From contig NZ_FOIX01000001.1 in the NCBI RefSeq assembly GCF_900109615.1, positions 186,001 to 250,000 on the forward strand: 64,000 bases of DNA, given 5' to 3'. The notes below the pieces were generated by a model. The model saw only the letters and a program-made list of their open reading frames with translations, was not told the origin of the DNA and did no database searches. The position numbers were made by a program, and so were the translations under genes. This stretch comes from Kaistella antarctica. Its GTDB lineage: Bacteria; Bacteroidota; Bacteroidia; Flavobacteriales; Weeksellaceae. Shown here piece after piece: positions 1 through 64,000 of the stretch; the stretch's first letter is position 1; the number at the start of each line of letters is the position of its first letter.

Positions 1-975
1 GATATTTTAGATAAAGCTTTAATGAGAGCTGGTCGATTTGACCGTTCGATTTATGTTGACTTACCAGAATTACACGAAAGAAGAGAAATTTTTGATGTGC
101 ATTTGGCGAAAATAAAAATGGAACCCAATATAGACCGAGAATTTTTGGCCAAACAGACTCCAGGATTTAGTGGTGCTGATATTGCAAACCTTTGTAATGA
201 AGCAGCTTTAATCGCAGCCAGAAATTCGCACGAATCAGTAACCACTCAAGATTTCTTGGATGCTGTGGATCGTATCATCGGTGGATTAGAAAAGAAAAAC
301 AAAGCTATTAAACCTTCAGAAAAAAGAAGAGTTGCGTATCACGAAGCGGGACATGCAACCATATCTTGGTTGGTAGAACACGCCGCACCATTGTTAAAAG
401 TGACAATTGTACCAAGAGGACGCTCGTTAGGAGCAGCCTGGTATCTTCCGGACGAAAGACAATTGACGACGACCGAACAAATGCTAGATGAATTGTGTGC
501 AACCTTAGGTGGTAGAGCTGCTGAACAAACCATATTTGGAAATATTTCTACGGGAGCACTTTCTGATCTTGAGAGAGTAACCAAACAAGCGCAGGCGATG
601 GTGACCATTTACGGTTTAAACGACAAAGTTGGTAACGTTTCTTACTATGACAGTACGGGTCAGTCGGAATACAGTTTCGGTAAACCTTACTCTGAGGCGA
701 CTGCGAAAATGATTGACGAAGAAATTTCAAAACTCATTGAATCACAGTACCAACGTGCTTTGCAAATTTTAGGGGATAATAAAGATAAGTTAGATGCTCT
801 TGCTGCAAAACTTTTGGAGAAAGAAGTCATCTTCCGAGAAGACCTAGAAGTGGTGTTTGGCAAAAGAGCTTGGGATCCGGAGTTGACAGAACATCCAGTT
901 TCAAGCACTCAAAAGAATAATGAGCCGACACAAGAAGCAGAAGTTATAGCGCCAGAATCTGGTACGCAACTTTAG
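1..975 (+). CDS. ftsH: ATP-dependent zinc metalloprotease FtsH, C-terminal part
   Basis: The reading frame is open from base 1, so the start lies before the window. FtsH is a membrane-anchored AAA+ protease that degrades membrane and regulatory proteins in the cytoplasm. What remains is the end of the AAA module (the MRAGRFDR second region of homology, then the lid helices with PGFSGADIANL) and the whole M41 peptidase domain. The zinc motif HEAGH is visible near base 340, and a GGRAAE...STGA...DL stretch supplies the distal zinc-ligand region. The last 35 residues are a polar tail rich in Glu, Gln and Pro, as is usual for this family. A hairpin terminator follows at once. Confidence 0.97.
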   Translation, partial: DILDKALMRAGRFDRSIYVDLPELHERREIFDVHLAKIKMEPNIDREFLAKQTPGFSGADIANLCNEAALIAARNSHESVTTQDFLDAVDRIIGGLEKKNKAIKPSEKRRVAYHEAGHATISWLVEHAAPLLKVTIVPRGRSLGAAWYLPDERQLTTTEQMLDELCATLGGRAAEQTIFGNISTGALSDLERVTKQAQAMVTIYGLNDKVGNVSYYDSTGQSEYSFGKPYSEATAKMIDEEISKLIESQYQRALQILGDNKDKLDALAAKLLEKEVIFREDLEVVFGKRAWDPELTEHPVSSTQKNNEPTQEAEVIAPESGTQL

Positions 976-983
976 TAAATTTT

Positions 984-1025
984 AATCCTGATTATTTATA
1001 TTTACGTAAATAATTAGGATTTTTG
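984..1025 (+). terminator. Rho-independent terminator after ftsH
   Basis: A 15-bp stem (984-998 with 1008-1022, one G.T pair) closes a short loop and runs into TTTT. It sits 9 bases after the ftsH stop codon. Confidence 0.75.
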
Positions 1026-1091
1026 TATTTAATTGATTGTTTAAGCAAATATTTTCTATTTTTGTATAACAATCGTATAAAGGAAAGGGAG

Positions 1092-1673
1092 TTGAGTTTA
1101 TTTAAAAAATTGGTCGGGAAATTACTAAATCAACCTGACGAAGATGAAGAACAGGATTTGATTAAACTTGGGGATCAGTTGAAAAATGCTGATCTTGATT
1201 ACAAGTTTGCCCAATTATTCACCTATTCTGGCGGATTTTTTAATTACTGTGCAGATGAAGCGGAAGCTTTGCAAACTTTAAATCATATCTTGAAAATAGA
1301 AGATGTAAAATCGATTTTCTGCTGGGATCATGATTTGAAAAACTTTTTAAATGTAGTTAAGATACCTTACACTACGGACCTGGAACTTTTTAATGATTGC
1401 GCTTTTATCACTTGCGAATACTTAATCGCTTATGATGGTCGAATCATGCTGTCTCATAACAGCATCCTCCATTATCATTCTTCTCGTTTGCCGGAGAAAA
1501 TTATTATCATGGCTAATGTTTCTCAAATCGTGACCAACTTAAATGATGCCATGAGCAAAATCAAGCGCAACGGAAACATTAGAAATCTGACCTCGATCAG
1601 TGGAAGCAATTCTAAATTAGACACTCCAAATAAGGATAACACAAAACTTTTCTTACTTTTGCTCGAAGATTAA
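1092..1673 (+). CDS. LUD-domain (LutC/YkgG-like) protein
   Basis: The protein is about 193 residues and resembles the short LUD-domain proteins that sit between ftsH and cdsA in Chryseobacterium-type genomes (family recall, not searched). LUD proteins are related to lactate-utilisation subunits, but the role of this short branch is not known to me. I chose the TTG at 1092: it gives the N-terminus (M)SLFKKLVGKLL and is preceded by a purine-rich GGAAAGGGAG ribosome-binding site. An ATG at 1023 in the same frame would add 23 unlikely residues that run back to the edge of the ftsH terminator. The body shows the conserved LFTYSGGFFNYC and HYHSSRLPEKIIIMA stretches. No signal peptide or membrane segment is seen. 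Confidence 0.7.
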   Translation: MSLFKKLVGKLLNQPDEDEEQDLIKLGDQLKNADLDYKFAQLFTYSGGFFNYCADEAEALQTLNHILKIEDVKSIFCWDHDLKNFLNVVKIPYTTDLELFNDCAFITCEYLIAYDGRIMLSHNSILHYHSSRLPEKIIIMANVSQIVTNLNDAMSKIKRNGNIRNLTSISGSNSKLDTPNKDNTKLFLLLLED

Positions 1674-1732
1674 AAATCTTGCGACAAGTAATCTAAAAGA
1701 CTCTATTTTCTTAAATATTTAATGATATAATT

Positions 1733-2608
1733 TTGGATAAAAATTTAGTGCTGCGGCTTTTCGGTGGCGTTCTATACGGTTCAGTTGTTATTCTTTGCAC
1801 CACTTCCTGGGGTAGCCAAGTCATCAATTCTATTTCACCAGGTCTCGTACAACAGCATACTCTTTACTACGGCTTAATCACCTTTTTCCTTTTCATGGGA
1901 GCATGGGAATGCGTGAAGATGATGAAGTTCGATCCCAAAGGTTGGGAAAAATGGGTCGTATTTCCTTTAATTGTTTTCGTTTTCTATCGATTTTCAAAAA
2001 GATATTTTAGTAATGGATTTTATTTCGATTTTAATATCTCCGAAATATTAGCGCTGTTGCTTATTGTAATTGCGGTCGTTACTTTATTCCGATTTTCGAA
2101 AGAACTTTACTACGACAATGGTAAATTAATATTCACCGTCATTTATACCGCACTCCCTTTTGGGTTTGCTTTAGGTTTACCTAAATTCTCAACGGCTGAC
2201 AATACTTTTACTTTAGAAGTTTTCTTCTTGTTCGTCTTAATTTGGAGCAGTGATTCTTTTGCCTACTTCACTGGGAAATTTTTCGGGAAGCATAAGATGG
2301 CACCAAAGATTTCTCCCAAAAAAACATGGGAAGGATTTGCGGGCGGCGTTTTCTTCACTATCATTCTTGGTTACTTTATCGAACTGTATTATCCCGATTT
2401 ACGGGGAAACTACATGATCGTCGGATTGTTGGTTTCGGTTTTTGGACCTTTAGGTGATTTGGTGGAGAGTCAACTGAAAAGAAATTTTGGGGTTAAAGAC
2501 TCAGGCAATGTTATTCCGGGACATGGCGGCATTTTAGATCGGCTAGATAGCTTTATTATCTGCGTGCCTGTCGTATATTTGTACTTTATTTTAGAAAAAT
2601 TAATATAA
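1733..2608 (+). CDS. cdsA: Phosphatidate cytidylyltransferase
   Basis: CdsA makes CDP-diacylglycerol from phosphatidate and CTP in the inner membrane, the entry step to phosphatidylethanolamine. About eight hydrophobic segments are visible. The C-terminus carries the family signature: SDSFAYFTGKFFGKHK, then PKKTWEG, then the CDP-alcohol type motif with KRNFGVKD and PGHGGILDRLD. The length of 291 residues is normal. The start is a TTG giving MDKNLV; the -7-like TAATTTTG overlaps it, so the GTG at 1748 is an alternative. The next gene, psd, begins 2 bases after the stop, so the two phospholipid genes form an operon. Confidence 0.93.
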   Translation: MDKNLVLRLFGGVLYGSVVILCTTSWGSQVINSISPGLVQQHTLYYGLITFFLFMGAWECVKMMKFDPKGWEKWVVFPLIVFVFYRFSKRYFSNGFYFDFNISEILALLLIVIAVVTLFRFSKELYYDNGKLIFTVIYTALPFGFALGLPKFSTADNTFTLEVFFLFVLIWSSDSFAYFTGKFFGKHKMAPKISPKKTWEGFAGGVFFTIILGYFIELYYPDLRGNYMIVGLLVSVFGPLGDLVESQLKRNFGVKDSGNVIPGHGGILDRLDSFIICVPVVYLYFILEKLI

Positions 2609-2610
2609 AC

Positions 2611-3264
2611 ATGAAGCTTCATAAAGAGTCAAAAGGAACCATTATCGTTGCAACGATTTTGTTTGCAATTATCAGTTTCGTGTCCGTTCATTTCCTAGAA
2701 ATGTGGGCGCTGCTGATCATTATTCCTTTGTTAATCATTTTCGGACTGGTATTTTGGTTTTTCCGAGTTCCTAATCGGGATATTTTAGATCATAAAGAAA
2801 ACGTAATTGCCCCGGTAGACGGTAAAGTAGTGATGATTAAAGAAGTTGATGAAGATGAATTTATTAAAGGAAAAGCCATTCAGATTTCAATTTTCATGTC
2901 TCCTTTAAATGTTCATATTTGTCGCTATCCTGTTTCTGGTAATGTGATTTATAAGAAATACCATCCAGGGAAATACTTGGTCGCTTGGCATGAAAAGTCT
3001 TCTACAGAAAACGAAAGAACCACAGTTGCAATCGATAGTTTAACGCATCATAAAGTGGTATTTCGCCAGATTGCGGGATATGTTGCCAGACGGATTGTTT
3101 TTAAATGTAATGAAGGCGATATCGCAAAAGCCGGGCACGAATTCGGTTTCATAAAATTCGGTTCACGGATGGATATTTTCTTACCTCTTGATACGGAAAT
3201 CAATTGTAAAATTGGTGATAAAACCAAAGGTGGAATTGATATTATCGCCAAAATGATTGAATAA
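2611..3264 (+). CDS. psd: Phosphatidylserine decarboxylase-family protein
   Basis: The enzyme converts phosphatidylserine to phosphatidylethanolamine and works just downstream of the CdsA product. The 217-residue length and two N-terminal membrane segments fit the short Psd class. Conserved APVDGKV, SIFMSPLNVHICRYP and YHPGKY motifs are present. Near the C-terminus KFGSRMDIFLP contains the Gly-Ser pair where these proenzymes cleave themselves to form the pyruvoyl group. It sits 2 bases after cdsA and ends before a hairpin terminator. Confidence 0.93.
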   Translation: MKLHKESKGTIIVATILFAIISFVSVHFLEMWALLIIIPLLIIFGLVFWFFRVPNRDILDHKENVIAPVDGKVVMIKEVDEDEFIKGKAIQISIFMSPLNVHICRYPVSGNVIYKKYHPGKYLVAWHEKSSTENERTTVAIDSLTHHKVVFRQIAGYVARRIVFKCNEGDIAKAGHEFGFIKFGSRMDIFLPLDTEINCKIGDKTKGGIDIIAKMIE

Positions 3265-3287
3265 TTACGAAAGAATCATCATATTTT

Positions 3288-3320
3288 AATCCCGAGATTT
3301 TTAATTCCGGGATTTTTTTT
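3288..3320 (+). terminator. Terminator of the cdsA-psd operon
   Basis: AATCCCG at 3288-3294 pairs with CGGGATT at 3308-3314 and is followed by a run of T. It lies 24 bases after psd. Confidence 0.7.
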
Positions 3321-3352
3321 ATATTTTTAAAGTCAATCCTAAATTTCCCTAC

Positions 3353-3901
3353 ATGAAATCCCTACTAATATTCTTTTCCAGTATCCTTTTAATCCTAACT
3401 TCTTGCACGCAAACTGAAAACACCGACGTGCTGAAAGAAAGGGAAACTGCGCTTTTGACCAAGGAAAGAGCGTTTGCCGAAAAAGAACTTGAATTCGAAT
3501 CTCTGAAAGCGATGCGAGATAGTTTAGAACTTCCGACAGATACCGTTATCGCGCTGAAAATACCCGAAAACATTATCGGAAAATGGACGGGGAAAATGAT
3601 TTGTACAGAGTCAAATTGCTCCGAGCATGTTATTGGCGATTTAAGAAATGATAGCTGGGAATTCTTTGATGACCAAGTTAGAATTACTAATAAAAGCGGC
3701 AGCGAAAAAATTTACTTTGCGAAAGTCAGCGATTCAGAAATTAAACTAACCTCAGAAAACAGCTCGCCCTCGACTACTCAGTCGATCATAACGCTGCAAC
3801 TTACAGAAGAGAACAAAGGCAGAATCAAAGGTAGCCGTGAATTTACGGGCAACAATTGTCTATCGAAATTCTCGGTAGATTTAGAAAAAATCAAAAACTA
3901 A
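3353..3901 (+). CDS. Hypothetical lipoprotein with N-terminal coiled coil
   Basis: The 182-residue protein begins with a lipoprotein signal peptide (lipobox LTSC, Cys at about residue 18). It continues with a charged heptad-like stretch of Glu, Lys and Leu (residues 25-55) that should form a short coiled coil. The second half (residues 70-182) starts at IIGKWTGKM and looks like a small beta-rich lipocalin-type fold, with two Cys in ICTESNC and one near the end. I do not recognise a family. It ends 3 bases before the antiporter gene and is probably co-transcribed with it. Confidence 0.7.
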   Translation: MKSLLIFFSSILLILTSCTQTENTDVLKERETALLTKERAFAEKELEFESLKAMRDSLELPTDTVIALKIPENIIGKWTGKMICTESNCSEHVIGDLRNDSWEFFDDQVRITNKSGSEKIYFAKVSDSEIKLTSENSSPSTTQSIITLQLTEENKGRIKGSREFTGNNCLSKFSVDLEKIKN

Positions 3902-3904
3902 ATT

Positions 3905-6034
3905 ATGCTCACGCTATTAAAAGTGTCACAGTTCGATCTTCCCCTAGAAGATCCGGTTCTTAAGTTTTTGGTCGTTTTAATTATCATTCTTTCTGCACCT
4001 TTATTACTCAACAAAATTAAGGTTCCACACCTCTTGGGTTTAATTATCGCTGGAGCAGTTGTTGGTCCAAACGGTTTCAACATTCTCACGCGAGACAGCA
4101 GTATTGTGGTCACAGGCACCACAGGGTTACTCTATATTATGTTCCTTGCCGGTCTGGAGATTGATCTGGCTGAGTTCAAAAAAAACAAATATAAAAGTCT
4201 GGGCTTTGGCGCATATACGTTCGTTATTCCCTTCATATTTGGGATTGCCGCGGCGCATTTTGTTTTAGAATATAACTGGCTGACCTCTTTCTTATTTGCC
4301 AGTATATTTTCGTCACATACTTTAATATCTTATCCTTTAGTTAGCAAATTAGGAGTCGTAAAAAACCGGGCGGTTAATGTAACGGTTGGTGGAACGGTAA
4401 TTACCGATATTCTTGCCTTGTTAGTCTTAGCAATCGTTGTTGGTATGACAACAGGAGAAGTCAATGCAGCTTTCTGGACCCAGCTTTCCGTCGGCATCAT
4501 CGTTTTTGCGGCTATTGTGTTAATTGGATTTCCAATTGTCGGCAGATGGTTTTTCAAAAAAGTAAGCGATAAAATTTCTCAGTACATCTTTGTTCTGGTG
4601 ATGATTTATCTCGCCGCACTTCTGGCAGAGTTGGCCGGGATTGAAGCGATTATCGGAGCGTTTCTCGCCGGACTGGCTTTAAATAAATTAATTCCGCGCA
4701 CTTCTTCTTTAATGAATCGCGTAGAGTTTGTCGGGAATGCGATTTTCATCCCTTTCTTCCTGATCAGTGTCGGAATGTTGATTGACGTTACCGTATTTTT
4801 TAAAGATTTTGATACCATCAAAGTGGCCTTAATCATGATTACGATTTCGATTGGTGGAAAATATCTAGCCTCAGTCGCAACTCAGAAAACATTTAAATAT
4901 ACCAAGCCAGAAGGCGGAATTATTTTCGGATTAAGTTCAGCTTCTGCAGCGGCGACTTTAGCAACAGTAACTGTGGGTTATAACATCATTATTGGCGAGA
5001 CGGATTTAGGGGAACCGATCAGGTTATTAGATGAAAGCGTTCTAAACGGAAGTATTCTGCTGATTCTTATTTCTTGTACCATCTCCTCTTTTGTGACACA
5101 GAAGAACGCAGAATTATTGGTGAAAGCTGATAATGAAAACACTATTTCGGACAGTAACCCCGAAAAAGAAAATATCTTATTAGCAGTAAATCATGTCAAG
5201 ACGGTTGATCCAATGACCAATCTAGCGTTATTAATTAAATCTAAAAATACCACCGAAAATCTTTTCGCGGTAAATATTATCAATGAAGAAAAAAACGATT
5301 CTTCAAAGAAAAATGCGGAGACTTTATTAGACCAAGTTGTTGAGATTGGGGCCTCGGCTGATGTCAAAATAACACCCGTAACTCGTTACGACACCGACAT
5401 CATTGAAGGAATAAACAATGTCATTAAAGAATATGCGATCACTGATCTCATGATCGGTATTGATGAAGAGAAAAGATTCTCACCTAATTTTATCTATAAC
5501 TTATACAGCGGCTATCTGAATAACAACGCGGCAAATATCTTGGTCTATCACGCAGTTCAACCAGCTTCTACGGTTCAGAAATATTTAGTTATTCTTCCGA
5601 CAAATGCCGAAAAAGAACCACGGTTTTTCCATTCGTTATTAAAGGTGTGGAATATGGCTCGAAATTCTGGTTCTAAAATAGAATTCTACGGAAGTGATGC
5701 TACAATTGCAATGATTGAGAGCATCCGCAAAAAAGTAAATATCGACGCCAGTTTTATTATTTTCAATAACTGGAGTGAGCTTAAGAAAGTCTTTAGTAAA
5801 ATGAAAGATAACGACGCGTTAATCCTTTTCATGGCAAGTCGCTCAATGATTTCCTATTTGCCACAAATGCAGAATGTTCCCGATTATCTAAATGAACATT
5901 TCAAAGAGAAAAATTTCTTGCTGCTCTTCCCAGCACATCAAGATCAAGTAGAATATAGAAAAGACACCCGCGACATTGGTAACGCAAGAGATTTCGTGGA
6001 AATTGGTAAAATAGTGGGGAAATTATTTAAATAA
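3905..6034 (+). CDS. CPA2-family cation:proton antiporter with C-terminal Usp-like domain
   Basis: This 709-residue protein exchanges a monovalent cation for protons across the inner membrane. Residues 1-400 hold 12 or 13 hydrophobic segments with the Kef/NapA-type pattern PHLLGLIIAGAVVGP and FLAGLEIDL near the start, and EAIIGAFLAGLALN in the middle. Residues 430-709 are soluble and resemble a universal-stress-protein-like domain instead of the Trk-N domain of KefB/C. Such proteins are common in Bacteroidota. Whether the ion is Na+ or K+ cannot be read from the sequence. Confidence 0.88.
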   Translation: MLTLLKVSQFDLPLEDPVLKFLVVLIIILSAPLLLNKIKVPHLLGLIIAGAVVGPNGFNILTRDSSIVVTGTTGLLYIMFLAGLEIDLAEFKKNKYKSLGFGAYTFVIPFIFGIAAAHFVLEYNWLTSFLFASIFSSHTLISYPLVSKLGVVKNRAVNVTVGGTVITDILALLVLAIVVGMTTGEVNAAFWTQLSVGIIVFAAIVLIGFPIVGRWFFKKVSDKISQYIFVLVMIYLAALLAELAGIEAIIGAFLAGLALNKLIPRTSSLMNRVEFVGNAIFIPFFLISVGMLIDVTVFFKDFDTIKVALIMITISIGGKYLASVATQKTFKYTKPEGGIIFGLSSASAAATLATVTVGYNIIIGETDLGEPIRLLDESVLNGSILLILISCTISSFVTQKNAELLVKADNENTISDSNPEKENILLAVNHVKTVDPMTNLALLIKSKNTTENLFAVNIINEEKNDSSKKNAETLLDQVVEIGASADVKITPVTRYDTDIIEGINNVIKEYAITDLMIGIDEEKRFSPNFIYNLYSGYLNNNAANILVYHAVQPASTVQKYLVILPTNAEKEPRFFHSLLKVWNMARNSGSKIEFYGSDATIAMIESIRKKVNIDASFIIFNNWSELKKVFSKMKDNDALILFMASRSMISYLPQMQNVPDYLNEHFKEKNFLLLFPAHQDQVEYRKDTRDIGNARDFVEIGKIVGKLFK

Positions 6035-6035
6035 G

Positions 6036-6077
6036 AGGATATTTATTTCGAAATAAAATCATCGAAATAAATATCCT
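6036..6077. terminator. Bidirectional terminator
   Basis: A perfect 15-bp stem (6036-6050 with 6063-6077) with a 12-base AT loop lies exactly between the ends of two convergent genes. Its A/T-rich arms can serve both directions. Confidence 0.75.
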
Positions 6078-6084
6078 TTAAATT

Positions 6085-6351
6085 CTAAAACTTGTAAACT
6101 GTTTTCTTGGGTATCGTGGTTGGACGAACATTACCCCGTAAAGGAGTTAGCAGATCCATTAGACCATTCATCTTTATTTCGTAGATGGTTGAGAGTTGCA
6201 TGCCTAATTTGCCTGGAGGCATACCCTGACGCTGAAACCACTCCAGATAAGTAATCGGTAAATCTACGACAAGTGTGCCTTTGTATTTGCCAAAAGGCAT
6301 TTCGGTTTTACAGATTTCTTCTAATATTTCAGGACGAAGTTCAGGAATCAT
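6085..6351 (-). CDS. DUF3820 family protein
   Basis: The 88-residue protein has the DUF3820 core MPFGKYKGTLVVDLPITYLEWF, a short family once annotated as a putative quorum-sensing-regulated virulence factor. That name is not a proven function. It has no signal peptide or membrane segment. It starts 25 bases after the stop codon of the permease upstream on the same strand, so the two are probably co-transcribed. Confidence 0.8.
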   Translation of the reverse strand: MIPELRPEILEEICKTEMPFGKYKGTLVVDLPITYLEWFQRQGMPPGKLGMQLSTIYEIKMNGLMDLLTPLRGNVRPTTIPKKTVYKF

Positions 6352-6376
6352 TGTATGTTATATTTTATGGAAATCT

Positions 6377-7459
6377 TTAGATACTTAAATCAATTTTTTG
6401 TTCAATCTCTTTGGGTTCAGGCATGATGATCTCGCGGTCGTCCTCAAAAAATTCATCCCGATAAACCTGGATTAGCATAATTGTAATTGAAATTAAAATC
6501 GGCCCAAAAATTAAACCCATAAAGCCAAAAAGATTAATCCCCATAATAATTCCGAAAACGGTGTTAAGCGGATGGATGTTCTCCAGTTTCTTCAATAAAG
6601 TAAAACGCAGCAGATTATCAGTTAATCCAACGACCACGACACAATAAGTTGCCAACCCTAAACCTGGTCCCACATTTCCTTCTGCGATCATAAAAATACA
6701 AACAGGAATGTAAATGATTGCCGCGCCCACAATAGGAAGCATCGATCCCACGCAGGTTAAAGCAAATAATAAGATTGCACTTGGCGCCCCAAATATTAAA
6801 TATCCAATCAAGGCAATTACACCTTGACCAATCGCAACAACTGGAATTCCGATTGCGTTTGCCATAACCATCTTGCGAATTTTTTCACCTAGTAAATTGA
6901 CATTTGCTTTTTTCAAAGGTGCCGAACTTTGCATCAATCGCTCAAAAAATCTCGGCTTTTCCAGCATGAAATACAAGATGAAATACATTGAAGCCACGAC
7001 CGTTAGAGTATTGAACGTCCCGCTGAGCGCAGAAGTAGAAAACTTACCGACATTATCTTTCAGCTTGGTCAAATTATCTTTGCTTAAAATATCAATATTG
7101 GTTTTAGTATAAATATAATCGTGAATCTTGTCGATGAACACATTAAACTTCTGCATATACGCAGAGGCGTTACCCAATTTCTCAATAAGTAAATCAACGA
7201 TAAAATAAATCGGTAAAATCAACACAATCAAAGTCCCGAAAATAATGACCAAGGAAGCAACCCAAGGTTTCCAATGCTTTTGTTCCTGTAAATAAAGATT
7301 GTATTTTCTGGTAATCACGTAGAGCGTAATGGCACCCAGAAGCGCCGGCACAAAAAGTGACAAATGATATCCTACCAAAGAGGCAAGGATAATAATCAGG
7401 AGCAGCAAAAATACCTGCTTGATTTTCACTTCACTGACTTGATGTTTTTTATTTGGCAT
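6377..7459 (-). CDS. AI-2E family transporter (PerM/UPF0118)
   Basis: The 360-residue inner-membrane protein has two N-terminal hydrophobic segments, a soluble helical insert (about residues 80-140), and five or six further segments ending in a polar tail. This is the layout of the AI-2 exporter/PerM family. GLIFGPILISITIML near the end matches the conserved family motif. Members transport AI-2, Na+/H+ or are uncharacterised, so the substrate is left open. A promoter-like box lies 42 bases upstream. Confidence 0.88.
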   Translation of the reverse strand: MPNKKHQVSEVKIKQVFLLLLIIILASLVGYHLSLFVPALLGAITLYVITRKYNLYLQEQKHWKPWVASLVIIFGTLIVLILPIYFIVDLLIEKLGNASAYMQKFNVFIDKIHDYIYTKTNIDILSKDNLTKLKDNVGKFSTSALSGTFNTLTVVASMYFILYFMLEKPRFFERLMQSSAPLKKANVNLLGEKIRKMVMANAIGIPVVAIGQGVIALIGYLIFGAPSAILLFALTCVGSMLPIVGAAIIYIPVCIFMIAEGNVGPGLGLATYCVVVVGLTDNLLRFTLLKKLENIHPLNTVFGIIMGINLFGFMGLIFGPILISITIMLIQVYRDEFFEDDREIIMPEPKEIEQKIDLSI

Positions 7460-7501
7460 AACTCATTATTAAAAAAAGCAACAGTATAAAACCATTGCTT
7501 T

Positions 7502-7509
7502 CAAATGTA
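7502..7509 (-). promoter_or_regulatory. TAnnTTTG box for the AI-2E transporter gene
   Basis: On the minus strand it reads TACATTTG, an exact match to the Bacteroidota -7 consensus, about 40 bases before the start codon. Confidence 0.5.
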
Positions 7510-7539
7510 CAGATATTCTTGAAAATATCAGCGTTTAAT

Positions 7540-8268
7540 TTAATTTTTAGGAATGATTGCGCGCGGTCTTCCACAGTAGGCGCAATAAGCAGAATACATA
7601 ACGACAAAGTAAAAGCAGAAAGTAAATATAATTCCGATTCCGCATAAAAACACACCTGCAATACTAATTAAGAATCCAAGTAATGCGGTCCCTAAAAAGG
7701 TTCCATAATTATCTTTAGCAATAGAAAATGACTTGCTTAAAGCCTCCGAAAAACTTGCGTTCTCAAATAGTAAAATTGGATAACCCAGCAATAACAGAGG
7801 AATCACAAAAAACACTGGCAATACGCACAAGGCTGCCGAGATCGTAATAATAACACTTGATATTAAAGCGTAAATGATAATATTTACAAAATTTTGTTTA
7901 AATCCAATAAAGAGGTCTGAAAAACTTATTTTCTCCTGGAGATTATATTTGTTGGCGATGTAGATAATCCCAACATAAATCGGTGTCAATAATAAACTTA
8001 CTAATCCTGAAAGTCCGGCATAGAAAATAAATCCAGGAACTTGCCATAAGCCTGGGAAAGTGTTGCCACCATCTTTCATCTCTTCCATCAGATCTGCCGA
8101 ATTGAAACCTGAAATCGGTTGCACTACGAGCGATACTAAAGACGTAATTAATACTGCTGCAATCCCATACAGGAAAACTCCCTTGTAAATTTCAAAAGCG
8201 TGAGCGATAATTGCTCCCGCAGACTTTTCTGGTCCGAGTGGTTGATCAAATTCTTCAAAAGTATCCAT
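7540..8268 (-). CDS. Hypothetical polytopic membrane protein (paralogue 1)
   Basis: The 242-residue protein has a soluble N-terminus (MDTFEEFDQPLG), then five or six hydrophobic segments. An internal pattern of YNLQEKISFSDLFIGFK is followed by long hydrophobic stretches and the polar tail CGRPRAIIPKN. The protein encoded just upstream has the same plan (helices around LDLNEKVTMNDLFAGYLG), so the two are tandem paralogues. Similar proteins are often annotated as beta-carotene monooxygenase in Chryseobacterium genomes, which I do not think is supported. Function unknown. Confidence 0.75.
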   Translation of the reverse strand: MDTFEEFDQPLGPEKSAGAIIAHAFEIYKGVFLYGIAAVLITSLVSLVVQPISGFNSADLMEEMKDGGNTFPGLWQVPGFIFYAGLSGLVSLLLTPIYVGIIYIANKYNLQEKISFSDLFIGFKQNFVNIIIYALISSVIITISAALCVLPVFFVIPLLLLGYPILLFENASFSEALSKSFSIAKDNYGTFLGTALLGFLISIAGVFLCGIGIIFTFCFYFVVMYSAYCAYCGRPRAIIPKN

Positions 8269-8288
8269 AGTTTAATTTTTAATGTTTT

Positions 8289-8296
8289 CAAATTTA
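8289..8296 (-). promoter_or_regulatory. TAnnTTTG box
   Basis: Minus-strand TAAATTTG, 20 bases upstream of the 8268 start codon. Confidence 0.5.
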
Positions 8297-8336
8297 TCAT
8301 TAAAAATTAAGATATTCAAAATTATAAGTTGAATTT

Positions 8337-9059
8337 TTAATCATTTTCTTTAAAATTATGCTGATATAATGTATAAATCATCGCATGCCAAAAAGGAAAA
8401 GTAAATAGAAATCCAACCCCAAAAAGTAAAAGCCCAGATAAACTGAAAAGCGTTGCTACGAGAACTGAAAGAACAATCGTTGAAAAGTCCTGCTTCAGAC
8501 CTTTCACGGTTAGCTTTATTCCTTCAATGGTGTTGACATTCATAAAGAACATCAGTGGGACGGAAAACAAGGTAAGAATGATCCAGACTACGCCGAGTAA
8601 TAACAAGGAGTTGGCGTAAGAAAATATAATCATCCAAAAAAGGTAGAAGCCGAAAAACTTGAAGAAATCAAACCCAAGATAACCTGCGAATAAATCATTC
8701 ATGGTTACTTTCTCGTTGAGATCTAACTTTCTATAAATTTTATAAAAGCCAACATTCAACGGATTTAAGAAGGCAAACAAAAAGAAAATGCCAAGCAGAA
8801 AACTTTGGGTCTGCGGCAATAGAGCAACCTCTTCCATCTTTTTATTAAATGCTGGGAAGTCAGTTTTGAGCAGCTCGCTGTGCTGACTCATTTCATCCCA
8901 CAAGCCAAAATATTTGAAGAGATAGAAATATCCAAGAAAAAACAGTGAAAAATATAATAAACTGAAAGCGACCTGATAAAATAAAGTTCTATTCCAATAA
9001 GAAAATGCAGTTTTTAAAATCTCCTGCATGCCAACCTTTTGAGGGTAATTTTTTTCCAT
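8337..9059 (-). CDS. Hypothetical polytopic membrane protein (paralogue 2)
   Basis: The 240-residue protein has about six hydrophobic segments and the same ordering of segments as its downstream neighbour. Both share a conserved central LNEK.(S/T)..DLF.G motif and a C-terminal GVGFLFTFPF block, so they are likely a tandem duplication. The start is fixed by a TATTTTTG box that ends only 4 bases before the ATG, so the transcript may be leaderless. Function unknown. Confidence 0.75.
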   Translation of the reverse strand: MEKNYPQKVGMQEILKTAFSYWNRTLFYQVAFSLLYFSLFFLGYFYLFKYFGLWDEMSQHSELLKTDFPAFNKKMEEVALLPQTQSFLLGIFFLFAFLNPLNVGFYKIYRKLDLNEKVTMNDLFAGYLGFDFFKFFGFYLFWMIIFSYANSLLLLGVVWIILTLFSVPLMFFMNVNTIEGIKLTVKGLKQDFSTIVLSVLVATLFSLSGLLLFGVGFLFTFPFWHAMIYTLYQHNFKEND

Positions 9060-9063
9060 GCTG

Positions 9064-9071
9064 CAAAAATA
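9064..9071 (-). promoter_or_regulatory. TAnnTTTG box, 4 bases before the ATG at 9059
   Basis: Minus-strand TATTTTTG. It is back to back with the pabB box at 9104. The very short distance to the start codon suggests a leaderless mRNA. Confidence 0.55.
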
Positions 9072-9103
9072 GGTAAAACCTAAAGATTAACTCCTAAAAA
9101 GAG

Positions 9104-9111
9104 TATTTTTG
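9104..9111 (+). promoter_or_regulatory. TAnnTTTG box for pabB
   Basis: TATTTTTG on the plus strand, 4 bases before ATG 9116. An in-frame ATG at 9149 would instead give a 33-base longer leader. Confidence 0.55.
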
Positions 9112-9115
9112 CCCA

Positions 9116-10093
9116 ATGCTAAATACCAATCATCCGAACTTTAATAAAATGGATGAACTCTCTGAAAAGAAAGTTCCCTTCTTTTTTATGGTTGATTTTT
9201 TAGTAGAAAAAGTAGAAGTTTATACAGAAGACAATTTGAAGGAAAATGGCTTATCCATTCATTTTCAAAACTATACGAACACAATTGAACGACGAGCTGA
9301 ACCGAAAAATGTTCAGTTACGAGCTTATCTAGAAAGTAAAGAAAGTTATAGAAAAGGATATGATGAAGTTCAGCATCACTTACAATTAGGAAATTCCTAT
9401 CTCACCAATTATACGCGCAAAACTGAAATTGAAATTAATCTCAGTTTAGAAGAAATTTACCATTTATCAAAAGCCAAATATAAAGTTCTTTATCAAGATC
9501 AGTTTGTATTCTTTTCTCCAGAAACTTTTGTCGAAATCATTAATAACGAAATCTTCACGCATCCCATGAAAGGAACCATCGATGCGGCCAAGGAAAATGC
9601 GATTGAAATTTTAAAGAATGATGTGAAAGAAAAGGCCGAACATTATACCGTCGTTGATTTGCTTCGAAATGATTTAAGCATGGTTGCTGACGATGTGAAA
9701 GTAAATGAATTTCAACGGATCGATTTCCTCAAAACCAATAAGAAAAATCTTTACGCCATGAGCTCTGAAATTTCAGGGAAATTAAAACCTGAATTTCAAC
9801 GCAAAATCGGAAGCATTATGCGGCAATTACTTCCAGCAGGTTCCATTCTCGGGGCACCCAAATCAAAAACTTTAGAAATCATTTTGAAAGCAGAAAATTA
9901 TGACAGAGGCTTTTACACGGGAGTTTGCGGTTGGTTCGATGGAAAGAATTTAGATTCGTGCGTGATGATTCGGTTCATCGAAAAAGAAAATGAAAAACTT
10001 TATTTCAAAAGTGGTGGTGGAATCACGCATTTGAGTAATTTTGCCGACGAGTATCAAGAAATGAAAAACAAAATTTATGTCCCAATTCATTGA
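9116..10093 (+). CDS. pabB: Aminodeoxychorismate synthase component I-like (chorismate-binding)
   Basis: The protein (325 residues) is the chorismate-binding half of p-aminobenzoate synthesis for folate. It carries the family blocks in order: NSYLTNYT, HPMKGTID, DLLRNDLS, PAGSILGAPK and GFYTGVCGWF. It is short because the N-terminal region of larger PabB proteins is reduced. The start could also be the ATG at 9149 (MDELSEKK). The partner pabC-type gene overlaps its last 17 bases, so the two are translationally coupled. Confidence 0.88.
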   Translation: MLNTNHPNFNKMDELSEKKVPFFFMVDFLVEKVEVYTEDNLKENGLSIHFQNYTNTIERRAEPKNVQLRAYLESKESYRKGYDEVQHHLQLGNSYLTNYTRKTEIEINLSLEEIYHLSKAKYKVLYQDQFVFFSPETFVEIINNEIFTHPMKGTIDAAKENAIEILKNDVKEKAEHYTVVDLLRNDLSMVADDVKVNEFQRIDFLKTNKKNLYAMSSEISGKLKPEFQRKIGSIMRQLLPAGSILGAPKSKTLEIILKAENYDRGFYTGVCGWFDGKNLDSCVMIRFIEKENEKLYFKSGGGITHLSNFADEYQEMKNKIYVPIH

Positions 10094-10703
10094 AAGCATT
10101 AAGGTAGAAGACAAGCAAGTATTTCTGCTGGATCAACATCAGAAACGCGTCAATGAAACGTTTTCTTATTTTGGTAAAGAAACACCCCTCAACTTAGACG
10201 AGATTTTTAAAAGTTTGGAACATGATGAAGATGGTCTGTACAAGCTGAAAATCACCTACGATCTGACGGGAAAATACCGAACGCAAATGATTCCGTATGC
10301 CATTTCCGAGATTGCAGATTTTCAATTGGTCGAGAATAATATTTATGATTATTCCTTCAAGTTTGAAGATCGAAAAGAACTGGAGAAAATGAAAATTCTT
10401 TCAAAAGCCGCTGAGATCATCATCGTAAAAAACAACCACATCACCGACTCTTCTTACTCTAATGTTCTATTCAAAAAAGGGAAAGATTGGTTTACGCCAA
10501 AAACGTATTTACTCAATGGCGTTCAAAGACAGCATTTACTTCAATCAAAGAAAATTAAGGAAACCGAAATTACTTTACAAAACTTAAGGGAGTACACTCA
10601 TTTTCAACTCATCAATGCGATGAATGAATTCGATGATTCCTATAGTTATCCAATTGACAGGATTAAAAATCTGCCTAAAAAATCTGAACCATTACAAATG
10701 TAA
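10077..10703 (+). CDS. pabC: Aminotransferase class IV (4-amino-4-deoxychorismate lyase-like)
   Basis: The 208-residue protein belongs to the fold-type IV PLP enzymes. ITDSSYSNVLFKKG is the typical D.S.SN.(I/L)F cofactor-site motif, and the Lys in FKFEDR is the likely PLP-binding residue. With pabB overlapping it by 17 bases, the role is release of p-aminobenzoate from aminodeoxychorismate. It is shorter than E. coli PabC (about 270), as is common in flavobacteria. The assignment to PabC rests mainly on the gene pair. Confidence 0.82.
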   Translation: MSQFIESIKVEDKQVFLLDQHQKRVNETFSYFGKETPLNLDEIFKSLEHDEDGLYKLKITYDLTGKYRTQMIPYAISEIADFQLVENNIYDYSFKFEDRKELEKMKILSKAAEIIIVKNNHITDSSYSNVLFKKGKDWFTPKTYLLNGVQRQHLLQSKKIKETEITLQNLREYTHFQLINAMNEFDDSYSYPIDRIKNLPKKSEPLQM

Positions 10704-10712
10704 GTCGTGACC

Positions 10713-12380
10713 CTAAGATTTCAAAAACTCAAAATATCCTTTTAAAACTTCAGCATTTTCGATCGCTGTCGTATCGACCTCCAATATTTTTGCTTTTTCA
10801 TCAGGCTTAAAGAAATTATCTAAAATCCGGAAAAGCGTATCCTCATCATCAACTTTGGTGTAGGCAAAGCCGAAATGCTTCGCTAAATGTTCCGCATTTT
10901 TGTGATGCTTGGTTAAGATAAACTCATCCATAGCATTGGTGGAACTCGGTCCCGGAATAATTTTAAAAATATCGCCGCCGCCATTATTAAAGACAATGAT
11001 CCTAGTGTAAGGCGGAATATAATTATTCCACAAACCATTGATATCATAAAAGAAACTCATATCACCCGTTACCAAGACCGTTTGATTTTCATCTTTCATG
11101 GCAAAGCCCATAGCGGTTGAAGTGGATCCATCGATACCACTTGTTCCGCGGTTGCAATACACGTTATTTTTCTGGAAATCAAAGAGCTGCGCATACCGAA
11201 TCGCGGAGGAATTGCTGATATGTAAATTAATATTATCGGGTAATTTATCAGCCAGCAATTCAAACAGTTTAAAATCGGAAAACCGAGTCTGCACGCAGTA
11301 TTCAGTGTGTTTCAAATCTCTTTTATCTCGCAACACATCCCAGAGATTAAAATAAGGACTTGGCTCCAATGAAATGAAATTCAATAATTTCGCAAAGAAT
11401 TTTTCAGGCGTGGCTTTTACCTTTTGCGTTAGAGAAAAGAAGGTATCAGGATGCCAAACCTCATCGATATGCCAGTGATTTTTAGGCGCGGCCTTTCTTA
11501 GAAATTGTTTTACTTTTTTAGAAACTACATTTTGCCCTACCGTAATTAGTAAATCTGGAGCGTAGGTTTTATAATCCTCGTCGCTGAAATTAAAAATATA
11601 ACGGTCGATATGTCCAAAAAACTTTTCGTGTCTGAGGTTAGAATTGGCTTCCTTTAAAACAACGACACTGTGATTTTTAACCAATTGAGAAAGTTGCATT
11701 TCCAGTTCTTCACTGTAATCACGGGTTCCAATTAAAATCAAAATTCGTTTTGACGTGTTCCAATCTGCAACCAAACTTGGTGGCAAATCATAGGAAATTT
11801 CCCGAATCGTTTTCTCTACTGACGGAAAGTTTGGAAGTTCCGAAACCATCTTGTAAAGCGGTTCTTCCAAGGGAATATTGATGTGAACCGGTCCTTGCTT
11901 TTCAAAACAAACTTCAATGGCTTTTTTAATAATGTCAAAATTTTCATCGTCGGCATTTTCCACTGAATCCTCCAACACCTGGAAATCTCCGTAGGAATGT
12001 TGCTGATAAAGATCTTTCTGACGAATCGTTTGACCATCAAAAATATCTACAAAATCAGTTGGCCGATCGGCAGTAAAAATCAGCAAAGGCGTATTTTGAT
12101 AAAAAGCTTCCGTGATTGCAGGGTAGTAATTCGCCGAGGCAGAACCACTTGTACAAGTTAAAGCCACCGGTTTTTTAATGCTCTTCGCCATGCCCATTCC
12201 CACAAAAGCAGCACTTCTTTCATCCACAATGCTGTAACAATTAAAATCGTCGGTTTCTGAAAAGTGAATTGCCAAGGGTGCATTTCGCGAGCCTGGGGAA
12301 ATTACGATATCGTAGATTCCATATTCTTTCAATAAATGTGCGAGTATTTGAATGCTTCGTTTAGAAGAGAATTGTTTCAT
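10713..12380 (-). CDS. menD: 2-succinyl-5-enolpyruvyl-6-hydroxy-3-cyclohexene-1-carboxylate synthase
   Basis: MenD is a thiamine-diphosphate enzyme of menaquinone synthesis, joining isochorismate and 2-oxoglutarate. The 555-residue protein has VISPGSRNAPLAIHF, DERSAAFVGMGMA and LTCTSGSA in the N-terminal domain. The cofactor motif GDMSFFYDINGLWN leads into NNGGGDIFKI in the C-terminal domain. I start at ATG 12380 (MKQFSSKRS): a longer start at 12401 would lie inside the TAAATTTG promoter box. The gene is convergent with pabC, with only 9 bases between. Confidence 0.95.
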   Translation of the reverse strand: MKQFSSKRSIQILAHLLKEYGIYDIVISPGSRNAPLAIHFSETDDFNCYSIVDERSAAFVGMGMAKSIKKPVALTCTSGSASANYYPAITEAFYQNTPLLIFTADRPTDFVDIFDGQTIRQKDLYQQHSYGDFQVLEDSVENADDENFDIIKKAIEVCFEKQGPVHINIPLEEPLYKMVSELPNFPSVEKTIREISYDLPPSLVADWNTSKRILILIGTRDYSEELEMQLSQLVKNHSVVVLKEANSNLRHEKFFGHIDRYIFNFSDEDYKTYAPDLLITVGQNVVSKKVKQFLRKAAPKNHWHIDEVWHPDTFFSLTQKVKATPEKFFAKLLNFISLEPSPYFNLWDVLRDKRDLKHTEYCVQTRFSDFKLFELLADKLPDNINLHISNSSAIRYAQLFDFQKNNVYCNRGTSGIDGSTSTAMGFAMKDENQTVLVTGDMSFFYDINGLWNNYIPPYTRIIVFNNGGGDIFKIIPGPSSTNAMDEFILTKHHKNAEHLAKHFGFAYTKVDDEDTLFRILDNFFKPDEKAKILEVDTTAIENAEVLKGYFEFLKS

Positions 12381-12398
12381 TTTGAAAATTGATTGCTG

Positions 12399-12406
12399 CA
12401 AATTTA
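12399..12406 (-). promoter_or_regulatory. TAnnTTTG box for menD
   Basis: Minus-strand TAAATTTG, 18 bases before the chosen ATG. It rules out the 7-residue longer start. Confidence 0.6.
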
Positions 12407-12442
12407 CAGATAATAAAAATTTAAAAAAGGAAACCTCTAAAA

Positions 12443-12600
12443 ATGATTTCTGATTTCAGGAGCAACCAGATTTTAGCTTCTTTCAACACCTGTCCCGCTG
12501 TCCGCTACAATTCCTCGCTCGGCGCTCACCGCCCGAGGCGGCGTGCGCCTCATTCCGGGATTTCCACTGCCATCTGGGCTACGTTTGAGACCTTTCTTCT
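12443..12600. repeat. Dispersed GC-rich repeat, left copy
   Basis: About 155 bp that recur in the same orientation at 33481-33635. Shared blocks are AGGAGCAACCAGATTTT, GTCCCGCTGTCCG, a GC-rich palindromic centre (GGCGCTCACCGCCCGAGGCG) and CTCCGGGATTT-like ends. I recall similar blocks scattered downstream of genes in flavobacterial genomes. Here the two copies bracket the whole cassette array and recombinase. Confidence 0.8.
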
Positions 12601-12843
12601 TTTTAAGATTTAAACCAATTCCTAAATCCTTCAATGCGATAGTGAGGGTTTACAATATAAGGATGGAGTTTTATTCGTTGCAAATATCAGCTGATTAGTT
12701 GTGCTGGAAGAGCCTATTTCTAAAGTCTTGAAAAAATAAAATATTTACGAAAAGAAGTTCTTATTCAGAAAGTAACAGCATGAATGACTAAAATTAAATT
12801 GCTTTTCATGAAAAATGTTCATGCCTGGAATGTTTTTATTAAA
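12601..12843. other. Gene-free stretch at the distal end of the array
   Basis: No convincing ORF, RNA or intact repeat is seen here. A decayed unit of the array could be hidden, but nothing pairs well enough to call it. Confidence 0.4.
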
Positions 12844-12975
12844 TGAAGAACGTTTTGCAGATTTGCGATGTGGCGGCTTAAATTGCAAAAACTTTCTATT
12901 ATAAACTAAATTTTACAAAACATAAAATCATTCAACTTGGCGAAAACTCCACACTATTGCAAAATCGCTGTAGGC
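12844..12975. repeat. attC-like repeat 25 (type 4, degenerate)
   Basis: The most distal repeat seen. It keeps AACGTTTTGCAG, TTGCGATG.GGCGG and CACTATTGCAAAA, but GTT has become GTA and the arms are eroded. Border predicted at 12850|12851. Confidence 0.75.
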
Positions 12976-13028
12976 ATTTCATTGTTTTGATTTTGATTGA
13001 AGGATTACTTTCTCGAATTCCGTATTGA

Positions 13029-13220
13029 TTACTTTTCATTTTTCTTTAGTTTCAAATAATTAGCAAAATTTGAAAGTGATATTATTAACCAAGCAATTCT
13101 AATAATCCAAATGTTTATTGAATATCCAAACATAGAATGAGGTCCAGGTTCTGAAAGATATCCGATGAATACTATAAATGTTATAATTCCTACAACTAAA
13201 AATAAAGTTTTATTTTTCAT
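13029..13220 (-). CDS. Cassette 25: small two-helix membrane protein
   Basis: This 63-residue protein is almost entirely two membrane helices (LFLVVGIITFIVFIGYL and IWIIRIAWLIISLSNFA) joined by a short loop with Gly, Pro and His, ending in a Lys-rich tail. No family is recognised. It is the only ORF in a 636-bp unit; the 266 bases upstream hold nothing clear. It is the farthest gene from the recombinase and may be decaying or silent. Confidence 0.55.
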   Translation of the reverse strand: MKNKTLFLVVGIITFIVFIGYLSEPGPHSMFGYSINIWIIRIAWLIISLSNFANYLKLKKNEK

Positions 13221-13479
13221 ATTTTGTAATTTTCTTATATTTTTTAATTTTTAAATTCCGGAAGATTTTTGTGGAGATATTTTTAGAAATTTTGTTATTC
13301 GTATCATTAAAACTTTGCTTTTTTACACAAGTTTTAATTTCTATTGCTAATCAGAAAAGCTGTCTTTATGAAGTTTTAAGCAATATGTAATTTCCAATTT
13401 ATAGGTTTATTTTTTTATTTTCCATCGTAACCTATTTGAATTAAGTCATAATGTTCATTTTTGGATATTTTTACAATGA
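13221..13479. other. Gene-free part of cassette 25
   Basis: AT-rich leader without ORF or exact TAnnTTTG box facing the 63-residue gene. Confidence 0.4.
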
Positions 13480-13615
13480 ATGCTAACGGTTGGGTATTGA
13501 CGATGGGCGGGCTTTTTTGCGATAATCTTCAAACGAAAAAATAATCTCCAAAATTGCATAAATTTTCTTTCGAAGACGAAACCCCGCCATATTGCCAAAC
13601 CGATGTTGTGCGATG
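13480..13615. repeat. attC-like repeat 24 (hybrid type)
   Basis: The left arm is of type 1/2 (AACGGTTGGGTATT...GGCGGG) while the right arm is of type 3 (CCCGCCATATTGCCAAACCG). The inner stem is therefore broken except for GGCGGG/CCCGCC. Border at 13486|13487. Confidence 0.8.
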
Positions 13616-13631
13616 TGCTTGTTTATATTTA

Positions 13632-14441
13632 TTAGAACGGAATCTCAACTTGACGACCTAAATATTCTCCATTTTTTATTTCAAGCAATGCAACATATGA
13701 TCCTGCACCATCTGAATTTGATAAATGTAAATACAAAGAATTATCAATTTTGTCAAAATAACATTCTGCATAATTATTGTTAGGATTAAAAAGGTCATCT
13801 ATTTCTTTTTCGAGAATTTTTGTTGTTGTTTTTCCAATTGTTATTGTAATTGATTTATAATAGGTTTTAGGGACTGTACCATCAGTTCCCCACATTTTTT
13901 CACCTTTATACTTTTGAACAACAAAGTCTTCTCTCTGCATTTCTGAAAAATATTTTTTATTTTGTTCGTAATTAAATTTGTCCGTTTTTATTTCTACAAC
14001 AATATCTCGTAGAATAAAATTAACACCATTTTCGTCATCAATTACTGAAGGAATATTTTCTAAAGTATTAATGTATTTAATCCTAGAACGATGTATATAT
14101 CCGTTAAATTCTCTGTTGTTTTCGTCTTTAAAATCCACATTCAGCCATTCTGTTTGCAAATCTTCAAAAATATAAACTACATCTCCAGATTTTATTTTCC
14201 CGATTACATTACTACTAACATTTCCTTTTTCTCTTACATTTACATAACCATCTTTATCAACAATTTTAGCAAAATTGCAAAATGACATAATACAGTTTTC
14301 TGAAATTTCATTTGAATCAATAGTCTTTTTTGCTTCTCTTTTTTGCCTTTCAGTAATTATATTTTCTGAAACCTTTTTCGTTTTGTTTTCACAAGAAATA
14401 AAGAAAAAAGAAAGAACTAAAATTAATAATAATTTTTTCAT
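13632..14441 (-). CDS. Cassette 24: lipoprotein with SH3-like domain
   Basis: The 269-residue protein has a lipoprotein signal peptide (lipobox FISC, Cys at about residue 17). Residues 60-125 form a bacterial SH3-type domain (DGYVNVREKGNVSSNVIGKI...GDVVYIF), which in other proteins binds peptidoglycan or peptides. The C-terminal 140 residues are not recognised. It should be anchored in the periplasm or on the outer membrane. It fills a 1006-bp cassette and has no visible promoter of its own. Confidence 0.75.
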   Translation of the reverse strand: MKKLLLILVLSFFFISCENKTKKVSENIITERQKREAKKTIDSNEISENCIMSFCNFAKIVDKDGYVNVREKGNVSSNVIGKIKSGDVVYIFEDLQTEWLNVDFKDENNREFNGYIHRSRIKYINTLENIPSVIDDENGVNFILRDIVVEIKTDKFNYEQNKKYFSEMQREDFVVQKYKGEKMWGTDGTVPKTYYKSITITIGKTTTKILEKEIDDLFNPNNNYAECYFDKIDNSLYLHLSNSDGAGSYVALLEIKNGEYLGRQVEIPF

Positions 14442-14485
14442 TATTTAGTTAATATTTCATTATTCACGAGGGTTTTTTAGCATGT

Positions 14486-14623
14486 CGCGCAACGGTTTGC
14501 GGTTTGGCGTTCGGGCGGGAAATCGAAGCACAAAACCCGATATTATTACTAAAATTCAATTGGAAAACTGCTGTTGAATTTTGCACTTCAGCCCGCCTGA
14601 CGCAAAACCCTTGTTGTGCGTTC
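14486..14623. repeat. attC-like repeat 23 (type 5, unique)
   Basis: It has its own stem: TTTGCGGTTTGGCGTTCGGGCG pairs loosely with CGCCTGACGCAAAACCC. The outer ends are CGCGCAAC and GTTGTGCG. Border at 14492|14493. No other repeat here shares its loop. Confidence 0.8.
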
Positions 14624-14628
14624 GTTTT

Positions 14629-15708
14629 TTAGTTCAGTTCATAATCGTACAGCCATTTATTTAACTCACTTTTTATATCCACATTAGTTTTTTTGGAAAG
14701 AATAAAATACCAATAGGTTATTAATTCTTTTTCTTTTTTGTCGCGTTCTTCAATTTTTATTTTGTTTAGACTTGATACCAGTTGCTCTTTTATTTGTGCT
14801 GTGTCTTTGTTTTTTTCGCAATACTCAACATCTTTAATGATTATTTGAGTGTAATTCTCAAATTCTGGTTGGGTTATCAATTTATCTTCTAACAGTATTT
14901 TGAATAGTCCGGTAACTTGCTTTTTAATTTCCGAGTAATCTATTTCTTCAGGTTTTATCTTGCTTCGGTTAAAAATGGCAGAAAGTTTATCGTTAATTCC
15001 AAGTTTCTTGATGGTGTCTACTGATGCGTAAAAATCTAAGATAGAGAGATTACTATTCACACTGCCATTGCAGTATTTCAACATTCCGTCAATTAATATT
15101 TTCTTCAGTTCATTGTCAGAAACCGTAGTGTCATTTCGTATTTTGGTAACCGTAGCAATAATACCATCATATTCTGAAGCAGAAATATCTTTGAAAGCAT
15201 CCAATTCCTTTTCTTTATTAATTTGAGCGATTAAATCTGTTAATTTTTCGCTTTCGGTTTGATAATTTTCAAACCAAATTTTCATTACATTTTCTAGTTT
15301 AGTTTGTATCCCATAAATTTCCTGCATTCGTGGAATATTATGGATTTCGATTTCACTTGCTATGTTTTCATAAGTCGAAAAAATAATTGAAAATATTGGT
15401 TGATTAATTTTTATATTTTCTAAACTTTCGATGGTCTTCAAAAACATCTTTTTTAATCTTGGCAAATCAATGTCTTTATGTTTTAAGTAATAATCAAAAT
15501 CTGAATTAAGTCTGTCGTTGATTTGTTTAAATTCATTTTGAGTGATTATTTTTTCATCTTCCAGTTTTTTTAAATCCTCATAGAGCGATTTTCTGTTTAA
15601 ATTAATTGCATCATCTGTTTGACTTTTGATGTCGCTACAAGAAGTAAAAAAAGCAAGTAGTAAAAATAGAATGGTCTTTAGTTTAGATTTTAATTGATGT
15701 TTTTTCAT
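14629..15708 (-). CDS. Cassette 23: hypothetical helical lipoprotein
   Basis: The 359-residue protein starts at MKKHQLKSKLKTI. A start 10 codons upstream at 15738 is possible but would precede the signal peptide with polar residues. The lipobox is FTSC. The rest is rich in Lys, Glu, Ile and Leu and should be mostly alpha-helical. Two similar halves (DLKKLEDEKIITQNEF and LFKILLEDKLITQPEF) suggest an internal duplication. No family is recognised. It is the largest cassette gene of the array. Confidence 0.72.
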   Translation of the reverse strand: MKKHQLKSKLKTILFLLLAFFTSCSDIKSQTDDAINLNRKSLYEDLKKLEDEKIITQNEFKQINDRLNSDFDYYLKHKDIDLPRLKKMFLKTIESLENIKINQPIFSIIFSTYENIASEIEIHNIPRMQEIYGIQTKLENVMKIWFENYQTESEKLTDLIAQINKEKELDAFKDISASEYDGIIATVTKIRNDTTVSDNELKKILIDGMLKYCNGSVNSNLSILDFYASVDTIKKLGINDKLSAIFNRSKIKPEEIDYSEIKKQVTGLFKILLEDKLITQPEFENYTQIIIKDVEYCEKNKDTAQIKEQLVSSLNKIKIEERDKKEKELITYWYFILSKKTNVDIKSELNKWLYDYELN

Positions 15709-15757
15709 CTTGAATTTGTATATGTTTTGTTCCGACAATACTGTTCTTATAAAATGC

Positions 15758-15893
15758 CGAATAACGGTTCTCGGCTTGGCAATGTGGTGGATAAAGAAGC
15801 TGGAAATTTCTATTATTACTGAACTTCAAAGGAAGTAAAATTCCTCGATTTAGCACTAAACCCGCGATATTGCCAAACCGATGTTGTGTGCCG
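15758..15893. repeat. attC-like repeat 22 (type 3)
   Basis: Stem CGGCTTGGCAATGTGG...CCGCGATATTGCCAAACCG. Border at 15764|15765. The right end, GTTGTGTGCC, matches the far end of its cassette (GGCACACAAC at 16651-16660). Confidence 0.88.
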
Positions 15894-15896
15894 TTT

Positions 15897-16607
15897 TTAT
15901 TCAACTCTTTGTCCACAGCATTCATATTTATAATTTTTATCTTCAGCTCTCCATTTTTGTCCAGCTACTAATTTAAAAGTTTTTGCATCTGCTCCTTTCA
16001 CAGTATCACCATCATAAAAAACAACTTTATCATCTTTTATATAGTCAATAAAAAAATCGGTTGTGTCTAATGAATAAAGAATTTCGTGTTTTTCAAAATT
16101 TAAACCTTCAATCTTTTTACCTCGATAAAAAATATTTTTGCTGTCAATTCCGTATAAATAGTCCGATAATGGTTTAAACGTCTTTGGGTTTGCTCCACTT
16201 ACAATCAATCTAAAGGCACCGCTTGAGCTTGCATTTGAATAATAAATATTGTTTATATCTTTTGAGTACATCGTTCCTTCGTCGAATTCTGCATACGTTT
16301 TAATGTCTATTGCTTCTGATAGTGATTTTTCAATTACCGTATCATCCAAATTTATATACACCAAACTGTCAAAATATATTTGGGAATTAATAGTTTCTTC
16401 TTTACCTGCAATTGCATATACTTTTTGTTCAAAAAGCTTTCCGTATTTGTCTGTATAAAATTTCCCCTTTAAATGTTTGTACTTCCAACTATCCTTTGCT
16501 TGAAGTGTTAATGACTTCTCAACCTCTGTATTTTTATCGGTATTGCAACTCGATAATAATATAACAAGAATCGCTAAAACTACTTTAATTGAGATTTGGT
16601 TTATCAT
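15897..16607 (-). CDS. Cassette 22: DKNYY-type lipoprotein (copy B)
   Basis: The 236-residue lipoprotein (lipobox LSSC) has repeated KDINNIYYSN, SKNIFYRGKKIEG and EDKNYKYECCG units, matching the DKNYY repeat family seen in bacterial surface or periplasmic proteins of unknown function. It is nearly identical to 24110-24820: three amino-acid differences, about eight base changes. Both copies sit in cassettes of equal length (895 and 894 bp) with a type 3 repeat on the same side. The whole cassette, not only the gene, has therefore been copied. Confidence 0.8.
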   Translation of the reverse strand: MINQISIKVVLAILVILLSSCNTDKNTEVEKSLTLQAKDSWKYKHLKGKFYTDKYGKLFEQKVYAIAGKEETINSQIYFDSLVYINLDDTVIEKSLSEAIDIKTYAEFDEGTMYSKDINNIYYSNASSSGAFRLIVSGANPKTFKPLSDYLYGIDSKNIFYRGKKIEGLNFEKHEILYSLDTTDFFIDYIKDDKVVFYDGDTVKGADAKTFKLVAGQKWRAEDKNYKYECCGQRVE

Positions 16608-16652
16608 TAATTATATTCTCATTTTCTTTAGGCAACAGTCGGTCTAAAATGG

Positions 16653-16786
16653 CACACAACGGTTGGGTATTTATGCAGGCGGGCCTTTTATAACAAGTCT
16701 TTGTAAATATAACAAAAAGAACAATTAGGGAAAATCTTGATGATAGGGCCTTCCGACCCGCTAATAGAAATACTTTGTTAGCAGAA
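16653..16786. repeat. attC-like repeat 21 (type 2 variant)
   Basis: Left arm GGTATTTATGCAGGCGGG, right arm CCCGCTAATAGAAATACT; the loop is of type 2. Border at 16659|16660. Right end GTTAGCAGAA matches TTCTGCTAAC at 17608-17618. Confidence 0.87.
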
Positions 16787-16792
16787 GTTTTA

Positions 16793-17578
16793 TTAATAAG
16801 AAATTTTGTGATTAAGTTCTATAGGATTGTCATTTGCTTTAATATCTATTTGTCTTGTTTTGATGAATTGATTTAAATCCATTTTTCCACCATTTGTATC
16901 TGTTAATGAAAAATACTTTCCCAATGAAGAATTTAGATCCATAGGGTCATTATAATAAGATTTTGCTAATTTTTCATACTGTTCCCAATCAATATTTTTT
17001 GTTTTACTTCTAACGTCAAATAATTCTCCTAACTTTTTAATTTCTTCTAAATTAAAAGAGTAATCTTTCTTTTCATCTTCAATCGATATGATCAAACCAG
17101 GTAATCCATGAAAAATATAGGGGCCATCGCTAAATCTAAGTTCTGTCGAAAACCATGCAGTCCACTTTCTACCTCCGTAATTTACTTCTGCGTTCTGGCA
17201 TTTATATTTTCCAATCAATTTTTGGTCAGATAAAATTTTCCAATTCAGAATTTCGGTAATTGGAAGGGTATAATCGTTTTTCAAATAGGTTATTAATTTT
17301 ATAACATAATTATCACTAACATTCTTTTTTACATAGAATTGATTTTCAACGCCCATATTTAACAAACCATTCTTATTTATTTGTGCTAAAGAATCTGTTT
17401 TTTTATCAATTGATTGTCTAAAAATCGAATTACTATTTTCGATGTCCAAAACCATTTTCTCAGAAATGGGTTTTGTAGATTCCTGTGATCTAACTTTATA
17501 ACTGACGTCATATATAAAACTAATTTTTTGGCTAGAGCAAAAAGTAGATAATAAAAGTAAAAGTACTGTATACTTCAC
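16793..17578 (-). CDS. Cassette 21: GLPGLI family secreted protein
   Basis: The 261-residue protein has an N-terminal signal peptide (MKYTVLLLLLSTFCSSQ) and the family motif GPYIFHGLPGLIISIED after a YGGRKWTAWFS block. The GLPGLI family is exported, confined to Bacteroidota, and of unknown function. A second member lies outside the array at 37924-38742 with the same order of motifs and the same ending (NPIEL..KI.Y). The cassette copy is therefore a diverged relative of a resident chromosomal gene. Confidence 0.87.
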   Translation of the reverse strand: MKYTVLLLLLSTFCSSQKISFIYDVSYKVRSQESTKPISEKMVLDIENSNSIFRQSIDKKTDSLAQINKNGLLNMGVENQFYVKKNVSDNYVIKLITYLKNDYTLPITEILNWKILSDQKLIGKYKCQNAEVNYGGRKWTAWFSTELRFSDGPYIFHGLPGLIISIEDEKKDYSFNLEEIKKLGELFDVRSKTKNIDWEQYEKLAKSYYNDPMDLNSSLGKYFSLTDTNGGKMDLNQFIKTRQIDIKANDNPIELNHKISY

Positions 17579-17610
17579 GTAATTTTTGATTTGTGGATGT
17601 TTTAAAATTT

Positions 17611-17744
17611 CTGCTAACGTCCGGGTATTTGTGCAGGCGGGATAAAAATACGAAAATTATATACTTGCAATAAATTTGAAAAATGGCGAAAATCTTCAAC
17701 TGAAAACTTCCTACCCGCTTGTATAAATACCATGTTGCGCGATG
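17611..17744. repeat. attC-like repeat 20 (type 1b)
   Basis: AACGTCCGGGTATTTGTGCAGGCGGG with CCCGCTTGTATAAATACC. Border at 17617|17618. It belongs to the gene-less 224-bp cassette. Confidence 0.88.
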
Positions 17745-17841
17745 TTTTTATTTGCAGTTTTTTTGTTTTTCGATTCTCAGACATTTTCTTTAAAACACGG
17801 ATTGATAATCTTCCACGAAGTTTGGACAAAATAGCGCGCAA
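17618..17841. other. Cassette 20: gene-less 224-bp cassette (copy 1 of 3)
   Basis: A complete unit made only of repeat 20 and about 97 bp of unique sequence (TTATTTGCAG to GTTTGGACAAAATAGCG). Copies of exactly 224 bp are at 23047-23270 and 29901-30124. A 75-codon ORF running through it on the minus strand is not conserved in the other copies and crosses the repeat, so I do not call it. It could be a non-coding RNA, a spacer, or a remnant. Confidence 0.75.
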
Positions 17842-17968
17842 CGTTTGCGGCTTTGCGATGGTGCGGCTTAAAATGCCAAATCTTTCTAATATAAACTAAA
17901 CTTCGAGAAATCTAAAATCTTTAAACTTGGCGAAAATCTCGCACTATTGCAAAACCGCTGTTGTGGGA
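17835..17968. repeat. attC-like repeat 19 (type 4)
   Basis: Stem TTGCGGCTTTGCGATGGTGCGG with CGCACTATTGCAAAACCGC. Border at 17841|17842. Right end GTTGTGGG matches CCCACAAC at 18783-18790. Confidence 0.88.
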
Positions 17969-17979
17969 AGGCATATTGT

Positions 17980-18717
17980 TTACTGATATTCATCGTTTCC
18001 ACATATTTCAACTTCTTTCTTCATAACACTTTGCTTTAATAGTTTACCGTTTTTTGCATCATATATTAAAAAAATTAAACTCTTACTATCTTTGGGATTA
18101 TCATAAATAACTTCCCAACTTGGAATAGTAAAGTTTTGATTCTCATCCATTTGATTTTGCTTTCCAATTCGTATTGAATAAGTTCTCCAAAAATAATCAT
18201 CAATTATTTTAGATTTATTTGCATCTATATTTTTCTCTTTTTTTAATTTCTGTTTTAGCATTTCAAATGTAAACGGATATTCTTTATCAGAGTTTAAAGA
18301 ATCTATTTGTCCATCTTCTTTAAAATTATAGTTGTTTCCAATAGAAAATCCTAAATCATTATGTAGGGATTTATCTTTTATTTTTCCGTTTTTGTAAAAC
18401 GTTTTATAAATTGAAATTTTACTCAATGTATCAGTACTTATATACTGTTTAATTCCATAATCATCACTAACAATTGCCATTTTTACGGTGCTATCTGGAT
18501 AAAATTCTTGATATAAACGAACATTAAATACCTTATTTAAACTGTCTAAATGAGATATTTCTTCGAAATTCTTTATATCCAGATATTCAACACTATTTGA
18601 AAAAATTTCTTTTTTTGAAATTTCGTTATTTTTGTTTGGCTTATTTTCACAACTGATTAGAAAAGCAATTTGCGCAAAAACTATAGTAAATTTATTCTTT
18701 ATGGAAATCATCTTCAA
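17980..18717 (-). CDS. Cassette 19: hypothetical lipoprotein
   Basis: The 245-residue protein has a signal peptide with lipobox LISC (Cys at about residue 23). The middle (residues 60-140) resembles toxin-immunity or MORN-like antitoxin proteins, with lines such as YKTFYKNGKIKDKSLHNDLGF and NFKEDGQIDSLNS. The C-terminal third, with IRIGKQNQMDENQNFTIPSWEVIYDNP, is not recognised. No own promoter is visible. Confidence 0.7.
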   Translation of the reverse strand: MKMISIKNKFTIVFAQIAFLISCENKPNKNNEISKKEIFSNSVEYLDIKNFEEISHLDSLNKVFNVRLYQEFYPDSTVKMAIVSDDYGIKQYISTDTLSKISIYKTFYKNGKIKDKSLHNDLGFSIGNNYNFKEDGQIDSLNSDKEYPFTFEMLKQKLKKEKNIDANKSKIIDDYFWRTYSIRIGKQNQMDENQNFTIPSWEVIYDNPKDSKSLIFLIYDAKNGKLLKQSVMKKEVEICGNDEYQ

Positions 18718-18782
18718 GTTTTTTTTTATTATTTATATAAACCTGGTATTTTAATTTCATAATGTCATTTTGTAAATGCTTG

Positions 18783-18917
18783 CCCACAACGATTCTCGGC
18801 TTGGCGATGTGGCGGATAAGAAAGCCGAAACTTTCTCTTATCGTTGAACTTCGAACGAAGCATCAACGTTCGATTTAGCACTAAACCCGCCATATTGCCA
18901 AACCGATGTTAGCAGCA
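18783..18917. repeat. attC-like repeat 18 (type 3)
   Basis: Stem CGGCTTGGCGATGTGGCGG with CCGCCATATTGCCAAACCG. Border at 18789|18790. Its end GTTAGCAG matches the far border (CCGCTAAC) in only 6 bases, one of four imperfect cases. Confidence 0.87.
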
Positions 18918-18925
18918 GTTTTTTT

Positions 18926-19543
18926 TTAATTTTGCAAATCTAAATTCATCCATTCACCACGATGAGTTTTCCCTATTAATTTTTCTTGAAAATCTTTTTT
19001 AACAATGAATAATTCAGTCCTTAAAGATATTTTATCTTTTAATTCATTCGTTAATTTTAAATAGTACAGTTTAGAATTAAAAACAGAATTGACGATAATC
19101 ATTCTATCTGATAATTGCCAATAGCAACTCGTATAATCAGAATCTATATTTTTACGATTCACAATTTCAGGATTCCCATATTTTGTAGTTAATTCCCCAA
19201 TAAATTGTGTTAGAGGAACTATATTGTTGTCATGTCTAAAAGAAGTTTTTATTGCCATTAGTTGTTTATTTTCATCCTGAATTATTACAATTCCATTAAA
19301 AAATGTTTCTCCGTAAAAACTTAAACTGTCACCAAATGTCATGTAAGTATTTACAATTTTTGTAGAATCATAATCAAGTTCAAGAGTGTCTTTTTGCAGG
19401 AATTTTTCTTTAGAAAAGTAGTCATCCATTTTTTTGTCGAAATTAAAAGTTTCAAGGTTAAGTTTTTTATATCCCAATTTTTCATTTTGAGCGCAGGATA
19501 AAACACAGAACATGATTAGGGGTATAAAAATTATTTTTTTCAT
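18926..19543 (-). CDS. Cassette 18: hypothetical lipoprotein
   Basis: The 205-residue protein begins MKKIIFIPLIMFCVLSCAQ, a clear lipoprotein signal. The mature part contains alternating beta-like stretches (TFGDSLSFYGETFFNGIVIIQDENKQLMAIKTS, then LTTKYGNPEIV) and a basic region near the end. No family is recognised. It sits in a 780-bp cassette, with the stop codon 9 bases from the repeat end. Confidence 0.7.
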   Translation of the reverse strand: MKKIIFIPLIMFCVLSCAQNEKLGYKKLNLETFNFDKKMDDYFSKEKFLQKDTLELDYDSTKIVNTYMTFGDSLSFYGETFFNGIVIIQDENKQLMAIKTSFRHDNNIVPLTQFIGELTTKYGNPEIVNRKNIDSDYTSCYWQLSDRMIIVNSVFNSKLYYLKLTNELKDKISLRTELFIVKKDFQEKLIGKTHRGEWMNLDLQN

Positions 19544-19562
19544 ATTTTTTGTGTTAAAATTA

Positions 19563-19695
19563 CCGCTAACGGTTGAGTATTTATGCAGGCGGGATAAAAA
19601 TACGAAAACTTTGTACTTGCTAAAATCTTAATTAATCGCTAAAATCTTCGATGAAAACTTCAGACCCGCTTGTATAAATACTTTGTTATCTGACG
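19563..19695. repeat. attC-like repeat 17 (type 1a)
   Basis: GTATTTATGCAGGCGGG pairs with CCCGCTTGTATAAATAC (two G.T pairs). Border at 19569|19570. Right end GTTATCTG matches CAGATAAC at 20267-20274. Confidence 0.9.
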
Positions 19696-19698
19696 TTT

Positions 19699-20247
19699 TT
19701 ATTTATATGTTATTTTATTGCCTCGAACCGTTTCTTCTATCTTATAAATTTTATAATCTTTATCGTAATAATATTTTCCGAAGTCTAAAACATAACGCGT
19801 TGGATTCGTAAAAAATAAATGTCTGGAATAAATTCCATTCCCCTCCATTTTATAAATCTCCGTTCCTTTTTTCCAGTAGTTTATTCCGGTAGTGTCAATT
19901 ATGTTTTCTATTATTTGCGGATCTTTACTGAGAAAAACAAAGGAGTTTTCGTCGATGCTATCTTTTTTGTCTAGATTAAAATAATTGTAGTATTTATCTT
20001 TAACTTTCAGAAGAACACAGTCAACTTCGAATTTCTTCATATTGTCGTTGAAACGCGAAATAATTAAAAACTTCGGTTTAGAATAATTAAGTCTATATGG
20101 CTCTGTCTTAATTTTTATAGAATCTCCATTTTCTTTTAACAGATAATAATATTCTTTATCTGGCTTTAAATCGTAAATATTTTTTTTACTTTTTTCACAG
20201 TTGTAAAGCAAAACAAATAATAATAAAAAACCTAGACTTCTATTCAT
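19699..20247 (-). CDS. Cassette 17: hypothetical lipoprotein
   Basis: I start at ATG 20247 (MNRSLGFLLLFVLLYNCEK), which gives a lipoprotein signal and 182 residues. The longer frame back to 20376 runs through the neighbouring repeat and is not a real start. The mature part contains KPDKEYYYLLKENGDSIKIKTEPYRL and EIYKMEGNGIYSRHLFFTNPTRYVLDFGKYYY, beta-rich and Tyr-rich. No family is recognised. The stop codon falls in the shared TAAAAACG box at the cassette end. Confidence 0.72.
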   Translation of the reverse strand: MNRSLGFLLLFVLLYNCEKSKKNIYDLKPDKEYYYLLKENGDSIKIKTEPYRLNYSKPKFLIISRFNDNMKKFEVDCVLLKVKDKYYNYFNLDKKDSIDENSFVFLSKDPQIIENIIDTTGINYWKKGTEIYKMEGNGIYSRHLFFTNPTRYVLDFGKYYYDKDYKIYKIEETVRGNKITYK

Positions 20248-20266
20248 AAACGCTTTTTTAAAATGG

Positions 20267-20403
20267 CAGATAACGTTTTTTGGCTTGGCGATGTGGCGGA
20301 TTAGGAAGCCGAACTTTCTATTATCATTGAACTTCAAAGGATGCAAAAATCTTCGATTTAGCACTAAACCCGCCATATTGCCAAACCGATGTTGTGCGTT
20401 CGC
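20267..20403. repeat. attC-like repeat 16 (type 3)
   Basis: GGCTTGGCGATGTGGCGG with CCGCCATATTGCCAAACC. Border at 20273|20274. Right end GTTGTGCGT matches ACGCACAAC at 21338-21346. Confidence 0.9.
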
Positions 20404-20417
20404 TTTTTTGTTTCAAT

Positions 20418-21287
20418 TTATCTGTAAACAATTTTCCTTTCGTAGTAAACTCCTGGTTCTTTTTCATTTTTCATACTTTTTTTCGTTACCCAACTTCCCT
20501 CTTTATCATAAGAATAATCGTAGGTGTATTCGTAAGAATATTTTTTACCGTCTTTGTATATTGTTTCTGTATTCTGTTTTACAACATCTCCATTTTTATT
20601 ATAGGAATAGGTTTCATTACTAATATTTTCAGCCACATCATCTTTTAATTGGCTTTCTACTATTTTATTTTTAGAGTTGAATTTATAATTTTCTTCTCTG
20701 TAATTTTCTTTTTTTGCTGGGTCGTAATACAATTGTTGTAAAACATTATCCTTGTTATCTACTTTGAAATATTGAATATTATTAAGTTCAAATTCTTTAT
20801 TTTCCTCATTCTGAACATAACGAGAACATTCGTAATCTTTAGTAGAAGTATTATATTTATAGGTTTCGATGGTATTTACAAATCCGACCGTATTTGGTTC
20901 AGTGATGAATTTTTCTTCTGAAATTCTATTTTGATTTTCATACATATAGAAAGTTGTAGATGACAATTTCTTTGTACCTACAGAATAACTTGCCATTTTT
21001 ACCAGCAAGTCTTGATTGTTGTATTCATATGTTGCTCGTAAAATAGGTTCTGTATCAACAAATAGACGATATGTAGCAATCACTTTTCCTGTTTTGTTAT
21101 ATTCTTCAAGATAATCATCAACATATTCTGTTATACCAAGTCTTTGACCTTTTACAAATTCTGAACCTTTTTTGATGAGTTCAAATTCCAAAACTTCAAT
21201 TGATTTTATATTTGAAGAAACAACATCTTGGGAATAGGATTTGGTGAATAAAATAATTAGTAATAGAGATGAAAGTATTTTTGTCAT
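20418..21287 (-). CDS. Cassette 16: secreted protein with YD/RHS-like beta repeats
   Basis: The 289-residue protein has a Sec signal peptide (MTKILSSLLLIILFTKSYSQ). The rest consists of short repeated strands such as YEYNNQDLLVKMASYS, YKFNSKNKIVESQL and YSYNKNGDVVKQNTE. These resemble the Y-x-Y-x-N-x-x-G-x-(I/L/V) units of RHS/YD-type proteins and related Bacteroidota secreted proteins. It is too short to be an RHS toxin. Function unknown. Confidence 0.75.
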   Translation of the reverse strand: MTKILSSLLLIILFTKSYSQDVVSSNIKSIEVLEFELIKKGSEFVKGQRLGITEYVDDYLEEYNKTGKVIATYRLFVDTEPILRATYEYNNQDLLVKMASYSVGTKKLSSTTFYMYENQNRISEEKFITEPNTVGFVNTIETYKYNTSTKDYECSRYVQNEENKEFELNNIQYFKVDNKDNVLQQLYYDPAKKENYREENYKFNSKNKIVESQLKDDVAENISNETYSYNKNGDVVKQNTETIYKDGKKYSYEYTYDYSYDKEGSWVTKKSMKNEKEPGVYYERKIVYR

Positions 21288-21338
21288 TTATATTTTTTAT
21301 CGTTAATTAATTTTATGGGTCTATGTCAGTTAAAGTGA

Positions 21339-21475
21339 CGCACAACGGTTGGGTATTTCTGTTGGCGGGGACTTTTTATAAATGGTCTTTGTAAATATAA
21401 CAAATTGAACAATTAGCGAAAGTCTTTATGATAGGAACTTCCGACCCGCTAATAGAAATACCTTGTTGTGTGGCG
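21339..21475. repeat. attC-like repeat 15 (type 2)
   Basis: GGTATTTCTGTTGGCGGG with CCCGCTAATAGAAATACC. Border at 21345|21346. Right end GTTGTGTG matches CACACAAC at 21898-21905. Confidence 0.9.
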
Positions 21476-21481
21476 TTTTTA

Positions 21482-21868
21482 TTAAGATCGTAGGTTTATT
21501 ATCTGCGATTTGAAATTTTCAAGTTTGACTAAATAATACCCTGAAAACAATACAATCCAAAAGATTAAAACTAAATAAAACGGAATTAAGTTAAATTCTG
21601 AATTTTCAACTTTAATATTTATGAATAAAATTCCAATAATTACGGCAACAACGAAATTATAAATTATTGCGTGTTTAAGACTCATCGGAATTAAACCCGT
21701 TAAAAAATTCCAACCTGTTAATCTATCATTAATCTTAATTTTGTCAGGTTGTGAAAAGTCAAGAATAACATTTTGTGCAAAATCTAGATTAACAATAATA
21801 ATTTCAGTATTTACTGAATATTTAAAATTATACTTATTCAGAAAATTTAATATTTGGATTTTGTCCAT
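21482..21868 (-). CDS. Cassette 15: small membrane protein
   Basis: I start at ATG 21868 (MDKIQILNFLN), giving 128 residues. The frame continues to 21904 but there it runs into the neighbouring repeat. Residues 1-70 are soluble, with a beta-rich segment (INDRLTGWNFLTGLIPM). Residues 73-92 and 100-118 are two membrane helices. No family is recognised. The stop codon lies 7 bases from the repeat. Confidence 0.68.
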   Translation of the reverse strand: MDKIQILNFLNKYNFKYSVNTEIIIVNLDFAQNVILDFSQPDKIKINDRLTGWNFLTGLIPMSLKHAIIYNFVVAVIIGILFINIKVENSEFNLIPFYLVLIFWIVLFSGYYLVKLENFKSQIINLRS

Positions 21869-21897
21869 AATTTTATGCAGTGGTTTTATTAAAATGT

Positions 21898-22032
21898 CAC
21901 ACAACGTTTTTCGGCTTGGCGATGTGGCGGATAAGGTAGCCGAAACGTTCTATTATCACTGAAATTCAAAGTAAGCAAAAATCTTCGATTTAACACTAAA
22001 CCCGCCATATTGCCAAACCGATGTTAGCGGTA
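21898..22032. repeat. attC-like repeat 14 (type 3)
   Basis: CGGCTTGGCGATGTGGCGG with CCGCCATATTGCCAAACCG. Border at 21904|21905. Right end GTTAGCGGTA matches TACCGCTAAC at 23038-23047. Confidence 0.9.
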
Positions 22033-22036
22033 GTTT

Positions 22037-22999
22037 TTATTGGGCCTTAATTGTTGGGTACTGTATTGGGTTATGTTCATCATTATAAACTTGAGTTTCC
22101 AATGAAATTTTATTTCCATCATCTTCAATTTGAAAAGTTCTATTAAAGAAAAATTCAAAGTATTTTTTTGTATTTTTTAATTTATTTAATTCAATAATTT
22201 TTAGATAGTTTGCATTTATTTCTTGAACGTTTGGCATTCCGTTTTGACCTTTTCTTATTTCATAATCTATGCTAAATACAATATTTGAGTTATTGTAATA
22301 TTTGCCATTTATTTGTTCGCTTATATTTTTTACATTGTTAAAAATAATAATGAAATTTATATCGTCTAAAAACATAATTTTATAGTTTGATTTGTCTTTT
22401 TTAAGAATTATTTTGATTATGTTTTCCTCAGAATTAGACTTTGATATTTTATAATCAAGGTCAAAATACCAAGTTGTATTTTGAAAAGGATAAATTGTTT
22501 TTAACGGAAAAATATATCTATTGTCTCTTGGCTTTTCGTAAATGATGGTAGTTTTTATGAGATAAAAAGGTTTACTTTTAACTTCTAAATTCTTTATAAT
22601 TTCAATTTTTGTTTCATATTTTTCATATTTAATTTCATAAAGATTTTCATTAATTTTAGTTAAGTTTAACTCTGGGTCTTGAAGTCTTTTTTTTAAGTTT
22701 AATAAACTGTTACGAAATGTTAAATAATTAATTGTTAAATGAATTAAGTTATCTTTTTCTGTTGTAGATAATGTGATCTTTTCTAATGTATTTTTATTTA
22801 CAGAAATAGAGTCATTTACAAATTCAAACCCTTTTTTAAAAAGATAAGACTTATTTAATTTTGCCAACTGCTTATCTAAAAGATTTTCATCTGTAATAAT
22901 TGAAGAAATATTAGTCGGATAAAATTCTTGTGAAAAGGATTTTTGACATATTCCTAAAAATAGAATAATCAAAAATTTTATATAAATTAATTTTGTCAT
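22037..22999 (-). CDS. Cassette 14: hypothetical secreted protein
   Basis: The 320-residue protein has a signal peptide (about 23 residues, ending KSFSQ). It is rich in Ile, Lys and Asn and predicted beta-strand (LKTIYPFQNTTWYFDLDYKI, IKIILKKDKSNYKIMFLDD). No known domain is recognised. The leader of about 48 bases has no TAnnTTTG box. It occupies the second longest cassette (1142 bp). Confidence 0.7.
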   Translation of the reverse strand: MTKLIYIKFLIILFLGICQKSFSQEFYPTNISSIITDENLLDKQLAKLNKSYLFKKGFEFVNDSISVNKNTLEKITLSTTEKDNLIHLTINYLTFRNSLLNLKKRLQDPELNLTKINENLYEIKYEKYETKIEIIKNLEVKSKPFYLIKTTIIYEKPRDNRYIFPLKTIYPFQNTTWYFDLDYKISKSNSEENIIKIILKKDKSNYKIMFLDDINFIIIFNNVKNISEQINGKYYNNSNIVFSIDYEIRKGQNGMPNVQEINANYLKIIELNKLKNTKKYFEFFFNRTFQIEDDGNKISLETQVYNDEHNPIQYPTIKAQ

Positions 23000-23039
23000 T
23001 ATTTGAATTTTATGATTTTAGGTCGGTTCTGTAAAATTA

Positions 23040-23173
23040 CCGCTAACGTCCGGGTATTTTTGCAGGCGGGATAAAAATACGAAAATCATATACTTGCTAT
23101 AAATTTGAAAAATAGCGAAAATCTTCAACTGAAAACTTCCTTCCCGCTTGTATAAATACCTTGTTGCGCGATA
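23040..23173. repeat. attC-like repeat 13 (type 1b)
   Basis: GGGTATTTTTGCAGGCGGG with CCCGCTTGTATAAATACC. Border at 23046|23047. Part of the second 224-bp gene-less cassette. Confidence 0.88.
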
Positions 23174-23270
23174 TTTTTATTTGCAGCTTTTTTGTCTTTC
23201 GATCTTCAGATATTTTCTTTAAAAGACGCATTTATAATCTTCCACGAAGTTTGGATAAAATAGCGCGCAA
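23047..23270. other. Cassette 13: gene-less 224-bp cassette (copy 2 of 3)
   Basis: Same length and layout as 17618-17841 and 29901-30124, with scattered substitutions and no indel. The ends GTTGCGCG and CGCGCAAC match each other. No ORF is conserved. Confidence 0.75.
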
Positions 23271-23401
23271 CGGTTGGGTATTTCTGTTGGCGGGGACTTA
23301 TTATAACAAGTCTTTGTAAATATCCAAATTGAACAATTAGCGAAAATCTTGATGATAGGAACTTCTACACCGCTAATAGAAATAACGTGTTATAGGGCGT
23401 T
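23264..23401. repeat. attC-like repeat 12 (type 2)
   Basis: GGTATTTCTGTTGGCGGG with CCGCTAATAGAAATA. Border at 23270|23271. Right end GTTATAGG matches CCTATAAC at 23972-23979. Confidence 0.88.
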
Positions 23402-23410
23402 TTTCTGACG

Positions 23411-23872
23411 TTAATCATTATCTTCTGTTGTATCTTTTTTTCTTTGAATTGTTTTAATTCTACCGTTTTTAAACTCAACTCTTATATCAATATTTTTGGT
23501 AAAAAAAAAGAATCTCTTTAAGGTTTTACCACAGACCAATACTAAATCGTACTTGGAATTGTCAAAAGTGACTTGAATAACATCTAATATTAATTCTTTT
23601 TTTCTGATTTCTTCTTTTATACTTATTTCCGAGTTTTTCAAAGAACTCAAAATATACTTTTCAATTTCAGGAATGAAATCTCTAAAAGTCTCTTTAAACT
23701 TATTGTAAGTATCGATTTGTTCTTGTTTTATCTTCTTATCTTTTGCCTTAAAATACAAATCACAAAAATCTCCATATCCATTAAAAATAGGTGAATCGTG
23801 ATAGGATTCCGAGTTACCAATCAAAGACTGTATGTATGAAAAATCTGTTTTTATTTTTTCGATTGTCAACAT
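23411..23872 (-). CDS. Cassette 12: hypothetical cytosolic protein
   Basis: The protein is about 153 residues from MLTIEKIKTDFS; a start at 23917 would add 15 residues (MNIFMFGYISYKNYN) and cannot be excluded. It has no signal peptide, unlike most cargo here. It is highly charged, with helical middle segments (TYNKFKETFRDFIPEIEKYILSS) and a basic Lys/Arg end (RIKTIQRKKD). No family is recognised. Confidence 0.6.
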   Translation of the reverse strand: MLTIEKIKTDFSYIQSLIGNSESYHDSPIFNGYGDFCDLYFKAKDKKIKQEQIDTYNKFKETFRDFIPEIEKYILSSLKNSEISIKEEIRKKELILDVIQVTFDNSKYDLVLVCGKTLKRFFFFTKNIDIRVEFKNGRIKTIQRKKDTTEDND

Positions 23873-23971
23873 ATTATAATTCTTATATGAGATATATCCA
23901 AACATAAAGATGTTCAAATCTCTTTCTAATTTTTTGTTTGTTATTAATTTCGGTATCGTCTTTTAAAATGA

Positions 23972-24105
23972 CCTATAACGTTTTTCGGCTTGGCGATGTG
24001 GCGGATAAAGAAGCTGGAAATTTCTATTATTACTGAACTTCAAAGGAAGTAAATTCTTCGATTTAGCACTAAACCCGCCATATTGCCAAACCGATGTTGT
24101 GTGCC
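23972..24105. repeat. attC-like repeat 11 (type 3)
   Basis: Nearly the same sequence as repeat 22, which carries the twin cassette. Border at 23978|23979. Right end GTTGTGTGCC matches GGCACACAAC at 24864-24873. Confidence 0.9.
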
Positions 24106-24109
24106 GTTT

Positions 24110-24820
24110 TTATTCAACTCTTTGTCCACAGCATTCATATTTATAATTTTTATCTTCAGCTCTCCATTTTTGTCCAGCTACTAATTTAAAAGTTTTTGCA
24201 TCTGCTCCTTTCACAGTATCACCATCATAAAAAACAACTTTATCATCTTTTATATAGTCAATAAAAAAATCGGTTGTATCTAATGAATAAAGAATTTCGT
24301 GTTTTTCAAAATTTAAACCTTCAATCTTTTTACCTCGATAAAAAATATTTTTGCTGTCAATTCCGTATAAATAGTCCGATAATGGTTTAAATATCTTTGG
24401 GTTTGCTCCACTTACAAGCAATCTAAAGGCACCGCTTGAGCTTGCATTTGAATAATAAATATTGTTTATATCTTTTGAGTACATCGTTCCTTCGTCGAAT
24501 TCTGCATAAGTTTTAATGTCTATTGCTTCTGATAGTGATTTTTCAATTACCGTATCATCCAAATTTATATACACCAAACTGTCAAAATATATTTGGGAAT
24601 TAATAGTTTCTCCTTTACCTGCAATTGCATATACTTTTTGTTCAAACAGCTTTCCGTATTTGTCTGTGTAAAATTTCCCCTTTAAATGTTTGTACTTCCA
24701 ACTATCCTTTGCTTGAAGTGTTAATGACTTCTCAACCTCTGTATTTTTATCGGTATTGCAACTCGATAATAATATAACAAGAATCGCTAAAACTACTTTA
24801 ATTGAGATTTGGTTTATCAT
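24110..24820 (-). CDS. Cassette 11: DKNYY-type lipoprotein (copy A)
   Basis: The 236-residue lipoprotein differs from 15897-16607 at three residues (Gly for Glu in AGKGETIN, Leu for Ile in RLLVSGA, Ile for Thr in NPKIFKP). Its leader and the repeat on its 3-prime side are also duplicated, so the copied unit is a cassette. The next repeat on the other side is of a different subtype from that beside copy B, which places the ends of duplication at the cassette borders. Role unknown; DKNYY repeats occur in exported proteins. Confidence 0.8.
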   Translation of the reverse strand: MINQISIKVVLAILVILLSSCNTDKNTEVEKSLTLQAKDSWKYKHLKGKFYTDKYGKLFEQKVYAIAGKGETINSQIYFDSLVYINLDDTVIEKSLSEAIDIKTYAEFDEGTMYSKDINNIYYSNASSSGAFRLLVSGANPKIFKPLSDYLYGIDSKNIFYRGKKIEGLNFEKHEILYSLDTTDFFIDYIKDDKVVFYDGDTVKGADAKTFKLVAGQKWRAEDKNYKYECCGQRVE

Positions 24821-24865
24821 TAATTATATTCTCATTTTCTTTAGGCAACAGTCGGTCTAAAATGG

Positions 24866-25002
24866 CACACAACGGTTGGGTATTTATGTTGGCGGGGACT
24901 TTTTATAACAAGTCTTTGTAAATATAACAAATTGAACAATTAGCGAAAACCTTGATGATAGGAACTTCCGACCCGCTAATAGAAATACCTTGTTACCAGC
25001 AG
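24866..25002. repeat. attC-like repeat 10 (type 2)
   Basis: GGTATTTATGTTGGCGGGG with CCCGCTAATAGAAATACC. Border at 24872|24873. Right end GTTACCAGCA matches TGCTGGTAAC at 25599-25608 apart from the last base. Confidence 0.9.
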
Positions 25003-25009
25003 GTTTTGA

Positions 25010-25267
25010 TTACAGTATATCATTAATATTAATATACATTTTCAGCATTTTTTTATTGATACTGATCTGGGGACATTTTTCGTAATAATATTTAGGTGCG
25101 TAATAAATATAGGAATTCTGCTTGTTGTTTTGAATAAAGGTCAGTTTAATAGTACTAAGGTCAGATGTAATACAAGGTGGTGCCAAATTTTCATCTACTT
25201 TCAATTTAAAATCTTCTTGATTTAGTTTTAAAAATTCAGAAAGTTTCATCGAATTAATAAGGCTCAT
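25010..25267 (-). CDS. Cassette 10, second gene: hypothetical 85-residue protein
   Basis: It starts with an ATG that shares one base with the TAA of the gene before it (TAATG), so translation is probably coupled. The 85 residues have no signal peptide. SIYYAPKYYYEKCPQISINKK-like Tyr-rich segments are seen. Another possibility is that both ORFs were once one gene broken by a frameshift, as the first protein has a signal peptide and the second continues with beta-rich sequence. No family is recognised. Confidence 0.55.
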   Translation of the reverse strand: MSLINSMKLSEFLKLNQEDFKLKVDENLAPPCITSDLSTIKLTFIQNNKQNSYIYYAPKYYYEKCPQISINKKMLKMYININDIL

Positions 25268-25575
25268 TATTTTGTTTTTTTGTCTTCAGTTAACACAAAG
25301 GTTTTAAAAGTCCTTTTTAGTTCTTTATTTTTAAGATAGGATTTTGGTCTTTCTTCCAAATAAGAATTTATATTTCCATTTTTATTAATAAAATAATACT
25401 GTAAATAATCATAGGCTTCCCAACCGCCAGTAAATTCACGAACGATTGCAATATCATCTTTTTGCAGTTTCTGTGGAAGTTTTAAATCTCCGTCCATTGT
25501 TCCTCTCAAATTTAGATTCTGTGCGAAAGTTAAGAGACAAAAATTTAGAACTATAAAATTTAAAATTTTTTTCAT
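25267..25575 (-). CDS. Cassette 10, first gene: hypothetical 102-residue secreted protein
   Basis: The signal peptide MKKILNFIVLNFCLLTFAQ is clear. The mature part (80 residues) has LKLPQKLQKDDIAIVREFTGG and FINKNGNINSYLEERPKSYL and ends in a Lys-rich tail. The stop codon overlaps the start of 25010-25267, making this the only cassette with two ORFs. No family is recognised. Confidence 0.62.
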   Translation of the reverse strand: MKKILNFIVLNFCLLTFAQNLNLRGTMDGDLKLPQKLQKDDIAIVREFTGGWEAYDYLQYYFINKNGNINSYLEERPKSYLKNKELKRTFKTFVLTEDKKTK

Positions 25576-25600
25576 TGGTGCGGTGTTTTGGATAAACTTG

Positions 25601-25734
25601 CTGGTAACGTTTTGCGTATTTATGCAGGCGGGATAAAAATACGAAAACTTTCTACTTGCTAAAAACTTAATTAATCGCTAAAATCTTCGATGAAAACTTC
25701 AGACCCGCTTGTATAAATACCTTGTTGTCTGACG
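25601..25734. repeat. attC-like repeat 9 (type 1a)
   Basis: GTATTTATGCAGGCGGG with CCCGCTTGTATAAATAC; the outer part reads AACGTTTTGC instead of AACGGTTGG. Border at 25607|25608. Right end GTTGTCTG matches CAGACAAC at 26600-26607. Confidence 0.9.
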
Positions 25735-25737
25735 TTT

Positions 25738-26571
25738 TTATTTTTCAATAAGTACGTCCACATTGATTGATAGTTCACCAACTGAATATTTATTCCACAC
25801 TCCAAAATAGTTCCGATAATATGTGTTTTTTGAGAAGGCAAAGATATTTCCACCGAAATATAATTTCCCTTTAAAATCTTCATTTACACGAACTGTTACA
25901 AAAAAATCTTGATTTGTCCATATGTTTTTGTCGGAAACATCTAAAGTCAATTTGTTGTTAACGATATCCTTTTCTGTAAATGTTAGCGCTAATTTTTCAT
26001 TAGTTAAACTTTGCGAATCATCTGGGAAACCTTTTTTAGAATTTTGAATGTCAAAAAATATTGTTGCAGTGCCGTCAAATTTGAAAGATAAAATATTAAC
26101 ATTAATATTTTTTATTTTTAAGCGTTTTTTATTCTCAACTTTTATGGCGTATTCTCTTAATATTTTATTTTTATTTTCGGAATCATACCCTGAATAAACT
26201 CTTTTACTATTTGAAGTTCCATAATTTTTAAGTTTATATTTTTTTGGATTAATTACAACCGGTTCGATTTCTATAATTTTTTCCTTTAAAATAATGGTTT
26301 TATTAGATTTGAGAAAATTTGAAATTTTATTTTCATATAGGTGAAATCCACTTTCGTAAACTTTTAAATTTTCATTTTGATTAATATTTGTAAAATCCAA
26401 AGAAAATTCTCCATTTTCGTCGGAATAATCTCCATTATCATTATTTTCAATTCCAACTCGAACACCATAAATAGGTTTTCCACTCTCATTTAAAACTATT
26501 CCAGAAGTTTTTTGAGAATAATAAAATGAACTTAGCATTAAAAACAAGAAGCAATATTTAATTTTATTCAT
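25738..26571 (-). CDS. Cassette 9: secreted protein with carboxypeptidase-regulatory-like domain
   Basis: The 277-residue protein has a signal peptide ending FYYSQ. Residues 20-95 form a CarboxypepD_reg-like beta domain (KTSGIVLNESGKPIYGVRVGI then YSDENGEFSLDF), as found at the N-terminus of TonB-dependent receptors and in other Bacteroidota surface proteins. The rest shows a second beta domain (LKINNI-type and FFVTVRVNEDFKGKLYFGGNIF). It is too short to be a receptor. Function unknown; location probably periplasm or outer membrane. Confidence 0.78.
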   Translation of the reverse strand: MNKIKYCFLFLMLSSFYYSQKTSGIVLNESGKPIYGVRVGIENNDNGDYSDENGEFSLDFTNINQNENLKVYESGFHLYENKISNFLKSNKTIILKEKIIEIEPVVINPKKYKLKNYGTSNSKRVYSGYDSENKNKILREYAIKVENKKRLKIKNINVNILSFKFDGTATIFFDIQNSKKGFPDDSQSLTNEKLALTFTEKDIVNNKLTLDVSDKNIWTNQDFFVTVRVNEDFKGKLYFGGNIFAFSKNTYYRNYFGVWNKYSVGELSINVDVLIEK

Positions 26572-26599
26572 ATTTTTTGGCGCAATTTTTTTAAAATGG

Positions 26600-26736
26600 C
26601 AGACAACGGTTGGGTATTTCTGTTGGCGGGACTTTTTATAAATGGTATTTGTAAATATAACAAATTGAACAATTAGCGAAAATCTTCATGATAGGAACTT
26701 CCGGCCCGCTAATAGAAATACCTTGTTGTACACAGT
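26600..26736. repeat. attC-like repeat 8 (type 2)
   Basis: GGTATTTCTGTTGGCGGG with CCCGCTAATAGAAATACC. Border at 26606|26607. Right end GTTGTACACA matches TGTACAAC at 27406-27413. Confidence 0.9.
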
Positions 26737-26742
26737 TTTTTT

Positions 26743-27369
26743 TTACATTTTGGTTATAAGTTCACATAGTTCAGCGTATTTTTTTCCATTGTAAACGTCA
26801 GGACTATTTCTTGTAACGAGATGATATTTTCCGTCAATTAAAACTTCCAGAATCCACTCGGCGCCGTCATTTATTCTGTTAGGATCTTGCGTTTGAATAT
26901 TCCAAAAATCAACTTCATCTAGTTTAGAAATTAAATGATTCCATTTTTTATTGTTGACTTTTTTCGTGTAGTTTTTAATTAATTTACCTGTTTGATAACC
27001 TCCTAATCCATCTGTTTGGCGATATGTTACATTTATTTTATCAGCGAATTTTTCAACTCTGTATGTATAAGGATGATCCCATGTTCCTAAATTAGTGAAC
27101 CGGATAATTTGCAAATTTTTGTCTTTTTTGTCAAAAATTATTGGTTCGTTAAGTGAATTTAAGTGTTGAGAATACCATTTGTTTGTGAACGTAGACAGTG
27201 AATCGTTTGGACCTCTATTAATCGTATCCCTCGGATATTTATTACTATCGTATGAAGAAAAATACAAATCTCCAGTGTAATCGTTCACAGAATTTTTTGG
27301 AATAATTATTTTGGTGCTAGTACAACTGATTATCACAAGTAAATATAAATATGGTAGAATTTTTCTCAA
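26743..27369 (-). CDS. Cassette 8: hypothetical lipoprotein
   Basis: The 208-residue protein has a lipobox (VIISC, Cys at about residue 16). The mature part includes TYRVEKFADKINVTYRQTDGLGGYQTGKLIKNYTKKV and DGAEWILEVLIDGKYHLVTRNSPD, a compact alpha/beta pattern with many aromatic residues. No family is recognised. The stop codon is 7 bases from the repeat. Confidence 0.72.
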   Translation of the reverse strand: MRKILPYLYLLVIISCTSTKIIIPKNSVNDYTGDLYFSSYDSNKYPRDTINRGPNDSLSTFTNKWYSQHLNSLNEPIIFDKKDKNLQIIRFTNLGTWDHPYTYRVEKFADKINVTYRQTDGLGGYQTGKLIKNYTKKVNNKKWNHLISKLDEVDFWNIQTQDPNRINDGAEWILEVLIDGKYHLVTRNSPDVYNGKKYAELCELITKM

Positions 27370-27405
27370 AGTTTTATTTTTGTGCGAAAATCTTGTTTAA
27401 AATTG

Positions 27406-27540
27406 TGTACAACGTTTTGCGGCTTTGCGATGGTGCGGATTAATATGACAACTCTTTCTATTATAAACTAAATTTCGAAATACCTAAAATATTTAAACAT
27501 GCGAAAATCCCGCACTATTGCAAAACCGCTGTTAGCGGTT
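27406..27540. repeat. attC-like repeat 7 (type 4)
   Basis: TTGCGGCTTTGCGATGGTGCGG with CCGCACTATTGCAAAACCGC. Border at 27412|27413. The stop codon of the WGR gene (27532-27534) lies within its GTTAGCGG end. Confidence 0.92.
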
Positions 27541-28251
27541 CGGGCTTTTTCTTTTCCAATTTTCTTTGTTACTAAAAGTTTCAAAGGAAAGTCGGGTTTC
27601 AATAAACTCTTCGTCAGTTTTAAGTTTTTTATTATATGCTTCTTCGGGTAAATATAGTATTGCTTCAAAATCCATTTCTTCCGGCATTTGAGTTGGGTCA
27701 TTTAAAACACTTTCATAGTAATCCTTTCCATTTGCTATAACGCAGCATCTTACATAAAGAAAATAATCTGTAGAAAAAAATTCTTTTTCATTTTTGTATG
27801 AATCAGGTCCAATATTAGAAGCATAAATTAAACCGTCTAAATTGTATAATTTTTCTGCCATAATTTCAGCGAATTCTTGAATATCTTCAATGGTCATAGA
27901 AACTAACCTTTTTAATGCAGGTTTTAAAACAGCATCATCATCACCCGTTTTTTTCCAATTAAATGTTGAAATTATTTCCCAAAATATGTTTTCGTCCATT
28001 GGCTTATATTCTAAAATAGTTTTCTGTGGTACAATATTCAAGTCTTTAATTTCTAAATAACCTTTCCTAGTTTTTTCTTTTATTAGTTTTTCTATTTCTT
28101 TATAACATTCATCTTTTGAGCCCAATTCTTTTTCATTACTTCTTCCTTCTGTCCCTAACCTTCCCCATTGAACAAAATATTTTTCTTCAAATTGTTCAAT
28201 TGTCCAAAATTTATTTGAATCTCCAGTTTGATTGATAAAATTCCGTTTCAT
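27532..28251 (-). CDS. Cassette 7: WGR domain + DUF4240 protein
   Basis: The 239-residue cytosolic protein has a WGR domain at residues 1-75 (FWTIEQFEEKYFVQWGRLGTEG), a module that binds nucleic acid in some proteins (for example PARPs) and is common in bacterial MolR-like proteins. Residues 85-230 match DUF4240 (MDENIFWEIISTFNWKK...LSMTIEDIQEFAEIM-like). The pair is known in Bacteroidota without a defined function. The last codons, including the TAA, are inside repeat 7. The intact copy of a tandem cassette duplication. Confidence 0.85.
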   Translation of the reverse strand: MKRNFINQTGDSNKFWTIEQFEEKYFVQWGRLGTEGRSNEKELGSKDECYKEIEKLIKEKTRKGYLEIKDLNIVPQKTILEYKPMDENIFWEIISTFNWKKTGDDDAVLKPALKRLVSMTIEDIQEFAEIMAEKLYNLDGLIYASNIGPDSYKNEKEFFSTDYFLYVRCCVIANGKDYYESVLNDPTQMPEEMDFEAILYLPEEAYNKKLKTDEEFIETRLSFETFSNKENWKRKSPNR

Positions 28252-28300
28252 TTATTTACTTAAATTTCTTATAATCGTCGGTTCTGTTTTTTTAGCCTGA

Positions 28301-28435
28301 CCGCTAACGTTTTGCGGCTTTGCGATGGTGCGGATTAATATGACAACTCTTTCTATTATAAACTAAATTTCGAAATACCTAAAATATTTAAACATGCGAA
28401 AATCCCGCACTATTGCAAAACCGCTGTTAGCGGTT
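28301..28435. repeat. attC-like repeat 6 (type 4)
   Basis: Base-for-base like repeat 7 as far as I can see. Border at 28307|28308, which is exactly 895 bp from border 7. Confidence 0.92.
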
Positions 28436-29146
28436 CGGGCTTTTTCTTTTCCAATTTTCTTTGTTACTAAAAGTTTCAAAGGAAAGTCGGGTTTCAATAA
28501 ACTCTTCGTCAGTTTTAAGTTTTTTATTATATGCTTCTTCGGGTAAATATAGTATTGCTTCAAAATCCATTTCTTCCGGCATTTGAGTTGGGTCATTTAA
28601 AACACTTTCATAGTAATCCTTTCCATTTGCTATAACGCAGCATCTTACATAAAGAAAATAATCTGTAGAAAAAAATTCTTTTTCATTTTTGTATGAATCA
28701 GGTCCAATATTAGAAGCATAAATTAAACCGTCTAAATTGTATAATTTTTCTGCCATAATTTCAGCGAATTCTTGAATATCTTCAATGGTCATAGAAACTT
28801 ACCTTTTTAATGCAGGTTTTAAAACAGCATCATCATCACCCGTTTTTTTCCAATTAAATGTTGAAATTATTTCCCAAAATATGTTTTCGTCCATTGGCTT
28901 ATATTCTAAAATAGTTTTCTGTGGTACAATATTCAAGTCTTTAATTTCTAAATAACCTTTCCTAGTTTTTTCTTTTATTAGTTTTTCTATTTCTTTATAA
29001 CATTCATCTTTTGAGCCCAATTCTTTTTCATTACTTCTTCCTTCTGTCCCTAACTTTCCCCATTGAACAAAATATTTTTCTTCAAATTGTTCAATTGTCC
29101 AAAATTTATTTGAATCTCCAGTTTGATTGATAAAATTCCGTTTCAT
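28427..29146 (-). pseudogene. Cassette 6: second WGR-DUF4240 copy, broken by a premature stop
   Basis: This is a tandem copy of 27532-28251 at a period of 895 bp. Codon 116 (TTA, Leu) has become TAA at 28799-28801 through one base change (plus-strand A to T), splitting it into 115- and 121-residue ORFs. The only other coding difference I see is Arg to Lys in the WGR motif itself (VQWGKLG). Both changes hit important positions, so the copy is probably relaxed from selection. Confidence 0.88.
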
Positions 29147-29195
29147 TTATTTACTTAAATTTCTTATAATCGTCGGTTCTGTTTTTTTAGCCTGA

Positions 29196-29340
29196 CCGCT
29201 AACGGTTAGGTATTTCTGTTGGCGGGGACTTTTTATAACAAATCTTTGTAAATATAACAAATTGAACAACTAGCAAAAATCTTGATGATAGGAACTTCCG
29301 ACCCGCTGATAGAAATACCATGTTGTGCGTTCGCTCTTAT
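29196..29340. repeat. attC-like repeat 5 (type 2)
   Basis: GGTATTTCTGTTGGCGGG with CCCGCTGATAGAAATACC. Border at 29202|29203. Right end GTTGTGCGT versus GACGCACAAC at 29892-29901. Confidence 0.9.
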
Positions 29341-29369
29341 TTTGCGGATTTTACTTTTCATTTAAGATT

Positions 29370-29849
29370 TTAGTTTCGAGTTGAATTCAGCATGTTCAAT
29401 CCAGCAATTGCTAAACCATTTTTGGGAAATTCTTTCAATGTCAGTTCGTAATATTCTTTGGCTTTCTGTCCATTGTTTATTTGACTATAACAGAAAGCAA
29501 TATTGCAAAGACCCATTTCTTTATAGGTTAGTTTTGAAGAACTTAAAAGTGTCAAAAATCTGTATTTATCAATCCACGAATTGCGTGTGAAATATTCAAC
29601 ACTTTTTCTAAAGAAAAAAATTGCTTCTTCATATTTTTTTTGATTAACTAATTTCATTCCTTGTCTATGATCTTTTGCAACGAAATTTCTTAATCCAAAT
29701 GATAAAATTAAATATGTCAATGCTCCAAATATAAGAGGTTCTTTACTTCCAAATAGAAAATATAAATACACTAAAATTCCCACCAATATAAGTTGAGGAA
29801 CTACAGAAATCCAAGCGATTTGTTTAATTGTAGGAACATGTGAAGCCAT
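29370..29849 (-). CDS. Cassette 5: membrane-anchored TPR-like protein
   Basis: The 159-residue protein has two membrane helices at residues 10-32 and 36-56. A soluble helical domain of two or three TPR-like hairpins follows (MKLVNQKKYEEAIFFFRKSVEYF and NIAFCYSQINNGQKAKEYYELTLKEFP). TPRs mediate protein contacts. The helical part should face the cytoplasm or periplasm depending on topology, which I cannot fix. No partner is known. Confidence 0.75.
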   Translation of the reverse strand: MASHVPTIKQIAWISVVPQLILVGILVYLYFLFGSKEPLIFGALTYLILSFGLRNFVAKDHRQGMKLVNQKKYEEAIFFFRKSVEYFTRNSWIDKYRFLTLLSSSKLTYKEMGLCNIAFCYSQINNGQKAKEYYELTLKEFPKNGLAIAGLNMLNSTRN

Positions 29850-29893
29850 ATTTTTGTGTCAGTTTTTCTTTTAGAAATGTTATTTTAGAGTGA

Positions 29894-30025
29894 CGCACAA
29901 CGTCCGGGTATTTGTGCAGGCGGGATAAAAATACGAAAATTACATACGTGCTATAAATTTGAAAAATAGCGAAAATCTTCAACTGAAAACATCCTACCCG
30001 CTTGTATAAATACCTTGTTGCGCGA
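29894..30025. repeat. attC-like repeat 4 (type 1b)
   Basis: GGGTATTTGTGCAGGCGGG with CCCGCTTGTATAAATACC. Border at 29900|29901. Third member of the 1b group that always goes with the 224-bp cassette. Confidence 0.88.
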
Positions 30026-30124
30026 TGTTTTTATTTGCAGTTTTTTTGTTTTTCGATTCTCAGATATTTTCTTTAAAAAACGCATTGATAATCTTCCACT
30101 AAGTTTGGATAAAATAGCGCGCAA
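29901..30124. other. Cassette 4: gene-less 224-bp cassette (copy 3 of 3)
   Basis: Same length as copies 1 and 2, with a few base changes. It holds no ORF of note. All three copies keep the TTATTTGCAG and GATTCTCAGA-like blocks, which could hint at a conserved RNA or at recent spread. Confidence 0.75.
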
Positions 30125-30250
30125 CGGTTGGGTATTTGTGCAGGCGGGATAAAAATACGAAAATTAACTACTTGCTATAAATTTAATTAATCGCTAAAAT
30201 CTTCGACTGAAAATTTCCTACCCGCTTGTATAAATACCTTGTTACCAGAA
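30118..30250. repeat. attC-like repeat 3 (type 1a)
   Basis: GGTATTTGTGCAGGCGGG with CCCGCTTGTATAAATACC. Border at 30124|30125. Right end GTTACCAG matches CTGGTAAC at 30890-30897. Confidence 0.88.
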
Positions 30251-30640
30251 GCGCCTGTTTCCATCTTCCAAATAATTCTTTTGAATTTGATCATTTAGAT
30301 GTTAAAACTCAAAATTTTTTTATTTATTCAAGCAGTTTTGCGCCATGATTTTGCAGTTTTTTGGTTTGTCTTTTTGCGAGAACTGTTTTTTTAGTTCAGT
30401 TTTTATTCACAAAGTTGGTTCGCAAAGTTTGGTTTGATATGTTACCAGAAGCGCCTGTTTCCATCTTCCAAATAATTCTTTTGAATTTGATCATTTAGAT
30501 GTTAAAACTCAAATTTTTTTTATTTATTCAAGCAGTTTTGCGCCATGATTTTGCAGTTTTTTGGTTTGTCTTTTTGCGAGAACTGTTTTTTTAGTTCAGT
30601 TTTTATTCACAAAGTTGGTTCGCAAAGTTTGGTTTGATAT
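30241..30640. repeat. Tandem 200-bp duplication inside cassette 3
   Basis: Bases 30241-30440 and 30441-30640 are copies with one visible difference. Each begins with GTTACCAGAAGCG, so the duplication starts exactly at the GTT end of the repeat. No ORF runs through it. Confidence 0.9.
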
Positions 30641-30837
30641 TTAATTCCAGCGCAATTTCTTGTCAAAAATAGAGTAGAAGTAGCTTGGAACGTTACCAAG
30701 TAAACGTCGTTGATAATTTTGTCTAAATCAACGCTTTCGGAATATTTGGCGGAGTTTTCAGAGTCAATAATAGAAACAGAATTTAGACCTTGTGCGCAAA
30801 GAAAGTTTGGTCTGAATTCAGTTTCTTTAAAGTTCAA
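30607..30837 (-). CDS. Cassette 3: doubtful 76-residue ORF
   Basis: This is the longest ORF of the cassette and begins MNFKETEFRPNFLCAQG. There is no signal peptide, domain or similarity that I recognise, and its end lies in the tandem duplication. It may be the remains of a longer gene that was disrupted by the duplication. Confidence 0.3.
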   Translation of the reverse strand: MNFKETEFRPNFLCAQGLNSVSIIDSENSAKYSESVDLDKIINDVYLVTFQATSTLFLTRNCAGIKYQTKLCEPTL

Positions 30838-30889
30838 ATTTTGATAATTTCCGACCCTTTAATTTGATGCGAAATTTTCAATGGCGTTG

Positions 30890-31022
30890 CTGGTAACGGT
30901 TGGGTATTTATGCAGGCGGGATAAAAATACGAAAACTTTATACATGCTAAAAACTTAATTAATTGCTAAAATCTTCGATGAAAACTTCAGACCCGCTTGT
31001 ATAAATACCGTGTTGTAGGCAG
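30890..31022. repeat. attC-like repeat 2 (type 1a)
   Basis: GGTATTTATGCAGGCGGG with CCCGCTTGTATAAATACC, a full 18-bp stem with two G.T pairs. Border at 30896|30897. Right end GTTGTAG matches CTACAAC at 31414-31420. Confidence 0.9.
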
Positions 31023-31029
31023 TTTTTAT

Positions 31030-31374
31030 TTATCCGTGATGAACATAAATTTTGGTTACTTTATTGTTTTTATCAAATGTCAAAGTTAAATTTCCAGTAT
31101 TAATTCCGCGTTTTGAATAACCAAGATAATAAGAGTATTCAGTATCAGTTTTAGATTCTGGATTTCCGAGCAATTTTATGACTTCAGTTTTATTCATGCC
31201 AATAATTTCATATTGATTTCTTAGATCATTCATCATGTCCCATCTTAAACTCCAATTTTCTTCGGCATTTAATTCAGAGTTTTTCCAATTTTCCGAATTG
31301 AATTTTTCATGACTAACTTTCCCGCAACTTAAAGCGATAAATAGAATTACGATATATAAGAATGAAGTTTTCAA
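31030..31374 (-). CDS. Cassette 2: small lipoprotein, BamE/SmpA-like core
   Basis: The 114-residue protein has a lipobox (IALSC). The mature part has the layout of the small SmpA/OmlA-type fold: MNKTEVIKLLGNPESKTDTEYSYYLGY followed by strands LTLTFDKNNKVTKIYVHH. The motif G..(K/R).EV...LG.P is typical of that fold (also of beta-lactamase-inhibitor-like proteins). This gives a fold, not a role. It is the second gene from the recombinase. Confidence 0.75.
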   Translation of the reverse strand: MKTSFLYIVILFIALSCGKVSHEKFNSENWKNSELNAEENWSLRWDMMNDLRNQYEIIGMNKTEVIKLLGNPESKTDTEYSYYLGYSKRGINTGNLTLTFDKNNKVTKIYVHHG

Positions 31375-31412
31375 AACCTGTTATTTTTGAGACGATACTT
31401 TGATTAAAATTG

Positions 31413-31545
31413 ACTACAACGGTTGGGTATTTATGCAGGCGGGATAAAAATACGAAAACTTTATACTTGCTAAAAACTTAATTAATCGCTAAAATCTTCG
31501 ATGAAAACTTCATACCCGCTTGTATAAATACTTTGTTATGCGGCG
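31413..31545. repeat. attC-like repeat 1 (type 1a, proximal)
   Basis: The repeat nearest the recombinase. Border at 31419|31420. Its right end GTTATGCG matches the last bases of cassette 1 at the attI-like junction (CGCATAAC at 32149-32156). The GGTATTTATGCAGGCGGG arm pairs with CCCGCTTGTATAAATAC. Confidence 0.9.
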
Positions 31546-31551
31546 TTTTTT

Positions 31552-32121
31552 TTATGAAATTCCTATTTTTTGTACTTTTTTTATTTTCCATTTATTTTCA
31601 TCTTTTAAGATGTAGACCAAATATGTTACAGAACATCTGATGTTACAAGAATATGTAACTGTTAAGACTCCGTTGTTAAGATTTCCGTCAAAATATATGT
31701 GAGAAAATTCTAGAACACCAGAGAAAGTTTTATATTTATTTGCCCAATTGTCAAACGATTCCTCAAAAGGCAATGTCGATAAATCTTTGAATTTATATTT
31801 TTGCGAATTATATTTTTCAGCGTTAATTCTTGATATTAAATCGTCTGAAATTTTAAATTTTGTAGGAATTTCTTTTAAATCATATTCATGAATTCCAGTC
31901 ATTTCATTTCTTATTGCAACAATTCTGCTTATGGTGTCCTTTCTAATTGAGTCTATTTGTTTTTTTGAATAATCGAAACCTATATAAGTTCGTCTGTCAA
32001 TTAAGGTTGAATCAACAATATTTAAGAAGGTATCATCAATTCCTTTTTGTTCAATATTTTTAGTCTGTCTGTTACAGGAAAAAATTGAAAGAAGCAATAT
32101 TAAATAAAATAAGATTTTCAT
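31552..32121 (-). CDS. Cassette 1: hypothetical lipoprotein
   Basis: I start at ATG 32121 (MKILFYLILLLSIFSCNRQ), a clear lipoprotein signal, giving 189 residues. The longer frame to 32172 crosses the cassette border and is not used. The mature part contains KIDSIRKDTISRIVAIRNEMTG-like helical sequence, then strands ending in VTYSCNIRCSVTYLVYILKDENKWKIKKVQKIGIS, with two Cys that may pair. No family is recognised. As the first cassette it should be the best expressed if the attI promoter is active. Confidence 0.75.
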   Translation of the reverse strand: MKILFYLILLLSIFSCNRQTKNIEQKGIDDTFLNIVDSTLIDRRTYIGFDYSKKQIDSIRKDTISRIVAIRNEMTGIHEYDLKEIPTKFKISDDLISRINAEKYNSQKYKFKDLSTLPFEESFDNWANKYKTFSGVLEFSHIYFDGNLNNGVLTVTYSCNIRCSVTYLVYILKDENKWKIKKVQKIGIS

Positions 32122-32149
32122 ATTCAGGCGCGATGGTGGATAAAATGTC

Positions 32150-32298
32150 GCATAACTCCCAAATATACGCAACTTTCACAAACTAAAAAAAAATATTATT
32201 TAGGGTGAAATCCACGCTGTCAAATGATTACCTATGATATAACTTTACAGTTATACAAAATACGCAAGTTTAACTATTTTAAATACGCAGCTTGAACT
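32150..32298. other. attI-like attachment region
   Basis: Everything between the last base of cassette 1 (AA|C at 32155|32156) and the recombinase ATG. It contains three direct copies of TACGCAAsTT: 32166-32175, 32261-32270 and 32284-32293 (the last is TACGCAGCTT). In class 1 integrons attI carries direct repeats bound by the integrase; these are candidates for the same role. The half-site next to the crossover reads AACTCCCAAATA, unlike any attC-like repeat here. Confidence 0.7.
32160..32167 (-). promoter_or_regulatory. Promoter-like box facing the array (Pc-like)
   Basis: Minus-strand TATATTTG is an exact TAnnTTTG match. Transcription would begin about at the first base of cassette 1. I found no other exact match in the short leaders of the cassette genes by eye. 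No convincing -33 element at the usual distance. Confidence 0.5.
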
Positions 32299-33399
32299 AT
32301 GGAAAATATGCAGTCCTCTTTTGATAGAAAATTCTTCACCCCAGAAGAAGCAACCCATCGCGACAAGAAAATAATCTGGATTAAATTTCCGAAAGATTTT
32401 ACCTTATTAAAAATGCTGAAAACTGTTGCAAAATGCAAATGGTCTCATAGCCAAAAATCATGGTACGTCACCGATAATAATTTTAACCGAGACCTTTTTG
32501 GCTTAGAAAAAAGAATCGTTGGCAAAGACGTCTTGCTAAAAATACATGGCAATAATTTAGCCCAGTTTCAAAAATATCAAAATCAACTTATTCTCAAAGG
32601 ATTTAGTCCGAACACCATCCGCGTTTACTCCCTAGAATTTGCTCAATTGCTCTACACCCTCAAATCTTTTTCGGTCCAAAACCTCACCAAAGAAAAATTA
32701 CAAAGCTATTTTCTCTATTGTCACAAAGAATTAAATATCTCCGAAAACCAGATCCACAGCCGCATGAATGCCGTGAAATTCTATTTCGAAAAAGTATTGC
32801 ATCAAGACAAAATGTTTTTTGATATTCCCCGGCCCAAAAAACCTCTGCTCCTGCCAAAAGCCCTCAACACCGCCGAAATCACCAAACTCATCAGCGTTAC
32901 CCATAATCCAAAACACAAACTGATCCTTCAATTATGCTACGGCATGGGCTTACGCGTCAGTGAAATCGTCAACATCAAAATAGAACACGTGGACTCGAAA
33001 ACCATGAAGGTCCTCATCGCCCACGGAAAAGGAAAAAAAGACCGCTACGTCAATTTACCCCAAAGTATTTTACTCGATTTACGGCTTTATTACAAAGCCT
33101 TTGCTCCCAAAGTCTATCTCTTCGAAGGACAGGCTGGCGGCCAATACGCCCTCAGAAGCGCCCAATCTGTTTTTAAAATATCCATGAACAAAGCCCGCAT
33201 TAAAAAGACAGTCGGCATTCACAGTTTGCGCCACTCTTACGCCACTCATCTCTTAGAATTTGGCACAGACATCAGCTTAATTCAGAAATTATTGGGACAC
33301 AATGATATTAAAACAACCTTGCAATACACCCAGGTTTCAGACCGCACCATTTCTAACGTGAAGTCTCCACTTGATCACCTCCAAAGTCCAAAATCCTAG
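32299..33399 (+). CDS. Tyrosine recombinase of the cassette array
   Basis: The 366-residue protein has all catalytic residues of a tyrosine recombinase: R219 (GMGLRVSE), K244 (GKGKKDRYV), H308 and R311 (HSLRHSYATHLL), H334 (LLGHNDIKTT) and nucleophile Y343 (YTQVS). Residues 85-180 are a core-binding SAM-like domain (GFSPNTIRVYSLEFAQLL). Residues 1-75 are an extra N-terminal domain with KIIWIKFPKD and CKWSHSQKSWYV, a pattern I know from other Bacteroidota integrases. Only 64 residues separate K244 and H308, close to XerD and far less than in IntI1, so the IntI insertion is absent. It is transcribed away from the array. It probably cuts at AA|C on the repeats. Confidence 0.9.
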   Translation: MENMQSSFDRKFFTPEEATHRDKKIIWIKFPKDFTLLKMLKTVAKCKWSHSQKSWYVTDNNFNRDLFGLEKRIVGKDVLLKIHGNNLAQFQKYQNQLILKGFSPNTIRVYSLEFAQLLYTLKSFSVQNLTKEKLQSYFLYCHKELNISENQIHSRMNAVKFYFEKVLHQDKMFFDIPRPKKPLLLPKALNTAEITKLISVTHNPKHKLILQLCYGMGLRVSEIVNIKIEHVDSKTMKVLIAHGKGKKDRYVNLPQSILLDLRLYYKAFAPKVYLFEGQAGGQYALRSAQSVFKISMNKARIKKTVGIHSLRHSYATHLLEFGTDISLIQKLLGHNDIKTTLQYTQVSDRTISNVKSPLDHLQSPKS

Positions 33400-33480
33400 C
33401 CTTGCGCGTGGCTGTTTTCCAAATCCTCTTTCTTCATTATCAAAAAAGACAACCGCCTCTTTAAAACTTATCATCTGTAA

Positions 33481-33640
33481 AATGATTTCTCAGGTCAGGA
33501 GCAACCAGATTTTCGCTTCTTACAAAACCCGTCCCGCTGTCCGTTACAATTCCTCGCTCGGCGCTCACCGCCCGAGGCGGCTCGCACCTCACTCCGGGAT
33601 TTTCACTTCCATCGCGGCTAGGTTGAAGCGCAGTTACTAT
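33481..33640. repeat. Dispersed GC-rich repeat, right copy
   Basis: Direct repeat of 12443-12600, about 80 bases after the recombinase gene. Together they bracket 21 kb. A 98-codon ORF through it is not believed. Confidence 0.8.
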
Positions 33641-33801
33641 CTTAAAAAAATACGAAGCTCACCCTAACAATGTTATATATCATCTCCTTCCGCGCACCCA
33701 TTTTAGCAATTCAATCTAAATCTTTTGTAACTTTATCTGGCTAAAAATCAAGTCCTAAACATTTTTTTATCATTACCATTAAATAATTAAAATCATATAT
33801 T
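33641..33801. other. Leader region of the EF-G-like gene
   Basis: AT-rich, no ORF. A near-match TAACTTTA lies at about 33729-33736, but no exact promoter box is seen. Confidence 0.35.
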
Positions 33802-35925
33802 ATGAGTGCTAATACCAAAAATTTACGAAACGTGGTTTTGCTCGGACATTCCGATAGTGGCAAAACCACGTTAATAGAAACCATGTTGTACGAAGGCGGG
33901 GCGATTAAGCGCCGTGGCAGTGTAGAAGGTCAAAACACGGTGAGCGATAATACCGATTTGGAACATGAAAAAGGGAAAACACTATTCTCGCATCAAATGT
34001 TCGTGAACTGGCGAAATAATAAAATCAATATGATTGATACGCCAGGCTTCGATGATTTTATTGGCGAAGTAGTTTCTTCCTTAAAAGTGGCCGACACCGC
34101 CATCATCGTACTGAACGCAGCCAACGGCGTAGAAGTTGGCACCGAACTCGTTTGGGAATACGTCGAAAAATATCAGACACCTGCGATTTTCGTCATCAAC
34201 CAAATGGATCATCCCAAAGCCGATTACGATAAAACTTTAGAACAGGCCAAAGAAAGATTTGGCACCAAACTTCTGCCGATACAATATCCTTACAATTCCG
34301 GACCGAATTTCAATTCCATTATTGATGCCTTAAGAATGGTCATGTATGAATTCCCTGCAAATGGTGGAAAACCTGAGAAAAAACCTATTCCCGATAGCGA
34401 AATCGACCGAGTAAACGCCATGCATAATGCCTTGGTTGAAATTGCCGCTGAGAACGAAGAAGGTTTAATGGAAAAATATTTCGAAGAAGATTATCTTTCA
34501 GAAGAAGAACTTGCACAAGGATTAACCCTCGCTTTAGCCAAACAACAATTCTTCCCCGTATTTATTACGAGCGGTTTAAAAGATATGGGAAGCGGCCGCC
34601 TCATGGGCTTCCTCGATGATATTGCTCCCTCACCCGCTGAAAGACCAGCCCGAAAATTAGAAAATGGTGACGAAGTTTCTTACAACTCCGATGATAAAAC
34701 AACCATCTTTATTTACAAGACTATTTCTGAACCTCAAGTTGGAATGATCTCTTATTTCAAAGTTCTGAGTGGAACTTTAAAACCCGGCGACGAATTAGTC
34801 AACGCTGAAAATGGCGAGACCGAACGGATTTCTCAATTATTTGTCGCGGTCGGCAAAGACCGAATTCCAGTTACCGAATTGGTGGCGGGCGATTTAGGCG
34901 TCACCGTGAAATTAAAATTTGCGCGTTCAAACCACACTTTAAACACCAGAGGTCTCGACCGAAAAGTTCGCCCGATGGAATTCCCAGAAAGCCGTATTAG
35001 AAAAGCCATCTACACCGATGCCGCCGCCGATATGGAAAAACTGGTGACTGCTTTGCATAAAATTCAGGAGGAAGATCCAACTTTAAAAGTTGAACAGTCT
35101 GCCGAATTAAACCAAACCATTCTTCATGGTCAAGGTCAACTGCATCTCGACTTGGTGAAAGAAAGACTAGCCGATGACTTTGGCGTTAAAATGAATTTCG
35201 CAGATCCAAAAATTTCTTATCGCGAAACTATTACCGGCACCGCCGATGCCGACTACCGCCACAAAAAACAATCCGGTGGTAATGGTCAGTTTGGAGAAAT
35301 CCACCTCCGCGTCGAAAATTTCTACGAGGGTATGGACGAACCGACTGGTTTCAACATCCGACAAAAAGAAATTGAAGAATTACCGTGGGGCGGAAAACTA
35401 GCGTTCTATTGGTGCATCGTTGGTGGAGCCATTGATAACCGATATATTGGCGCCATCAAAAAAGGAATTATGCAACAAATGAATGACGGTCCATTGACGG
35501 GTTCTCGTTGCCAAAACATCCGAGTAATCATCTACGATGGAAAAATGCACAGCGTAGATTCCAATGATATCTCGTTCCAGCTTGCAGCGGCGGGGGCTTT
35601 TAAAGAAGCCTTCCATCAAGCGACACCTCAGCTTTTAGAACCGATGTTTGCCGTAGAAATTCTTTGTCCAGATGAAGATACTGGCGATGTGATGGGAGAT
35701 TTACAAACCCGACGCGCTCTTATTTCAGGCATGGATTCGGAAAGTCATTATCAGAAAATATTGGCAGATGTTCCTTTGGCAGAATTACATGATTACGGTT
35801 CTACCCTACGCTCTATCACGGGTGGCCGCGCGAAATTCAATATGAAGTTTGCAGATTATCAATTGGTTCCCGCAAATGTGCAACAAGCTTTAATTAAAAA
35901 ACATGCGCAGCTGGAAGAAGCTTAA
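33802..35925 (+). CDS. Elongation factor G-like protein (EF-G2 type)
   Basis: The 707-residue protein has all five EF-G domains but is clearly a divergent paralogue. The P-loop reads GHSDSGKTT (residues 15-23), the G3 motif reads DTPGF (residues 79-83) where EF-G has DTPGH, and G4 reads NQMD instead of NKMD. The His of DTPGH activates the water in GTP hydrolysis, so loss of it should reduce GTPase activity. Bacteroides EF-G2 is known to support translation under starvation with little GTP hydrolysis, which fits. The canonical fusA is expected elsewhere. A terminator follows. Confidence 0.85.
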   Translation: MSANTKNLRNVVLLGHSDSGKTTLIETMLYEGGAIKRRGSVEGQNTVSDNTDLEHEKGKTLFSHQMFVNWRNNKINMIDTPGFDDFIGEVVSSLKVADTAIIVLNAANGVEVGTELVWEYVEKYQTPAIFVINQMDHPKADYDKTLEQAKERFGTKLLPIQYPYNSGPNFNSIIDALRMVMYEFPANGGKPEKKPIPDSEIDRVNAMHNALVEIAAENEEGLMEKYFEEDYLSEEELAQGLTLALAKQQFFPVFITSGLKDMGSGRLMGFLDDIAPSPAERPARKLENGDEVSYNSDDKTTIFIYKTISEPQVGMISYFKVLSGTLKPGDELVNAENGETERISQLFVAVGKDRIPVTELVAGDLGVTVKLKFARSNHTLNTRGLDRKVRPMEFPESRIRKAIYTDAAADMEKLVTALHKIQEEDPTLKVEQSAELNQTILHGQGQLHLDLVKERLADDFGVKMNFADPKISYRETITGTADADYRHKKQSGGNGQFGEIHLRVENFYEGMDEPTGFNIRQKEIEELPWGGKLAFYWCIVGGAIDNRYIGAIKKGIMQQMNDGPLTGSRCQNIRVIIYDGKMHSVDSNDISFQLAAAGAFKEAFHQATPQLLEPMFAVEILCPDEDTGDVMGDLQTRRALISGMDSESHYQKILADVPLAELHDYGSTLRSITGGRAKFNMKFADYQLVPANVQQALIKKHAQLEEA

Positions 35926-35983
35926 TTAAATGAGAGCCAAGGTCTGAAAGTGACCGGTGAATTTTTTAAAACTTTTCTACAGA

Positions 35984-36013
35984 AAAACCTCGATTATGAT
36001 CGAGGTTTTTTTA
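35984..36013. terminator. Bidirectional terminator
   Basis: AAAACCTCGA pairs with TCGAGGTTTT around a 6-base loop and is flanked by A and T runs, between convergent genes. Confidence 0.85.
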
Positions 36014-36032
36014 TATCAGATTGGTGAAATAA

Positions 36033-36542
36033 TTATTTTGAAAGATCAAATGAAACTCCCACATTCATTTGGAACTGATTATTCAAGTTTTTGTAAGCCT
36101 TATCATCGTCACTATACTTAGCAAACGGAAGTTGCGCTTCTGCAAAAAGTCCAAATCCTTTGGCAAAGAAAACCCTCGCTCCCAAATGACCACCAAAATT
36201 TTTAAGACCTAAATTAAGACCTGGATAAATATCGATATTTTCTGGTAGTCCCAAAACACTTCCTAAGTTGGCGTTGAATCTTGCTTTAAGATCAAAACGG
36301 TCACCAAATGAGGGTTTTTGGAAACCATCAATTTCATCTGCACCTAATAAATAGCCTGCCTGAGCACCCAGTGAAAAACTTTCTCCCAGACCAAAATCTA
36401 AAGAAGTCATAATTCCTGTTGCCCCCTTTTGCAAGTTCACCCCAATTTGGTAACGCACGTCACCAGCTCCTTTGAAAGCGTCAGATTGAGCATTTGCAAA
36501 TCCGAAAACTGCCATCGTTGCAGCTAAAAATATTTTTCTCAT
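36033..36542 (-). CDS. Outer-membrane beta-barrel-like protein
   Basis: I start at ATG 36542 (MRKIFLAATMAVFGFANAQ), giving 169 residues with a signal peptide; the long frame back to 36713 runs over the promoter and into the next gene. The mature part alternates polar and hydrophobic residues in strands (VRYQIGVNLQKGATGIMTSLDFG, FSLGAQAGYLLG, LFAEAQLPFAKY) and ends in SFDLSK, typical of a small outer-membrane barrel of the OmpX/OprF type. A promoter box TACCTTTG lies upstream. Confidence 0.8.
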   Translation of the reverse strand: MRKIFLAATMAVFGFANAQSDAFKGAGDVRYQIGVNLQKGATGIMTSLDFGLGESFSLGAQAGYLLGADEIDGFQKPSFGDRFDLKARFNANLGSVLGLPENIDIYPGLNLGLKNFGGHLGARVFFAKGFGLFAEAQLPFAKYSDDDKAYKNLNNQFQMNVGVSFDLSK

Positions 36543-36568
36543 AGTCTTTATATTAATTTTTACGGGTG

Positions 36569-36576
36569 CAAAGGTA
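36569..36576 (-). promoter_or_regulatory. TAnnTTTG box for the barrel protein
   Basis: Minus-strand TACCTTTG, 26 bases before ATG 36542. It confirms the short start. Confidence 0.6.
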
Positions 36577-36594
36577 AACATTCTGACTCGTGAT

Positions 36595-37836
36595 TTATTT
36601 CTTTGAAATTTTATACAACTTTCCACTGTCTGTGATTCCGTACAGATTCCCATCTTGTCCGCTGAGCACATCACGGAAACGTTCGTTTTTATCTTCGAGC
36701 AACCATTCTTCACCTACGACCTTATTGTCTTTAATAACCAAACGAATAATTTTCTCACCGCTCAAACAGCCTAACATCAAATCATTTTTCCATTCATCGA
36801 TATTTCCCGTGTAGAAAGTAATGCCACTCATCGAAATAGAAGGATCCCAATAATAAACGGGCTGTTCAGTTCCAACTTTTTGCGTGGTTCCTTCATTGAT
36901 TTTTTTCCCGCTGTATTCGATTCCGTAAGTCACGTCGCCCCAACCGTAATTTTTTCCAGGCTGAATCAAATTGACTTCATCGCCACCTTTTGGACCCATT
37001 TCAGCTTCCCATAATTGTCCCTTCCCATCCATTGCCAACCCTTGGGGATTGCGATGACCGTAAGAATAAATCTCCGGTTTATATTTTGAATTTCCGAGGA
37101 AGGGATTTCCTACAGCTGGTTTACCATCTTTGGTAATCTTTAAAACTTTTCCCAAATACGCCATCGTATTTTGCGCTAAAGGTCTGGTCTCCATATCAGA
37201 ACGTTCACCCGTGCTGACAAAAAGGTTTCCGTCTTTATCGAAAACCAAACGACTTCCATAATGCAATTTTCCATCATAAGTTGGCGTGGCTCTAAAAATA
37301 ACCTGTGGATTTTCTATTATCTTTTCATCAGCAGAAAGTTTTCCTTTACCGACCGAAGTGTGATTTCCGCCTGAAACAGGTTCAGAGAAAGTCCAGTAGA
37401 GCATTCTGTTATTTTGAAAATCAGGATCAAGCGCCACGTCTAGCAATCCGCCTTGTGCTTTGGCATCTACCGTCGGAAAGCCTTCAATTTTAGAAATCGT
37501 TTTTCCATCTTTAGAAACAATTTGCATAAAACCCGATTTCTCAGTAATTAAAAATCGCCCATCAGGTAAATTGGTAATTCCCCACGGTTTTCCTAAATCA
37601 GAATTAATGACTTCTACAGTGTAAGGTGTTTTAGTTTTAACTCCTGCAACTCTGGTCTGTCCTTCAAAAGCTGATTTAAAAGTCGGCGAATTTTTCTTCG
37701 CCGTTTCTGGATTTGAAGTTGCTTCGTTTGCGGACGCAGATTTTTCTGAAGACGAAGAGGTTTGCGAGTTTCCTGTGCAAGATGCTATAAACAGCAAAGC
37801 AAAAAGAGAGGAAATTTTAAAAATTTTAGTTTTCAT
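36595..37836 (-). CDS. PQQ-dependent aldose/sugar dehydrogenase-like lipoprotein
   Basis: The 413-residue protein has a lipobox (FIASC) and a Ser/Glu-rich linker to residue 65. From there on it is the GSDH six-bladed propeller: LGKPWGITNLPDGRFLITEKSG, GGLLDVALDPDF, HYGSRLVFDKDGNLFVSTGER and YSYGHRNPQGLAMD. Soluble members oxidise aldose sugars using PQQ and Ca2+; Bacteroidota rarely make PQQ, so it may use imported cofactor. It is anchored in the periplasm or outer membrane. Confidence 0.9.
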   Translation of the reverse strand: MKTKIFKISSLFALLFIASCTGNSQTSSSSEKSASANEATSNPETAKKNSPTFKSAFEGQTRVAGVKTKTPYTVEVINSDLGKPWGITNLPDGRFLITEKSGFMQIVSKDGKTISKIEGFPTVDAKAQGGLLDVALDPDFQNNRMLYWTFSEPVSGGNHTSVGKGKLSADEKIIENPQVIFRATPTYDGKLHYGSRLVFDKDGNLFVSTGERSDMETRPLAQNTMAYLGKVLKITKDGKPAVGNPFLGNSKYKPEIYSYGHRNPQGLAMDGKGQLWEAEMGPKGGDEVNLIQPGKNYGWGDVTYGIEYSGKKINEGTTQKVGTEQPVYYWDPSISMSGITFYTGNIDEWKNDLMLGCLSGEKIIRLVIKDNKVVGEEWLLEDKNERFRDVLSGQDGNLYGITDSGKLYKISKK

Positions 37837-37899
37837 AATAAGAGAATTTAGTTAATCATGAGGATTTTAAAAATACAAAGATTATTCCGTCAAAAATTT

Positions 37900-37907
37900 T
37901 ATATTTG
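37900..37907 (+). promoter_or_regulatory. TAnnTTTG box for the GLPGLI gene
   Basis: TATATTTG, 16 bases before ATG 37924. Confidence 0.55.
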
Positions 37908-37923
37908 ATTAAATTTAGAAAGA

Positions 37924-38742
37924 ATGATTAAACAATTCGTTATAATACTTACACTATTTGCTTTTAGTTTCATTTCCTCTCAAAATAAAAGTTTTGTGTA
38001 CGAATTGAAATTTAAGACAAATCCTACCAAAGACAGTCTTGCCACTGGAAAATTTGTGCTGGATATTAGTGAAGGCAAATCCATGTTTAGACCATTAAAG
38101 GAGAAAGAATCAGATTCTACATTTCACGCGACGAAAAGAATAAGTTTCATGTCCACTTCGTTTAAAGATTCTAAAAGTGTTTTCAAAGATTTGAAGACAA
38201 AAGAAACCAAGAAATTTATTAGCAATTTTCAAAAACTATTCAGCATCAAAATTGATGAACATTTGATTTGGCAAATTCAGAATGAAACCAAAATAATCTT
38301 GGGAATGAAAGCTCAAAAAGCCACCACAACTTACGGCGGTCGAAATTGGGACGCTTGGTTTACTAATGAAATTCCTTTGCAAGAAGGACCGTATATTTTC
38401 CACGGTTTACCGGGTTTGATAACTGAAATTCACGATATCCAAAACAATTATACTTTTTCATTAATTCAAATTAAAAACTCCGACGGAAAATTATATGAGA
38501 AGGAAAAAGCCTTAGCAATTTCCTGGAAACAATATGCAAAATTAGCCTTGGATTATTATTCTGATCCGACCAGAGAGATCAATGGGAAAAACGCGGGAAG
38601 CACTATCATGATTACGAAATGGCAGGACGAAAAAGGAAATGAGTTTACGCCGAATTTTAAAGAAATGAATGAAAAAGAGCAAAAGCAAATACGGGAAAAC
38701 AATAATCCGATTGAGTTGAAGCAGAAGATCAATTACTTGTAA
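37924..38742 (+). CDS. GLPGLI family secreted protein (chromosomal)
   Basis: The 272-residue protein has a signal peptide (about 19 residues, ending FISSQ) and the motif GPYIFHGLPGLITEIHD after TYGGRNWDAWFTNE. It is a resident relative of the cassette protein 16793-17578. Here a promoter precedes the gene, while the cassette copy has none visible. Function of the family is unknown. Confidence 0.88.
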   Translation: MIKQFVIILTLFAFSFISSQNKSFVYELKFKTNPTKDSLATGKFVLDISEGKSMFRPLKEKESDSTFHATKRISFMSTSFKDSKSVFKDLKTKETKKFISNFQKLFSIKIDEHLIWQIQNETKIILGMKAQKATTTYGGRNWDAWFTNEIPLQEGPYIFHGLPGLITEIHDIQNNYTFSLIQIKNSDGKLYEKEKALAISWKQYAKLALDYYSDPTREINGKNAGSTIMITKWQDEKGNEFTPNFKEMNEKEQKQIRENNNPIELKQKINYL

Positions 38743-38817
38743 ATAACTTATTGATTTTCCCTATTTCAGCTCATCTAATTTTAAATAAGCAAACCAAATT
38801 CACTCTTTTCTTTTCCG

Positions 38818-38825
38818 TATTTTTG
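38818..38825 (+). promoter_or_regulatory. TAnnTTTG box 4 bases before uvrB ATG
   Basis: TATTTTTG. The UvrB start is certain from the family, so the transcript is probably leaderless. Confidence 0.65.
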
Positions 38826-38829
38826 CACC

Positions 38830-40821
38830 ATGAAATTCGAACTTCAATCAGAATATAAACCAACCGGCGATCAGCCAAATGCTATAAAAAAGTTAACCCA
38901 AGGACTTGAGATCGGCGAGAAATACCAAACGCTCCTTGGAGTCACTGGTTCGGGGAAAACTTTTACGGTGGCGAATGTGGTGAATAACAGCCAGAAGCCG
39001 ACTTTGGTTTTAGCCCACAACAAAACTTTGGCAGCCCAACTATTCATGGAATTCAAAGAGTATTTTCCAGATAATGCCGTGGAATATTTTGTCTCTTATT
39101 ACGATTATTACCAGCCCGAGGCATTCATCGCTTCAACCAATACTTATATTGAAAAAGATTTATCCATCAACTCCGAAGTTGAGAAATTAAGGCTCTCGGC
39201 CATCGCGAGTTTGCTTTCCGGTCGTAGAGATATTTTAATTGTCGCATCTGTCTCGTGTATTTATGGTGTGGGAAATCCTCAAGAATTTCAAAAGTCACTT
39301 ATTTCCATTGAGAAAAATCAAAAAATAACCAGAACCAGTTTGCTTCATTCTTTGGTTAATGCCTTATATTCTAGAACTTTGAACGAATTTACGCGCGGAA
39401 CATTCAGAGTGAAAGGAGATGTTGTTGACGTGTTCCCAGCTTATGCGGACAATGCAATTCGATTTCAGTTTTTCGGTGACGAGATAGAGACCATTCAAAG
39501 TTTTGATCCCGTATCTGGGAATGTTATGGATAATTTTCATGAGATTAAAATTTATCCAGCAAACCTTTTTGTAACGTCCAAAGAAACGCAGGTAAGCGCC
39601 ATTCGTGAAATTCAGGATGACATGGTGAAACAGGTTGATTTCTTTCAAGATATAGAAAAACCTTACGAAGCAAAGCGTTTGCAAGAACGGACCGAACTGG
39701 ATTTAGAAATGATGAAAGAACTCGGTTACTGCAGTGGAATTGAAAATTACTCCCGTTATTTCGACGGACGATTACCAGGCTCCCGACCTTTCTGTTTATT
39801 AGACTATTTTCCGGAAGATTATTTAATGGTGATCGATGAAAGCCACGCGATGATTCCACAAGTTCATGCCATGTACGGTGGCGACAGAAGTCGGAAAGAA
39901 GTTTTGGTCGAACATGGTTTCCGTCTTCCCGCAGCGATGGACAACCGTCCCTTAAAATTTCCGGAATTTGAAGCCATTCAAAATCAGGTTATTTACGTGT
40001 CTGCAACGCCTGCCGATTATGAACTTGAAAAATCGGGCGGTGAATATATCGAACAACTGATTCGTCCGACTGGGTTGCTCGATCCGATCATTGAGGTGCG
40101 GCCTTCCCTCAATCAAATTGATGATTTAATTGAAGAGATTCAAAAGAGAGCGGAAGTTGACGAGCGAGTTTTGGTGACGACTTTAACCAAAAAAATGGCA
40201 GAAGAGCTGACCAAATATTTCACCAAGTTCGGCATTAGAACGCGTTATATTCACTCCGATGTAGAGACTCTGGACCGTATTCAAATTATGCAAGATTTAC
40301 GAGTTGGGTTGTTTGATGTTTTAGTCGGCGTTAATTTACTGAGAGAAGGGTTGGATTTACCTGAAGTTTCTTTGGTCGCCATTTTAGATGCGGATAAAGA
40401 AGGAATGCTTCGTTCTCGAAGATCGATGACCCAAACGGTTGGAAGAGCAGCGAGAAACCTCAACGGAATGGCCATTCTTTATGCGGATAAGATGACGACT
40501 TCCATGCAGTCTACCATCGATGAAACGCTTTACAGAAGACAAAAACAAATGGAATACAATGAGAAGCACGGCCAAGTTCCGATGGCTTTGAATAAAAAAA
40601 TATCAGAAATATTAGTCGGCAGAAGCAAAGATTTCCCCGATGAAAAATATACTCAAAAGCAAATTTTGCAGGAAGTTGCCGAACAAAAAGCGAAGTACGG
40701 TAGTGAAGATATCCAGCAATTAATTGCTGAAAAACAGAAATCTATGGAGAACGCAGCAAAAAATCTTGATTTTATTAAAGCAGCTAAATTCAGAGATGAG
40801 ATCAACGCCCTGAAAGCGTAA
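38830..40821 (+). CDS. uvrB: Excinuclease ABC subunit B
   Basis: UvrB loads damaged DNA in nucleotide excision repair with UvrA and UvrC. The 663-residue length is normal. The N-terminus MKFELQSEYKPTGDQP is the typical start. Walker A is GVTGSGKT, the beta-hairpin is YYDYYQPEAFI, Walker B DESH, and helicase motif VI is QTVGRAARN. The last 35 residues form the UVR domain that binds UvrC (NLDFIKAAKFRDEI). A terminator follows. Confidence 0.98.
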   Translation: MKFELQSEYKPTGDQPNAIKKLTQGLEIGEKYQTLLGVTGSGKTFTVANVVNNSQKPTLVLAHNKTLAAQLFMEFKEYFPDNAVEYFVSYYDYYQPEAFIASTNTYIEKDLSINSEVEKLRLSAIASLLSGRRDILIVASVSCIYGVGNPQEFQKSLISIEKNQKITRTSLLHSLVNALYSRTLNEFTRGTFRVKGDVVDVFPAYADNAIRFQFFGDEIETIQSFDPVSGNVMDNFHEIKIYPANLFVTSKETQVSAIREIQDDMVKQVDFFQDIEKPYEAKRLQERTELDLEMMKELGYCSGIENYSRYFDGRLPGSRPFCLLDYFPEDYLMVIDESHAMIPQVHAMYGGDRSRKEVLVEHGFRLPAAMDNRPLKFPEFEAIQNQVIYVSATPADYELEKSGGEYIEQLIRPTGLLDPIIEVRPSLNQIDDLIEEIQKRAEVDERVLVTTLTKKMAEELTKYFTKFGIRTRYIHSDVETLDRIQIMQDLRVGLFDVLVGVNLLREGLDLPEVSLVAILDADKEGMLRSRRSMTQTVGRAARNLNGMAILYADKMTTSMQSTIDETLYRRQKQMEYNEKHGQVPMALNKKISEILVGRSKDFPDEKYTQKQILQEVAEQKAKYGSEDIQQLIAEKQKSMENAAKNLDFIKAAKFRDEINALKA

Positions 40822-40834
40822 AAATTTAAACTAA

Positions 40835-40868
40835 AAAGGAGTGACCGTTAAAAGTCACTCCTTTTTTA
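40835..40868 (+). terminator. Terminator after uvrB
   Basis: AAAGGAGTGAC pairs with GTCACTCCTTT across an 8-base loop and ends in a T run. Confidence 0.88.
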
Positions 40869-40886
40869 TATTCATAGAGGGCTTGT

Positions 40887-41204
40887 TTAAATCGGCACAA
40901 AAATAACTGCAGCAATCGCAGCTAGAGCAATCGCTACGGAAGAGAAAACATCTACTTTTTTCGCTTCACGCACATCGCTTTTGTTAATAACAATCGTTTC
41001 TCCCGATTTTAATTTTCCGTAAATTTTTTCGTCATCTAATTTTACCACTTCTACTTTTAGAATTTTTGCGTCCGTAGTTTGGATGGTATATTTCTTATAC
41101 AATTCTAACGAATTATTTTGCATCGGCTTGTTCATGCTTACTACTCGTGTTTGGCAAGAAGTTAAGAGCATCAAAAATAAGAATATAGCGAAGATATTTT
41201 TCAT
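40887..41204 (-). CDS. Small hypothetical lipoprotein with C-terminal membrane helix
   Basis: The 105-residue protein has a lipobox (LLTSC). The middle is a beta-rich SH3-like or Sm-like strand set (VEVVKLDDEKIYGKLKSGETIVINKSDV), and residues 87-103 are hydrophobic (VAIALAAIAAVIFVPI). Family not recognised; similar small proteins are frequent in Chryseobacterium. Promoter box upstream at 41222. Confidence 0.72.
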   Translation of the reverse strand: MKNIFAIFLFLMLLTSCQTRVVSMNKPMQNNSLELYKKYTIQTTDAKILKVEVVKLDDEKIYGKLKSGETIVINKSDVREAKKVDVFSSVAIALAAIAAVIFVPI

Positions 41205-41221
41205 TCAATTTTTTATTTGGT

Positions 41222-41229
41222 CAAATTTA
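41222..41229 (-). promoter_or_regulatory. TAnnTTTG box
   Basis: Minus-strand TAAATTTG, 17 bases upstream of ATG 41204. Confidence 0.55.
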
Positions 41230-41266
41230 ATAAAATTAATGGTGATGAGCCTGATTTTATCTACTT

Positions 41267-42481
41267 TTAAAATCGGCTGGCATTTAAATCCTGCGCAATC
41301 AACCAGGCTTCACTCCAACACGCTTGAAAATTAAATCCACCGGTGACGGCATCAATATTTAAAACTTCGCCTGCAACATAAAAGTTGGAAAGTAATTTAG
41401 ATCTCATATTCTTAAAATCAATTTCCTTTAAATCTATTCCACCCGCACTTACGAATTCATCTTTGTAAGTGGACTTTCCGTTAACTTTCATTTTATTTTG
41501 ACAAAGATGTTGAAGGATTTTTAAAAGTTCCGGTCCGGAAATATTAGAAATATTTTTATCCAGATCTACTTTTGACAACCACAGAATTCGATGCCAGAAA
41601 CGAGTCGTAACCTCAAATATTTTCGAACTACCGATGGTTTTCTTTGGATGCTCTCGTCTAAAGGTTTGAAAAGTTTCTTCGGCTGACTCTAAATCAATTC
41701 CTAAAAAATTAACTACGATTTCAAATTGATATTTCAAAGCTGCCAATTCCCGCGCTTTCCAGGCAGAAAGTTTTAAAATTGCCGGGCCAGAAAGTCCCCA
41801 ATGGGTGATAAGCATCGGTCCAGATTCGTCCATTTTTAACTGTGGAATAGAAACTTTCGCGTAAGGGAAACTGGTTCCCATTAAATCTTTTAACGTATCA
41901 TTTTTAATATTAAAAGTAAAAAGGGACGGAACGGGTTCGATTATTTTATGTCCGAGTTCCTGAATCATTTTTAAAGATTTGGGAGAGCTTCCGGTGGTGT
42001 AAATTACATAATCAGCTAAATAATTATTCGTGCTTGTTGTTATTAAATATTGGTTCTCTTTTGAAGCGATTTCTAAAACAACCGATTTAGTGTGCGTTTG
42101 AAAATTCTTATTGGAAACTTCTTCTTGCAAAATATTAATGATTGTTTGCGAAGAGTTGCTTTCTGGGAAGATTCGATTGTCGTTCTCAATCTTCAACGGG
42201 ACTTTTCGTTTCTCAAACCAGTCCATCGTATCGCCAGGTTGAAATTTATGAAAGACGCTTAATAATTCCTTATTTCCTCTGGGATAAAATTGCACCAACT
42301 CTTTCGGATCAAAACTAGCATGCGCCACATTACATCTGCCGCCACCCGAAATCTTTACCTTTTGCAAGACATCTGAGTTTTGCTCTAGAATAGTTACCTC
42401 GAATTTACTTTCATCTAGGTTTGCTGCACAGAAGAATCCTGCTGCACCACCGCCGATGATAATGATTTTCTTTTTTGTCAT
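41267..42481 (-). CDS. HI0933/YhiN-family FAD-dependent oxidoreductase (BaiN-like)
   Basis: The 404-residue flavoprotein has the FAD dinucleotide motif IIIGGGAAGFFCA, then KISGGGRCNVAH, and near the end AGEVLNIDAVTGGFNFQACWSEAW, all typical of the HI0933 family. Members act on diverse or unknown substrates. Its promoter is a TATTTTTG box at 42550-42557 and faces that of the thioesterase gene. Confidence 0.88.
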   Translation of the reverse strand: MTKKKIIIIGGGAAGFFCAANLDESKFEVTILEQNSDVLQKVKISGGGRCNVAHASFDPKELVQFYPRGNKELLSVFHKFQPGDTMDWFEKRKVPLKIENDNRIFPESNSSQTIINILQEEVSNKNFQTHTKSVVLEIASKENQYLITTSTNNYLADYVIYTTGSSPKSLKMIQELGHKIIEPVPSLFTFNIKNDTLKDLMGTSFPYAKVSIPQLKMDESGPMLITHWGLSGPAILKLSAWKARELAALKYQFEIVVNFLGIDLESAEETFQTFRREHPKKTIGSSKIFEVTTRFWHRILWLSKVDLDKNISNISGPELLKILQHLCQNKMKVNGKSTYKDEFVSAGGIDLKEIDFKNMRSKLLSNFYVAGEVLNIDAVTGGFNFQACWSEAWLIAQDLNASRF

Positions 42482-42549
42482 AATTTATTGAAATAAGCCA
42501 ACTGTCCTGAAGCGCTACACCTAATTGATTGGCTTTTAGAAATGAGCTG

Positions 42550-42557
42550 CAAAAATA
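42550..42557 (-). promoter_or_regulatory. TAnnTTTG box for the flavoprotein
   Basis: Minus-strand TATTTTTG. It is 28 bases from the oppositely oriented box at 42585. Confidence 0.55.
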
Positions 42558-42584
42558 CAATTTTTCTAAACCATCATTAATGCT

Positions 42585-42592
42585 TATTTTTG
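42585..42592 (+). promoter_or_regulatory. TAnnTTTG box for the thioesterase-thiL unit
   Basis: TATTTTTG on the plus strand, 126 bases before ATG 42719. The long leader contains a GC-rich element. Confidence 0.5.
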
Positions 42593-42611
42593 CAAATTAT
42601 CAATAAGCTTA

Positions 42612-42706
42612 AATCGATGCGAACGCTGCGCCCCGACTTGAGTGGAGCTCTCCGCCGTTCGACGGGGGAAGCGGGAACGGAAGGCGGATGAAGGCGCCCA
42701 AACTAC
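42612..42706. repeat. GC-rich element in the leader of the thioesterase gene
   Basis: About 95 bases of strongly GC-rich sequence (CCCCGACTTGAGTGGAGCTC, GACGGGGGAAGCGGGAACGG, GGCGCCC) in an AT-rich region. I recall a similar block as a dispersed repeat in Chryseobacterium-type genomes. It lies in the transcribed leader if the 42585 promoter is used. Confidence 0.55.
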
Positions 42707-42718
42707 AAAAACAAAAAA

Positions 42719-43258
42719 ATGTCTGATTATCATTATAAATTCGAGGTGCGTTGGAGCGATATTGACGCCAACAAGCATTTGGCGAATTCGTCTTATGTGA
42801 TGTATTGTGCGCAAACCCGAATGGCCTTTATGAACACCCATAAAATGGGTCTTAAAGAGTTAAGTTATTGGGGAATTGGACCCGTAATTTTGCATGAAAG
42901 ATATTCTTTTTTCAAAGAAATCTACGCGGATCAAACCGTTTTTGTGTCGCTTGAAATTGCGGGAATGTCGGAAGATGCAAGCATCTACCAGTTTGTTCAC
43001 AAATTTTATTTGCCAGACGGAACGCATTGTGCGACCGCCGAAGCAACGGGAGTTTGGATTGATACCATGTTGAGAAAATCGACCACGCCACCCGATGATG
43101 TTTTGGAGGTGATGACTGAATTTAAGAGTGAAAACGTGAAGGTTCTGACCAGACAAGATCTAAAAGACTTGCCCTTTAAACCGGAGAACAAAGAAGCATT
43201 TCACAAGAAAAACACCTTTACCTGGAAGAAAGATAAAGAAGAAAAAACAGAGGATTAA
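42719..43258 (+). CDS. 4HBT-fold acyl-CoA thioesterase family
   Basis: The 179-residue protein has the hotdog-fold start VRWSDIDANKHLANSSYVMY, where the Asp of SDIDANKH is the usual catalytic position of the 4-hydroxybenzoyl-CoA/YbgC-type enzymes. It hydrolyses a thioester whose acyl group cannot be read here. It is 24 bases from thiL and probably forms one transcript with it. The last 20 residues are Lys-rich. Confidence 0.85.
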   Translation: MSDYHYKFEVRWSDIDANKHLANSSYVMYCAQTRMAFMNTHKMGLKELSYWGIGPVILHERYSFFKEIYADQTVFVSLEIAGMSEDASIYQFVHKFYLPDGTHCATAEATGVWIDTMLRKSTTPPDDVLEVMTEFKSENVKVLTRQDLKDLPFKPENKEAFHKKNTFTWKKDKEEKTED

Positions 43259-43282
43259 ACTCCTAAATTTAAAAATAAGAAT

Positions 43283-44353
43283 ATGTTAGAAGATAAAAAT
43301 CCTGAGTTAACTCCCATTTCCGCCTATGGTGAATTTGGTTTAATTAAACACCTTACCGATAGCTTTAGTTTTGAGAATACTTCGACGGAAGTTTCGATTG
43401 GCGATGACTGTGCAGTTATCAATCCAGAAGGTCAAAAGGTAGTTGTAACGACAGATGTTTTGGCAGAAGGTGTTCATTTCAATTTGGGCTACGTTCCTTT
43501 GAAACATTTGGGTTATAAAGCAGTTGTGGTGAACCTCAGCGATGTGGCTGCGATGAATGCAATGCCTACTCAAATACTTGTCTCGCTCGCGATTTCGAGC
43601 CGTTTTCCAGTGGAAGCTTTAGAAGAAATTTACGCTGGGATTTCTATGGCCTGTAAACATTACAAGGTCGATTTGGTGGGTGGAGATACAACCAGTTCTA
43701 CCTCTGGATTGGTGATTACGATCACTGCTATTGGGTTGGAACATTCTGAGAATTTAATCAAAAGAAACGGCGCTAAAGCTAATGACTTGTTAGTAGTAAC
43801 TGGCGATTTAGGCGGAGCTTACCTGGGTCTACAAATTTTGGAAAGAGAACATTCTGTATTTCTGGCCAATCCGAATATGCAACCAGAAATGGAAGGCTAT
43901 GATTATATCCTGGAACGACAATTAAAACCTGAAGCACGGACTGACGTTAAGAAAATGTTGAAGGAATTAGATATTAAACCGACTTCGATGATTGATCTTT
44001 CTGATGGATTATCTTCAGAGACTCTTCATTTGTCAGATCAAAGCAAAGTCGGCTTTAGAATTTACGAAGAAAAAATTCCGATGGATTCTTTGACAATTTC
44101 GACAGCTGAAGAATTAAATTTAAATCCAATGATGTGCGCTTTAAGTGGCGGCGAAGATTACGAACTGCTATTTACCATTGCACCTGCAGATTTTGAAAAA
44201 ATTAAAAATCATCCAGACTTTACCATTATCGGTCATGCTGTAGATTTGGATCAAGGAAATTATTTAGTGGCAAGAGGAAGCAGCGAATTGATTCCACTTA
44301 ATGCGCAAGGTTGGGATGCTTTCCTGAATAAAGATAGTAATGAAAGACAGTAA
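43283..44353 (+). CDS. thiL: Thiamine-monophosphate kinase
   Basis: ThiL adds the second phosphate in thiamine diphosphate synthesis. The 356-residue protein has SIGDDCAVI, TTDVLAEGVHFN, LGYKAVVVNLSDVAAM, LVGGDTTSS and ALSGGEDYELLFT, the AIRS/PurM-type motifs in order. It is a little longer than E. coli ThiL (325). A terminator follows at 44438. Confidence 0.95.
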   Translation: MLEDKNPELTPISAYGEFGLIKHLTDSFSFENTSTEVSIGDDCAVINPEGQKVVVTTDVLAEGVHFNLGYVPLKHLGYKAVVVNLSDVAAMNAMPTQILVSLAISSRFPVEALEEIYAGISMACKHYKVDLVGGDTTSSTSGLVITITAIGLEHSENLIKRNGAKANDLLVVTGDLGGAYLGLQILEREHSVFLANPNMQPEMEGYDYILERQLKPEARTDVKKMLKELDIKPTSMIDLSDGLSSETLHLSDQSKVGFRIYEEKIPMDSLTISTAEELNLNPMMCALSGGEDYELLFTIAPADFEKIKNHPDFTIIGHAVDLDQGNYLVARGSSELIPLNAQGWDAFLNKDSNERQ

Positions 44354-44437
44354 ATCTTCACCATTAAGTTTTTGGTTAAGGAATTGAGAACATTAAGATT
44401 TCCCATGGAAATTGAAGGATGGAAATTATAAATCATT

Positions 44438-44475
44438 AAAAGGCCTATTTGTTTAAATACAAGTAGGCTTTTTTA
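44438..44475 (+). terminator. Terminator after thiL
   Basis: GCCTATTTGT pairs with ACAAGTAGGC (one G.T pair) and ends in TTTTTT. Confidence 0.75.
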
Positions 44476-44517
44476 AGGTCTGTTGTTGACGAGATTTGAT
44501 CTCTAGTAATAGTCCAC

Positions 44518-44552
44518 AAAAAAGTCCCGATCTTACGATTGGGACTTTTAGT
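44518..44552 (-). terminator. Terminator of the BspA-like gene
   Basis: AAAAGTCCC pairs with GGGACTTTT with a 12-base loop. The whole hairpin is identical to the one at 46097-46132. Confidence 0.82.
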
Positions 44553-44571
44553 ATTTCAGATTAAAGAGTTA

Positions 44572-46014
44572 CTATTTCTTAATCAATTTATGCGTGCTTT
44601 GTGAACCATCCATCATTGTTACTTTGATAATGTATATGCCTGAAGCTACATTCTGAACATTAATTTTGGTAGAACCAGCTACATTTAGAACAACTTTTCC
44701 GGTCGTGTCAAATACTTGAACATTTTTAGTTTTCTGTTCAGATTTAATGAATACAACTTCTGTGGCTGGGTTGGGATATAAGCTGATTGTATTTTTATTT
44801 CCGGAAAGGTTTTCTACTTTTAAGAAAGTTTCACCACAGTTTTCATCATAATAAGTAGCACCAGAGAAAGTCCAACCTTTATTATCGATAAGTTGATTCA
44901 TGTATTGTTGACCACCTGTACCATAACTTCTGTTACTAACACCAAATAAGCGACCTAACGGTGTATTGGGATTCTCCGCCCAACCTTTTAGCGTAGCACC
45001 AAAATTATTACAATCCATGCCGACAGAATCGAATATATTAGTCATCGTAACTACTGGCGAAAGTTGCCAGTTTCCTAAATTTTGGTTGAAAGTTTGTGTG
45101 CTGTAAAACATAGAGCTCATAGTGAGCGCATTTGATACATCCCACGATGATATATTTTGATTAAATACATAAGCTGCTTGAAACATAGAAGAAAAGTCAG
45201 TTACATTCGAAACATTCCAACCACTAATATTCTGATTAAATGAATATGCACCAAGAAACATTGCAGACATATTATTTACGTTTGAAACATTCCAGGCCGC
45301 AATGTTTTGGTTAAATGCATTTGCATTATAAAACGTATAGTTCATATTAGTTACGTTTGAAACATTCCAAACCCCAATATTCTGATTAAATAGTAGTGCA
45401 TTTGAAAACATTCCAGACATATTTTGTAATTTCCCAACATCCCAACTTCCTATGTTCTTGTTGAATGCAGGCGTAGAAGCGAACATATAATTCATATCAG
45501 TAACATTTCCAACATTCCAACTATTGATATTATTTGCGATGGAGAAATTGGTGCAACTATTAAACATACTACTCATATTAGTTACCTTAGAAAAATCAGG
45601 GATATCAGTCGCTGTTATTTGCAGATTTTTAAAGTCATAAAACATAAATGATAGATCACTATTCCAACTGACATCACCCCATTGGATAATTTCAGTAATC
45701 TTGTCTTTATCAGGATCACTGTTGTATTGATAAGTGCTGGACAGCCTGAATATTCCTGATGGAACAATAGATACTAAGTAAGTTCCAATTTGCGGAACAC
45801 TAAATTCCGTTAACCCACTGATTCCAGCGCCACTTCCTGTTATGGTTGCATTGTTCGATTTTACATAACTATAAGTGTAATCACCTTGTGTGGTTAACCT
45901 AATCTTAGCATCGCTTGCGTCACTAACAAAGAATTTAAAAATTAATGGTCGTTGTGCATTAGCAATTAAGAATGCGAAAGCAAAGAAGCTTAAAAAGTAG
46001 AATTTTTTTAACAT
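44572..46014 (-). CDS. BspA-like (DUF285) surface protein with T9SS sorting domain
   Basis: The 480-residue protein has a signal peptide (MLKKFYFLSFFAFAFLIANAQ). Residues 120-360 are about ten repeats of the form W-N/D-V-S-N-V-T-N-M-x-x-M-F-x-x-x-x-x-F-N-Q-N-I (the DUF285/BspA type). The C-terminal 75 residues are a type A T9SS sorting domain: LYPNPATEVVFI, GKVVLNV, GIYIIKVTMMDG, KLIKK. It should be secreted through the outer membrane by T9SS and fixed to the surface. Similar repeats mediate adhesion in other bacteria. Promoter TAATTTTG at 46043. Confidence 0.92.
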   Translation of the reverse strand: MLKKFYFLSFFAFAFLIANAQRPLIFKFFVSDASDAKIRLTTQGDYTYSYVKSNNATITGSGAGISGLTEFSVPQIGTYLVSIVPSGIFRLSSTYQYNSDPDKDKITEIIQWGDVSWNSDLSFMFYDFKNLQITATDIPDFSKVTNMSSMFNSCTNFSIANNINSWNVGNVTDMNYMFASTPAFNKNIGSWDVGKLQNMSGMFSNALLFNQNIGVWNVSNVTNMNYTFYNANAFNQNIAAWNVSNVNNMSAMFLGAYSFNQNISGWNVSNVTDFSSMFQAAYVFNQNISSWDVSNALTMSSMFYSTQTFNQNLGNWQLSPVVTMTNIFDSVGMDCNNFGATLKGWAENPNTPLGRLFGVSNRSYGTGGQQYMNQLIDNKGWTFSGATYYDENCGETFLKVENLSGNKNTISLYPNPATEVVFIKSEQKTKNVQVFDTTGKVVLNVAGSTKINVQNVASGIYIIKVTMMDGSQSTHKLIKK

Positions 46015-46042
46015 AATTTTATTATATTTTGAATATTAACCG

Positions 46043-46050
46043 CAAAATTA
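46043..46050 (-). promoter_or_regulatory. TAnnTTTG box for the BspA-like gene
   Basis: Minus-strand TAATTTTG, 28 bases before ATG 46014. Confidence 0.55.
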
Positions 46051-46096
46051 ATTATTTTAGTTGACAGTACCTGACAAGCACCTCTATTGATAGCAC

Positions 46097-46132
46097 AAAA
46101 AAGTCCCGATCTTACGATTGGGACTTTTTATA
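46097..46132 (-). terminator. Terminator of rplU-rpmA
   Basis: AAAAGTCCC...GGGACTTTT hairpin with the same stem and loop as the one at 44518, 1.58 kb away. Confidence 0.85.
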
Positions 46133-46149
46133 TTTTAAAACGCTTCTAA

Positions 46150-46416
46150 TTATGCGTTTACTTCAGTCGGTTCAATAGATACAAATGATCTGTTGTTTTG
46201 TTTCTTTCTGAATACTACTTTTCCAGCGATTAAAGCGTGCAAAGTGTGGTCTTTACCCATTCCCACGTTTTCACCTGGGTGGTGTGTTGTCCCTCTTTGT
46301 CTTACGATGATGTTTCCTGCGATAGCTTCTTGTCCTCCGAAAATCTTAACACCCAATCTCTTAGAATGCGATTCTCTACCATTTTTGGAACTACCAACTC
46401 CTTTCTTATGTGCCAT
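46150..46416 (-). CDS. rpmA: 50S ribosomal protein L27
   Basis: The 88-residue protein has the typical [20 protein letters not shown] start and [20 protein letters not shown]. It is a component of the large subunit near the peptidyl transferase centre. Encoded 26 bases downstream of rplU on the same strand. Confidence 0.98.
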
Positions 46417-46442
46417 TTTATTTTAAGGTTTTTTGGTTAAAA

Positions 46443-46871
46443 TTATTCAGCGGTTTCGCTGTCTGATTTTTTCGTTGTTTTTGCCGCAACTGGAGCTTCT
46501 TCAGCAACTACTGCTTCTTTCTTCGCTTTCGGTGCTGCTTTTTTCTCTTCTTTCTTATTATCGAAACCAGTGATTCCAGTAATTTGAATTTGAGTTAAAG
46601 ATTGTCTGTGACCGTTTTTCTTTTCGTATCCTTTTCTTCTTTTCTTTTTGAAGATGATTACTTTATCAGCTTTCAGGTGACCTACGATTTCAGCATCAAC
46701 AGTGATACCGCTTACAGCTGGGGCGCCGATTGTTGTAGAACCGTTTACAGTTAAAAGAACTTTATCAAAAGAAACTTTTCCTCCGATATCGCCTTTCAAA
46801 CGGTTTACAAACAACTTCTGGTCTTGCTCAACTTTATATTGAAGCCCTGCTATTTCTACAATTGCAAACAT
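46443..46871 (-). CDS. rplU: 50S ribosomal protein L21
   Basis: The core (residues 1-103) is a normal L21: MFAIVEIAGLQYKVEQDQ and KRRKGYEKKNGHRQ. A further 40 residues form an Ala/Lys/Glu-rich tail (KKEEKKAAPKAKKEAVVAEE), an extension often seen in flavobacteria. Promoter box TACTTTTG upstream. Confidence 0.97.
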   Translation of the reverse strand: MFAIVEIAGLQYKVEQDQKLFVNRLKGDIGGKVSFDKVLLTVNGSTTIGAPAVSGITVDAEIVGHLKADKVIIFKKKRRKGYEKKNGHRQSLTQIQITGITGFDNKKEEKKAAPKAKKEAVVAEEAPVAAKTTKKSDSETAE

Positions 46872-46903
46872 TGTTTATAAATTTTGTTAGTTAATTCGAG
46901 GTG

Positions 46904-46911
46904 CAAAAGTA
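46904..46911 (-). promoter_or_regulatory. TAnnTTTG box for rplU-rpmA
   Basis: Minus-strand TACTTTTG, 32 bases before the rplU ATG. Confidence 0.6.
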
Positions 46912-47074
46912 ATAAATAAATTTGAGTTATCCACAATGCAAGTTTAAATATCTGAAAATCTTTTGAACCAGCCGGTTAACTTTTTAATTATTGAAAGAAA
47001 ATGCTTTCCTCTTTTCAAATTAAAATTCGTCTTTTAAAGCGGTTTTTTAATTACTTTTGATTTTCAAATAAATT

Positions 47075-48190
47075 ATGAAAAGAGATCTCTACATTGATTT
47101 TGCGAAGGGCTTCGCGACCTTAGCCATTATCTTCATCCATACCGTTTATTGGTCTGGCCAGTTTTATGTTCCAACTGAAGTTCGGGTTTTATCTTTGCTA
47201 ATAGATGTTCCCTTATTTTATGCTTTAAGTGGAATAACCTCTGGCGGAAATATCGAAAAAACGTTCTACCGCTTGCTGAAACTGCAAATCACTTTTATGA
47301 TTTTCGTGACTTTTCTTTTTTTCCTGGATTATTTTTTTAAAGTTTTCGGTTTAAATGTTTTCGGCCTGGATTGGATGAAAGACTTCTACTCTACCTTCGG
47401 TTCTAAGTATGTTCCTCAAAGTATTTCAGATGTTCCACAATGGCAAAACTTGGGAAACTGGTATCTTCATCAATATACGAATGCCGATACATTTCCTGTC
47501 GTCATGGGAAGTTTTTGGTATTTGAAAGTCTATTTTATTCTAGCGGTCTTTGGCGTTTTAATTCTGAAATTTTTCCCAAAGCACATCAATTGGTTTATAG
47601 GCTTGTGCTTGGGATTAACCCTTCTCTTTAATATTTTCCCGCATTACTATCCGACTGGCCAAGTTGGGTATGTGGCTTTGTACTTAGGAGTTTTCCTAAT
47701 TGGACATCAACTCAGAGGAAAAAAAATTCCAACAAAGTTGATTCCTATTTTGTACGGCATTTTACTGCTTATCCTTGCTTTCCTATTCTGGAATTATGGC
47801 AAAGAGATTTTCTTAAAAATGAATAAAGCCAAATTCCCGCCTAAGTTATTGTATATTTTCTGGTCCAGCTTCTCGTTGTTGACGCTTTTTGTTTTGTACA
47901 ATCGACTTAAAATCACTAAAAATAATTTCATCACTTACATTGGAAAAAATGCGATATTCTATTATTTCGCACAAGGGATGAGTTCCTCTCTGGTCTATTT
48001 TATCGTTGTTCAGATGAAAGACTCAATGCCTTGGGGATTGATGCTCGTTCTAATTTTCGGCATTAATATTTTCCTTGCAATCATTATTGCGGAAGGATTA
48101 AAGAAAGTTGACGCTTTCGGCTGGAGAATTCTGGAATTTATACGAAAAAAAACTGCTTCAGTTAAACCGAAGCAGTCAATCAATAGTTAA
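47075..48190 (+). CDS. Acyltransferase-3 type membrane protein
   Basis: The 371-residue protein has about ten membrane segments and begins RDLYIDFAKGFATLAIIFIHT. The conserved D-F-x-K-G...H pattern and the later IDVPLFYALSGI fit the acyltransferase-3/OafB family, which adds acyl groups to surface sugars. The substrate is unknown. Its last codons overlap the terminator of the convergent gene. Confidence 0.8.
   Translation: MKRDLYIDFAKGFATLAIIFIHTVYWSGQFYVPTEVRVLSLLIDVPLFYALSGITSGGNIEKTFYRLLKLQITFMIFVTFLFFLDYFFKVFGLNVFGLDWMKDFYSTFGSKYVPQSISDVPQWQNLGNWYLHQYTNADTFPVVMGSFWYLKVYFILAVFGVLILKFFPKHINWFIGLCLGLTLLFNIFPHYYPTGQVGYVALYLGVFLIGHQLRGKKIPTKLIPILYGILLLILAFLFWNYGKEIFLKMNKAKFPPKLLYIFWSSFSLLTLFVLYNRLKITKNNFITYIGKNAIFYYFAQGMSSSLVYFIVVQMKDSMPWGLMLVLIFGINIFLAIIIAEGLKKVDAFGWRILEFIRKKTASVKPKQSINS
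48143..48177 (-). terminator. Terminator for 48204-48440, inside the end of the acyltransferase gene
   Basis: ACTGCTTC (48152-48159) pairs with GAAGCAGT (48169-48176). On the minus strand a run of T follows the hairpin. Confidence 0.7.
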
Positions 48191-48203
48191 AAATAACTAT
48201 TAA

Positions 48204-48440
48204 TTAATCTCTTTTATTTCCTCTTGCAATAATTGCAATCAGGATAATCACGAACAATCCACCAATTACCCAATATAATGGATTTGTAAACCATTCTTCT
48301 GTTGTTGTTGTTTTAGTCGTTGTAACGTCAACATCTAAAGCTGGAGTTTTGTCTTGTGCAAATGCTACCACACTGAAAAAGAAGGTTAGCATAAAAATTC
48401 CGAATTTCTCCAATCTGTTTGTTAATGATAATGTGTTCAT
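48204..48440 (-). CDS. Small membrane protein with signal peptide
   Basis: The 78-residue protein has a signal-like segment (FGIFMLTFFFSVVAFAQ), then a Thr-rich hydrophilic stretch (VTTTKTTTTEEW) and a C-terminal membrane helix (WVIGGLFVIILIAIIA) with a basic tail. Such small proteins are conserved in Chryseobacterium; I know of no function. Confidence 0.7.
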   Translation of the reverse strand: MNTLSLTNRLEKFGIFMLTFFFSVVAFAQDKTPALDVDVTTTKTTTTEEWFTNPLYWVIGGLFVIILIAIIARGNKRD

Positions 48441-48600
48441 AATAGTTTATTTTTTTTAATGTTATTCTTGATTATTCAACATTTGTGCCACATTTGCCCT
48501 AAATGTTTATATAAAATTAGATTTGTGGTGTATTCTTCAAAACACCATCCTCTTCATGCCATGCTGTTTATTTGATTAAATTTACGCAAAAATTAAGAAG

Positions 48601-49179
48601 ATGTTTAAATTAAGACTTTTGACTGATCCGAGATGGGCGAATATTGCCGAAGGAAATTTAGAAGAAATTTTAACCGATCACGCTTGGTGCGAACAGAAAG
48701 CAACGACCAACGCCATTACAATTATTACGATGTGCCCTGAATATCCAGAAATTGTAACGGAACTTTTAAAAATAGCTCAGGAAGAATTAGAGCATTTTCA
48801 AATGGTTCATGAAATCATTAAAAAGCGTGGTTACCAATTCGGGCGGGAACGAAAAGATGATTACGTTGGACAATTATTTAAATTCATTGTTCAAGGAACA
48901 CGGAAAGAATATATTATCGACCGAATGCTTTTTGCCGCCATGATCGAAGCCAGAAGTTGTGAACGATTCCGAGTCCTGACTGAAAACATTAAAGATGAAG
49001 AACTGAAAACCTTCTACAAAGACTTGATGATTTCAGAAGCTGGCCATTACACAACCTTCATCGGGTTTGCACGTCAATTGGGCGACGTTGAAAAAGTAAA
49101 TCAACGCTGGGAAGAATGGTTGGATTACGAGGCAACCATCATTAAATCATACGGTGTAAAAGAAACGATTCACGGCTAA
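48601..49179 (+). CDS. miaE: tRNA-(ms2io6A)-hydroxylase
   Basis: MiaE is a diiron oxygenase that hydroxylates ms2i6A at position 37 of tRNA. The 192-residue protein has the carboxylate-bridged di-iron pattern: EQKA, EELEHFQMVHE, EARSCERF and EAGHYTTF. It has no signal. The start is about 30 bases after an AT-rich leader. Confidence 0.93.
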   Translation: MFKLRLLTDPRWANIAEGNLEEILTDHAWCEQKATTNAITIITMCPEYPEIVTELLKIAQEELEHFQMVHEIIKKRGYQFGRERKDDYVGQLFKFIVQGTRKEYIIDRMLFAAMIEARSCERFRVLTENIKDEELKTFYKDLMISEAGHYTTFIGFARQLGDVEKVNQRWEEWLDYEATIIKSYGVKETIHG

Positions 49180-49253
49180 CATTTTTTTCTGCTATTAAGC
49201 TGAAATTTTCCTATTTTTACCATTATTCAAGGCTAAACCCGGAATTACTTCTT

Positions 49254-49874
49254 ATGCAAAAATCCCAGTTTGAAAAAATCCTCAACATTTTGGCAAAATC
49301 CTTTTTCCAGGGATTGCTCATCATCGGACCTTTTGCATTAACGATTTGGATTATTTACTACATCGTTTCAAGTATCGACAATATTATCCCGGCATTGTCA
49401 CAACAATTCTATCCTGGAATTACCTTCCTGATTGTTATTTGTTCCACGACATTAATTGGTTATCTGGGCAGCAAATTCATCATCGGACGAGTTGTGGTAG
49501 ACAGTTTCGATTATCTGCTCGAACATACTCCCGGAATTAAATTCATTTACACTTCTTTAAAAGATGTGATGACATCATTCGTTGGAGATAAAAAGAAATT
49601 CAATCAACCCGTGCTCATTAAAACCGCAGAAAACCCTGAGGTTTGGCGCATCGGATTTTTAACACAAAGCGACCTTTCTTCCGTAGGATTTCCCGATTAT
49701 ATTTCGGTTTACTTACCGCATTCCTACGCCGTTTCTGGCTGGGTAGTTTTCGTTTTAGCGACCAATATCGTGACTTTGGATAATGTAACAGCAGCACAGG
49801 CAATGAAATTTGCGGTGAGTGGCGGCGTTGCTGGATTCCATTCTGATGACAATGTTTTCAAGGCTCCGGAATGA
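49254..49874 (+). CDS. DUF502 family membrane protein
   Basis: The 206-residue protein has two membrane segments (residues 15-40 and 55-80), followed by RVVVDSFDYLLEHTPGIKFIYTSLKDVM, which is the DUF502 signature. Function unknown; relatives are widespread in bacteria and plants (LCV-like). Confidence 0.87.
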   Translation: MQKSQFEKILNILAKSFFQGLLIIGPFALTIWIIYYIVSSIDNIIPALSQQFYPGITFLIVICSTTLIGYLGSKFIIGRVVVDSFDYLLEHTPGIKFIYTSLKDVMTSFVGDKKKFNQPVLIKTAENPEVWRIGFLTQSDLSSVGFPDYISVYLPHSYAVSGWVVFVLATNIVTLDNVTAAQAMKFAVSGGVAGFHSDDNVFKAPE

Positions 49875-49877
49875 TCA

Positions 49878-49958
49878 GTAATAAGTAATGGGCAATAAGT
49901 AATTTAATACCTATCGCTCCCATTTTTTTTATTATTTATTACCAATTATTTATTACTC
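49878..49958. repeat. Inverted repeat upstream of tnaA
   Basis: AGTAATAAGTAATGGGCAAT (49878 on) is the imperfect reverse complement of the stretch ending ATTACCAATTATTTATTACT (to 49958). The arms are about 27 bases with a 27-base loop. It could be a transcript end for DUF502 or a leader hairpin of tnaA. Confidence 0.65.
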
Positions 49959-49966
49959 ATACCTAC

Positions 49967-51343
49967 ATGAAATTACCTTACGCAGAACCATTTAGAATTA
50001 AAATGGTGGAAGAAATACGCCAATCAACCAGAGAAGAAAGAGAAGAATGGCTAAAGAATTCAAAATACAATTTATTCAATTTAAAATCTTCCCAAGTCTA
50101 TATTGACTTATTAACTGATTCCGGAACTGGAGCCATGAGCGACCAGCAATGGGGTGCCATGATGACCGGAGACGAAAGTTACGCAGGCTCAAAAAGTTTC
50201 GAAAAACTACATGAAACCGTCCAAAAAATAACTGGTTACCAATATTTACTCCCAACACACCAAGGTAGAGCTGCCGAAAATGTTTTATTTTCGGTTTTGG
50301 TAAAAGATGGTGATGTTATTCCAGGAAACACTCATTTCGACACCACAAAAGGACATATCGAAATTAGAAAAGCCCATGCGGTGGATTGTACTATTGATGA
50401 AGCTTTTGATATTGAAGATCCCCATCCTTTTAAAGGCAATATCGATTTAGAAAAACTAGAATTAATTTACCAAACGTATCCCAAAGACCAAATTCCCTTC
50501 TGCCTCATTACCATTACGTGTAACTCTTCTGGTGGACAACCTGTTTCCTTAGAAAACATTAAAGCCGTAAAAGAACTGTCAGATCGTTATGGAGTTCCAA
50601 TTTACTTCGATTCTGCAAGGTTTGCCGAGAATGCTTATTTTATTAAAATAAGAGAAAAAGGTCAAGAAAACAGAACCATTAAAGAAATCGCCAAAGAGGC
50701 TTTTTCTTACGGTGTCGGCATGACGATGAGTTCTAAAAAAGATGGCCTCGTTAACATCGGTGGATTTATCGCTTTGAACGATGCAGATATTTTTAAGAAG
50801 GCCTCTAATTTTACCATTATATTTGAAGGTTTCATCACATATGGTGGAATGGCGGGCCGAGATATGGCGGCTTTAGCCGTTGGATTGAATGAAGCAACCG
50901 AATTTGAATATTTAGAAAGCAGAATTTCACAAGTAGAATATCTCGGAAATAAATTAATTGAATTTGGAATTCCTGTGCAGAAACCAATTGGTGGTCACGC
51001 AGTATTCATTGATTCTTTGACATTTTTACCCAATATTCCACGAGAAGAATATCCTGCTCAAACTCTGGCTAACGAGATTTATAAAGAAGCTGGAATTAGA
51101 ACTGTAGAAATCGGAACGTTACTCGCTGACCGCGATCCTGAAACTCGGGTCAATCGATATCCAAAATTAGAGCTGGTTCGTTTGGCAATTCCACGCAGAA
51201 CGTACACCAACAATCATATGGATTATATTGCAGCCGCGATTAAAAATGTATTTGACCGCCGGAATGAAATTCAGAAAGGCTATAATATTACTTGGGAATC
51301 TGAAATCCTGAGACACTTTACAGTTGAATTAGAAAAAGCCTAA
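49967..51343 (+). CDS. tnaA: Tryptophanase
   Basis: The 458-residue PLP enzyme splits tryptophan to indole, pyruvate and ammonia. The start MKLPYAEPFRIKMVEEI, LTDSGTGAMS, PTHQGRAAEN and the Lys motif MSSKKDGLVNIGG are present. I separate it from tyrosine phenol-lyase by GIRTVEIGTLLADRDP (TPL has MERG) and by His in LRHFTVELEKA (TPL has Phe). A terminator follows. Confidence 0.92.
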   Translation: MKLPYAEPFRIKMVEEIRQSTREEREEWLKNSKYNLFNLKSSQVYIDLLTDSGTGAMSDQQWGAMMTGDESYAGSKSFEKLHETVQKITGYQYLLPTHQGRAAENVLFSVLVKDGDVIPGNTHFDTTKGHIEIRKAHAVDCTIDEAFDIEDPHPFKGNIDLEKLELIYQTYPKDQIPFCLITITCNSSGGQPVSLENIKAVKELSDRYGVPIYFDSARFAENAYFIKIREKGQENRTIKEIAKEAFSYGVGMTMSSKKDGLVNIGGFIALNDADIFKKASNFTIIFEGFITYGGMAGRDMAALAVGLNEATEFEYLESRISQVEYLGNKLIEFGIPVQKPIGGHAVFIDSLTFLPNIPREEYPAQTLANEIYKEAGIRTVEIGTLLADRDPETRVNRYPKLELVRLAIPRRTYTNNHMDYIAAAIKNVFDRRNEIQKGYNITWESEILRHFTVELEKA

Positions 51344-51365
51344 AAGCTAGATTTACTTTAAATAA

Positions 51366-51394
51366 AAAAAACCTCGGCTTTCGTCGAGGTTTTT
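51366..51394 (+). terminator. Terminator after tnaA
   Basis: AAACCTCG pairs with CGAGGTTT, followed by T-rich sequence. Confidence 0.8.
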
Positions 51395-51447
51395 GCTTTT
51401 TCAGATTCAATCTTTATAGGATCACCGATAGAAGTTAGCGTAAAAAG

Positions 51448-51630
51448 TTACTGCTCAATATTCACAGCATCAAAACCGATCAATTCTTCCGATTCAAAAC
51501 TCACATGCAACTCTATCGGATTGCAGCAAACTTCGCAATCCTCTATATACGCTTGGTTAGGAACAGAGGGATCCAAAAGTGCGGAAATTTCTTCCCAACA
51601 ATAGGGACAAGTATAAAAATGTTCTAACAT
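51448..51630 (-). CDS. CPXCG-motif cysteine-rich (zinc-ribbon) protein
   Basis: The 60-residue protein has CPYCWEE and CEVCCNPI, two Cys pairs that should bind one zinc. The family is known by its motif only and is often placed next to msrB or other redox genes. It is 25 bases downstream of msrB here. Confidence 0.85.
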   Translation of the reverse strand: MLEHFYTCPYCWEEISALLDPSVPNQAYIEDCEVCCNPIELHVSFESEELIGFDAVNIEQ

Positions 51631-51655
51631 GAGCTGTGATTAATAAAAGGGATTT

Positions 51656-52192
51656 TTATTTCTTGGCTATTTCGCTATCTCCGACAAATTCCAGACTTAC
51701 AGAATTCATGCAGTATCTGGTGCCAGTTGGTGGCGGTCCATCATTGAAGACGTGTCCTAAATGCGAATCGCATCTTTTACAAACGACTTCAGTTCTTTCC
51801 ATGCCGAACGTAGAATCTCGGTTGTAGGCGGTGCCTTCTTTATCGGCTTCGAAGAAACTCGGCCAGCCACACGTGGACGAAAACTTGGCATCGGAGCGGA
51901 ATAAATGATTACCACAAACGATGCAGTAATATTCGCCTAATTCATCATACACATTGTATTTACCAGTGCCGGGTCTTTCAGTATCGGCTTCGCGGGCGAT
52001 AGCGTAGACCTCTGCGGGTAAGATTTTTTTCCATTCAGAATTGGGAACATTCAGTTTCGTACGATCGTTACGGGAGTAGTATGGATTGTTTTTTGTTGTG
52101 GGATTGTCCATTGAGGTTGATTTTTCGGGTTGTTTAACTTGAGAACACATTTGCAAAGACATGCAAAATAATATTGAAAGTATGATTTTCAT
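51656..52192 (-). CDS. msrB: Peptide methionine-R-sulfoxide reductase, lipoprotein form
   Basis: The 178-residue protein reduces Met-R-sulfoxide. It has a lipobox (LQMC, Cys at about residue 16) and so works in the periplasm. The two CxxC zinc pairs (CIVCGNHLF and CKRCDSHLGH) and the active Cys in GTRYCMNSVSLEF are seen. The MsrB core covers residues 55-170. Confidence 0.95.
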   Translation of the reverse strand: MKIILSILFCMSLQMCSQVKQPEKSTSMDNPTTKNNPYYSRNDRTKLNVPNSEWKKILPAEVYAIAREADTERPGTGKYNVYDELGEYYCIVCGNHLFRSDAKFSSTCGWPSFFEADKEGTAYNRDSTFGMERTEVVCKRCDSHLGHVFNDGPPPTGTRYCMNSVSLEFVGDSEIAKK

Positions 52193-52246
52193 AATGATAA
52201 TAAAACTTTTTGTTTAATGAAATCGTCTCGATTAAGTTTTGCGAGT

Positions 52247-52254
52247 CAAATTTA
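52247..52254 (-). promoter_or_regulatory. TAnnTTTG box for msrB
   Basis: Minus-strand TAAATTTG, 54 bases from the msrB ATG, one base from the opposite box at 52256. Confidence 0.45.
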
Positions 52255-52255
52255 G

Positions 52256-52263
52256 TACATTTG
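52256..52263 (+). promoter_or_regulatory. TAnnTTTG box 5 bases before the DUF445 ATG
   Basis: TACATTTG. It shows that the ATG at 52269 and not the upstream TTG at 52239 is the start. Confidence 0.6.
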
Positions 52264-52268
52264 AAATA

Positions 52269-53513
52269 ATGAACGATACAGAAAAAAAGATACAATTACG
52301 GAAATACAAAATGTTTGCCACGGGACTTTTCGTTTTGATGGCAGTTGTTTTTATCGTAACCACCATTTTAGCAAAAAATAATCCCGCGCATTGGATCGGT
52401 TATATTCGCGCCTTTTCAGAAGCTGCGATGGTAGGCGCTTTGGCAGACTGGTTTGCGGTTACGGCTCTTTTTAATTATCCACTCGGAATTAAAATCCCGC
52501 ACACCAATTTAATTGAAAACAGCAAAGAGAGAATTGGGGACAATTTGGGAAACTTCGTGGTTGAAAATTTTCTTTCTCCCCAAAACATTAGACCCTACAT
52601 TCAAAAAATAAAAGTTTCAAATTTCGTAGGAGATTGGCTCTCCAAAGAGCGCAATCAGGAAACGCTAACTAAGGAAGTGTCTAATATTGTTTTAGATATT
52701 TTGAATAAACTTGATGATACAGCCGTCGTAACTTTCATTGGTAAAAAAGCCAAAGAGATGTCTGATGATTTAAAGATTAATCAGATTATCGGGAACGGAC
52801 TGGAGTATATTCTTGATAAAAAAGATCATCAAAGATTCATCACCAATCTTTCAAAACAAATTAAAGAATATGTCCTGAATAATCAGGAGATGGTGAAGTC
52901 GAGAGTGAAAAGTGAAAGTTTCTTCTTAGTTCCGAAGTTTGTTGATGATGGTATTGCCGACAAAATAACGAAAGGTCTTTCCAAATATTTTGAAGAAGTT
53001 GAATTGAATGAAGAACATTCTTTACGAAACGAAATAACGCAAAAATTGTATTCCTTCTCGAGCGAAATTAAAACCGATGAAAAATGGGTAGAAGAGTTTC
53101 GGGAAATAAAAAACGACTTTTTAAAAGAGGAAAAAATTCATCAATACTCGACTGATATTTGGAAATCGATTAAAAAATCATTGTTGGAAGAATTGGAACA
53201 TGAAACTTCATCTTTGAAAAAATATTTACAAAGAAATCTTTCCGAACTATCCCAAAATTTAAAAACAGACGAGGTTTTACAAAATAAAATTGATCATTGG
53301 ATTCAGGTAACTGCATACAAATACATCTTGAAAAACACGCACCAATTTGGAGGTTTAATTAGTTCCACCGTCGGAACTTGGGAAGGAAAGGAGCTCAGTG
53401 AAAAGCTGGAGCTTGAAGTCGGAAAAGACTTGCAATTTATTCGTGTAAATGGAACCATCGTGGGTGGCTTGGTTGGATTGATCATATATACGATTAGTAA
53501 TTTCTTCATTTAA
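52269..53513 (+). CDS. DUF445 family membrane protein
   Basis: The 414-residue protein starts MNDTEKKIQLRKYK (the promoter box excludes the 10-residue longer start). It has an N-terminal membrane segment, the DUF445 signature GYIRAFSEAAMVGALADWFAVTALF, a long charged helical middle (residues 90-370) and a C-terminal membrane helix (GGLVGLIIYTISNFFI). Function unknown. Confidence 0.88.
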   Translation: MNDTEKKIQLRKYKMFATGLFVLMAVVFIVTTILAKNNPAHWIGYIRAFSEAAMVGALADWFAVTALFNYPLGIKIPHTNLIENSKERIGDNLGNFVVENFLSPQNIRPYIQKIKVSNFVGDWLSKERNQETLTKEVSNIVLDILNKLDDTAVVTFIGKKAKEMSDDLKINQIIGNGLEYILDKKDHQRFITNLSKQIKEYVLNNQEMVKSRVKSESFFLVPKFVDDGIADKITKGLSKYFEEVELNEEHSLRNEITQKLYSFSSEIKTDEKWVEEFREIKNDFLKEEKIHQYSTDIWKSIKKSLLEELEHETSSLKKYLQRNLSELSQNLKTDEVLQNKIDHWIQVTAYKYILKNTHQFGGLISSTVGTWEGKELSEKLELEVGKDLQFIRVNGTIVGGLVGLIIYTISNFFI

Positions 53514-53545
53514 AGTCCTAAGACAATTCTTTTCTCTTTAAAAAA

Positions 53546-54454
53546 ATGAAAAAAGCAAAGCAAAACATACCAACATTAAGTCCAGTTATTTTCAAAAAAA
53601 ATTATATTCAAAATAATACAGATGAGTTATTAAATGATGAAAATATCTCGGAGTTTTTTATTCATTCTTTCAAAGATGATGATGTGTTGCTTAACTTACC
53701 GCTGCCGCCTCATAAAAAAACGGTGAATGATTTTGTTTTTGTTTTCAAGGGTAATATGACAAAAAACTTGGGCATTGAATCATTTAACCTGAAAGAAAAT
53801 GATTTTCTATTGATCCCTAAGAATAATATCACAACAACAGAATTTGTATCAGATGATTTAGAGGGGTTTTACTGTCATTTTTCTGATGAATTTGTTGGCG
53901 CAAATTCGTTTTTAAGAAACATACATTCCCAACCCAACCGTCAGAATTACTTGCATCTTTCAGAAAGTGAAGCATCGATTATAAAAATTTTATTGACTCG
54001 TATTGTTCAATTGTATAAAGGCAGAAAAAATAATCAAAATGATTATCGCATCATTCCTTTTTACCTGTCTACGGTGTTCGCCGAATTATTCTTGAGTTTA
54101 GATCATCAGGATATTTCATCAAAAAGAAACAGTGATTTATTGATTAACTTTAAAAGTTTAGTTCATCAAAAGTTTAAACAAAATTTAACCATTAAAGAAT
54201 ATGCGTTGCTATTACATATTTCACCAAACCACCTAAACAAAAGGGTTAAGAGCGAAACTGGGAAAACGACTTCTGAAATCATAAAAGAAATTACGGTTCT
54301 TGAAGCGAAAGTATTTCTTCTTCAAACCGAGATGACCATAAAAGAAATAAGTAGCGAACTGGGTTTTAATGACGAGTCTTATTTTAGTCGTCTTTTTAGA
54401 AATGAAACGAATCATTCTCCTTCCAATTATCGTAAAATGATTGATTTATCCTAA
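53546..54454 (+). CDS. AraC-family transcriptional regulator
   Basis: The 302-residue protein has an N-terminal cupin-like sensor (FVFVFKGNMTKNLGIESFNLKENDFLLIPKN) and a C-terminal pair of HTH motifs (FKQNLTIKEYALLLHISPNHLNKRVK and MTIKEISSELGFNDESYFSRLFRNETNHSPSNYRK). It resembles the Bacteroidota AraC regulators without a known ligand. It lies 65 bases upstream of the azurin cluster, which may be its target. Confidence 0.9.
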   Translation: MKKAKQNIPTLSPVIFKKNYIQNNTDELLNDENISEFFIHSFKDDDVLLNLPLPPHKKTVNDFVFVFKGNMTKNLGIESFNLKENDFLLIPKNNITTTEFVSDDLEGFYCHFSDEFVGANSFLRNIHSQPNRQNYLHLSESEASIIKILLTRIVQLYKGRKNNQNDYRIIPFYLSTVFAELFLSLDHQDISSKRNSDLLINFKSLVHQKFKQNLTIKEYALLLHISPNHLNKRVKSETGKTTSEIIKEITVLEAKVFLLQTEMTIKEISSELGFNDESYFSRLFRNETNHSPSNYRKMIDLS

Positions 54455-54495
54455 ATTAAGCAGAAATCGTCCTCGATATTGATTGAATCGAACTT

Positions 54496-54503
54496 TAACT
54501 TTG
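54496..54503 (+). promoter_or_regulatory. TAnnTTTG box for the azurin gene
   Basis: TAACTTTG, 16 bases before ATG 54520. Confidence 0.55.
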
Positions 54504-54519
54504 CAGAAAATTAAATCAG

Positions 54520-55035
54520 ATGAACCATTTTAAATTCAAGCAGATCTTCTTACTGCTTGCAATCAGCGGAACGTTCTTCGTTTCATGTACAAAAACTCAA
54601 AAAAACGAAGCGACAGAGGAAGCACCGATTGTTGCGAATACTGAAGATCTTTCGAAACAGGATACCATAAAAATCACCCTGAATTCGAATGATAAAATGC
54701 AATACGATTTATCAGAGATTGATGTTTATGAAGGGCAAACTGTGATTTTAACATTGCACCACAAGGGCACGATGCCTAAGGCAGCAATGGGACACAATTT
54801 TGTACTTTTGACCCAAGGAACAGAAATTTCTACATTTGCCAACGACGCCGTAAAAGCCAGTGACAATGGCTACATCCCAACCGACAAGACCAATATTATC
54901 GCAAATACCGAACTGATTGGTGGTGGCGAAACTACGGAAGTAACTTTCAACGCACCAATAAAAGGAACTTATGATTTCCTGTGTTCATTCCCGGGACACT
55001 ACTCGATTATGAAAGGTAAATTCAACGTTAAATAG
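54520..55035 (+). CDS. Azurin-family cupredoxin lipoprotein
   Basis: The 171-residue protein has a lipobox (FVSC), a linker, and a cupredoxin domain at residues 45-171. The copper ligands are visible: His in AAMGHNFVLL, then Cys, His and Met in FLCSFPGHYSIMKGKF. It carries electrons in the periplasm. The redox partner may be encoded by the membrane proteins that follow within 11 and 37 bases. Confidence 0.92.
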   Translation: MNHFKFKQIFLLLAISGTFFVSCTKTQKNEATEEAPIVANTEDLSKQDTIKITLNSNDKMQYDLSEIDVYEGQTVILTLHHKGTMPKAAMGHNFVLLTQGTEISTFANDAVKASDNGYIPTDKTNIIANTELIGGGETTEVTFNAPIKGTYDFLCSFPGHYSIMKGKFNVK

Positions 55036-55045
55036 TTTTTCAACA

Positions 55046-55477
55046 ATGTATAATATCCTCAAAGAATCCCATAATGGAATTGGTATGTTTTTACTTTTCC
55101 TATTATTCATCATCATCTTATTTTTATTTGTTAAATTTTTATTCAAAAATCCTTTCAATAAATCTGCAAAAATTGCTGCCTTAATTGGATTGATTACGGT
55201 TCACCTACAAATACTCGTTGGTTTTGCACTTTATTTTTTATCACCTTTAGGAATATCAAATTTTTCCGGAGAATCGATGGGTCATCCCATATCGAGGTTC
55301 TATATTGTAGAACACCCAGTCGGAATGATCTTGGCGGCAATTCTAATTACAGTCGGTTATCGATTATCAAAGAAAACCACCTTAAGCGATAAAGCGAAAT
55401 ATGCCAGAATACTCATTTATTACACGATTGGATTTGCAATTATTGCCTATTTAATTCCGTGGTTTTTATGGTCGTAA
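55046..55477 (+). CDS. Four-helix membrane protein, possible cytochrome b-like
   Basis: The 143-residue protein has four hydrophobic segments. Conserved His residues occur in helix 2 (ITVHLQILVGF) and in EHPVGMILAA in helix 3, and could bind haem. Some relatives are annotated as cytochrome b. It is 11 bases from the azurin gene and belongs to the same operon. Confidence 0.7.
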   Translation: MYNILKESHNGIGMFLLFLLFIIILFLFVKFLFKNPFNKSAKIAALIGLITVHLQILVGFALYFLSPLGISNFSGESMGHPISRFYIVEHPVGMILAAILITVGYRLSKKTTLSDKAKYARILIYYTIGFAIIAYLIPWFLWS

Positions 55478-55513
55478 TTTGATGAAATATAAATTTAAAA
55501 TGTTTTTAGATAG

Positions 55514-55933
55514 ATGAGAGATACCATGTTAATTCTTCACCTTATTGGTTTAGCCATGGGTTTGGGAACGAGTTTCGCGCATGCATTTTTAGCCAATACG
55601 CTATCGAAATTGGAACCGAGAGAAGCAGCAAAATTTAGAACACACAGCAAAGGATTAAGTCAAATGGGAACAGTCGGAACGGTGCTTTTACTTGTTTCCG
55701 GAATCTATCTTTTAATTCCATTTTGGCCTGTCATCACAACATTGCCACTCTTAGTTTTAAAATTAGTTCTATTTGTAATTCTGGTTGTCTTGATATTTTT
55801 CATCAATCAAGGAGCAAGAAATAATTATCATAATCAAGATGTGGGAAATTTAAAAAGAATAGAATTGATGGGAAAATTCGCCATGGTTATAGGAGTTACG
55901 ATTGTTATCTTGGCGGTTAATGTATTCGAGTAA
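55514..55933 (+). CDS. Four-helix membrane protein (DUF2269/CopD-like)
   Basis: The 139-residue protein has four membrane helices. HLIGLAMGLGTSFAHAF has two His residues in the first helix. GTVLLLVSGIYLLI and FFINQGARNNYHN follow. This fits DUF2269/CopD-type small membrane proteins. It is the last gene of the azurin cluster. Confidence 0.68.
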   Translation: MRDTMLILHLIGLAMGLGTSFAHAFLANTLSKLEPREAAKFRTHSKGLSQMGTVGTVLLLVSGIYLLIPFWPVITTLPLLVLKLVLFVILVVLIFFINQGARNNYHNQDVGNLKRIELMGKFAMVIGVTIVILAVNVFE

Positions 55934-55968
55934 ACTTGATGATCTTTATTTGCAGACTTAACCTCAAT

Positions 55969-56976
55969 CTATAAACCTTCTAAAATTTTCTTATTAATGT
56001 TCGCGATTAATTCTGGTCCTTCATAAATAAATCCCGTGTAAAGTTGCACTAAACTTGCGCCGGCTTCCAGTTTTTCTAAAGCATCTTCCGCCGAATGAAT
56101 TCCACCAACACCAATTATTGGAAACGCTTTCCCACTTTTTTCAGCTAGGAACCGAATGACTTCTGTAGATCTGTTCGTTAAAGGTTTTCCCGAAAGTCCA
56201 CCAGTTTCTTTTTTATTCTCTGAATTTAAGTTCTCTCTGGAGAGCGTCGTGTTCGTTGCAATAACGCCTGCAATTTGCGTTTCTTTAATAATATCAATAA
56301 TATCTAAAAGTTGACTGTCCGTTAAATCCGGCGCAATTTTTAAAAGAATCGGTTTCGGATTTTTCTTTGTCAAATTTAATTCTTGCAAAGTTCCGAGTAA
56401 TTTTGTCAAAGGTTCTTTATCCTGAAGTTCCCGCAGATTTGGCGTATTCGGTGAACTGACATTCACAACGAAATAATCAACGTGGTCGAATAATTTTTCA
56501 AAACAAATGATATAATCTTTGACCGCATCTTCGTTGGGTGTGATTTTATTCTTTCCAATATTTCCACCGATGAGGACGTTTTTATTTTTTTTCAACCTTT
56601 CCACGGCAGCATCTGCGCCGCCATTATTAAAACCCATTCGATTGATAATCGCCGAATCTTCCTTTAAACGAAATAATCTTTTTTTCAAATTTCCATCTTG
56701 TGCTTTCGGTGTTAAGGTGCCGATTTCTATAAAGCCGAATCCCAAATCTGAAAGTTCGTTGAACATTTTTGCATCCTTGTCAAATCCTGCTGCTAACCCA
56801 ACTGGATTTTTAAATTTCAAGCCAAAAACCTCTCTTTCTAATCTTTTATCTTCAATTGGTTTCGGAAGAAAAATTTTTGTTAAAAATGGAAAATTCTTTA
56901 ATAATGAAAAAGTAAAATAATGAACTTCTTCAGGATCAAATTTAAAAAATAGAGGACGGATAATTGATTTATACAT
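55969..56976 (-). CDS. pyrD: Dihydroorotate dehydrogenase (quinone)
   Basis: The 335-residue class 2 enzyme oxidises dihydroorotate with the quinone pool in pyrimidine synthesis. The N-terminal helices ([18 protein letters not shown]) that contact the membrane are present. [33 protein letters not shown] and [14 protein letters not shown] are the conserved blocks. The Ser in VNVSSPN is the class 2 catalytic base. Confidence 0.96.
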
Positions 56977-56994
56977 GGGAAAATAGCTTGGTTA

Positions 56995-57002
56995 CAAAAA
57001 TA
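56995..57002 (-). promoter_or_regulatory. TAnnTTTG box for pyrD
   Basis: Minus-strand TATTTTTG, 18 bases upstream of ATG 56976. Confidence 0.6.
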
Positions 57003-57127
57003 CGCAAATTAGCACGCGAGCCGAAAACCTTTCTATAATTTATTTTAACGAACTTTTTTTTTAACCGTTATATTTGAATTTTATTTACATTCGCAACAGT
57101 TAAATAATAACGATCCAATTTGCAGCT

Positions 57128-57135
57128 TAATTTTG
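57128..57135 (+). promoter_or_regulatory. TAnnTTTG box 4 bases before ktrB ATG
   Basis: TAATTTTG. A second match TATATTTG is at 57069-57076 and would give a normal leader. Confidence 0.5.
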
Positions 57136-57139
57136 AACG

Positions 57140-58891
57140 ATGTGGAATAATAAACTTAATATTTTTTCTTTTTACACCAGCCTGATCGCTTTGGGCATTA
57201 TGATCATCGAAGCTGGATTTTTCACAGAGTTTCTTTATCGGAGCCAAATTATTTACTTTTATGATTTCAGTTTTATCCTCACGCTAGCCAATATTTTCTA
57301 TTATAATTTTTATAAAAGGAACAATGCTTTAAAGAAAATCTGGCCTTTAGAAATCATTGTCACTTTTCTGGTCATTATTTATTATCTCGCCAGATTCGAA
57401 TATAATTTTTTCGAAACCAGAAACTTTCAGTTTTTCAACGTAAGGCTTTTATATGTTTTGATTATCCTGTGTTTCATTCGGGATTTTTCGAGTTTGCGCA
57501 TTAATTTCAAAAGAACTTTTATAAATCCCGCCCAGCTTTTTATATTGAGTTTTCTTTCCATTATTTTATTGGGAGCCGCATTTCTGATGATGCCTAATGC
57601 TACTGTTAATGGAATTAAACCTTTAGACGCGCTCTTCACTGCCACCAGCGCAGTTTGCGTAACAGGACTGATTGTATTGGACACCTCAAAGGATTTTACG
57701 CTCTTTGGAAAGTTAATTATCATTACGCTCATTCAGATAGGTGGCCTGGGAATTATGACTTTCGCGAGCTATTTCAGCTACTTTTTCCGGGGCGGAGCTT
57801 CCTACGAAAACCAAATCAGTTTGGGAGAAATTACCAGTTCGGAAAAGTTAGGAGACGTTTTCAATACCCTTAAAAGAATTATAATCATTACCGCGACCAT
57901 CGAAGCTTTGGGCGCGATTATTATTTATTCGACTCTAGATCTTTCTTTATTGGGAGATTCAATTAACAAAGGAATTTTCTTCGCCATATTTCATGCCATC
58001 TCGGCTTTTTGTAATGCCGGTTTTTCCACGCTGAGCGGTAATTTATATGAACCTGGCTATAAATTTAATTATGGCTTGCATCTCATTGTGGCCACTTTAT
58101 TTATTTTCGGCGGACTCGGATTTCCTATTGTTTATAATGTGTACAAGTATGTAAAACATTTGATCAGAAATTTTTTCCAGTCTTTCTTTACCAGAGAAAA
58201 ATTTCAGTATGTGCCGTGGGTTATCAATTTAAATTCCAGAATTATCCTTGCAACTACTTTTTTTCTTTTGGTTTTTGGGACCGTGATGATCTACTTTTTT
58301 GAGCACGATGGCGCGTTGAAAAACCACTCCACTTTGGGTGCGTGGATAGAAGCTTTTTTCATCTCTGCCAATAACAGAACAGCAGGTTTTAATACCGTAG
58401 ATGTTGCTTTAATTTCTGCTCCGACCTTAATGATTTGTATGTTTTTAATGTGGGTTGGTGCCTCTCCTGCGTCAACTGGTGGTGGTATTAAAACAAGTAC
58501 ATTTGCCATTGCTACTTTAAATATCATCAGTTTGGCTAAAGGCAAAAGACGAACTGAAATTTTTCGGCGGGAGATTGGTGAACATTCTGTTAGAAGAGCT
58601 TTTGCGATTATCGCACTGTCGCTGGTGGTTCTCGGGACTGGAATCTTTTTACTGGTTATCGTAGAACCCGATAAAGATTTGATGAGCCTGGCTTTCGAAG
58701 CCTTCTCTGCTTATTCCACCGTCGGACTAAGTATCAACATTACACCTTCACTTTCGCCGGCGGGGAAATTTGTTATTATTGCTATCATGTTTATCGGACG
58801 TGTAAGTATGTTTTTTCTCTTAATCGCAGTGATGAAGAGAGAGAAGTATTACAATTACAGATATCCGAAAGAAGAAATTCTAATTAATTAA
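57140..58891 (+). CDS. ktrB: Potassium transporter TrkH/KtrB family
   Basis: The 583-residue inner-membrane protein carries K+ (with Na+) into the cell. The four pore loops show the typical Gly motifs: TSAVCVTGL, FHAISAFCNAGFST, ANNRTAGFNTVD and FSAYSTVGLSIN. About 110 additional N-terminal residues with four hydrophobic segments precede the core. The partner regulator gene follows 11 bases later. Confidence 0.93.
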   Translation: MWNNKLNIFSFYTSLIALGIMIIEAGFFTEFLYRSQIIYFYDFSFILTLANIFYYNFYKRNNALKKIWPLEIIVTFLVIIYYLARFEYNFFETRNFQFFNVRLLYVLIILCFIRDFSSLRINFKRTFINPAQLFILSFLSIILLGAAFLMMPNATVNGIKPLDALFTATSAVCVTGLIVLDTSKDFTLFGKLIIITLIQIGGLGIMTFASYFSYFFRGGASYENQISLGEITSSEKLGDVFNTLKRIIIITATIEALGAIIIYSTLDLSLLGDSINKGIFFAIFHAISAFCNAGFSTLSGNLYEPGYKFNYGLHLIVATLFIFGGLGFPIVYNVYKYVKHLIRNFFQSFFTREKFQYVPWVINLNSRIILATTFFLLVFGTVMIYFFEHDGALKNHSTLGAWIEAFFISANNRTAGFNTVDVALISAPTLMICMFLMWVGASPASTGGGIKTSTFAIATLNIISLAKGKRRTEIFRREIGEHSVRRAFAIIALSLVVLGTGIFLLVIVEPDKDLMSLAFEAFSAYSTVGLSINITPSLSPAGKFVIIAIMFIGRVSMFFLLIAVMKREKYYNYRYPKEEILIN

Positions 58892-58902
58892 AATCAAAAA
58901 AA

Positions 58903-59589
58903 ATGAAATATATCGTCATCGGTCTGGGGAATTTTGGACTTTCTTTAGCCGAAAAATTAACCAAATTAGGCAACGAAGTAATTGGCATTGATAATAGCAT
59001 GGCCAAAGTGGAAGCTGTGAAAGAGAAAATCTCCCATTCCATCCGTATGGATGCGACGGACGAATATACGATGAGTGGTTTGCCATTTAAAGACACCGAT
59101 GTTGTAATTATCGCCATTGGCGAAGATACTGGCGCTAACATTATGGCCACGGCAATGGTGAAAAAACTACATCCCAATCGGATTATCAGTCGGGCAATTA
59201 CGCCAATTCATGAAACCATTTTAGAAGCGATGGATGTGGAAACTATTATTCACCCCGAAGAAGAAAGTGCCGAACGCTGGGCGAAAAAATTATCGCTTAA
59301 AGGAATGGTGGATTCTTTTGAACTCAGCATCAATTACAGTATTGTCGAAATTGCAATTCCGGATAAATTAGTTGGGAAAACCATTGAAGGAGCTGGTTTC
59401 AGGAATAACTACAATTTGGTTTGTGTTTCTATTATTAAAAAAATAGCAGAGAAAAATCTCTTCGGAAAAACAAAACGAATTAATAAAATACAAGGAGTTG
59501 TGACGACCGATACCGTTTTAGAAAGTGCCGACATCTTGGTCATCTACGGTGAAAATGAGGACATTAAAAAGTTCATTAAAGAAAATTAA
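58903..59589 (+). CDS. ktrA: TrkA/KtrA regulatory subunit
   Basis: The 228-residue cytosolic protein has an RCK_N domain at residues 1-130, with nucleotide motif VIGLGNFGLSLAEKL and the Asp in GIDNSMAKVE, and an RCK_C domain at residues 140-226. It gates KtrB in response to nucleotides. Operon with ktrB. Confidence 0.93.
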   Translation: MKYIVIGLGNFGLSLAEKLTKLGNEVIGIDNSMAKVEAVKEKISHSIRMDATDEYTMSGLPFKDTDVVIIAIGEDTGANIMATAMVKKLHPNRIISRAITPIHETILEAMDVETIIHPEEESAERWAKKLSLKGMVDSFELSINYSIVEIAIPDKLVGKTIEGAGFRNNYNLVCVSIIKKIAEKNLFGKTKRINKIQGVVTTDTVLESADILVIYGENEDIKKFIKEN

Positions 59590-59649
59590 TTACTTTATAA
59601 AATTATATTCATTATTTCCCTAAAATTATTACTTTAGCAAAAAAAATAT

Positions 59650-60141
59650 ATGAAAAAAGTTCTCTTTTTAGGGTTGGTATTTTGTTTTCAAAGTATCTTT
59701 TCCCAAGTAAGTCTATCTGGAAACAAATTAGTAAAAGACGGCCAGACTTACAAATTCTCTCAATATGAACAAGTATTCTCAAAGGCTGAAGCTATCGAAT
59801 ATTTTAAAAAAGGAAGATCTAACAAAACCGCGGGTGATGTTATTTCAAGTATTGGTGGTTTTGGACTGGGCTTGAGCCTCGGTCTCATTATAAGTTCTCC
59901 TAAAGACCAAAATGTAAGTACTCCTAATGGTCCTGCAAATGTAAAAACTGACAATAGCGCGAGATGGGCTGTCTTAGGGGCTAGTGCTGGTGTTGCCTTA
60001 GCTTCGATTCCTTTTTACTTAGGTGCAAAGAAAAACTTTGATAAAGCGATTCAAACGGAGAACGGCGAATCAACCGCTTTTCAACCTTATTTTAAATTAG
60101 AAAATGCTGGAACAAGTTTGGCGCTGAGTTATAATTTTTAA
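59650..60141 (+). CDS. Hypothetical secreted protein
   Basis: The 163-residue protein has a signal peptide (LFLGLVFCFQSIFSQ). Gly-rich hydrophobic segments follow (SIGGFGLGLSLGLIISS and RWAVLGASAGVALASIPFYLGA), and the end SLALSYNF looks like an outer-membrane barrel terminus. It is common in Flavobacteriia without known function. A terminator follows. Confidence 0.7.
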   Translation: MKKVLFLGLVFCFQSIFSQVSLSGNKLVKDGQTYKFSQYEQVFSKAEAIEYFKKGRSNKTAGDVISSIGGFGLGLSLGLIISSPKDQNVSTPNGPANVKTDNSARWAVLGASAGVALASIPFYLGAKKNFDKAIQTENGESTAFQPYFKLENAGTSLALSYNF

Positions 60142-60163
60142 TTAGATTTCAATTAATAATAAC

Positions 60164-60196
60164 AAAGACGGAAAGTGATTTCTGTCTTTTCTTTTT
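60164..60196 (+). terminator. Terminator
   Basis: AAAGACGGAAA (60164-60174) pairs with TTTCTGTCTTT around a 4-base loop, then T-rich. Confidence 0.75.
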
Positions 60197-60245
60197 AGCT
60201 AAACTTTATTAAACAACCAAATCTAAAATAGCCCTGATCAAAACG

Positions 60246-60330
60246 GCATCCTTTTTTATTTTTCAGCTCGGGAAATGCACGGCGGAAAATAAAAAAGATA
60301 AAGGACTTCGATAAGCTCAGGATAAATTCC
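60246..60330. repeat. Imperfect hairpin / dispersed repeat-like block
   Basis: ATCCTTTTTTATTTT faces AAAATAAAAAAGATAAAGGA, with a GC-rich loop; CTTCGATAAGCTCAGGATAA follows. I recall similar blocks as dispersed repeats in related genomes. Confidence 0.45.
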
Positions 60331-60370
60331 ACGAAGGTTTCTGGCTCTTAAAAATTAGTTTTAAATTCCT

Positions 60371-60378
60371 TATTTTTG
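60371..60378 (+). promoter_or_regulatory. TAnnTTTG box for glyS
   Basis: TATTTTTG, 18 bases before ATG 60397. Confidence 0.6.
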
Positions 60379-60396
60379 CACAAATTCTAAACAACA

Positions 60397-61938
60397 ATGG
60401 CTAAACAAGAAGATGTTTTCAAAAAATTGATTTCGCACGCGAAAGAATATGGTTTTATTTTTCCTTCAAGTGAAATTTACGACGGTCTTTCGGCGATTTA
60501 CGATTATGGACAAAATGGAGCGGAACTGAAAAACAACATCAAGCAATATTGGTGGAAAGCAATGGTGCAAATGAACGAAAATATTGTGGGTATTGATTCT
60601 GCAATTTTCATGCATCCTACCATTTGGAAAGCTTCAGGCCACGTTGATGCTTTTAATGATCCTTTAATTGATAATAAAGATTCGAAAAAACGTTTCAGAG
60701 CTGATGTTTTAATTGAAGACTACTGTGCGAAATTAGAAGATAAAGCAGATAAAGAAATTGAAAAAGCTGCCAAAAGATTTGGTGACGCGTTCGATAAAAA
60801 TGAATTTGAAAGCACGAATACACGCGTTTTAGAATATCGAGAAAAACAGAAAACAATTCTGTCGAGAATGGCACAGTCTCTTGAAAAAGAAGATTTGGCC
60901 GATGTGAAAGCCTTAATTGAGGAATTAGAAATATCTGATCCTGACACAGGTTCTAAAAACTGGACGGATGTTCGTCAGTTCAACTTAATGTTCGGAACAA
61001 AATTAGGCGCATCTGCGGATTCTGCAACCGATTTATATTTGAGACCAGAAACAGCGCAGGGAATTTTTGTGAACTTCTTAAATGTACAGAAAACTTCCCG
61101 ACTTAAATTACCATTTGGAATTGCTCAAATCGGAAAAGCTTTTAGAAACGAGATTGTTGCAAGACAGTTTATTTTCAGAATGCGCGAATTCGAACAGATG
61201 GAAATGCAATATTTTGTACCTCCAGGAACCGAACTTGATTTTTACGAAACCTGGAAAGAGAAACGTTTGAACTGGCATTTATCTTTAGGTTTAGGCGCAG
61301 AAAATTACAGGTTTCATGATCATGAAAAACTGGCGCATTATGCAAACGCCGCGACAGATATTGAATTTAAGTTCCCATTTGGATTTAAGGAATTAGAAGG
61401 AATTCACTCCCGAACAGATTTCGATTTAAAGGCACATGAGCAACATTCTGGTCGTAAATTACAGTATTTCGATTCCGAAAGAAATGAAAACTATATTCCT
61501 TTCGTGGTAGAAACTTCGGTTGGTTTAGACCGTTTATTCTTGGCAATTTTTGCAAACTGTTTAAAAGATGAGGTTTTAGAAGATGGCTCAGAAAGAACAG
61601 TTCTTTCTCTTCCACCATCTTTGGCTCCCGTTAAAGCAGCGATTTTACCTTTAATGAAAAAAGATGGTTTGGGCGAATATGGTGAGAAAATATTTAATGA
61701 TTTGAAGTATGATTTCAACATGATTTATGAAGACAAAGACAGCATCGGAAAACGGTACAGACGTCAGGATGCGATTGGAACGCCTTTCTGTATTACGGTT
61801 GACCACGATTCTTTAACTGACAACACCGTAACTTTAAGAGACAGAGATACGATGAAACAGGAAAGAGTTTCAGTTGCGGATTTGCGCAGAATTATCGACG
61901 AGAAAACAAATTTCAGAAATTTACTTTCTAAGATTTAA
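60397..61938 (+). CDS. glyS: Glycine--tRNA ligase (dimeric type)
   Basis: The 513-residue class II synthetase charges tRNA-Gly. It is the single-chain eukaryote-like type found in Bacteroidota. Motifs seen: YGQNGAELKNNIKQYWW near the start, YLRPETAQGIFVNF, GIAQIGKAFRNEI, RMREFEQMEMQYF, and SVGLDRLFLAI (motif 3). The anticodon-binding domain occupies the last 130 residues. Confidence 0.97.
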   Translation: MAKQEDVFKKLISHAKEYGFIFPSSEIYDGLSAIYDYGQNGAELKNNIKQYWWKAMVQMNENIVGIDSAIFMHPTIWKASGHVDAFNDPLIDNKDSKKRFRADVLIEDYCAKLEDKADKEIEKAAKRFGDAFDKNEFESTNTRVLEYREKQKTILSRMAQSLEKEDLADVKALIEELEISDPDTGSKNWTDVRQFNLMFGTKLGASADSATDLYLRPETAQGIFVNFLNVQKTSRLKLPFGIAQIGKAFRNEIVARQFIFRMREFEQMEMQYFVPPGTELDFYETWKEKRLNWHLSLGLGAENYRFHDHEKLAHYANAATDIEFKFPFGFKELEGIHSRTDFDLKAHEQHSGRKLQYFDSERNENYIPFVVETSVGLDRLFLAIFANCLKDEVLEDGSERTVLSLPPSLAPVKAAILPLMKKDGLGEYGEKIFNDLKYDFNMIYEDKDSIGKRYRRQDAIGTPFCITVDHDSLTDNTVTLRDRDTMKQERVSVADLRRIIDEKTNFRNLLSKI

Positions 61939-61948
61939 CAGAATTCTG

Positions 61949-62725
61949 ATGACCAATTTTCTCCGTGCTGGAATATGCCTTATTTTCGGACTAATCATTT
62001 CTTGCTCTTCAAGAGACGAGGAGCAAGAAAACATTTTAGTTGTACCTAGAACAATTACCTCAAAATCATCTTCAGGAGAAAGCTCTTCAGCGTATCATTA
62101 TATTGATGGAAATAAACTCGCACGAGTGGTGAGTAGTAATAGAACAAAAGTAGAAAGTTTTTATACCAACAAGTTTATTACAAAGACGATTTCGTACAAT
62201 GAATTAGGCGAAATTAGCGCTACTAATAATTACGAATACGCCAATAATAAACTTTCTAAAGTAAATACGAACATTGGGATTTTAAATTACAATATCTATT
62301 ACACTTGGATCGATAGCAATCACGTTTCCATTGAGGATGATAAAACAAGATCTGTCGGTTCTATAGATAAAACTGAAGTTTATTTAAGTAATGGTAATGT
62401 TGTAAAAACAACAAGACATCTGCACATTCCAAATTATTATACAATTGATGAAGTGAATATTGTAGAAGATGATGTAAAAAGTAACCCATTTAAAAATGTA
62501 GAAGGATTTTCCTTAATTGCTTTTGACATTAAAACAAATCTTTTTTATCAATCCAATAACATAACAAAAATAACAACTACAAGAACAGGAACTATTGATG
62601 GTGAACCAATGGCTGAAACTTATTTCAAAGTTTTTAATCATTCTTTTAACTCCCAAATGTTTCCACTAAACTATACTGTAAATGATTCTTTTGGAAATTC
62701 CTATACCTACGAATTTACTTATTAA
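61949..62725 (+). CDS. Hypothetical lipoprotein
   Basis: I start at ATG 61949 (MTNFLRAGICLIFGLIISCSS), 10 bases after glyS, giving 258 residues; the longer frame overlaps glyS. The lipobox is IISC. The mature protein has repeated strands (NELGEISATNNYEYANNKLSKVNTN) like those of RHS-type or DUF4595-like secreted proteins. Function unknown. Confidence 0.75.
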   Translation: MTNFLRAGICLIFGLIISCSSRDEEQENILVVPRTITSKSSSGESSSAYHYIDGNKLARVVSSNRTKVESFYTNKFITKTISYNELGEISATNNYEYANNKLSKVNTNIGILNYNIYYTWIDSNHVSIEDDKTRSVGSIDKTEVYLSNGNVVKTTRHLHIPNYYTIDEVNIVEDDVKSNPFKNVEGFSLIAFDIKTNLFYQSNNITKITTTRTGTIDGEPMAETYFKVFNHSFNSQMFPLNYTVNDSFGNSYTYEFTY

Positions 62726-62779
62726 CGATAATTAAAATTTCCATATTTAAAATTCGAGTTTAAAAAAATATTTTTAATG

Positions 62780-62809
62780 AAAAGTTCTGGAGAAATCTGG
62801 AACTTTTTT
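62780..62809 (+). terminator. Terminator after the lipoprotein gene
   Basis: AAAAGTTC pairs with GAACTTTT and is followed by TT. Confidence 0.7.
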
Positions 62810-62862
62810 GTAGTGATAAAAACTACCATTAATAATCCTAAATTTGTCTTAAACATTTTCGC

Positions 62863-64000
62863 ATGCTGAAAAAAATAGTAAAAGGAATACTTGTCGGGAT
62901 CGCCGCCTTAATTGCGCTGGCTTACACTTTTGGATATGATTATTTATTTAAGGGAATCCGAGAAACGTACCTGCGTGGTGAAGCAGGTTCTTCCATTGAT
63001 GACGGCACCTATTTCAAATCACACACCATTGCTAAAGGAAATACTATTCCGTGGGTGAAAGATTCAATTTACAATAAAAAAACTTTACCGAAAAACCTCG
63101 TTGACGAATTGAAACAGACGAAAACAGCTTCCCTTCTCGTCATCAAAAATGGAAAATTAGTTCATGAAGAATATTGGGACGGTTACAATCAGAATTCTAA
63201 AACCAATTCTTTCTCTATGGCCAAAGCGATCACGGTCATGCTGGTCGGAAAAGCCATCGAACAGAAAAAAATTAAAAGCATCGACGAGAAGTTTGCCGAC
63301 TTCTTTCAAAATTACAATAACGTAGAATTCGGAAAATATTTAACGCTCGCTGATTTAGCACAAATGGAAGCCGGTTTAAATTGGAAGGAAGATTACAACA
63401 ATCCTTTTCTGCCCAACGCAAAAGCTTATTACGGAAAATCTTTAGAAGAAGCTGTTTTGTTAAGAGGTTTCAAAGCTAAGCCTGGGACCAACTTCGAGTA
63501 TCAGTCGGGAGCTACACAGCTTTTAGGTTTCGCTTTGCGTAAATCCCTCGATAAAACTATTGCAGAATATGCTTCAGAAACTTTGTGGCAACTCTTAGGT
63601 ATGGAACAAAATGCAGAGTGGAACACCGATGATTTCGGCATGGAAAAAACGTTTTGTTGCATCAATTCTAATTCCAGAGATTTTGCGAAATTAGGCCAAC
63701 TACTTTTAAATGACGGACAGTTTGATGGCAAGCAAATCCTTAATTCAAATTTTATCCAAGAGATGCGGACGCCGACAAAATTGTCGAAAGGAGCTTATGG
63801 ATTGGGACTTTGGATCAATGAAGATGTTGCAATTAAACATTATTATTTTCGAGGCTTGTACGGACAATATATTATCATGATTCCTGAAAAACAAATGGTT
63901 ATCGTTCGTACCGGAATGAATAAAAATGAAACTTTAGATGGTAAAAGTAGGCCAAAAGAAGTAGATTTCCTGGTGAATGAAGTCGTCAACCATTTCAATT
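62863..64000 (+). CDS. Serine hydrolase (beta-lactamase class C family), cut by window end
   Basis: The frame from ATG 62863 (MLKKIVKGILVGIAAL) stays open to the last base, at least 379 residues. Residues 5-22 are a membrane anchor. The Ser-x-x-Lys motif is SMAK (Ser about 118) and the Tyr motif is YQSG. GLYGQYIIMIPEKQMVIV is the C-terminal block with a Gly in place of the KTG-like triad. Members are peptidases or esterases; the substrate is unknown. Confidence 0.88.
   Translation, partial: MLKKIVKGILVGIAALIALAYTFGYDYLFKGIRETYLRGEAGSSIDDGTYFKSHTIAKGNTIPWVKDSIYNKKTLPKNLVDELKQTKTASLLVIKNGKLVHEEYWDGYNQNSKTNSFSMAKAITVMLVGKAIEQKKIKSIDEKFADFFQNYNNVEFGKYLTLADLAQMEAGLNWKEDYNNPFLPNAKAYYGKSLEEAVLLRGFKAKPGTNFEYQSGATQLLGFALRKSLDKTIAEYASETLWQLLGMEQNAEWNTDDFGMEKTFCCINSNSRDFAKLGQLLLNDGQFDGKQILNSNFIQEMRTPTKLSKGAYGLGLWINEDVAIKHYYFRGLYGQYIIMIPEKQMVIVRTGMNKNETLDGKSRPKEVDFLVNEVVNHFN

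What the first reader, a model, noticed from the sequence alone, without database searches (positions are those of the whole stretch)
12851..33399. Integron-like cassette array driven by a non-IntI tyrosine recombinase
Seen: 25 units, each with a minus-strand gene and one palindromic repeat of about 130 bp, next to a divergently transcribed tyrosine recombinase. The layout (recombinase, attI-like gap, cassettes in one orientation, attC-like repeat at the 3-prime end of each gene) is that of a chromosomal integron. Known: integrons are defined by IntI, which carries a specific insertion; the recombinase here has only 64 residues between the catalytic Lys and His and lacks it. Integron-search methods that require IntI would miss this locus. 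Inference: a parallel, Xer-like cassette system in Bacteroidota.
Basis: partly seen in the sequence, partly recalled or inferred. Interest (0 to 1): 0.97.

Follow-up and report, generated by a model that had tools for sequence, protein, structure and literature searches.

The report
Integrons without the integron integrase
A flavobacterial genome carries a 19-kb array of 25 mobile-looking gene cassettes beside a DNA recombinase that likely captures, excises and shuffles them as an integron would, although it lacks the domain held to be essential for that job; the same pairing of recombinase and cassette sites recurs in relatives from several orders of the class Bacteroidia.

Summary
Confirmed and extended. 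Window 12852-32156 holds 25 cassettes in one orientation, each ending in a ~123-bp palindromic attC-like site (AAC...CGTT), beside a divergent 366-aa tyrosine recombinase. The outer bases of a site pair with the start of its OWN cassette (96% at each of five positions, 23 cassettes), not with the neighbour it touches (0/20000 shuffles): the scar expected of units that pass through a circle. It repeats in other arrays. Predicting the first cassette's start from its site finds an attI-like junction within 300 bp of the recombinase in 56 of 68 loci, 0.3 by chance. A model of the window's sites finds sites beside 43 of 80 named relatives, 98 of 99 pointing away, and none near 20 XerD genes. The recombinase lacks the IntI insertion; 0 of 148 family genomes hold IntI over cut-off. 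An inner A.C mismatch of fixed polarity (87/90, 113/117 sites) would be G.T on the bottom strand. A lincosamide-resistance gene sits in such a cassette. Activity is untested. It works like an integron but fails the IntI membership test: a new variant.

The parts
32299..33399 (+). Tyrosine recombinase, 366 aa, predicted cassette recombinase; N-terminal domain (about 1-90), SAM-like core-binding domain, catalytic domain with R219, K244, H308, R311, H334, Y343
32154..32298 (-). attI-like region; predicted crossover at the GTT at 32154-32156, the start of cassette 1 (GTTATGCG pairs with R'' CGCATAAC of site 1)
32160..32167 (-). TATATTTG, matches the Bacteroidota -7 promoter element TAnnTTTG (recalled); predicted cassette promoter
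31421..32156 (-). cassette 1; attC-like site 31418-31537; ORF 31552-32172 as listed (its start codon lies in attI; an inner ATG is likelier)
30898..31420 (-). cassette 2; site 30895-31014; ORF 31030-31374, BamE-like domain
30126..30897 (-). cassette 3; site 30123-30243; only a 76-aa ORF 30607-30837; inner 200-bp tandem duplication
29902..30125 (-). cassette 4, 224 bp, no gene; site 29899-30019
29204..29901 (-). cassette 5; site 29201-29324; ORF 29370-29849, TPR
28309..29203 (-). cassette 6; site 28306-28428; 893/895 identical copy of cassette 7, its ORF split in two
27414..28308 (-). cassette 7; site 27411-27533; ORF 27532-28251, WGR + DUF4240
26608..27413 (-). cassette 8; site 26605-26727; ORF 26743-27369, DUF6438 below cut-off
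25609..26607 (-). cassette 9; site 25606-25726; ORF 25738-26571, CarboxypepD_reg-like
24874..25608 (-). cassette 10; site 24871-24994; ORFs 25010-25267 and 25267-25575
23980..24873 (-). cassette 11; site 23977-24098; ORF 24110-24820; 98.4% copy of cassette 22
23272..23979 (-). cassette 12; site 23269-23391; ORF 23411-23917
23048..23271 (-). cassette 13, 224 bp, no gene; site 23045-23165
21906..23047 (-). cassette 14; site 21903-22025; ORF 22037-22999
21347..21905 (-). cassette 15; site 21344-21467; ORF 21482-21904; only ORF of the array with a relative in the G114 region (63%)
20275..21346 (-). cassette 16; site 20272-20393; ORF 20418-21287
19571..20274 (-). cassette 17; site 19568-19687; ORF 19699-20376
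18791..19570 (-). cassette 18; site 18788-18910; ORF 18926-19543
17843..18790 (-). cassette 19; site 17840-17962; ORF 17980-18717
17619..17842 (-). cassette 20, 224 bp, no gene of its own; site 17616-17736
16661..17618 (-). cassette 21; site 16658-16779; ORF 16793-17578, Porph_ging
15766..16660 (-). cassette 22; site 15763-15885; ORF 15897-16607, DKNYY; 98.4% copy of cassette 11
14494..15765 (-). cassette 23; site 14491-14615 (78.5% match to the site at lnu(H)); ORF 14629-15738; the clear exception to own-start pairing
13488..14493 (-). cassette 24; site 13485-13607; ORF 13632-14441, SH3_3 just below cut-off
12852..13487 (-). cassette 25; degenerate site 12849-12975; 63-aa ORF 13029-13220
10713..12401 (-). 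left flank, MenD-like TPP enzyme; within 1.5 kb of the EF-G-like gene, without an array, in 9 of 29 congeners examined
33802..35925 (+). right flank, elongation-factor-G-like gene

Best explanation
This is an integron-like gene-cassette platform: 25 cassettes in one orientation, each ending in an attC-like palindromic site, lie beside an attI-like junction and a tyrosine recombinase of a non-IntI family, which likely inserts cassettes at attI and excises them as circles. Shown by sequence: the unit boundaries at CGTT; that a site's outer bases match its own cassette's start, so that the unit closes on itself; the attI-like junction; the fixed polarity of arrays; duplication of whole units; turnover of content between two congeners; absence of the platform from the same chromosomal place in nine congeners. 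Inferred: that this recombinase does the cutting (catalytic residues are present; association only); that the substrate is the folded bottom strand of the site, chosen by an inner A.C mismatch (top) that becomes a G.T pair (bottom) instead of by extrahelical bases; that a promoter in attI expresses the first cassettes; that new cassettes enter next to the recombinase.
For: Own-start pairing: window 96% at each of 5 positions in 23 cassettes against 30, 30, 30, 13 and 87% for the touching partner; over six positions 0/20000 shuffles reach the observed total. Replicates, cassettes with at least 4 of 5 bases pairing, own against touching: G114 43 against 7 of 43; other bin-1 loci 61 against 18 of 67; bin 2, 21 against 5 of 24; bin 3, 8 against 4 of 8; order set, 24 against 8 of 29; 0/5000 shuffles in each. 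attI predicted and found exactly in 56 of 68 loci (64 distinct regions), shuffled mean 0.34, maximum 3. Sites pointing away from the recombinase: bin 1, 133 of 135; bin 2, 42 of 42; bin 3, 18 of 18; order set, 57 of 57; named loci, 98 of 99. 0 sites near 20 XerD genes. No IntI over cut-off in 148 family genomes, all of which match the XerD model at E<=1e-60, 126 over its cut-off. Covariation on 90 sites outside bin 1: 94.6% paired, 489 two-sided changes, 0/500. Unit duplication ending at CGTT. Empty site. Resistance gene lnu(H) between two such sites.
Against: No activity was measured. Eight of 40 bin-1 loci with room have no site by the model, and a ninth (L097) has one only on the wrong side; 3 of 20 loci of the order set have none, and 13 of the 45 named loci with 2.5 kb on both sides have none. 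In 12 of 68 loci the predicted start was not found exactly. At least six congeners (G026, G075, G085, G100, G105, G131) have sites but no recombinase at E<=1e-40; the second array of this genome lies far from the recombinase, and its own-start test is weak (5 of 5 against 1 of 5, 42/5000). Cassette 23 does not pair with its own start. At lnu(H) the touching start pairs nearly as well as the own one (4 against 5 of 5; sequence), so that single case does not discriminate. Sites were found with a model made from the window, so diverged sites are missed and the later alignments lean towards its structure; two of the five covariation measures do not exceed the shuffles. The TTG upstream was found in only 12 of the 27 attI with TAnnTTTG, and not in the window.
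Confidence: 0.9

Rival explanations
1. The recombinase is a divergent IntI that lost the additional domain, so this is an ordinary integron with an unusual IntI rather than a separate integrase family.
For: With XerC/XerD in the tree the family joins IntI (100/99); best structural match of the model is the integron integrase 2a3v; TIGR02249 matches in two pieces.
Against: The family is one side of a branch without IntI (82/82, not starred); IntI sits on a long branch; the best NCBIfam model is XerA, not IntI; the stem lacks the extrahelical-base arrangement described for IntI sites (PMC2727003 passages).
Confidence: 0.25
2. The array is a relic: it was built by such a system, but the recombinase of this genome no longer acts.
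For: Last site degenerate, cassette 6 gene broken, cassette 23 mispaired.
Against: Recombinase open and with catalytic residues; near-identical duplicated units (99.8% and 98.4%); near-total turnover against a congener.
Confidence: 0.08
3. A cluster of attC sites kept by an IntI elsewhere in the cell; the neighbouring recombinase is incidental.
For: Arrays without an adjacent recombinase exist.
Against: No IntI over cut-off in 148 family genomes; side and strand of arrays follow the recombinase; no sites near XerD.
Confidence: 0.02
4. The repeats are terminators or REP-like palindromes between members of an expanded lipoprotein family.
For: They lie at gene 3-prime ends; several products look like small envelope proteins.
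Against: Gene-less 224-bp cassettes carry the same sites; own-start pairing and attI prediction have no reason under this view.
Confidence: 0.01

Closest known systems
Sedentary chromosomal integron with IntI
   Same: attI-like junction beside the recombinase gene, cassettes in one orientation, palindromic R''-L''...L'-R' sites with AAC/GTT, C before GTT (most known sites, PMC2727003 passage; invariant in the window), cassette ends that pair with their own start, small unknown genes (known side recalled unless cited)
   Different: Recombinase lacks the IntI insertion (63 or 65 residues from the GKG motif to HxLRH in 56 of 59 bin-1 proteins; 107 in the two of twelve IntI that could be measured); the stem carries 1x1 mismatches, the inner one A.C of fixed polarity, in place of the extrahelical bases
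CALIN (attC cluster lacking an integron integrase)
   Same: attC-like array without an IntI over cut-off in the genome
   Different: A non-IntI recombinase lies at one end in a fixed relation to the array
XerA / XerCD-dif
   Same: Nearest NCBIfam model is XerA (NF040815, 187.7 bits, cut-off 220); simple tyrosine recombinase
   Different: Works beside cassette arrays; the genome has two other Xer-like genes, and the tree separates Xer from the family (100/99)
attC-like uptake of aph(3')-IVb in Riemerella anatipestifer (PMC13148043, section 11 read; passages of the rest)
   Same: Same bacterial family; integration of the gene with 27 bp before and 140 bp behind it without homology, the 140 bp folding like attC; the paper says this parallels reports for lnu(H) and blaRATA, and lnu(H) lies in a cassette with the present site type
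   Different: That section names no recombinase or attI and calls the mechanism yet to be fully elucidated; whether R. anatipestifer holds this recombinase was not tested here

Membership tests
Integron (IntI-defined) | IntI: tyrosine recombinase with the additional domain near patch III (PMC9668308, passages) | tested here: not met
   TIGR02249 168 bits, cut-off 265, matched in two stretches; 64 residues between K244 and H308; 0 of 148 family genomes over cut-off
Integron (IntI-defined) | attC: palindromic site, AAC/GTT R boxes, paired L boxes, at the 3-prime end of each cassette | tested here: met
Integron (IntI-defined) | Extrahelical bases on the R''-L'' arm that set strand choice (PMC2727003, passages) | tested here: not met
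   Consensus has 1x1 mismatches instead, A.C at the inner one in 87/90 and 113/117 sites; at the outer one at least 11 of 90 and 7 of 117 sites have an extra base, mostly on the other arm (only the seven commonest types were printed)
Integron (IntI-defined) | attI next to the integrase gene at which cassettes enter | tested here: met
   Junction found in 56 of 68 loci by prediction, 0.34 expected; entry there is inferred
Integron (IntI-defined) | Cassettes pass through a free circular form | tested here: inconclusive
   Own-start pairing is the expected scar; circles themselves not seen
Integron (IntI-defined) | Promoter Pc in or by attI | tested here: inconclusive
   TAnnTTTG 2-4 nt before the junction in 27 of 36 divergent loci with an exact start, TTG 17-23 nt upstream in 12 of those 27; no expression data
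Integron (IntI-defined) | Recombinase catalyses attI x attC and attC x attC | not testable with these tools
   needs an experiment
XerC/XerD/XerA (dif recombinases) | NCBIfam equivalog score over cut-off | tested here: not met
   XerA 187.7/220, XerC 155.4/335, XerD 150.7/330
XerC/XerD/XerA (dif recombinases) | Acts at a dif site | not tested
   no dif search was made
CALIN | attC cluster without an integron integrase nearby | tested here: inconclusive
   True for IntI, but a recombinase in fixed relation to the array is adjacent

The most novel reading that the evidence does not exclude
A second, class-wide kind of integron: across Bacteroidia, a family of recombinases sister to IntI recombines folded single-stranded cassette sites without the IntI domain, chooses the strand by an A.C/G.T mark, and has been the main cassette-capture system of the class, resistance genes included. 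IntI and this family would share an ancestor that already handled hairpins, and the IntI domain would be a later addition.
Probability: 0.4. Interest if true: 0.97.

Novelty: new variant of a known kind. Interest (0 to 1): 0.93.

Why it matters
Integron surveys look for IntI. IntegronFinder 2.0 names one complete integron in Bacteroidetes proper, Salinibacter ruber M1 (PMC9024848, passages); a 2021 review lists Bacteroidota among phyla with integrons (PMC8618304, passages). Here attC-like sites occur in 111 of 148 sampled genomes of one flavobacterial family, and recombinase loci with arrays occur in several orders of Bacteroidia. If active, the system shows that the IntI domain is not needed to recombine attC hairpins, suggests a new answer to how a strand is chosen, and offers a mechanism for the published uptake of a resistance gene without homology in Riemerella (PMC13148043), where the enzyme is unknown. 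All three become directly testable.

Tried and rejected
A free search for inverted repeats with AAC/GTT ends gave mostly chance pairs and missed the sites; replaced by anchored patterns and ends set by hand. Rfam at gathering cut-offs: nothing. ARAGORN: no tRNA or tmRNA in the window. The idea that the 146-bp repeat at 12440 and 33479 marks the ends of a transposon was dropped: it is a dispersed family, 13 matches in the genome. The IntI-like hit in G118 (147.5 bits) has sites around it, but its sequence looks to me like the integrase that goes with IS91-type elements (recalled), so it was not counted as IntI or as a member. PADLOC on 7 cassette proteins: nothing. PHROGs: generic integrases. 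The AlphaFold model (pLDDT 82.7, pTM 0.49) has uncertain domain placement, so its matches are used only as support. A -35-type TTG was not found in most attI. IntegronFinder is not among the tools. Literature: ten searches listed no report of this system; bioRxiv and most subscription papers are not held, so this is not proof.

Rows dropped before counts. Of 94 recombinase places besides the window's own, 80 were fetched; the 14 weakest were not. Of 61 order-level places outside the own family, 19 were fetched, plus one (L227) that turned out to be of the own family. Sites without AAC or GTT in the expected place, and neighbours more than 2.5 kb apart, were left out; loci without a usable first site were left out. 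Three loci with under 100 bases before the recombinase (L078, L114, L123) were not looked at. IntI spacing could be measured in 2 of 12; the trees used 10 and 7 of the 12 IntI. The bins 1-3 are by identity and length; in the tree bin 3 is one group, bins 1 and 2 nearly so (L140 falls outside bin 2, order-level rows fall inside bins 1 and 2).
Full report
WHAT IS THERE. The window is part of a 3.13-Mb genome; the named relative with the most similar recombinase seen is Kaistella yonginensis, 84% over most of its length. Between a MenD-like gene (10713-12401) and an elongation-factor-G-like gene (33802-35925) lie 25 cassettes (12852-32156) and a divergently transcribed 366-aa recombinase (32299-33399). 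Sites of 120-127 bp run, in gene direction, from AAC to CGTT. Aligned, they share a 16-bp stem with compensatory changes in 11 pairs. Cassettes are 224-1272 bp. Of 20 cassette proteins given to Pfam, most are unknown or envelope-like; a few get names (BamE-like, TPR, WGR+DUF4240, CarboxypepD_reg, Porph_ging, DKNYY). Three 224-bp cassettes hold no gene.

THE SCAR OF A CIRCLE. If cassettes are cut and joined at GTT, the bases just outside the AAC of a site and those just after the GTT at the start of the same cassette meet in the free circle and should pair there, whereas in the array each site touches the next cassette's start. In 23 cassettes the five outer bases pair with the own start in 96% at each position; with the touching partner in 30, 30, 30, 13 and 87%; over six positions none of 20000 shuffles reached the observed total. 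Cassette 23 is the clear exception. The same test on other arrays, counting cassettes with at least 4 of 5 bases paired, gives for own against touching: 43 against 7 of 43 in G114; 61 against 18 of 67 in other bin-1 loci; 21 against 5 of 24 in bin 2; 8 against 4 of 8 in bin 3; 24 against 8 of 29 in the order set; 0/5000 shuffles each. The window genome's second array gives 5 against 1 of 5, 42/5000.

DUPLICATED UNITS. Cassettes 6 and 7 are identical at 893 of 895 bases and diverge right at CGTT on both sides. Cassettes 11 and 22, 8.2 kb apart, are 98.4% identical over 893 aligned bases with their ends at the same boundary.

attI. From the outer bases of the first site one can predict the start of the first cassette. 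That 8-mer is found exactly within 300 bp of the recombinase in 56 of 68 loci (64 distinct regions, the window included); with outer bases shuffled among loci the mean is 0.34 and the maximum 3. Many divergent loci share a junction like CGTATATTTGAGT|GTT, many codirectional ones an inverted repeat and ATATAARTAA|GTT (by eye). In 27 of 36 divergent loci with an exact start TAnnTTTG, the Bacteroidota -7 element (recalled), ends 2-4 nt before the junction; a TTG 17-23 nt upstream is there in 12 of the 27, not in the window. A cassette promoter in attI is therefore likely but not shown.

RECOMBINASE AND SITES GO TOGETHER. In 148 sampled genomes of the family 84 have the recombinase at E<=1e-40, 111 have sites at E<=1e-4, all match the XerD model at E<=1e-60, 126 of them over its cut-off, and none has IntI over cut-off. 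Of 94 recombinase places 80 were fetched with up to 10 kb on each side and searched with a model built from the window's sites. I sorted them into bins: bin 1, 45% identity and more (58); bin 2, 35-41% (16); bin 3, 38-40% without the N-terminal domain (6). Of loci with at least 2 kb on the array side, 32 of 40 in bin 1 (one, L097, only by a site on the wrong side), 11 of 11 in bin 2 and 5 of 5 in bin 3 have sites. Bin 1: 133 of 135 sites lie upstream of the recombinase on the other strand. Bin 2: 42 of 42 downstream on the same strand. Bin 3: 18 of 18 upstream on the other strand. In each layout the array points away from the recombinase. Twenty XerD neighbourhoods in genomes of the same sample give no site at E<=1. 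Of 20 further loci from the order search (19 from other families, one, L227, from the own family), 17 have sites, 57 of 57 pointing away. By their titles (placement of genera recalled) those with sites come from Flavobacteriales, Chitinophagales, Cytophagales, Sphingobacteriales, Bacteroidales and Saprospiraceae, plus one MAG labelled Phycisphaerales (L282).

AGAINST. Eight bin-1 loci with room lack sites by this model. Among 29 loci without sites or with only a contrary one, a search by attI pattern finds the junction in 19 and an own R'' further on in four (no chance control), so diverged sites may be part of the answer. Six congeners have sites but no recombinase at the cut-off used.

THE RECOMBINASE. 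Pfam: phage integrase plus SAM-like domain. NCBIfam: XerA 187.7 bits (cut-off 220), IntI 168 (265), XerC 155 (335), XerD 151 (330); none is over cut-off. The IntI model matches in two stretches with the insertion missing. From the GKG motif to HxLRH there are 63 or 65 residues in 56 of 59 bin-1 proteins, 107 in the two of twelve IntI that the pattern could measure. R219, K244, H308, R311 and Y343 are invariant and H334 nearly so in 16 aligned proteins; that these are the catalytic residues is by family knowledge. In a tree of 43 proteins, XerC/XerD stand apart (100/99), IntI is one group (100/100) and the family is one group with modest support (82/82); IntI has a long branch. An AlphaFold model matches the integron integrase 2a3v best (E 5.7e-13), then archaeal Xer; pTM is only 0.49. 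Annotated plasmid records already name some relatives 'site-specific tyrosine recombinase/integron integrase', an ambiguous label.

STRAND MARK. Canonical sites have extrahelical bases on one arm that choose the bottom strand (PMC2727003, passages). Here the stem has two 1x1 mismatches. In the window the letters are A on the R'' arm and C on the R' arm in 22 of 24 and 23 of 24 sites; the bottom strand, where A.C becomes G.T, folds more stably in 21 of 24. In 90 sites outside bin 1 the inner mismatch is A/C in 87, in 117 bin-1 sites in 113, although the paired columns change freely (on the 90: 94.6% paired, 489 two-sided changes and the covariation score all at 0/500 shuffles; the two measures that count pairs and pair types do not exceed the shuffles). 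The outer one is A/C in 53 of 90 and 94 of 117. The bottom strand is more stable in 59 of 80 and 96 of 107 that could be folded. These alignments were fitted to a model made from the window, which favours such letters somewhat. That this pair chooses the strand is inference.

TURNOVER AND EMPTY SITE. The congener G114 has an 81% identical recombinase and 44 usable sites, but in its 60-kb region only one cassette ORF (63%) matches the window besides the recombinase; by DNA the gene-less 224-bp cassettes have a 91-93% copy there. Its array lies at C1:1.15-1.19 Mb, while its menD lies at 2.02 Mb about 200 bp from the EF-G-like gene. menD and that gene lie within 1.5 kb of each other, without an array, in 9 of the 29 congeners examined, in some with another gene between; the loci reach only 1.5 kb, so the other 20 are open. 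So the platform was inserted here or moved.

LINK TO RESISTANCE. The array matched lnu(H) plasmids of Empedobacter brevis at 78.5% over a site. There lnu(H) lies between two sites; the R'' after it (CCGCTAAC) pairs with its own start (GTTAGCGG) at 5 of 5 outer bases, and with the touching start (GTTAGCTG) at 4 of 5, so the case fits but does not discriminate. A 2026 paper on R. anatipestifer (PMC13148043, section 11 read) reports that aph(3')-IVb with 27 bp before and 140 bp behind it integrates without homology, says that this parallels findings for lnu(H) and blaRATA, that the 140 bp fold like attC, and that the mechanism is yet to be fully elucidated. The present system would explain this; whether that species holds the recombinase was not tested here.

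NOVELTY. IntegronFinder 2.0 names Salinibacter ruber M1 as a complete integron in Bacteroidetes proper, next to those of Chlorobi and Ignavibacteriae (PMC9024848, passages); a review lists Bacteroidota among phyla with integrons (PMC8618304, passages). In the phylum sample here 84 of 296 genomes have IntI over cut-off, one of them in the window's class and none in its order. A 2021 survey of tyrosine recombinases notes that the insertion is not fully conserved in its integron-like subgroup yet is essential for integron function (PMC8138268, passages). The ten literature searches listed no description of this system; preprints are not held. By anatomy it works like an integron; by the IntI criterion it is not a member. 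I rate it a new variant of a known kind.

Noticed in passing
window 12440-12585 and 33479-33624: An 88% identical 146-bp repeat brackets the whole platform; it is a dispersed family with 13 matches in the genome, so homologous recombination between copies could have brought the platform in.
   Followed up: partly
L343 (NZ_CP041688.1) 10194-11195 and 12660-13976: In a Chryseobacterium plasmid array an IS110-family transposase and a group II intron maturase lie among the sites, on the opposite strand; relatives of both are known to target attC sites (recalled).
   Followed up: no
L342 1470-1916 and 1954-2085: An arr (rifampin ADP-ribosyltransferase) gene lies directly before a site of the same type on the Empedobacter plasmid, so it may be a cassette too.
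   Followed up: no
L082, L083, L085, L086, L084: Recombinases of five family genomes (G004, G027, G126, G032, G089) score alike against the window's (465.8 bits), and their attI regions are identical over the 90 bases printed, although the genomes belong to different genera: probably recent horizontal spread of the platform.
   Followed up: partly
L204 12869-13744: A different integrase, IS91-associated by its look (recalled), lies within a site array in G118.
   Followed up: no
plasmid hits H13-H25: A recombinase 43.6% identical over residues 126-361 is found on many Acinetobacter plasmids (one record names it TnpF); whether sites lie beside it was not looked at.
   Followed up: no
L282: A MAG labelled Phycisphaerales holds a 56% identical recombinase with two sites; wrong binning or transfer outside Bacteroidota.
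   Followed up: no
window 30240-30439 and 30440-30639: A perfect 200-bp tandem duplication inside cassette 3; both copies begin near the letters TGTTACCAG.
   Followed up: no
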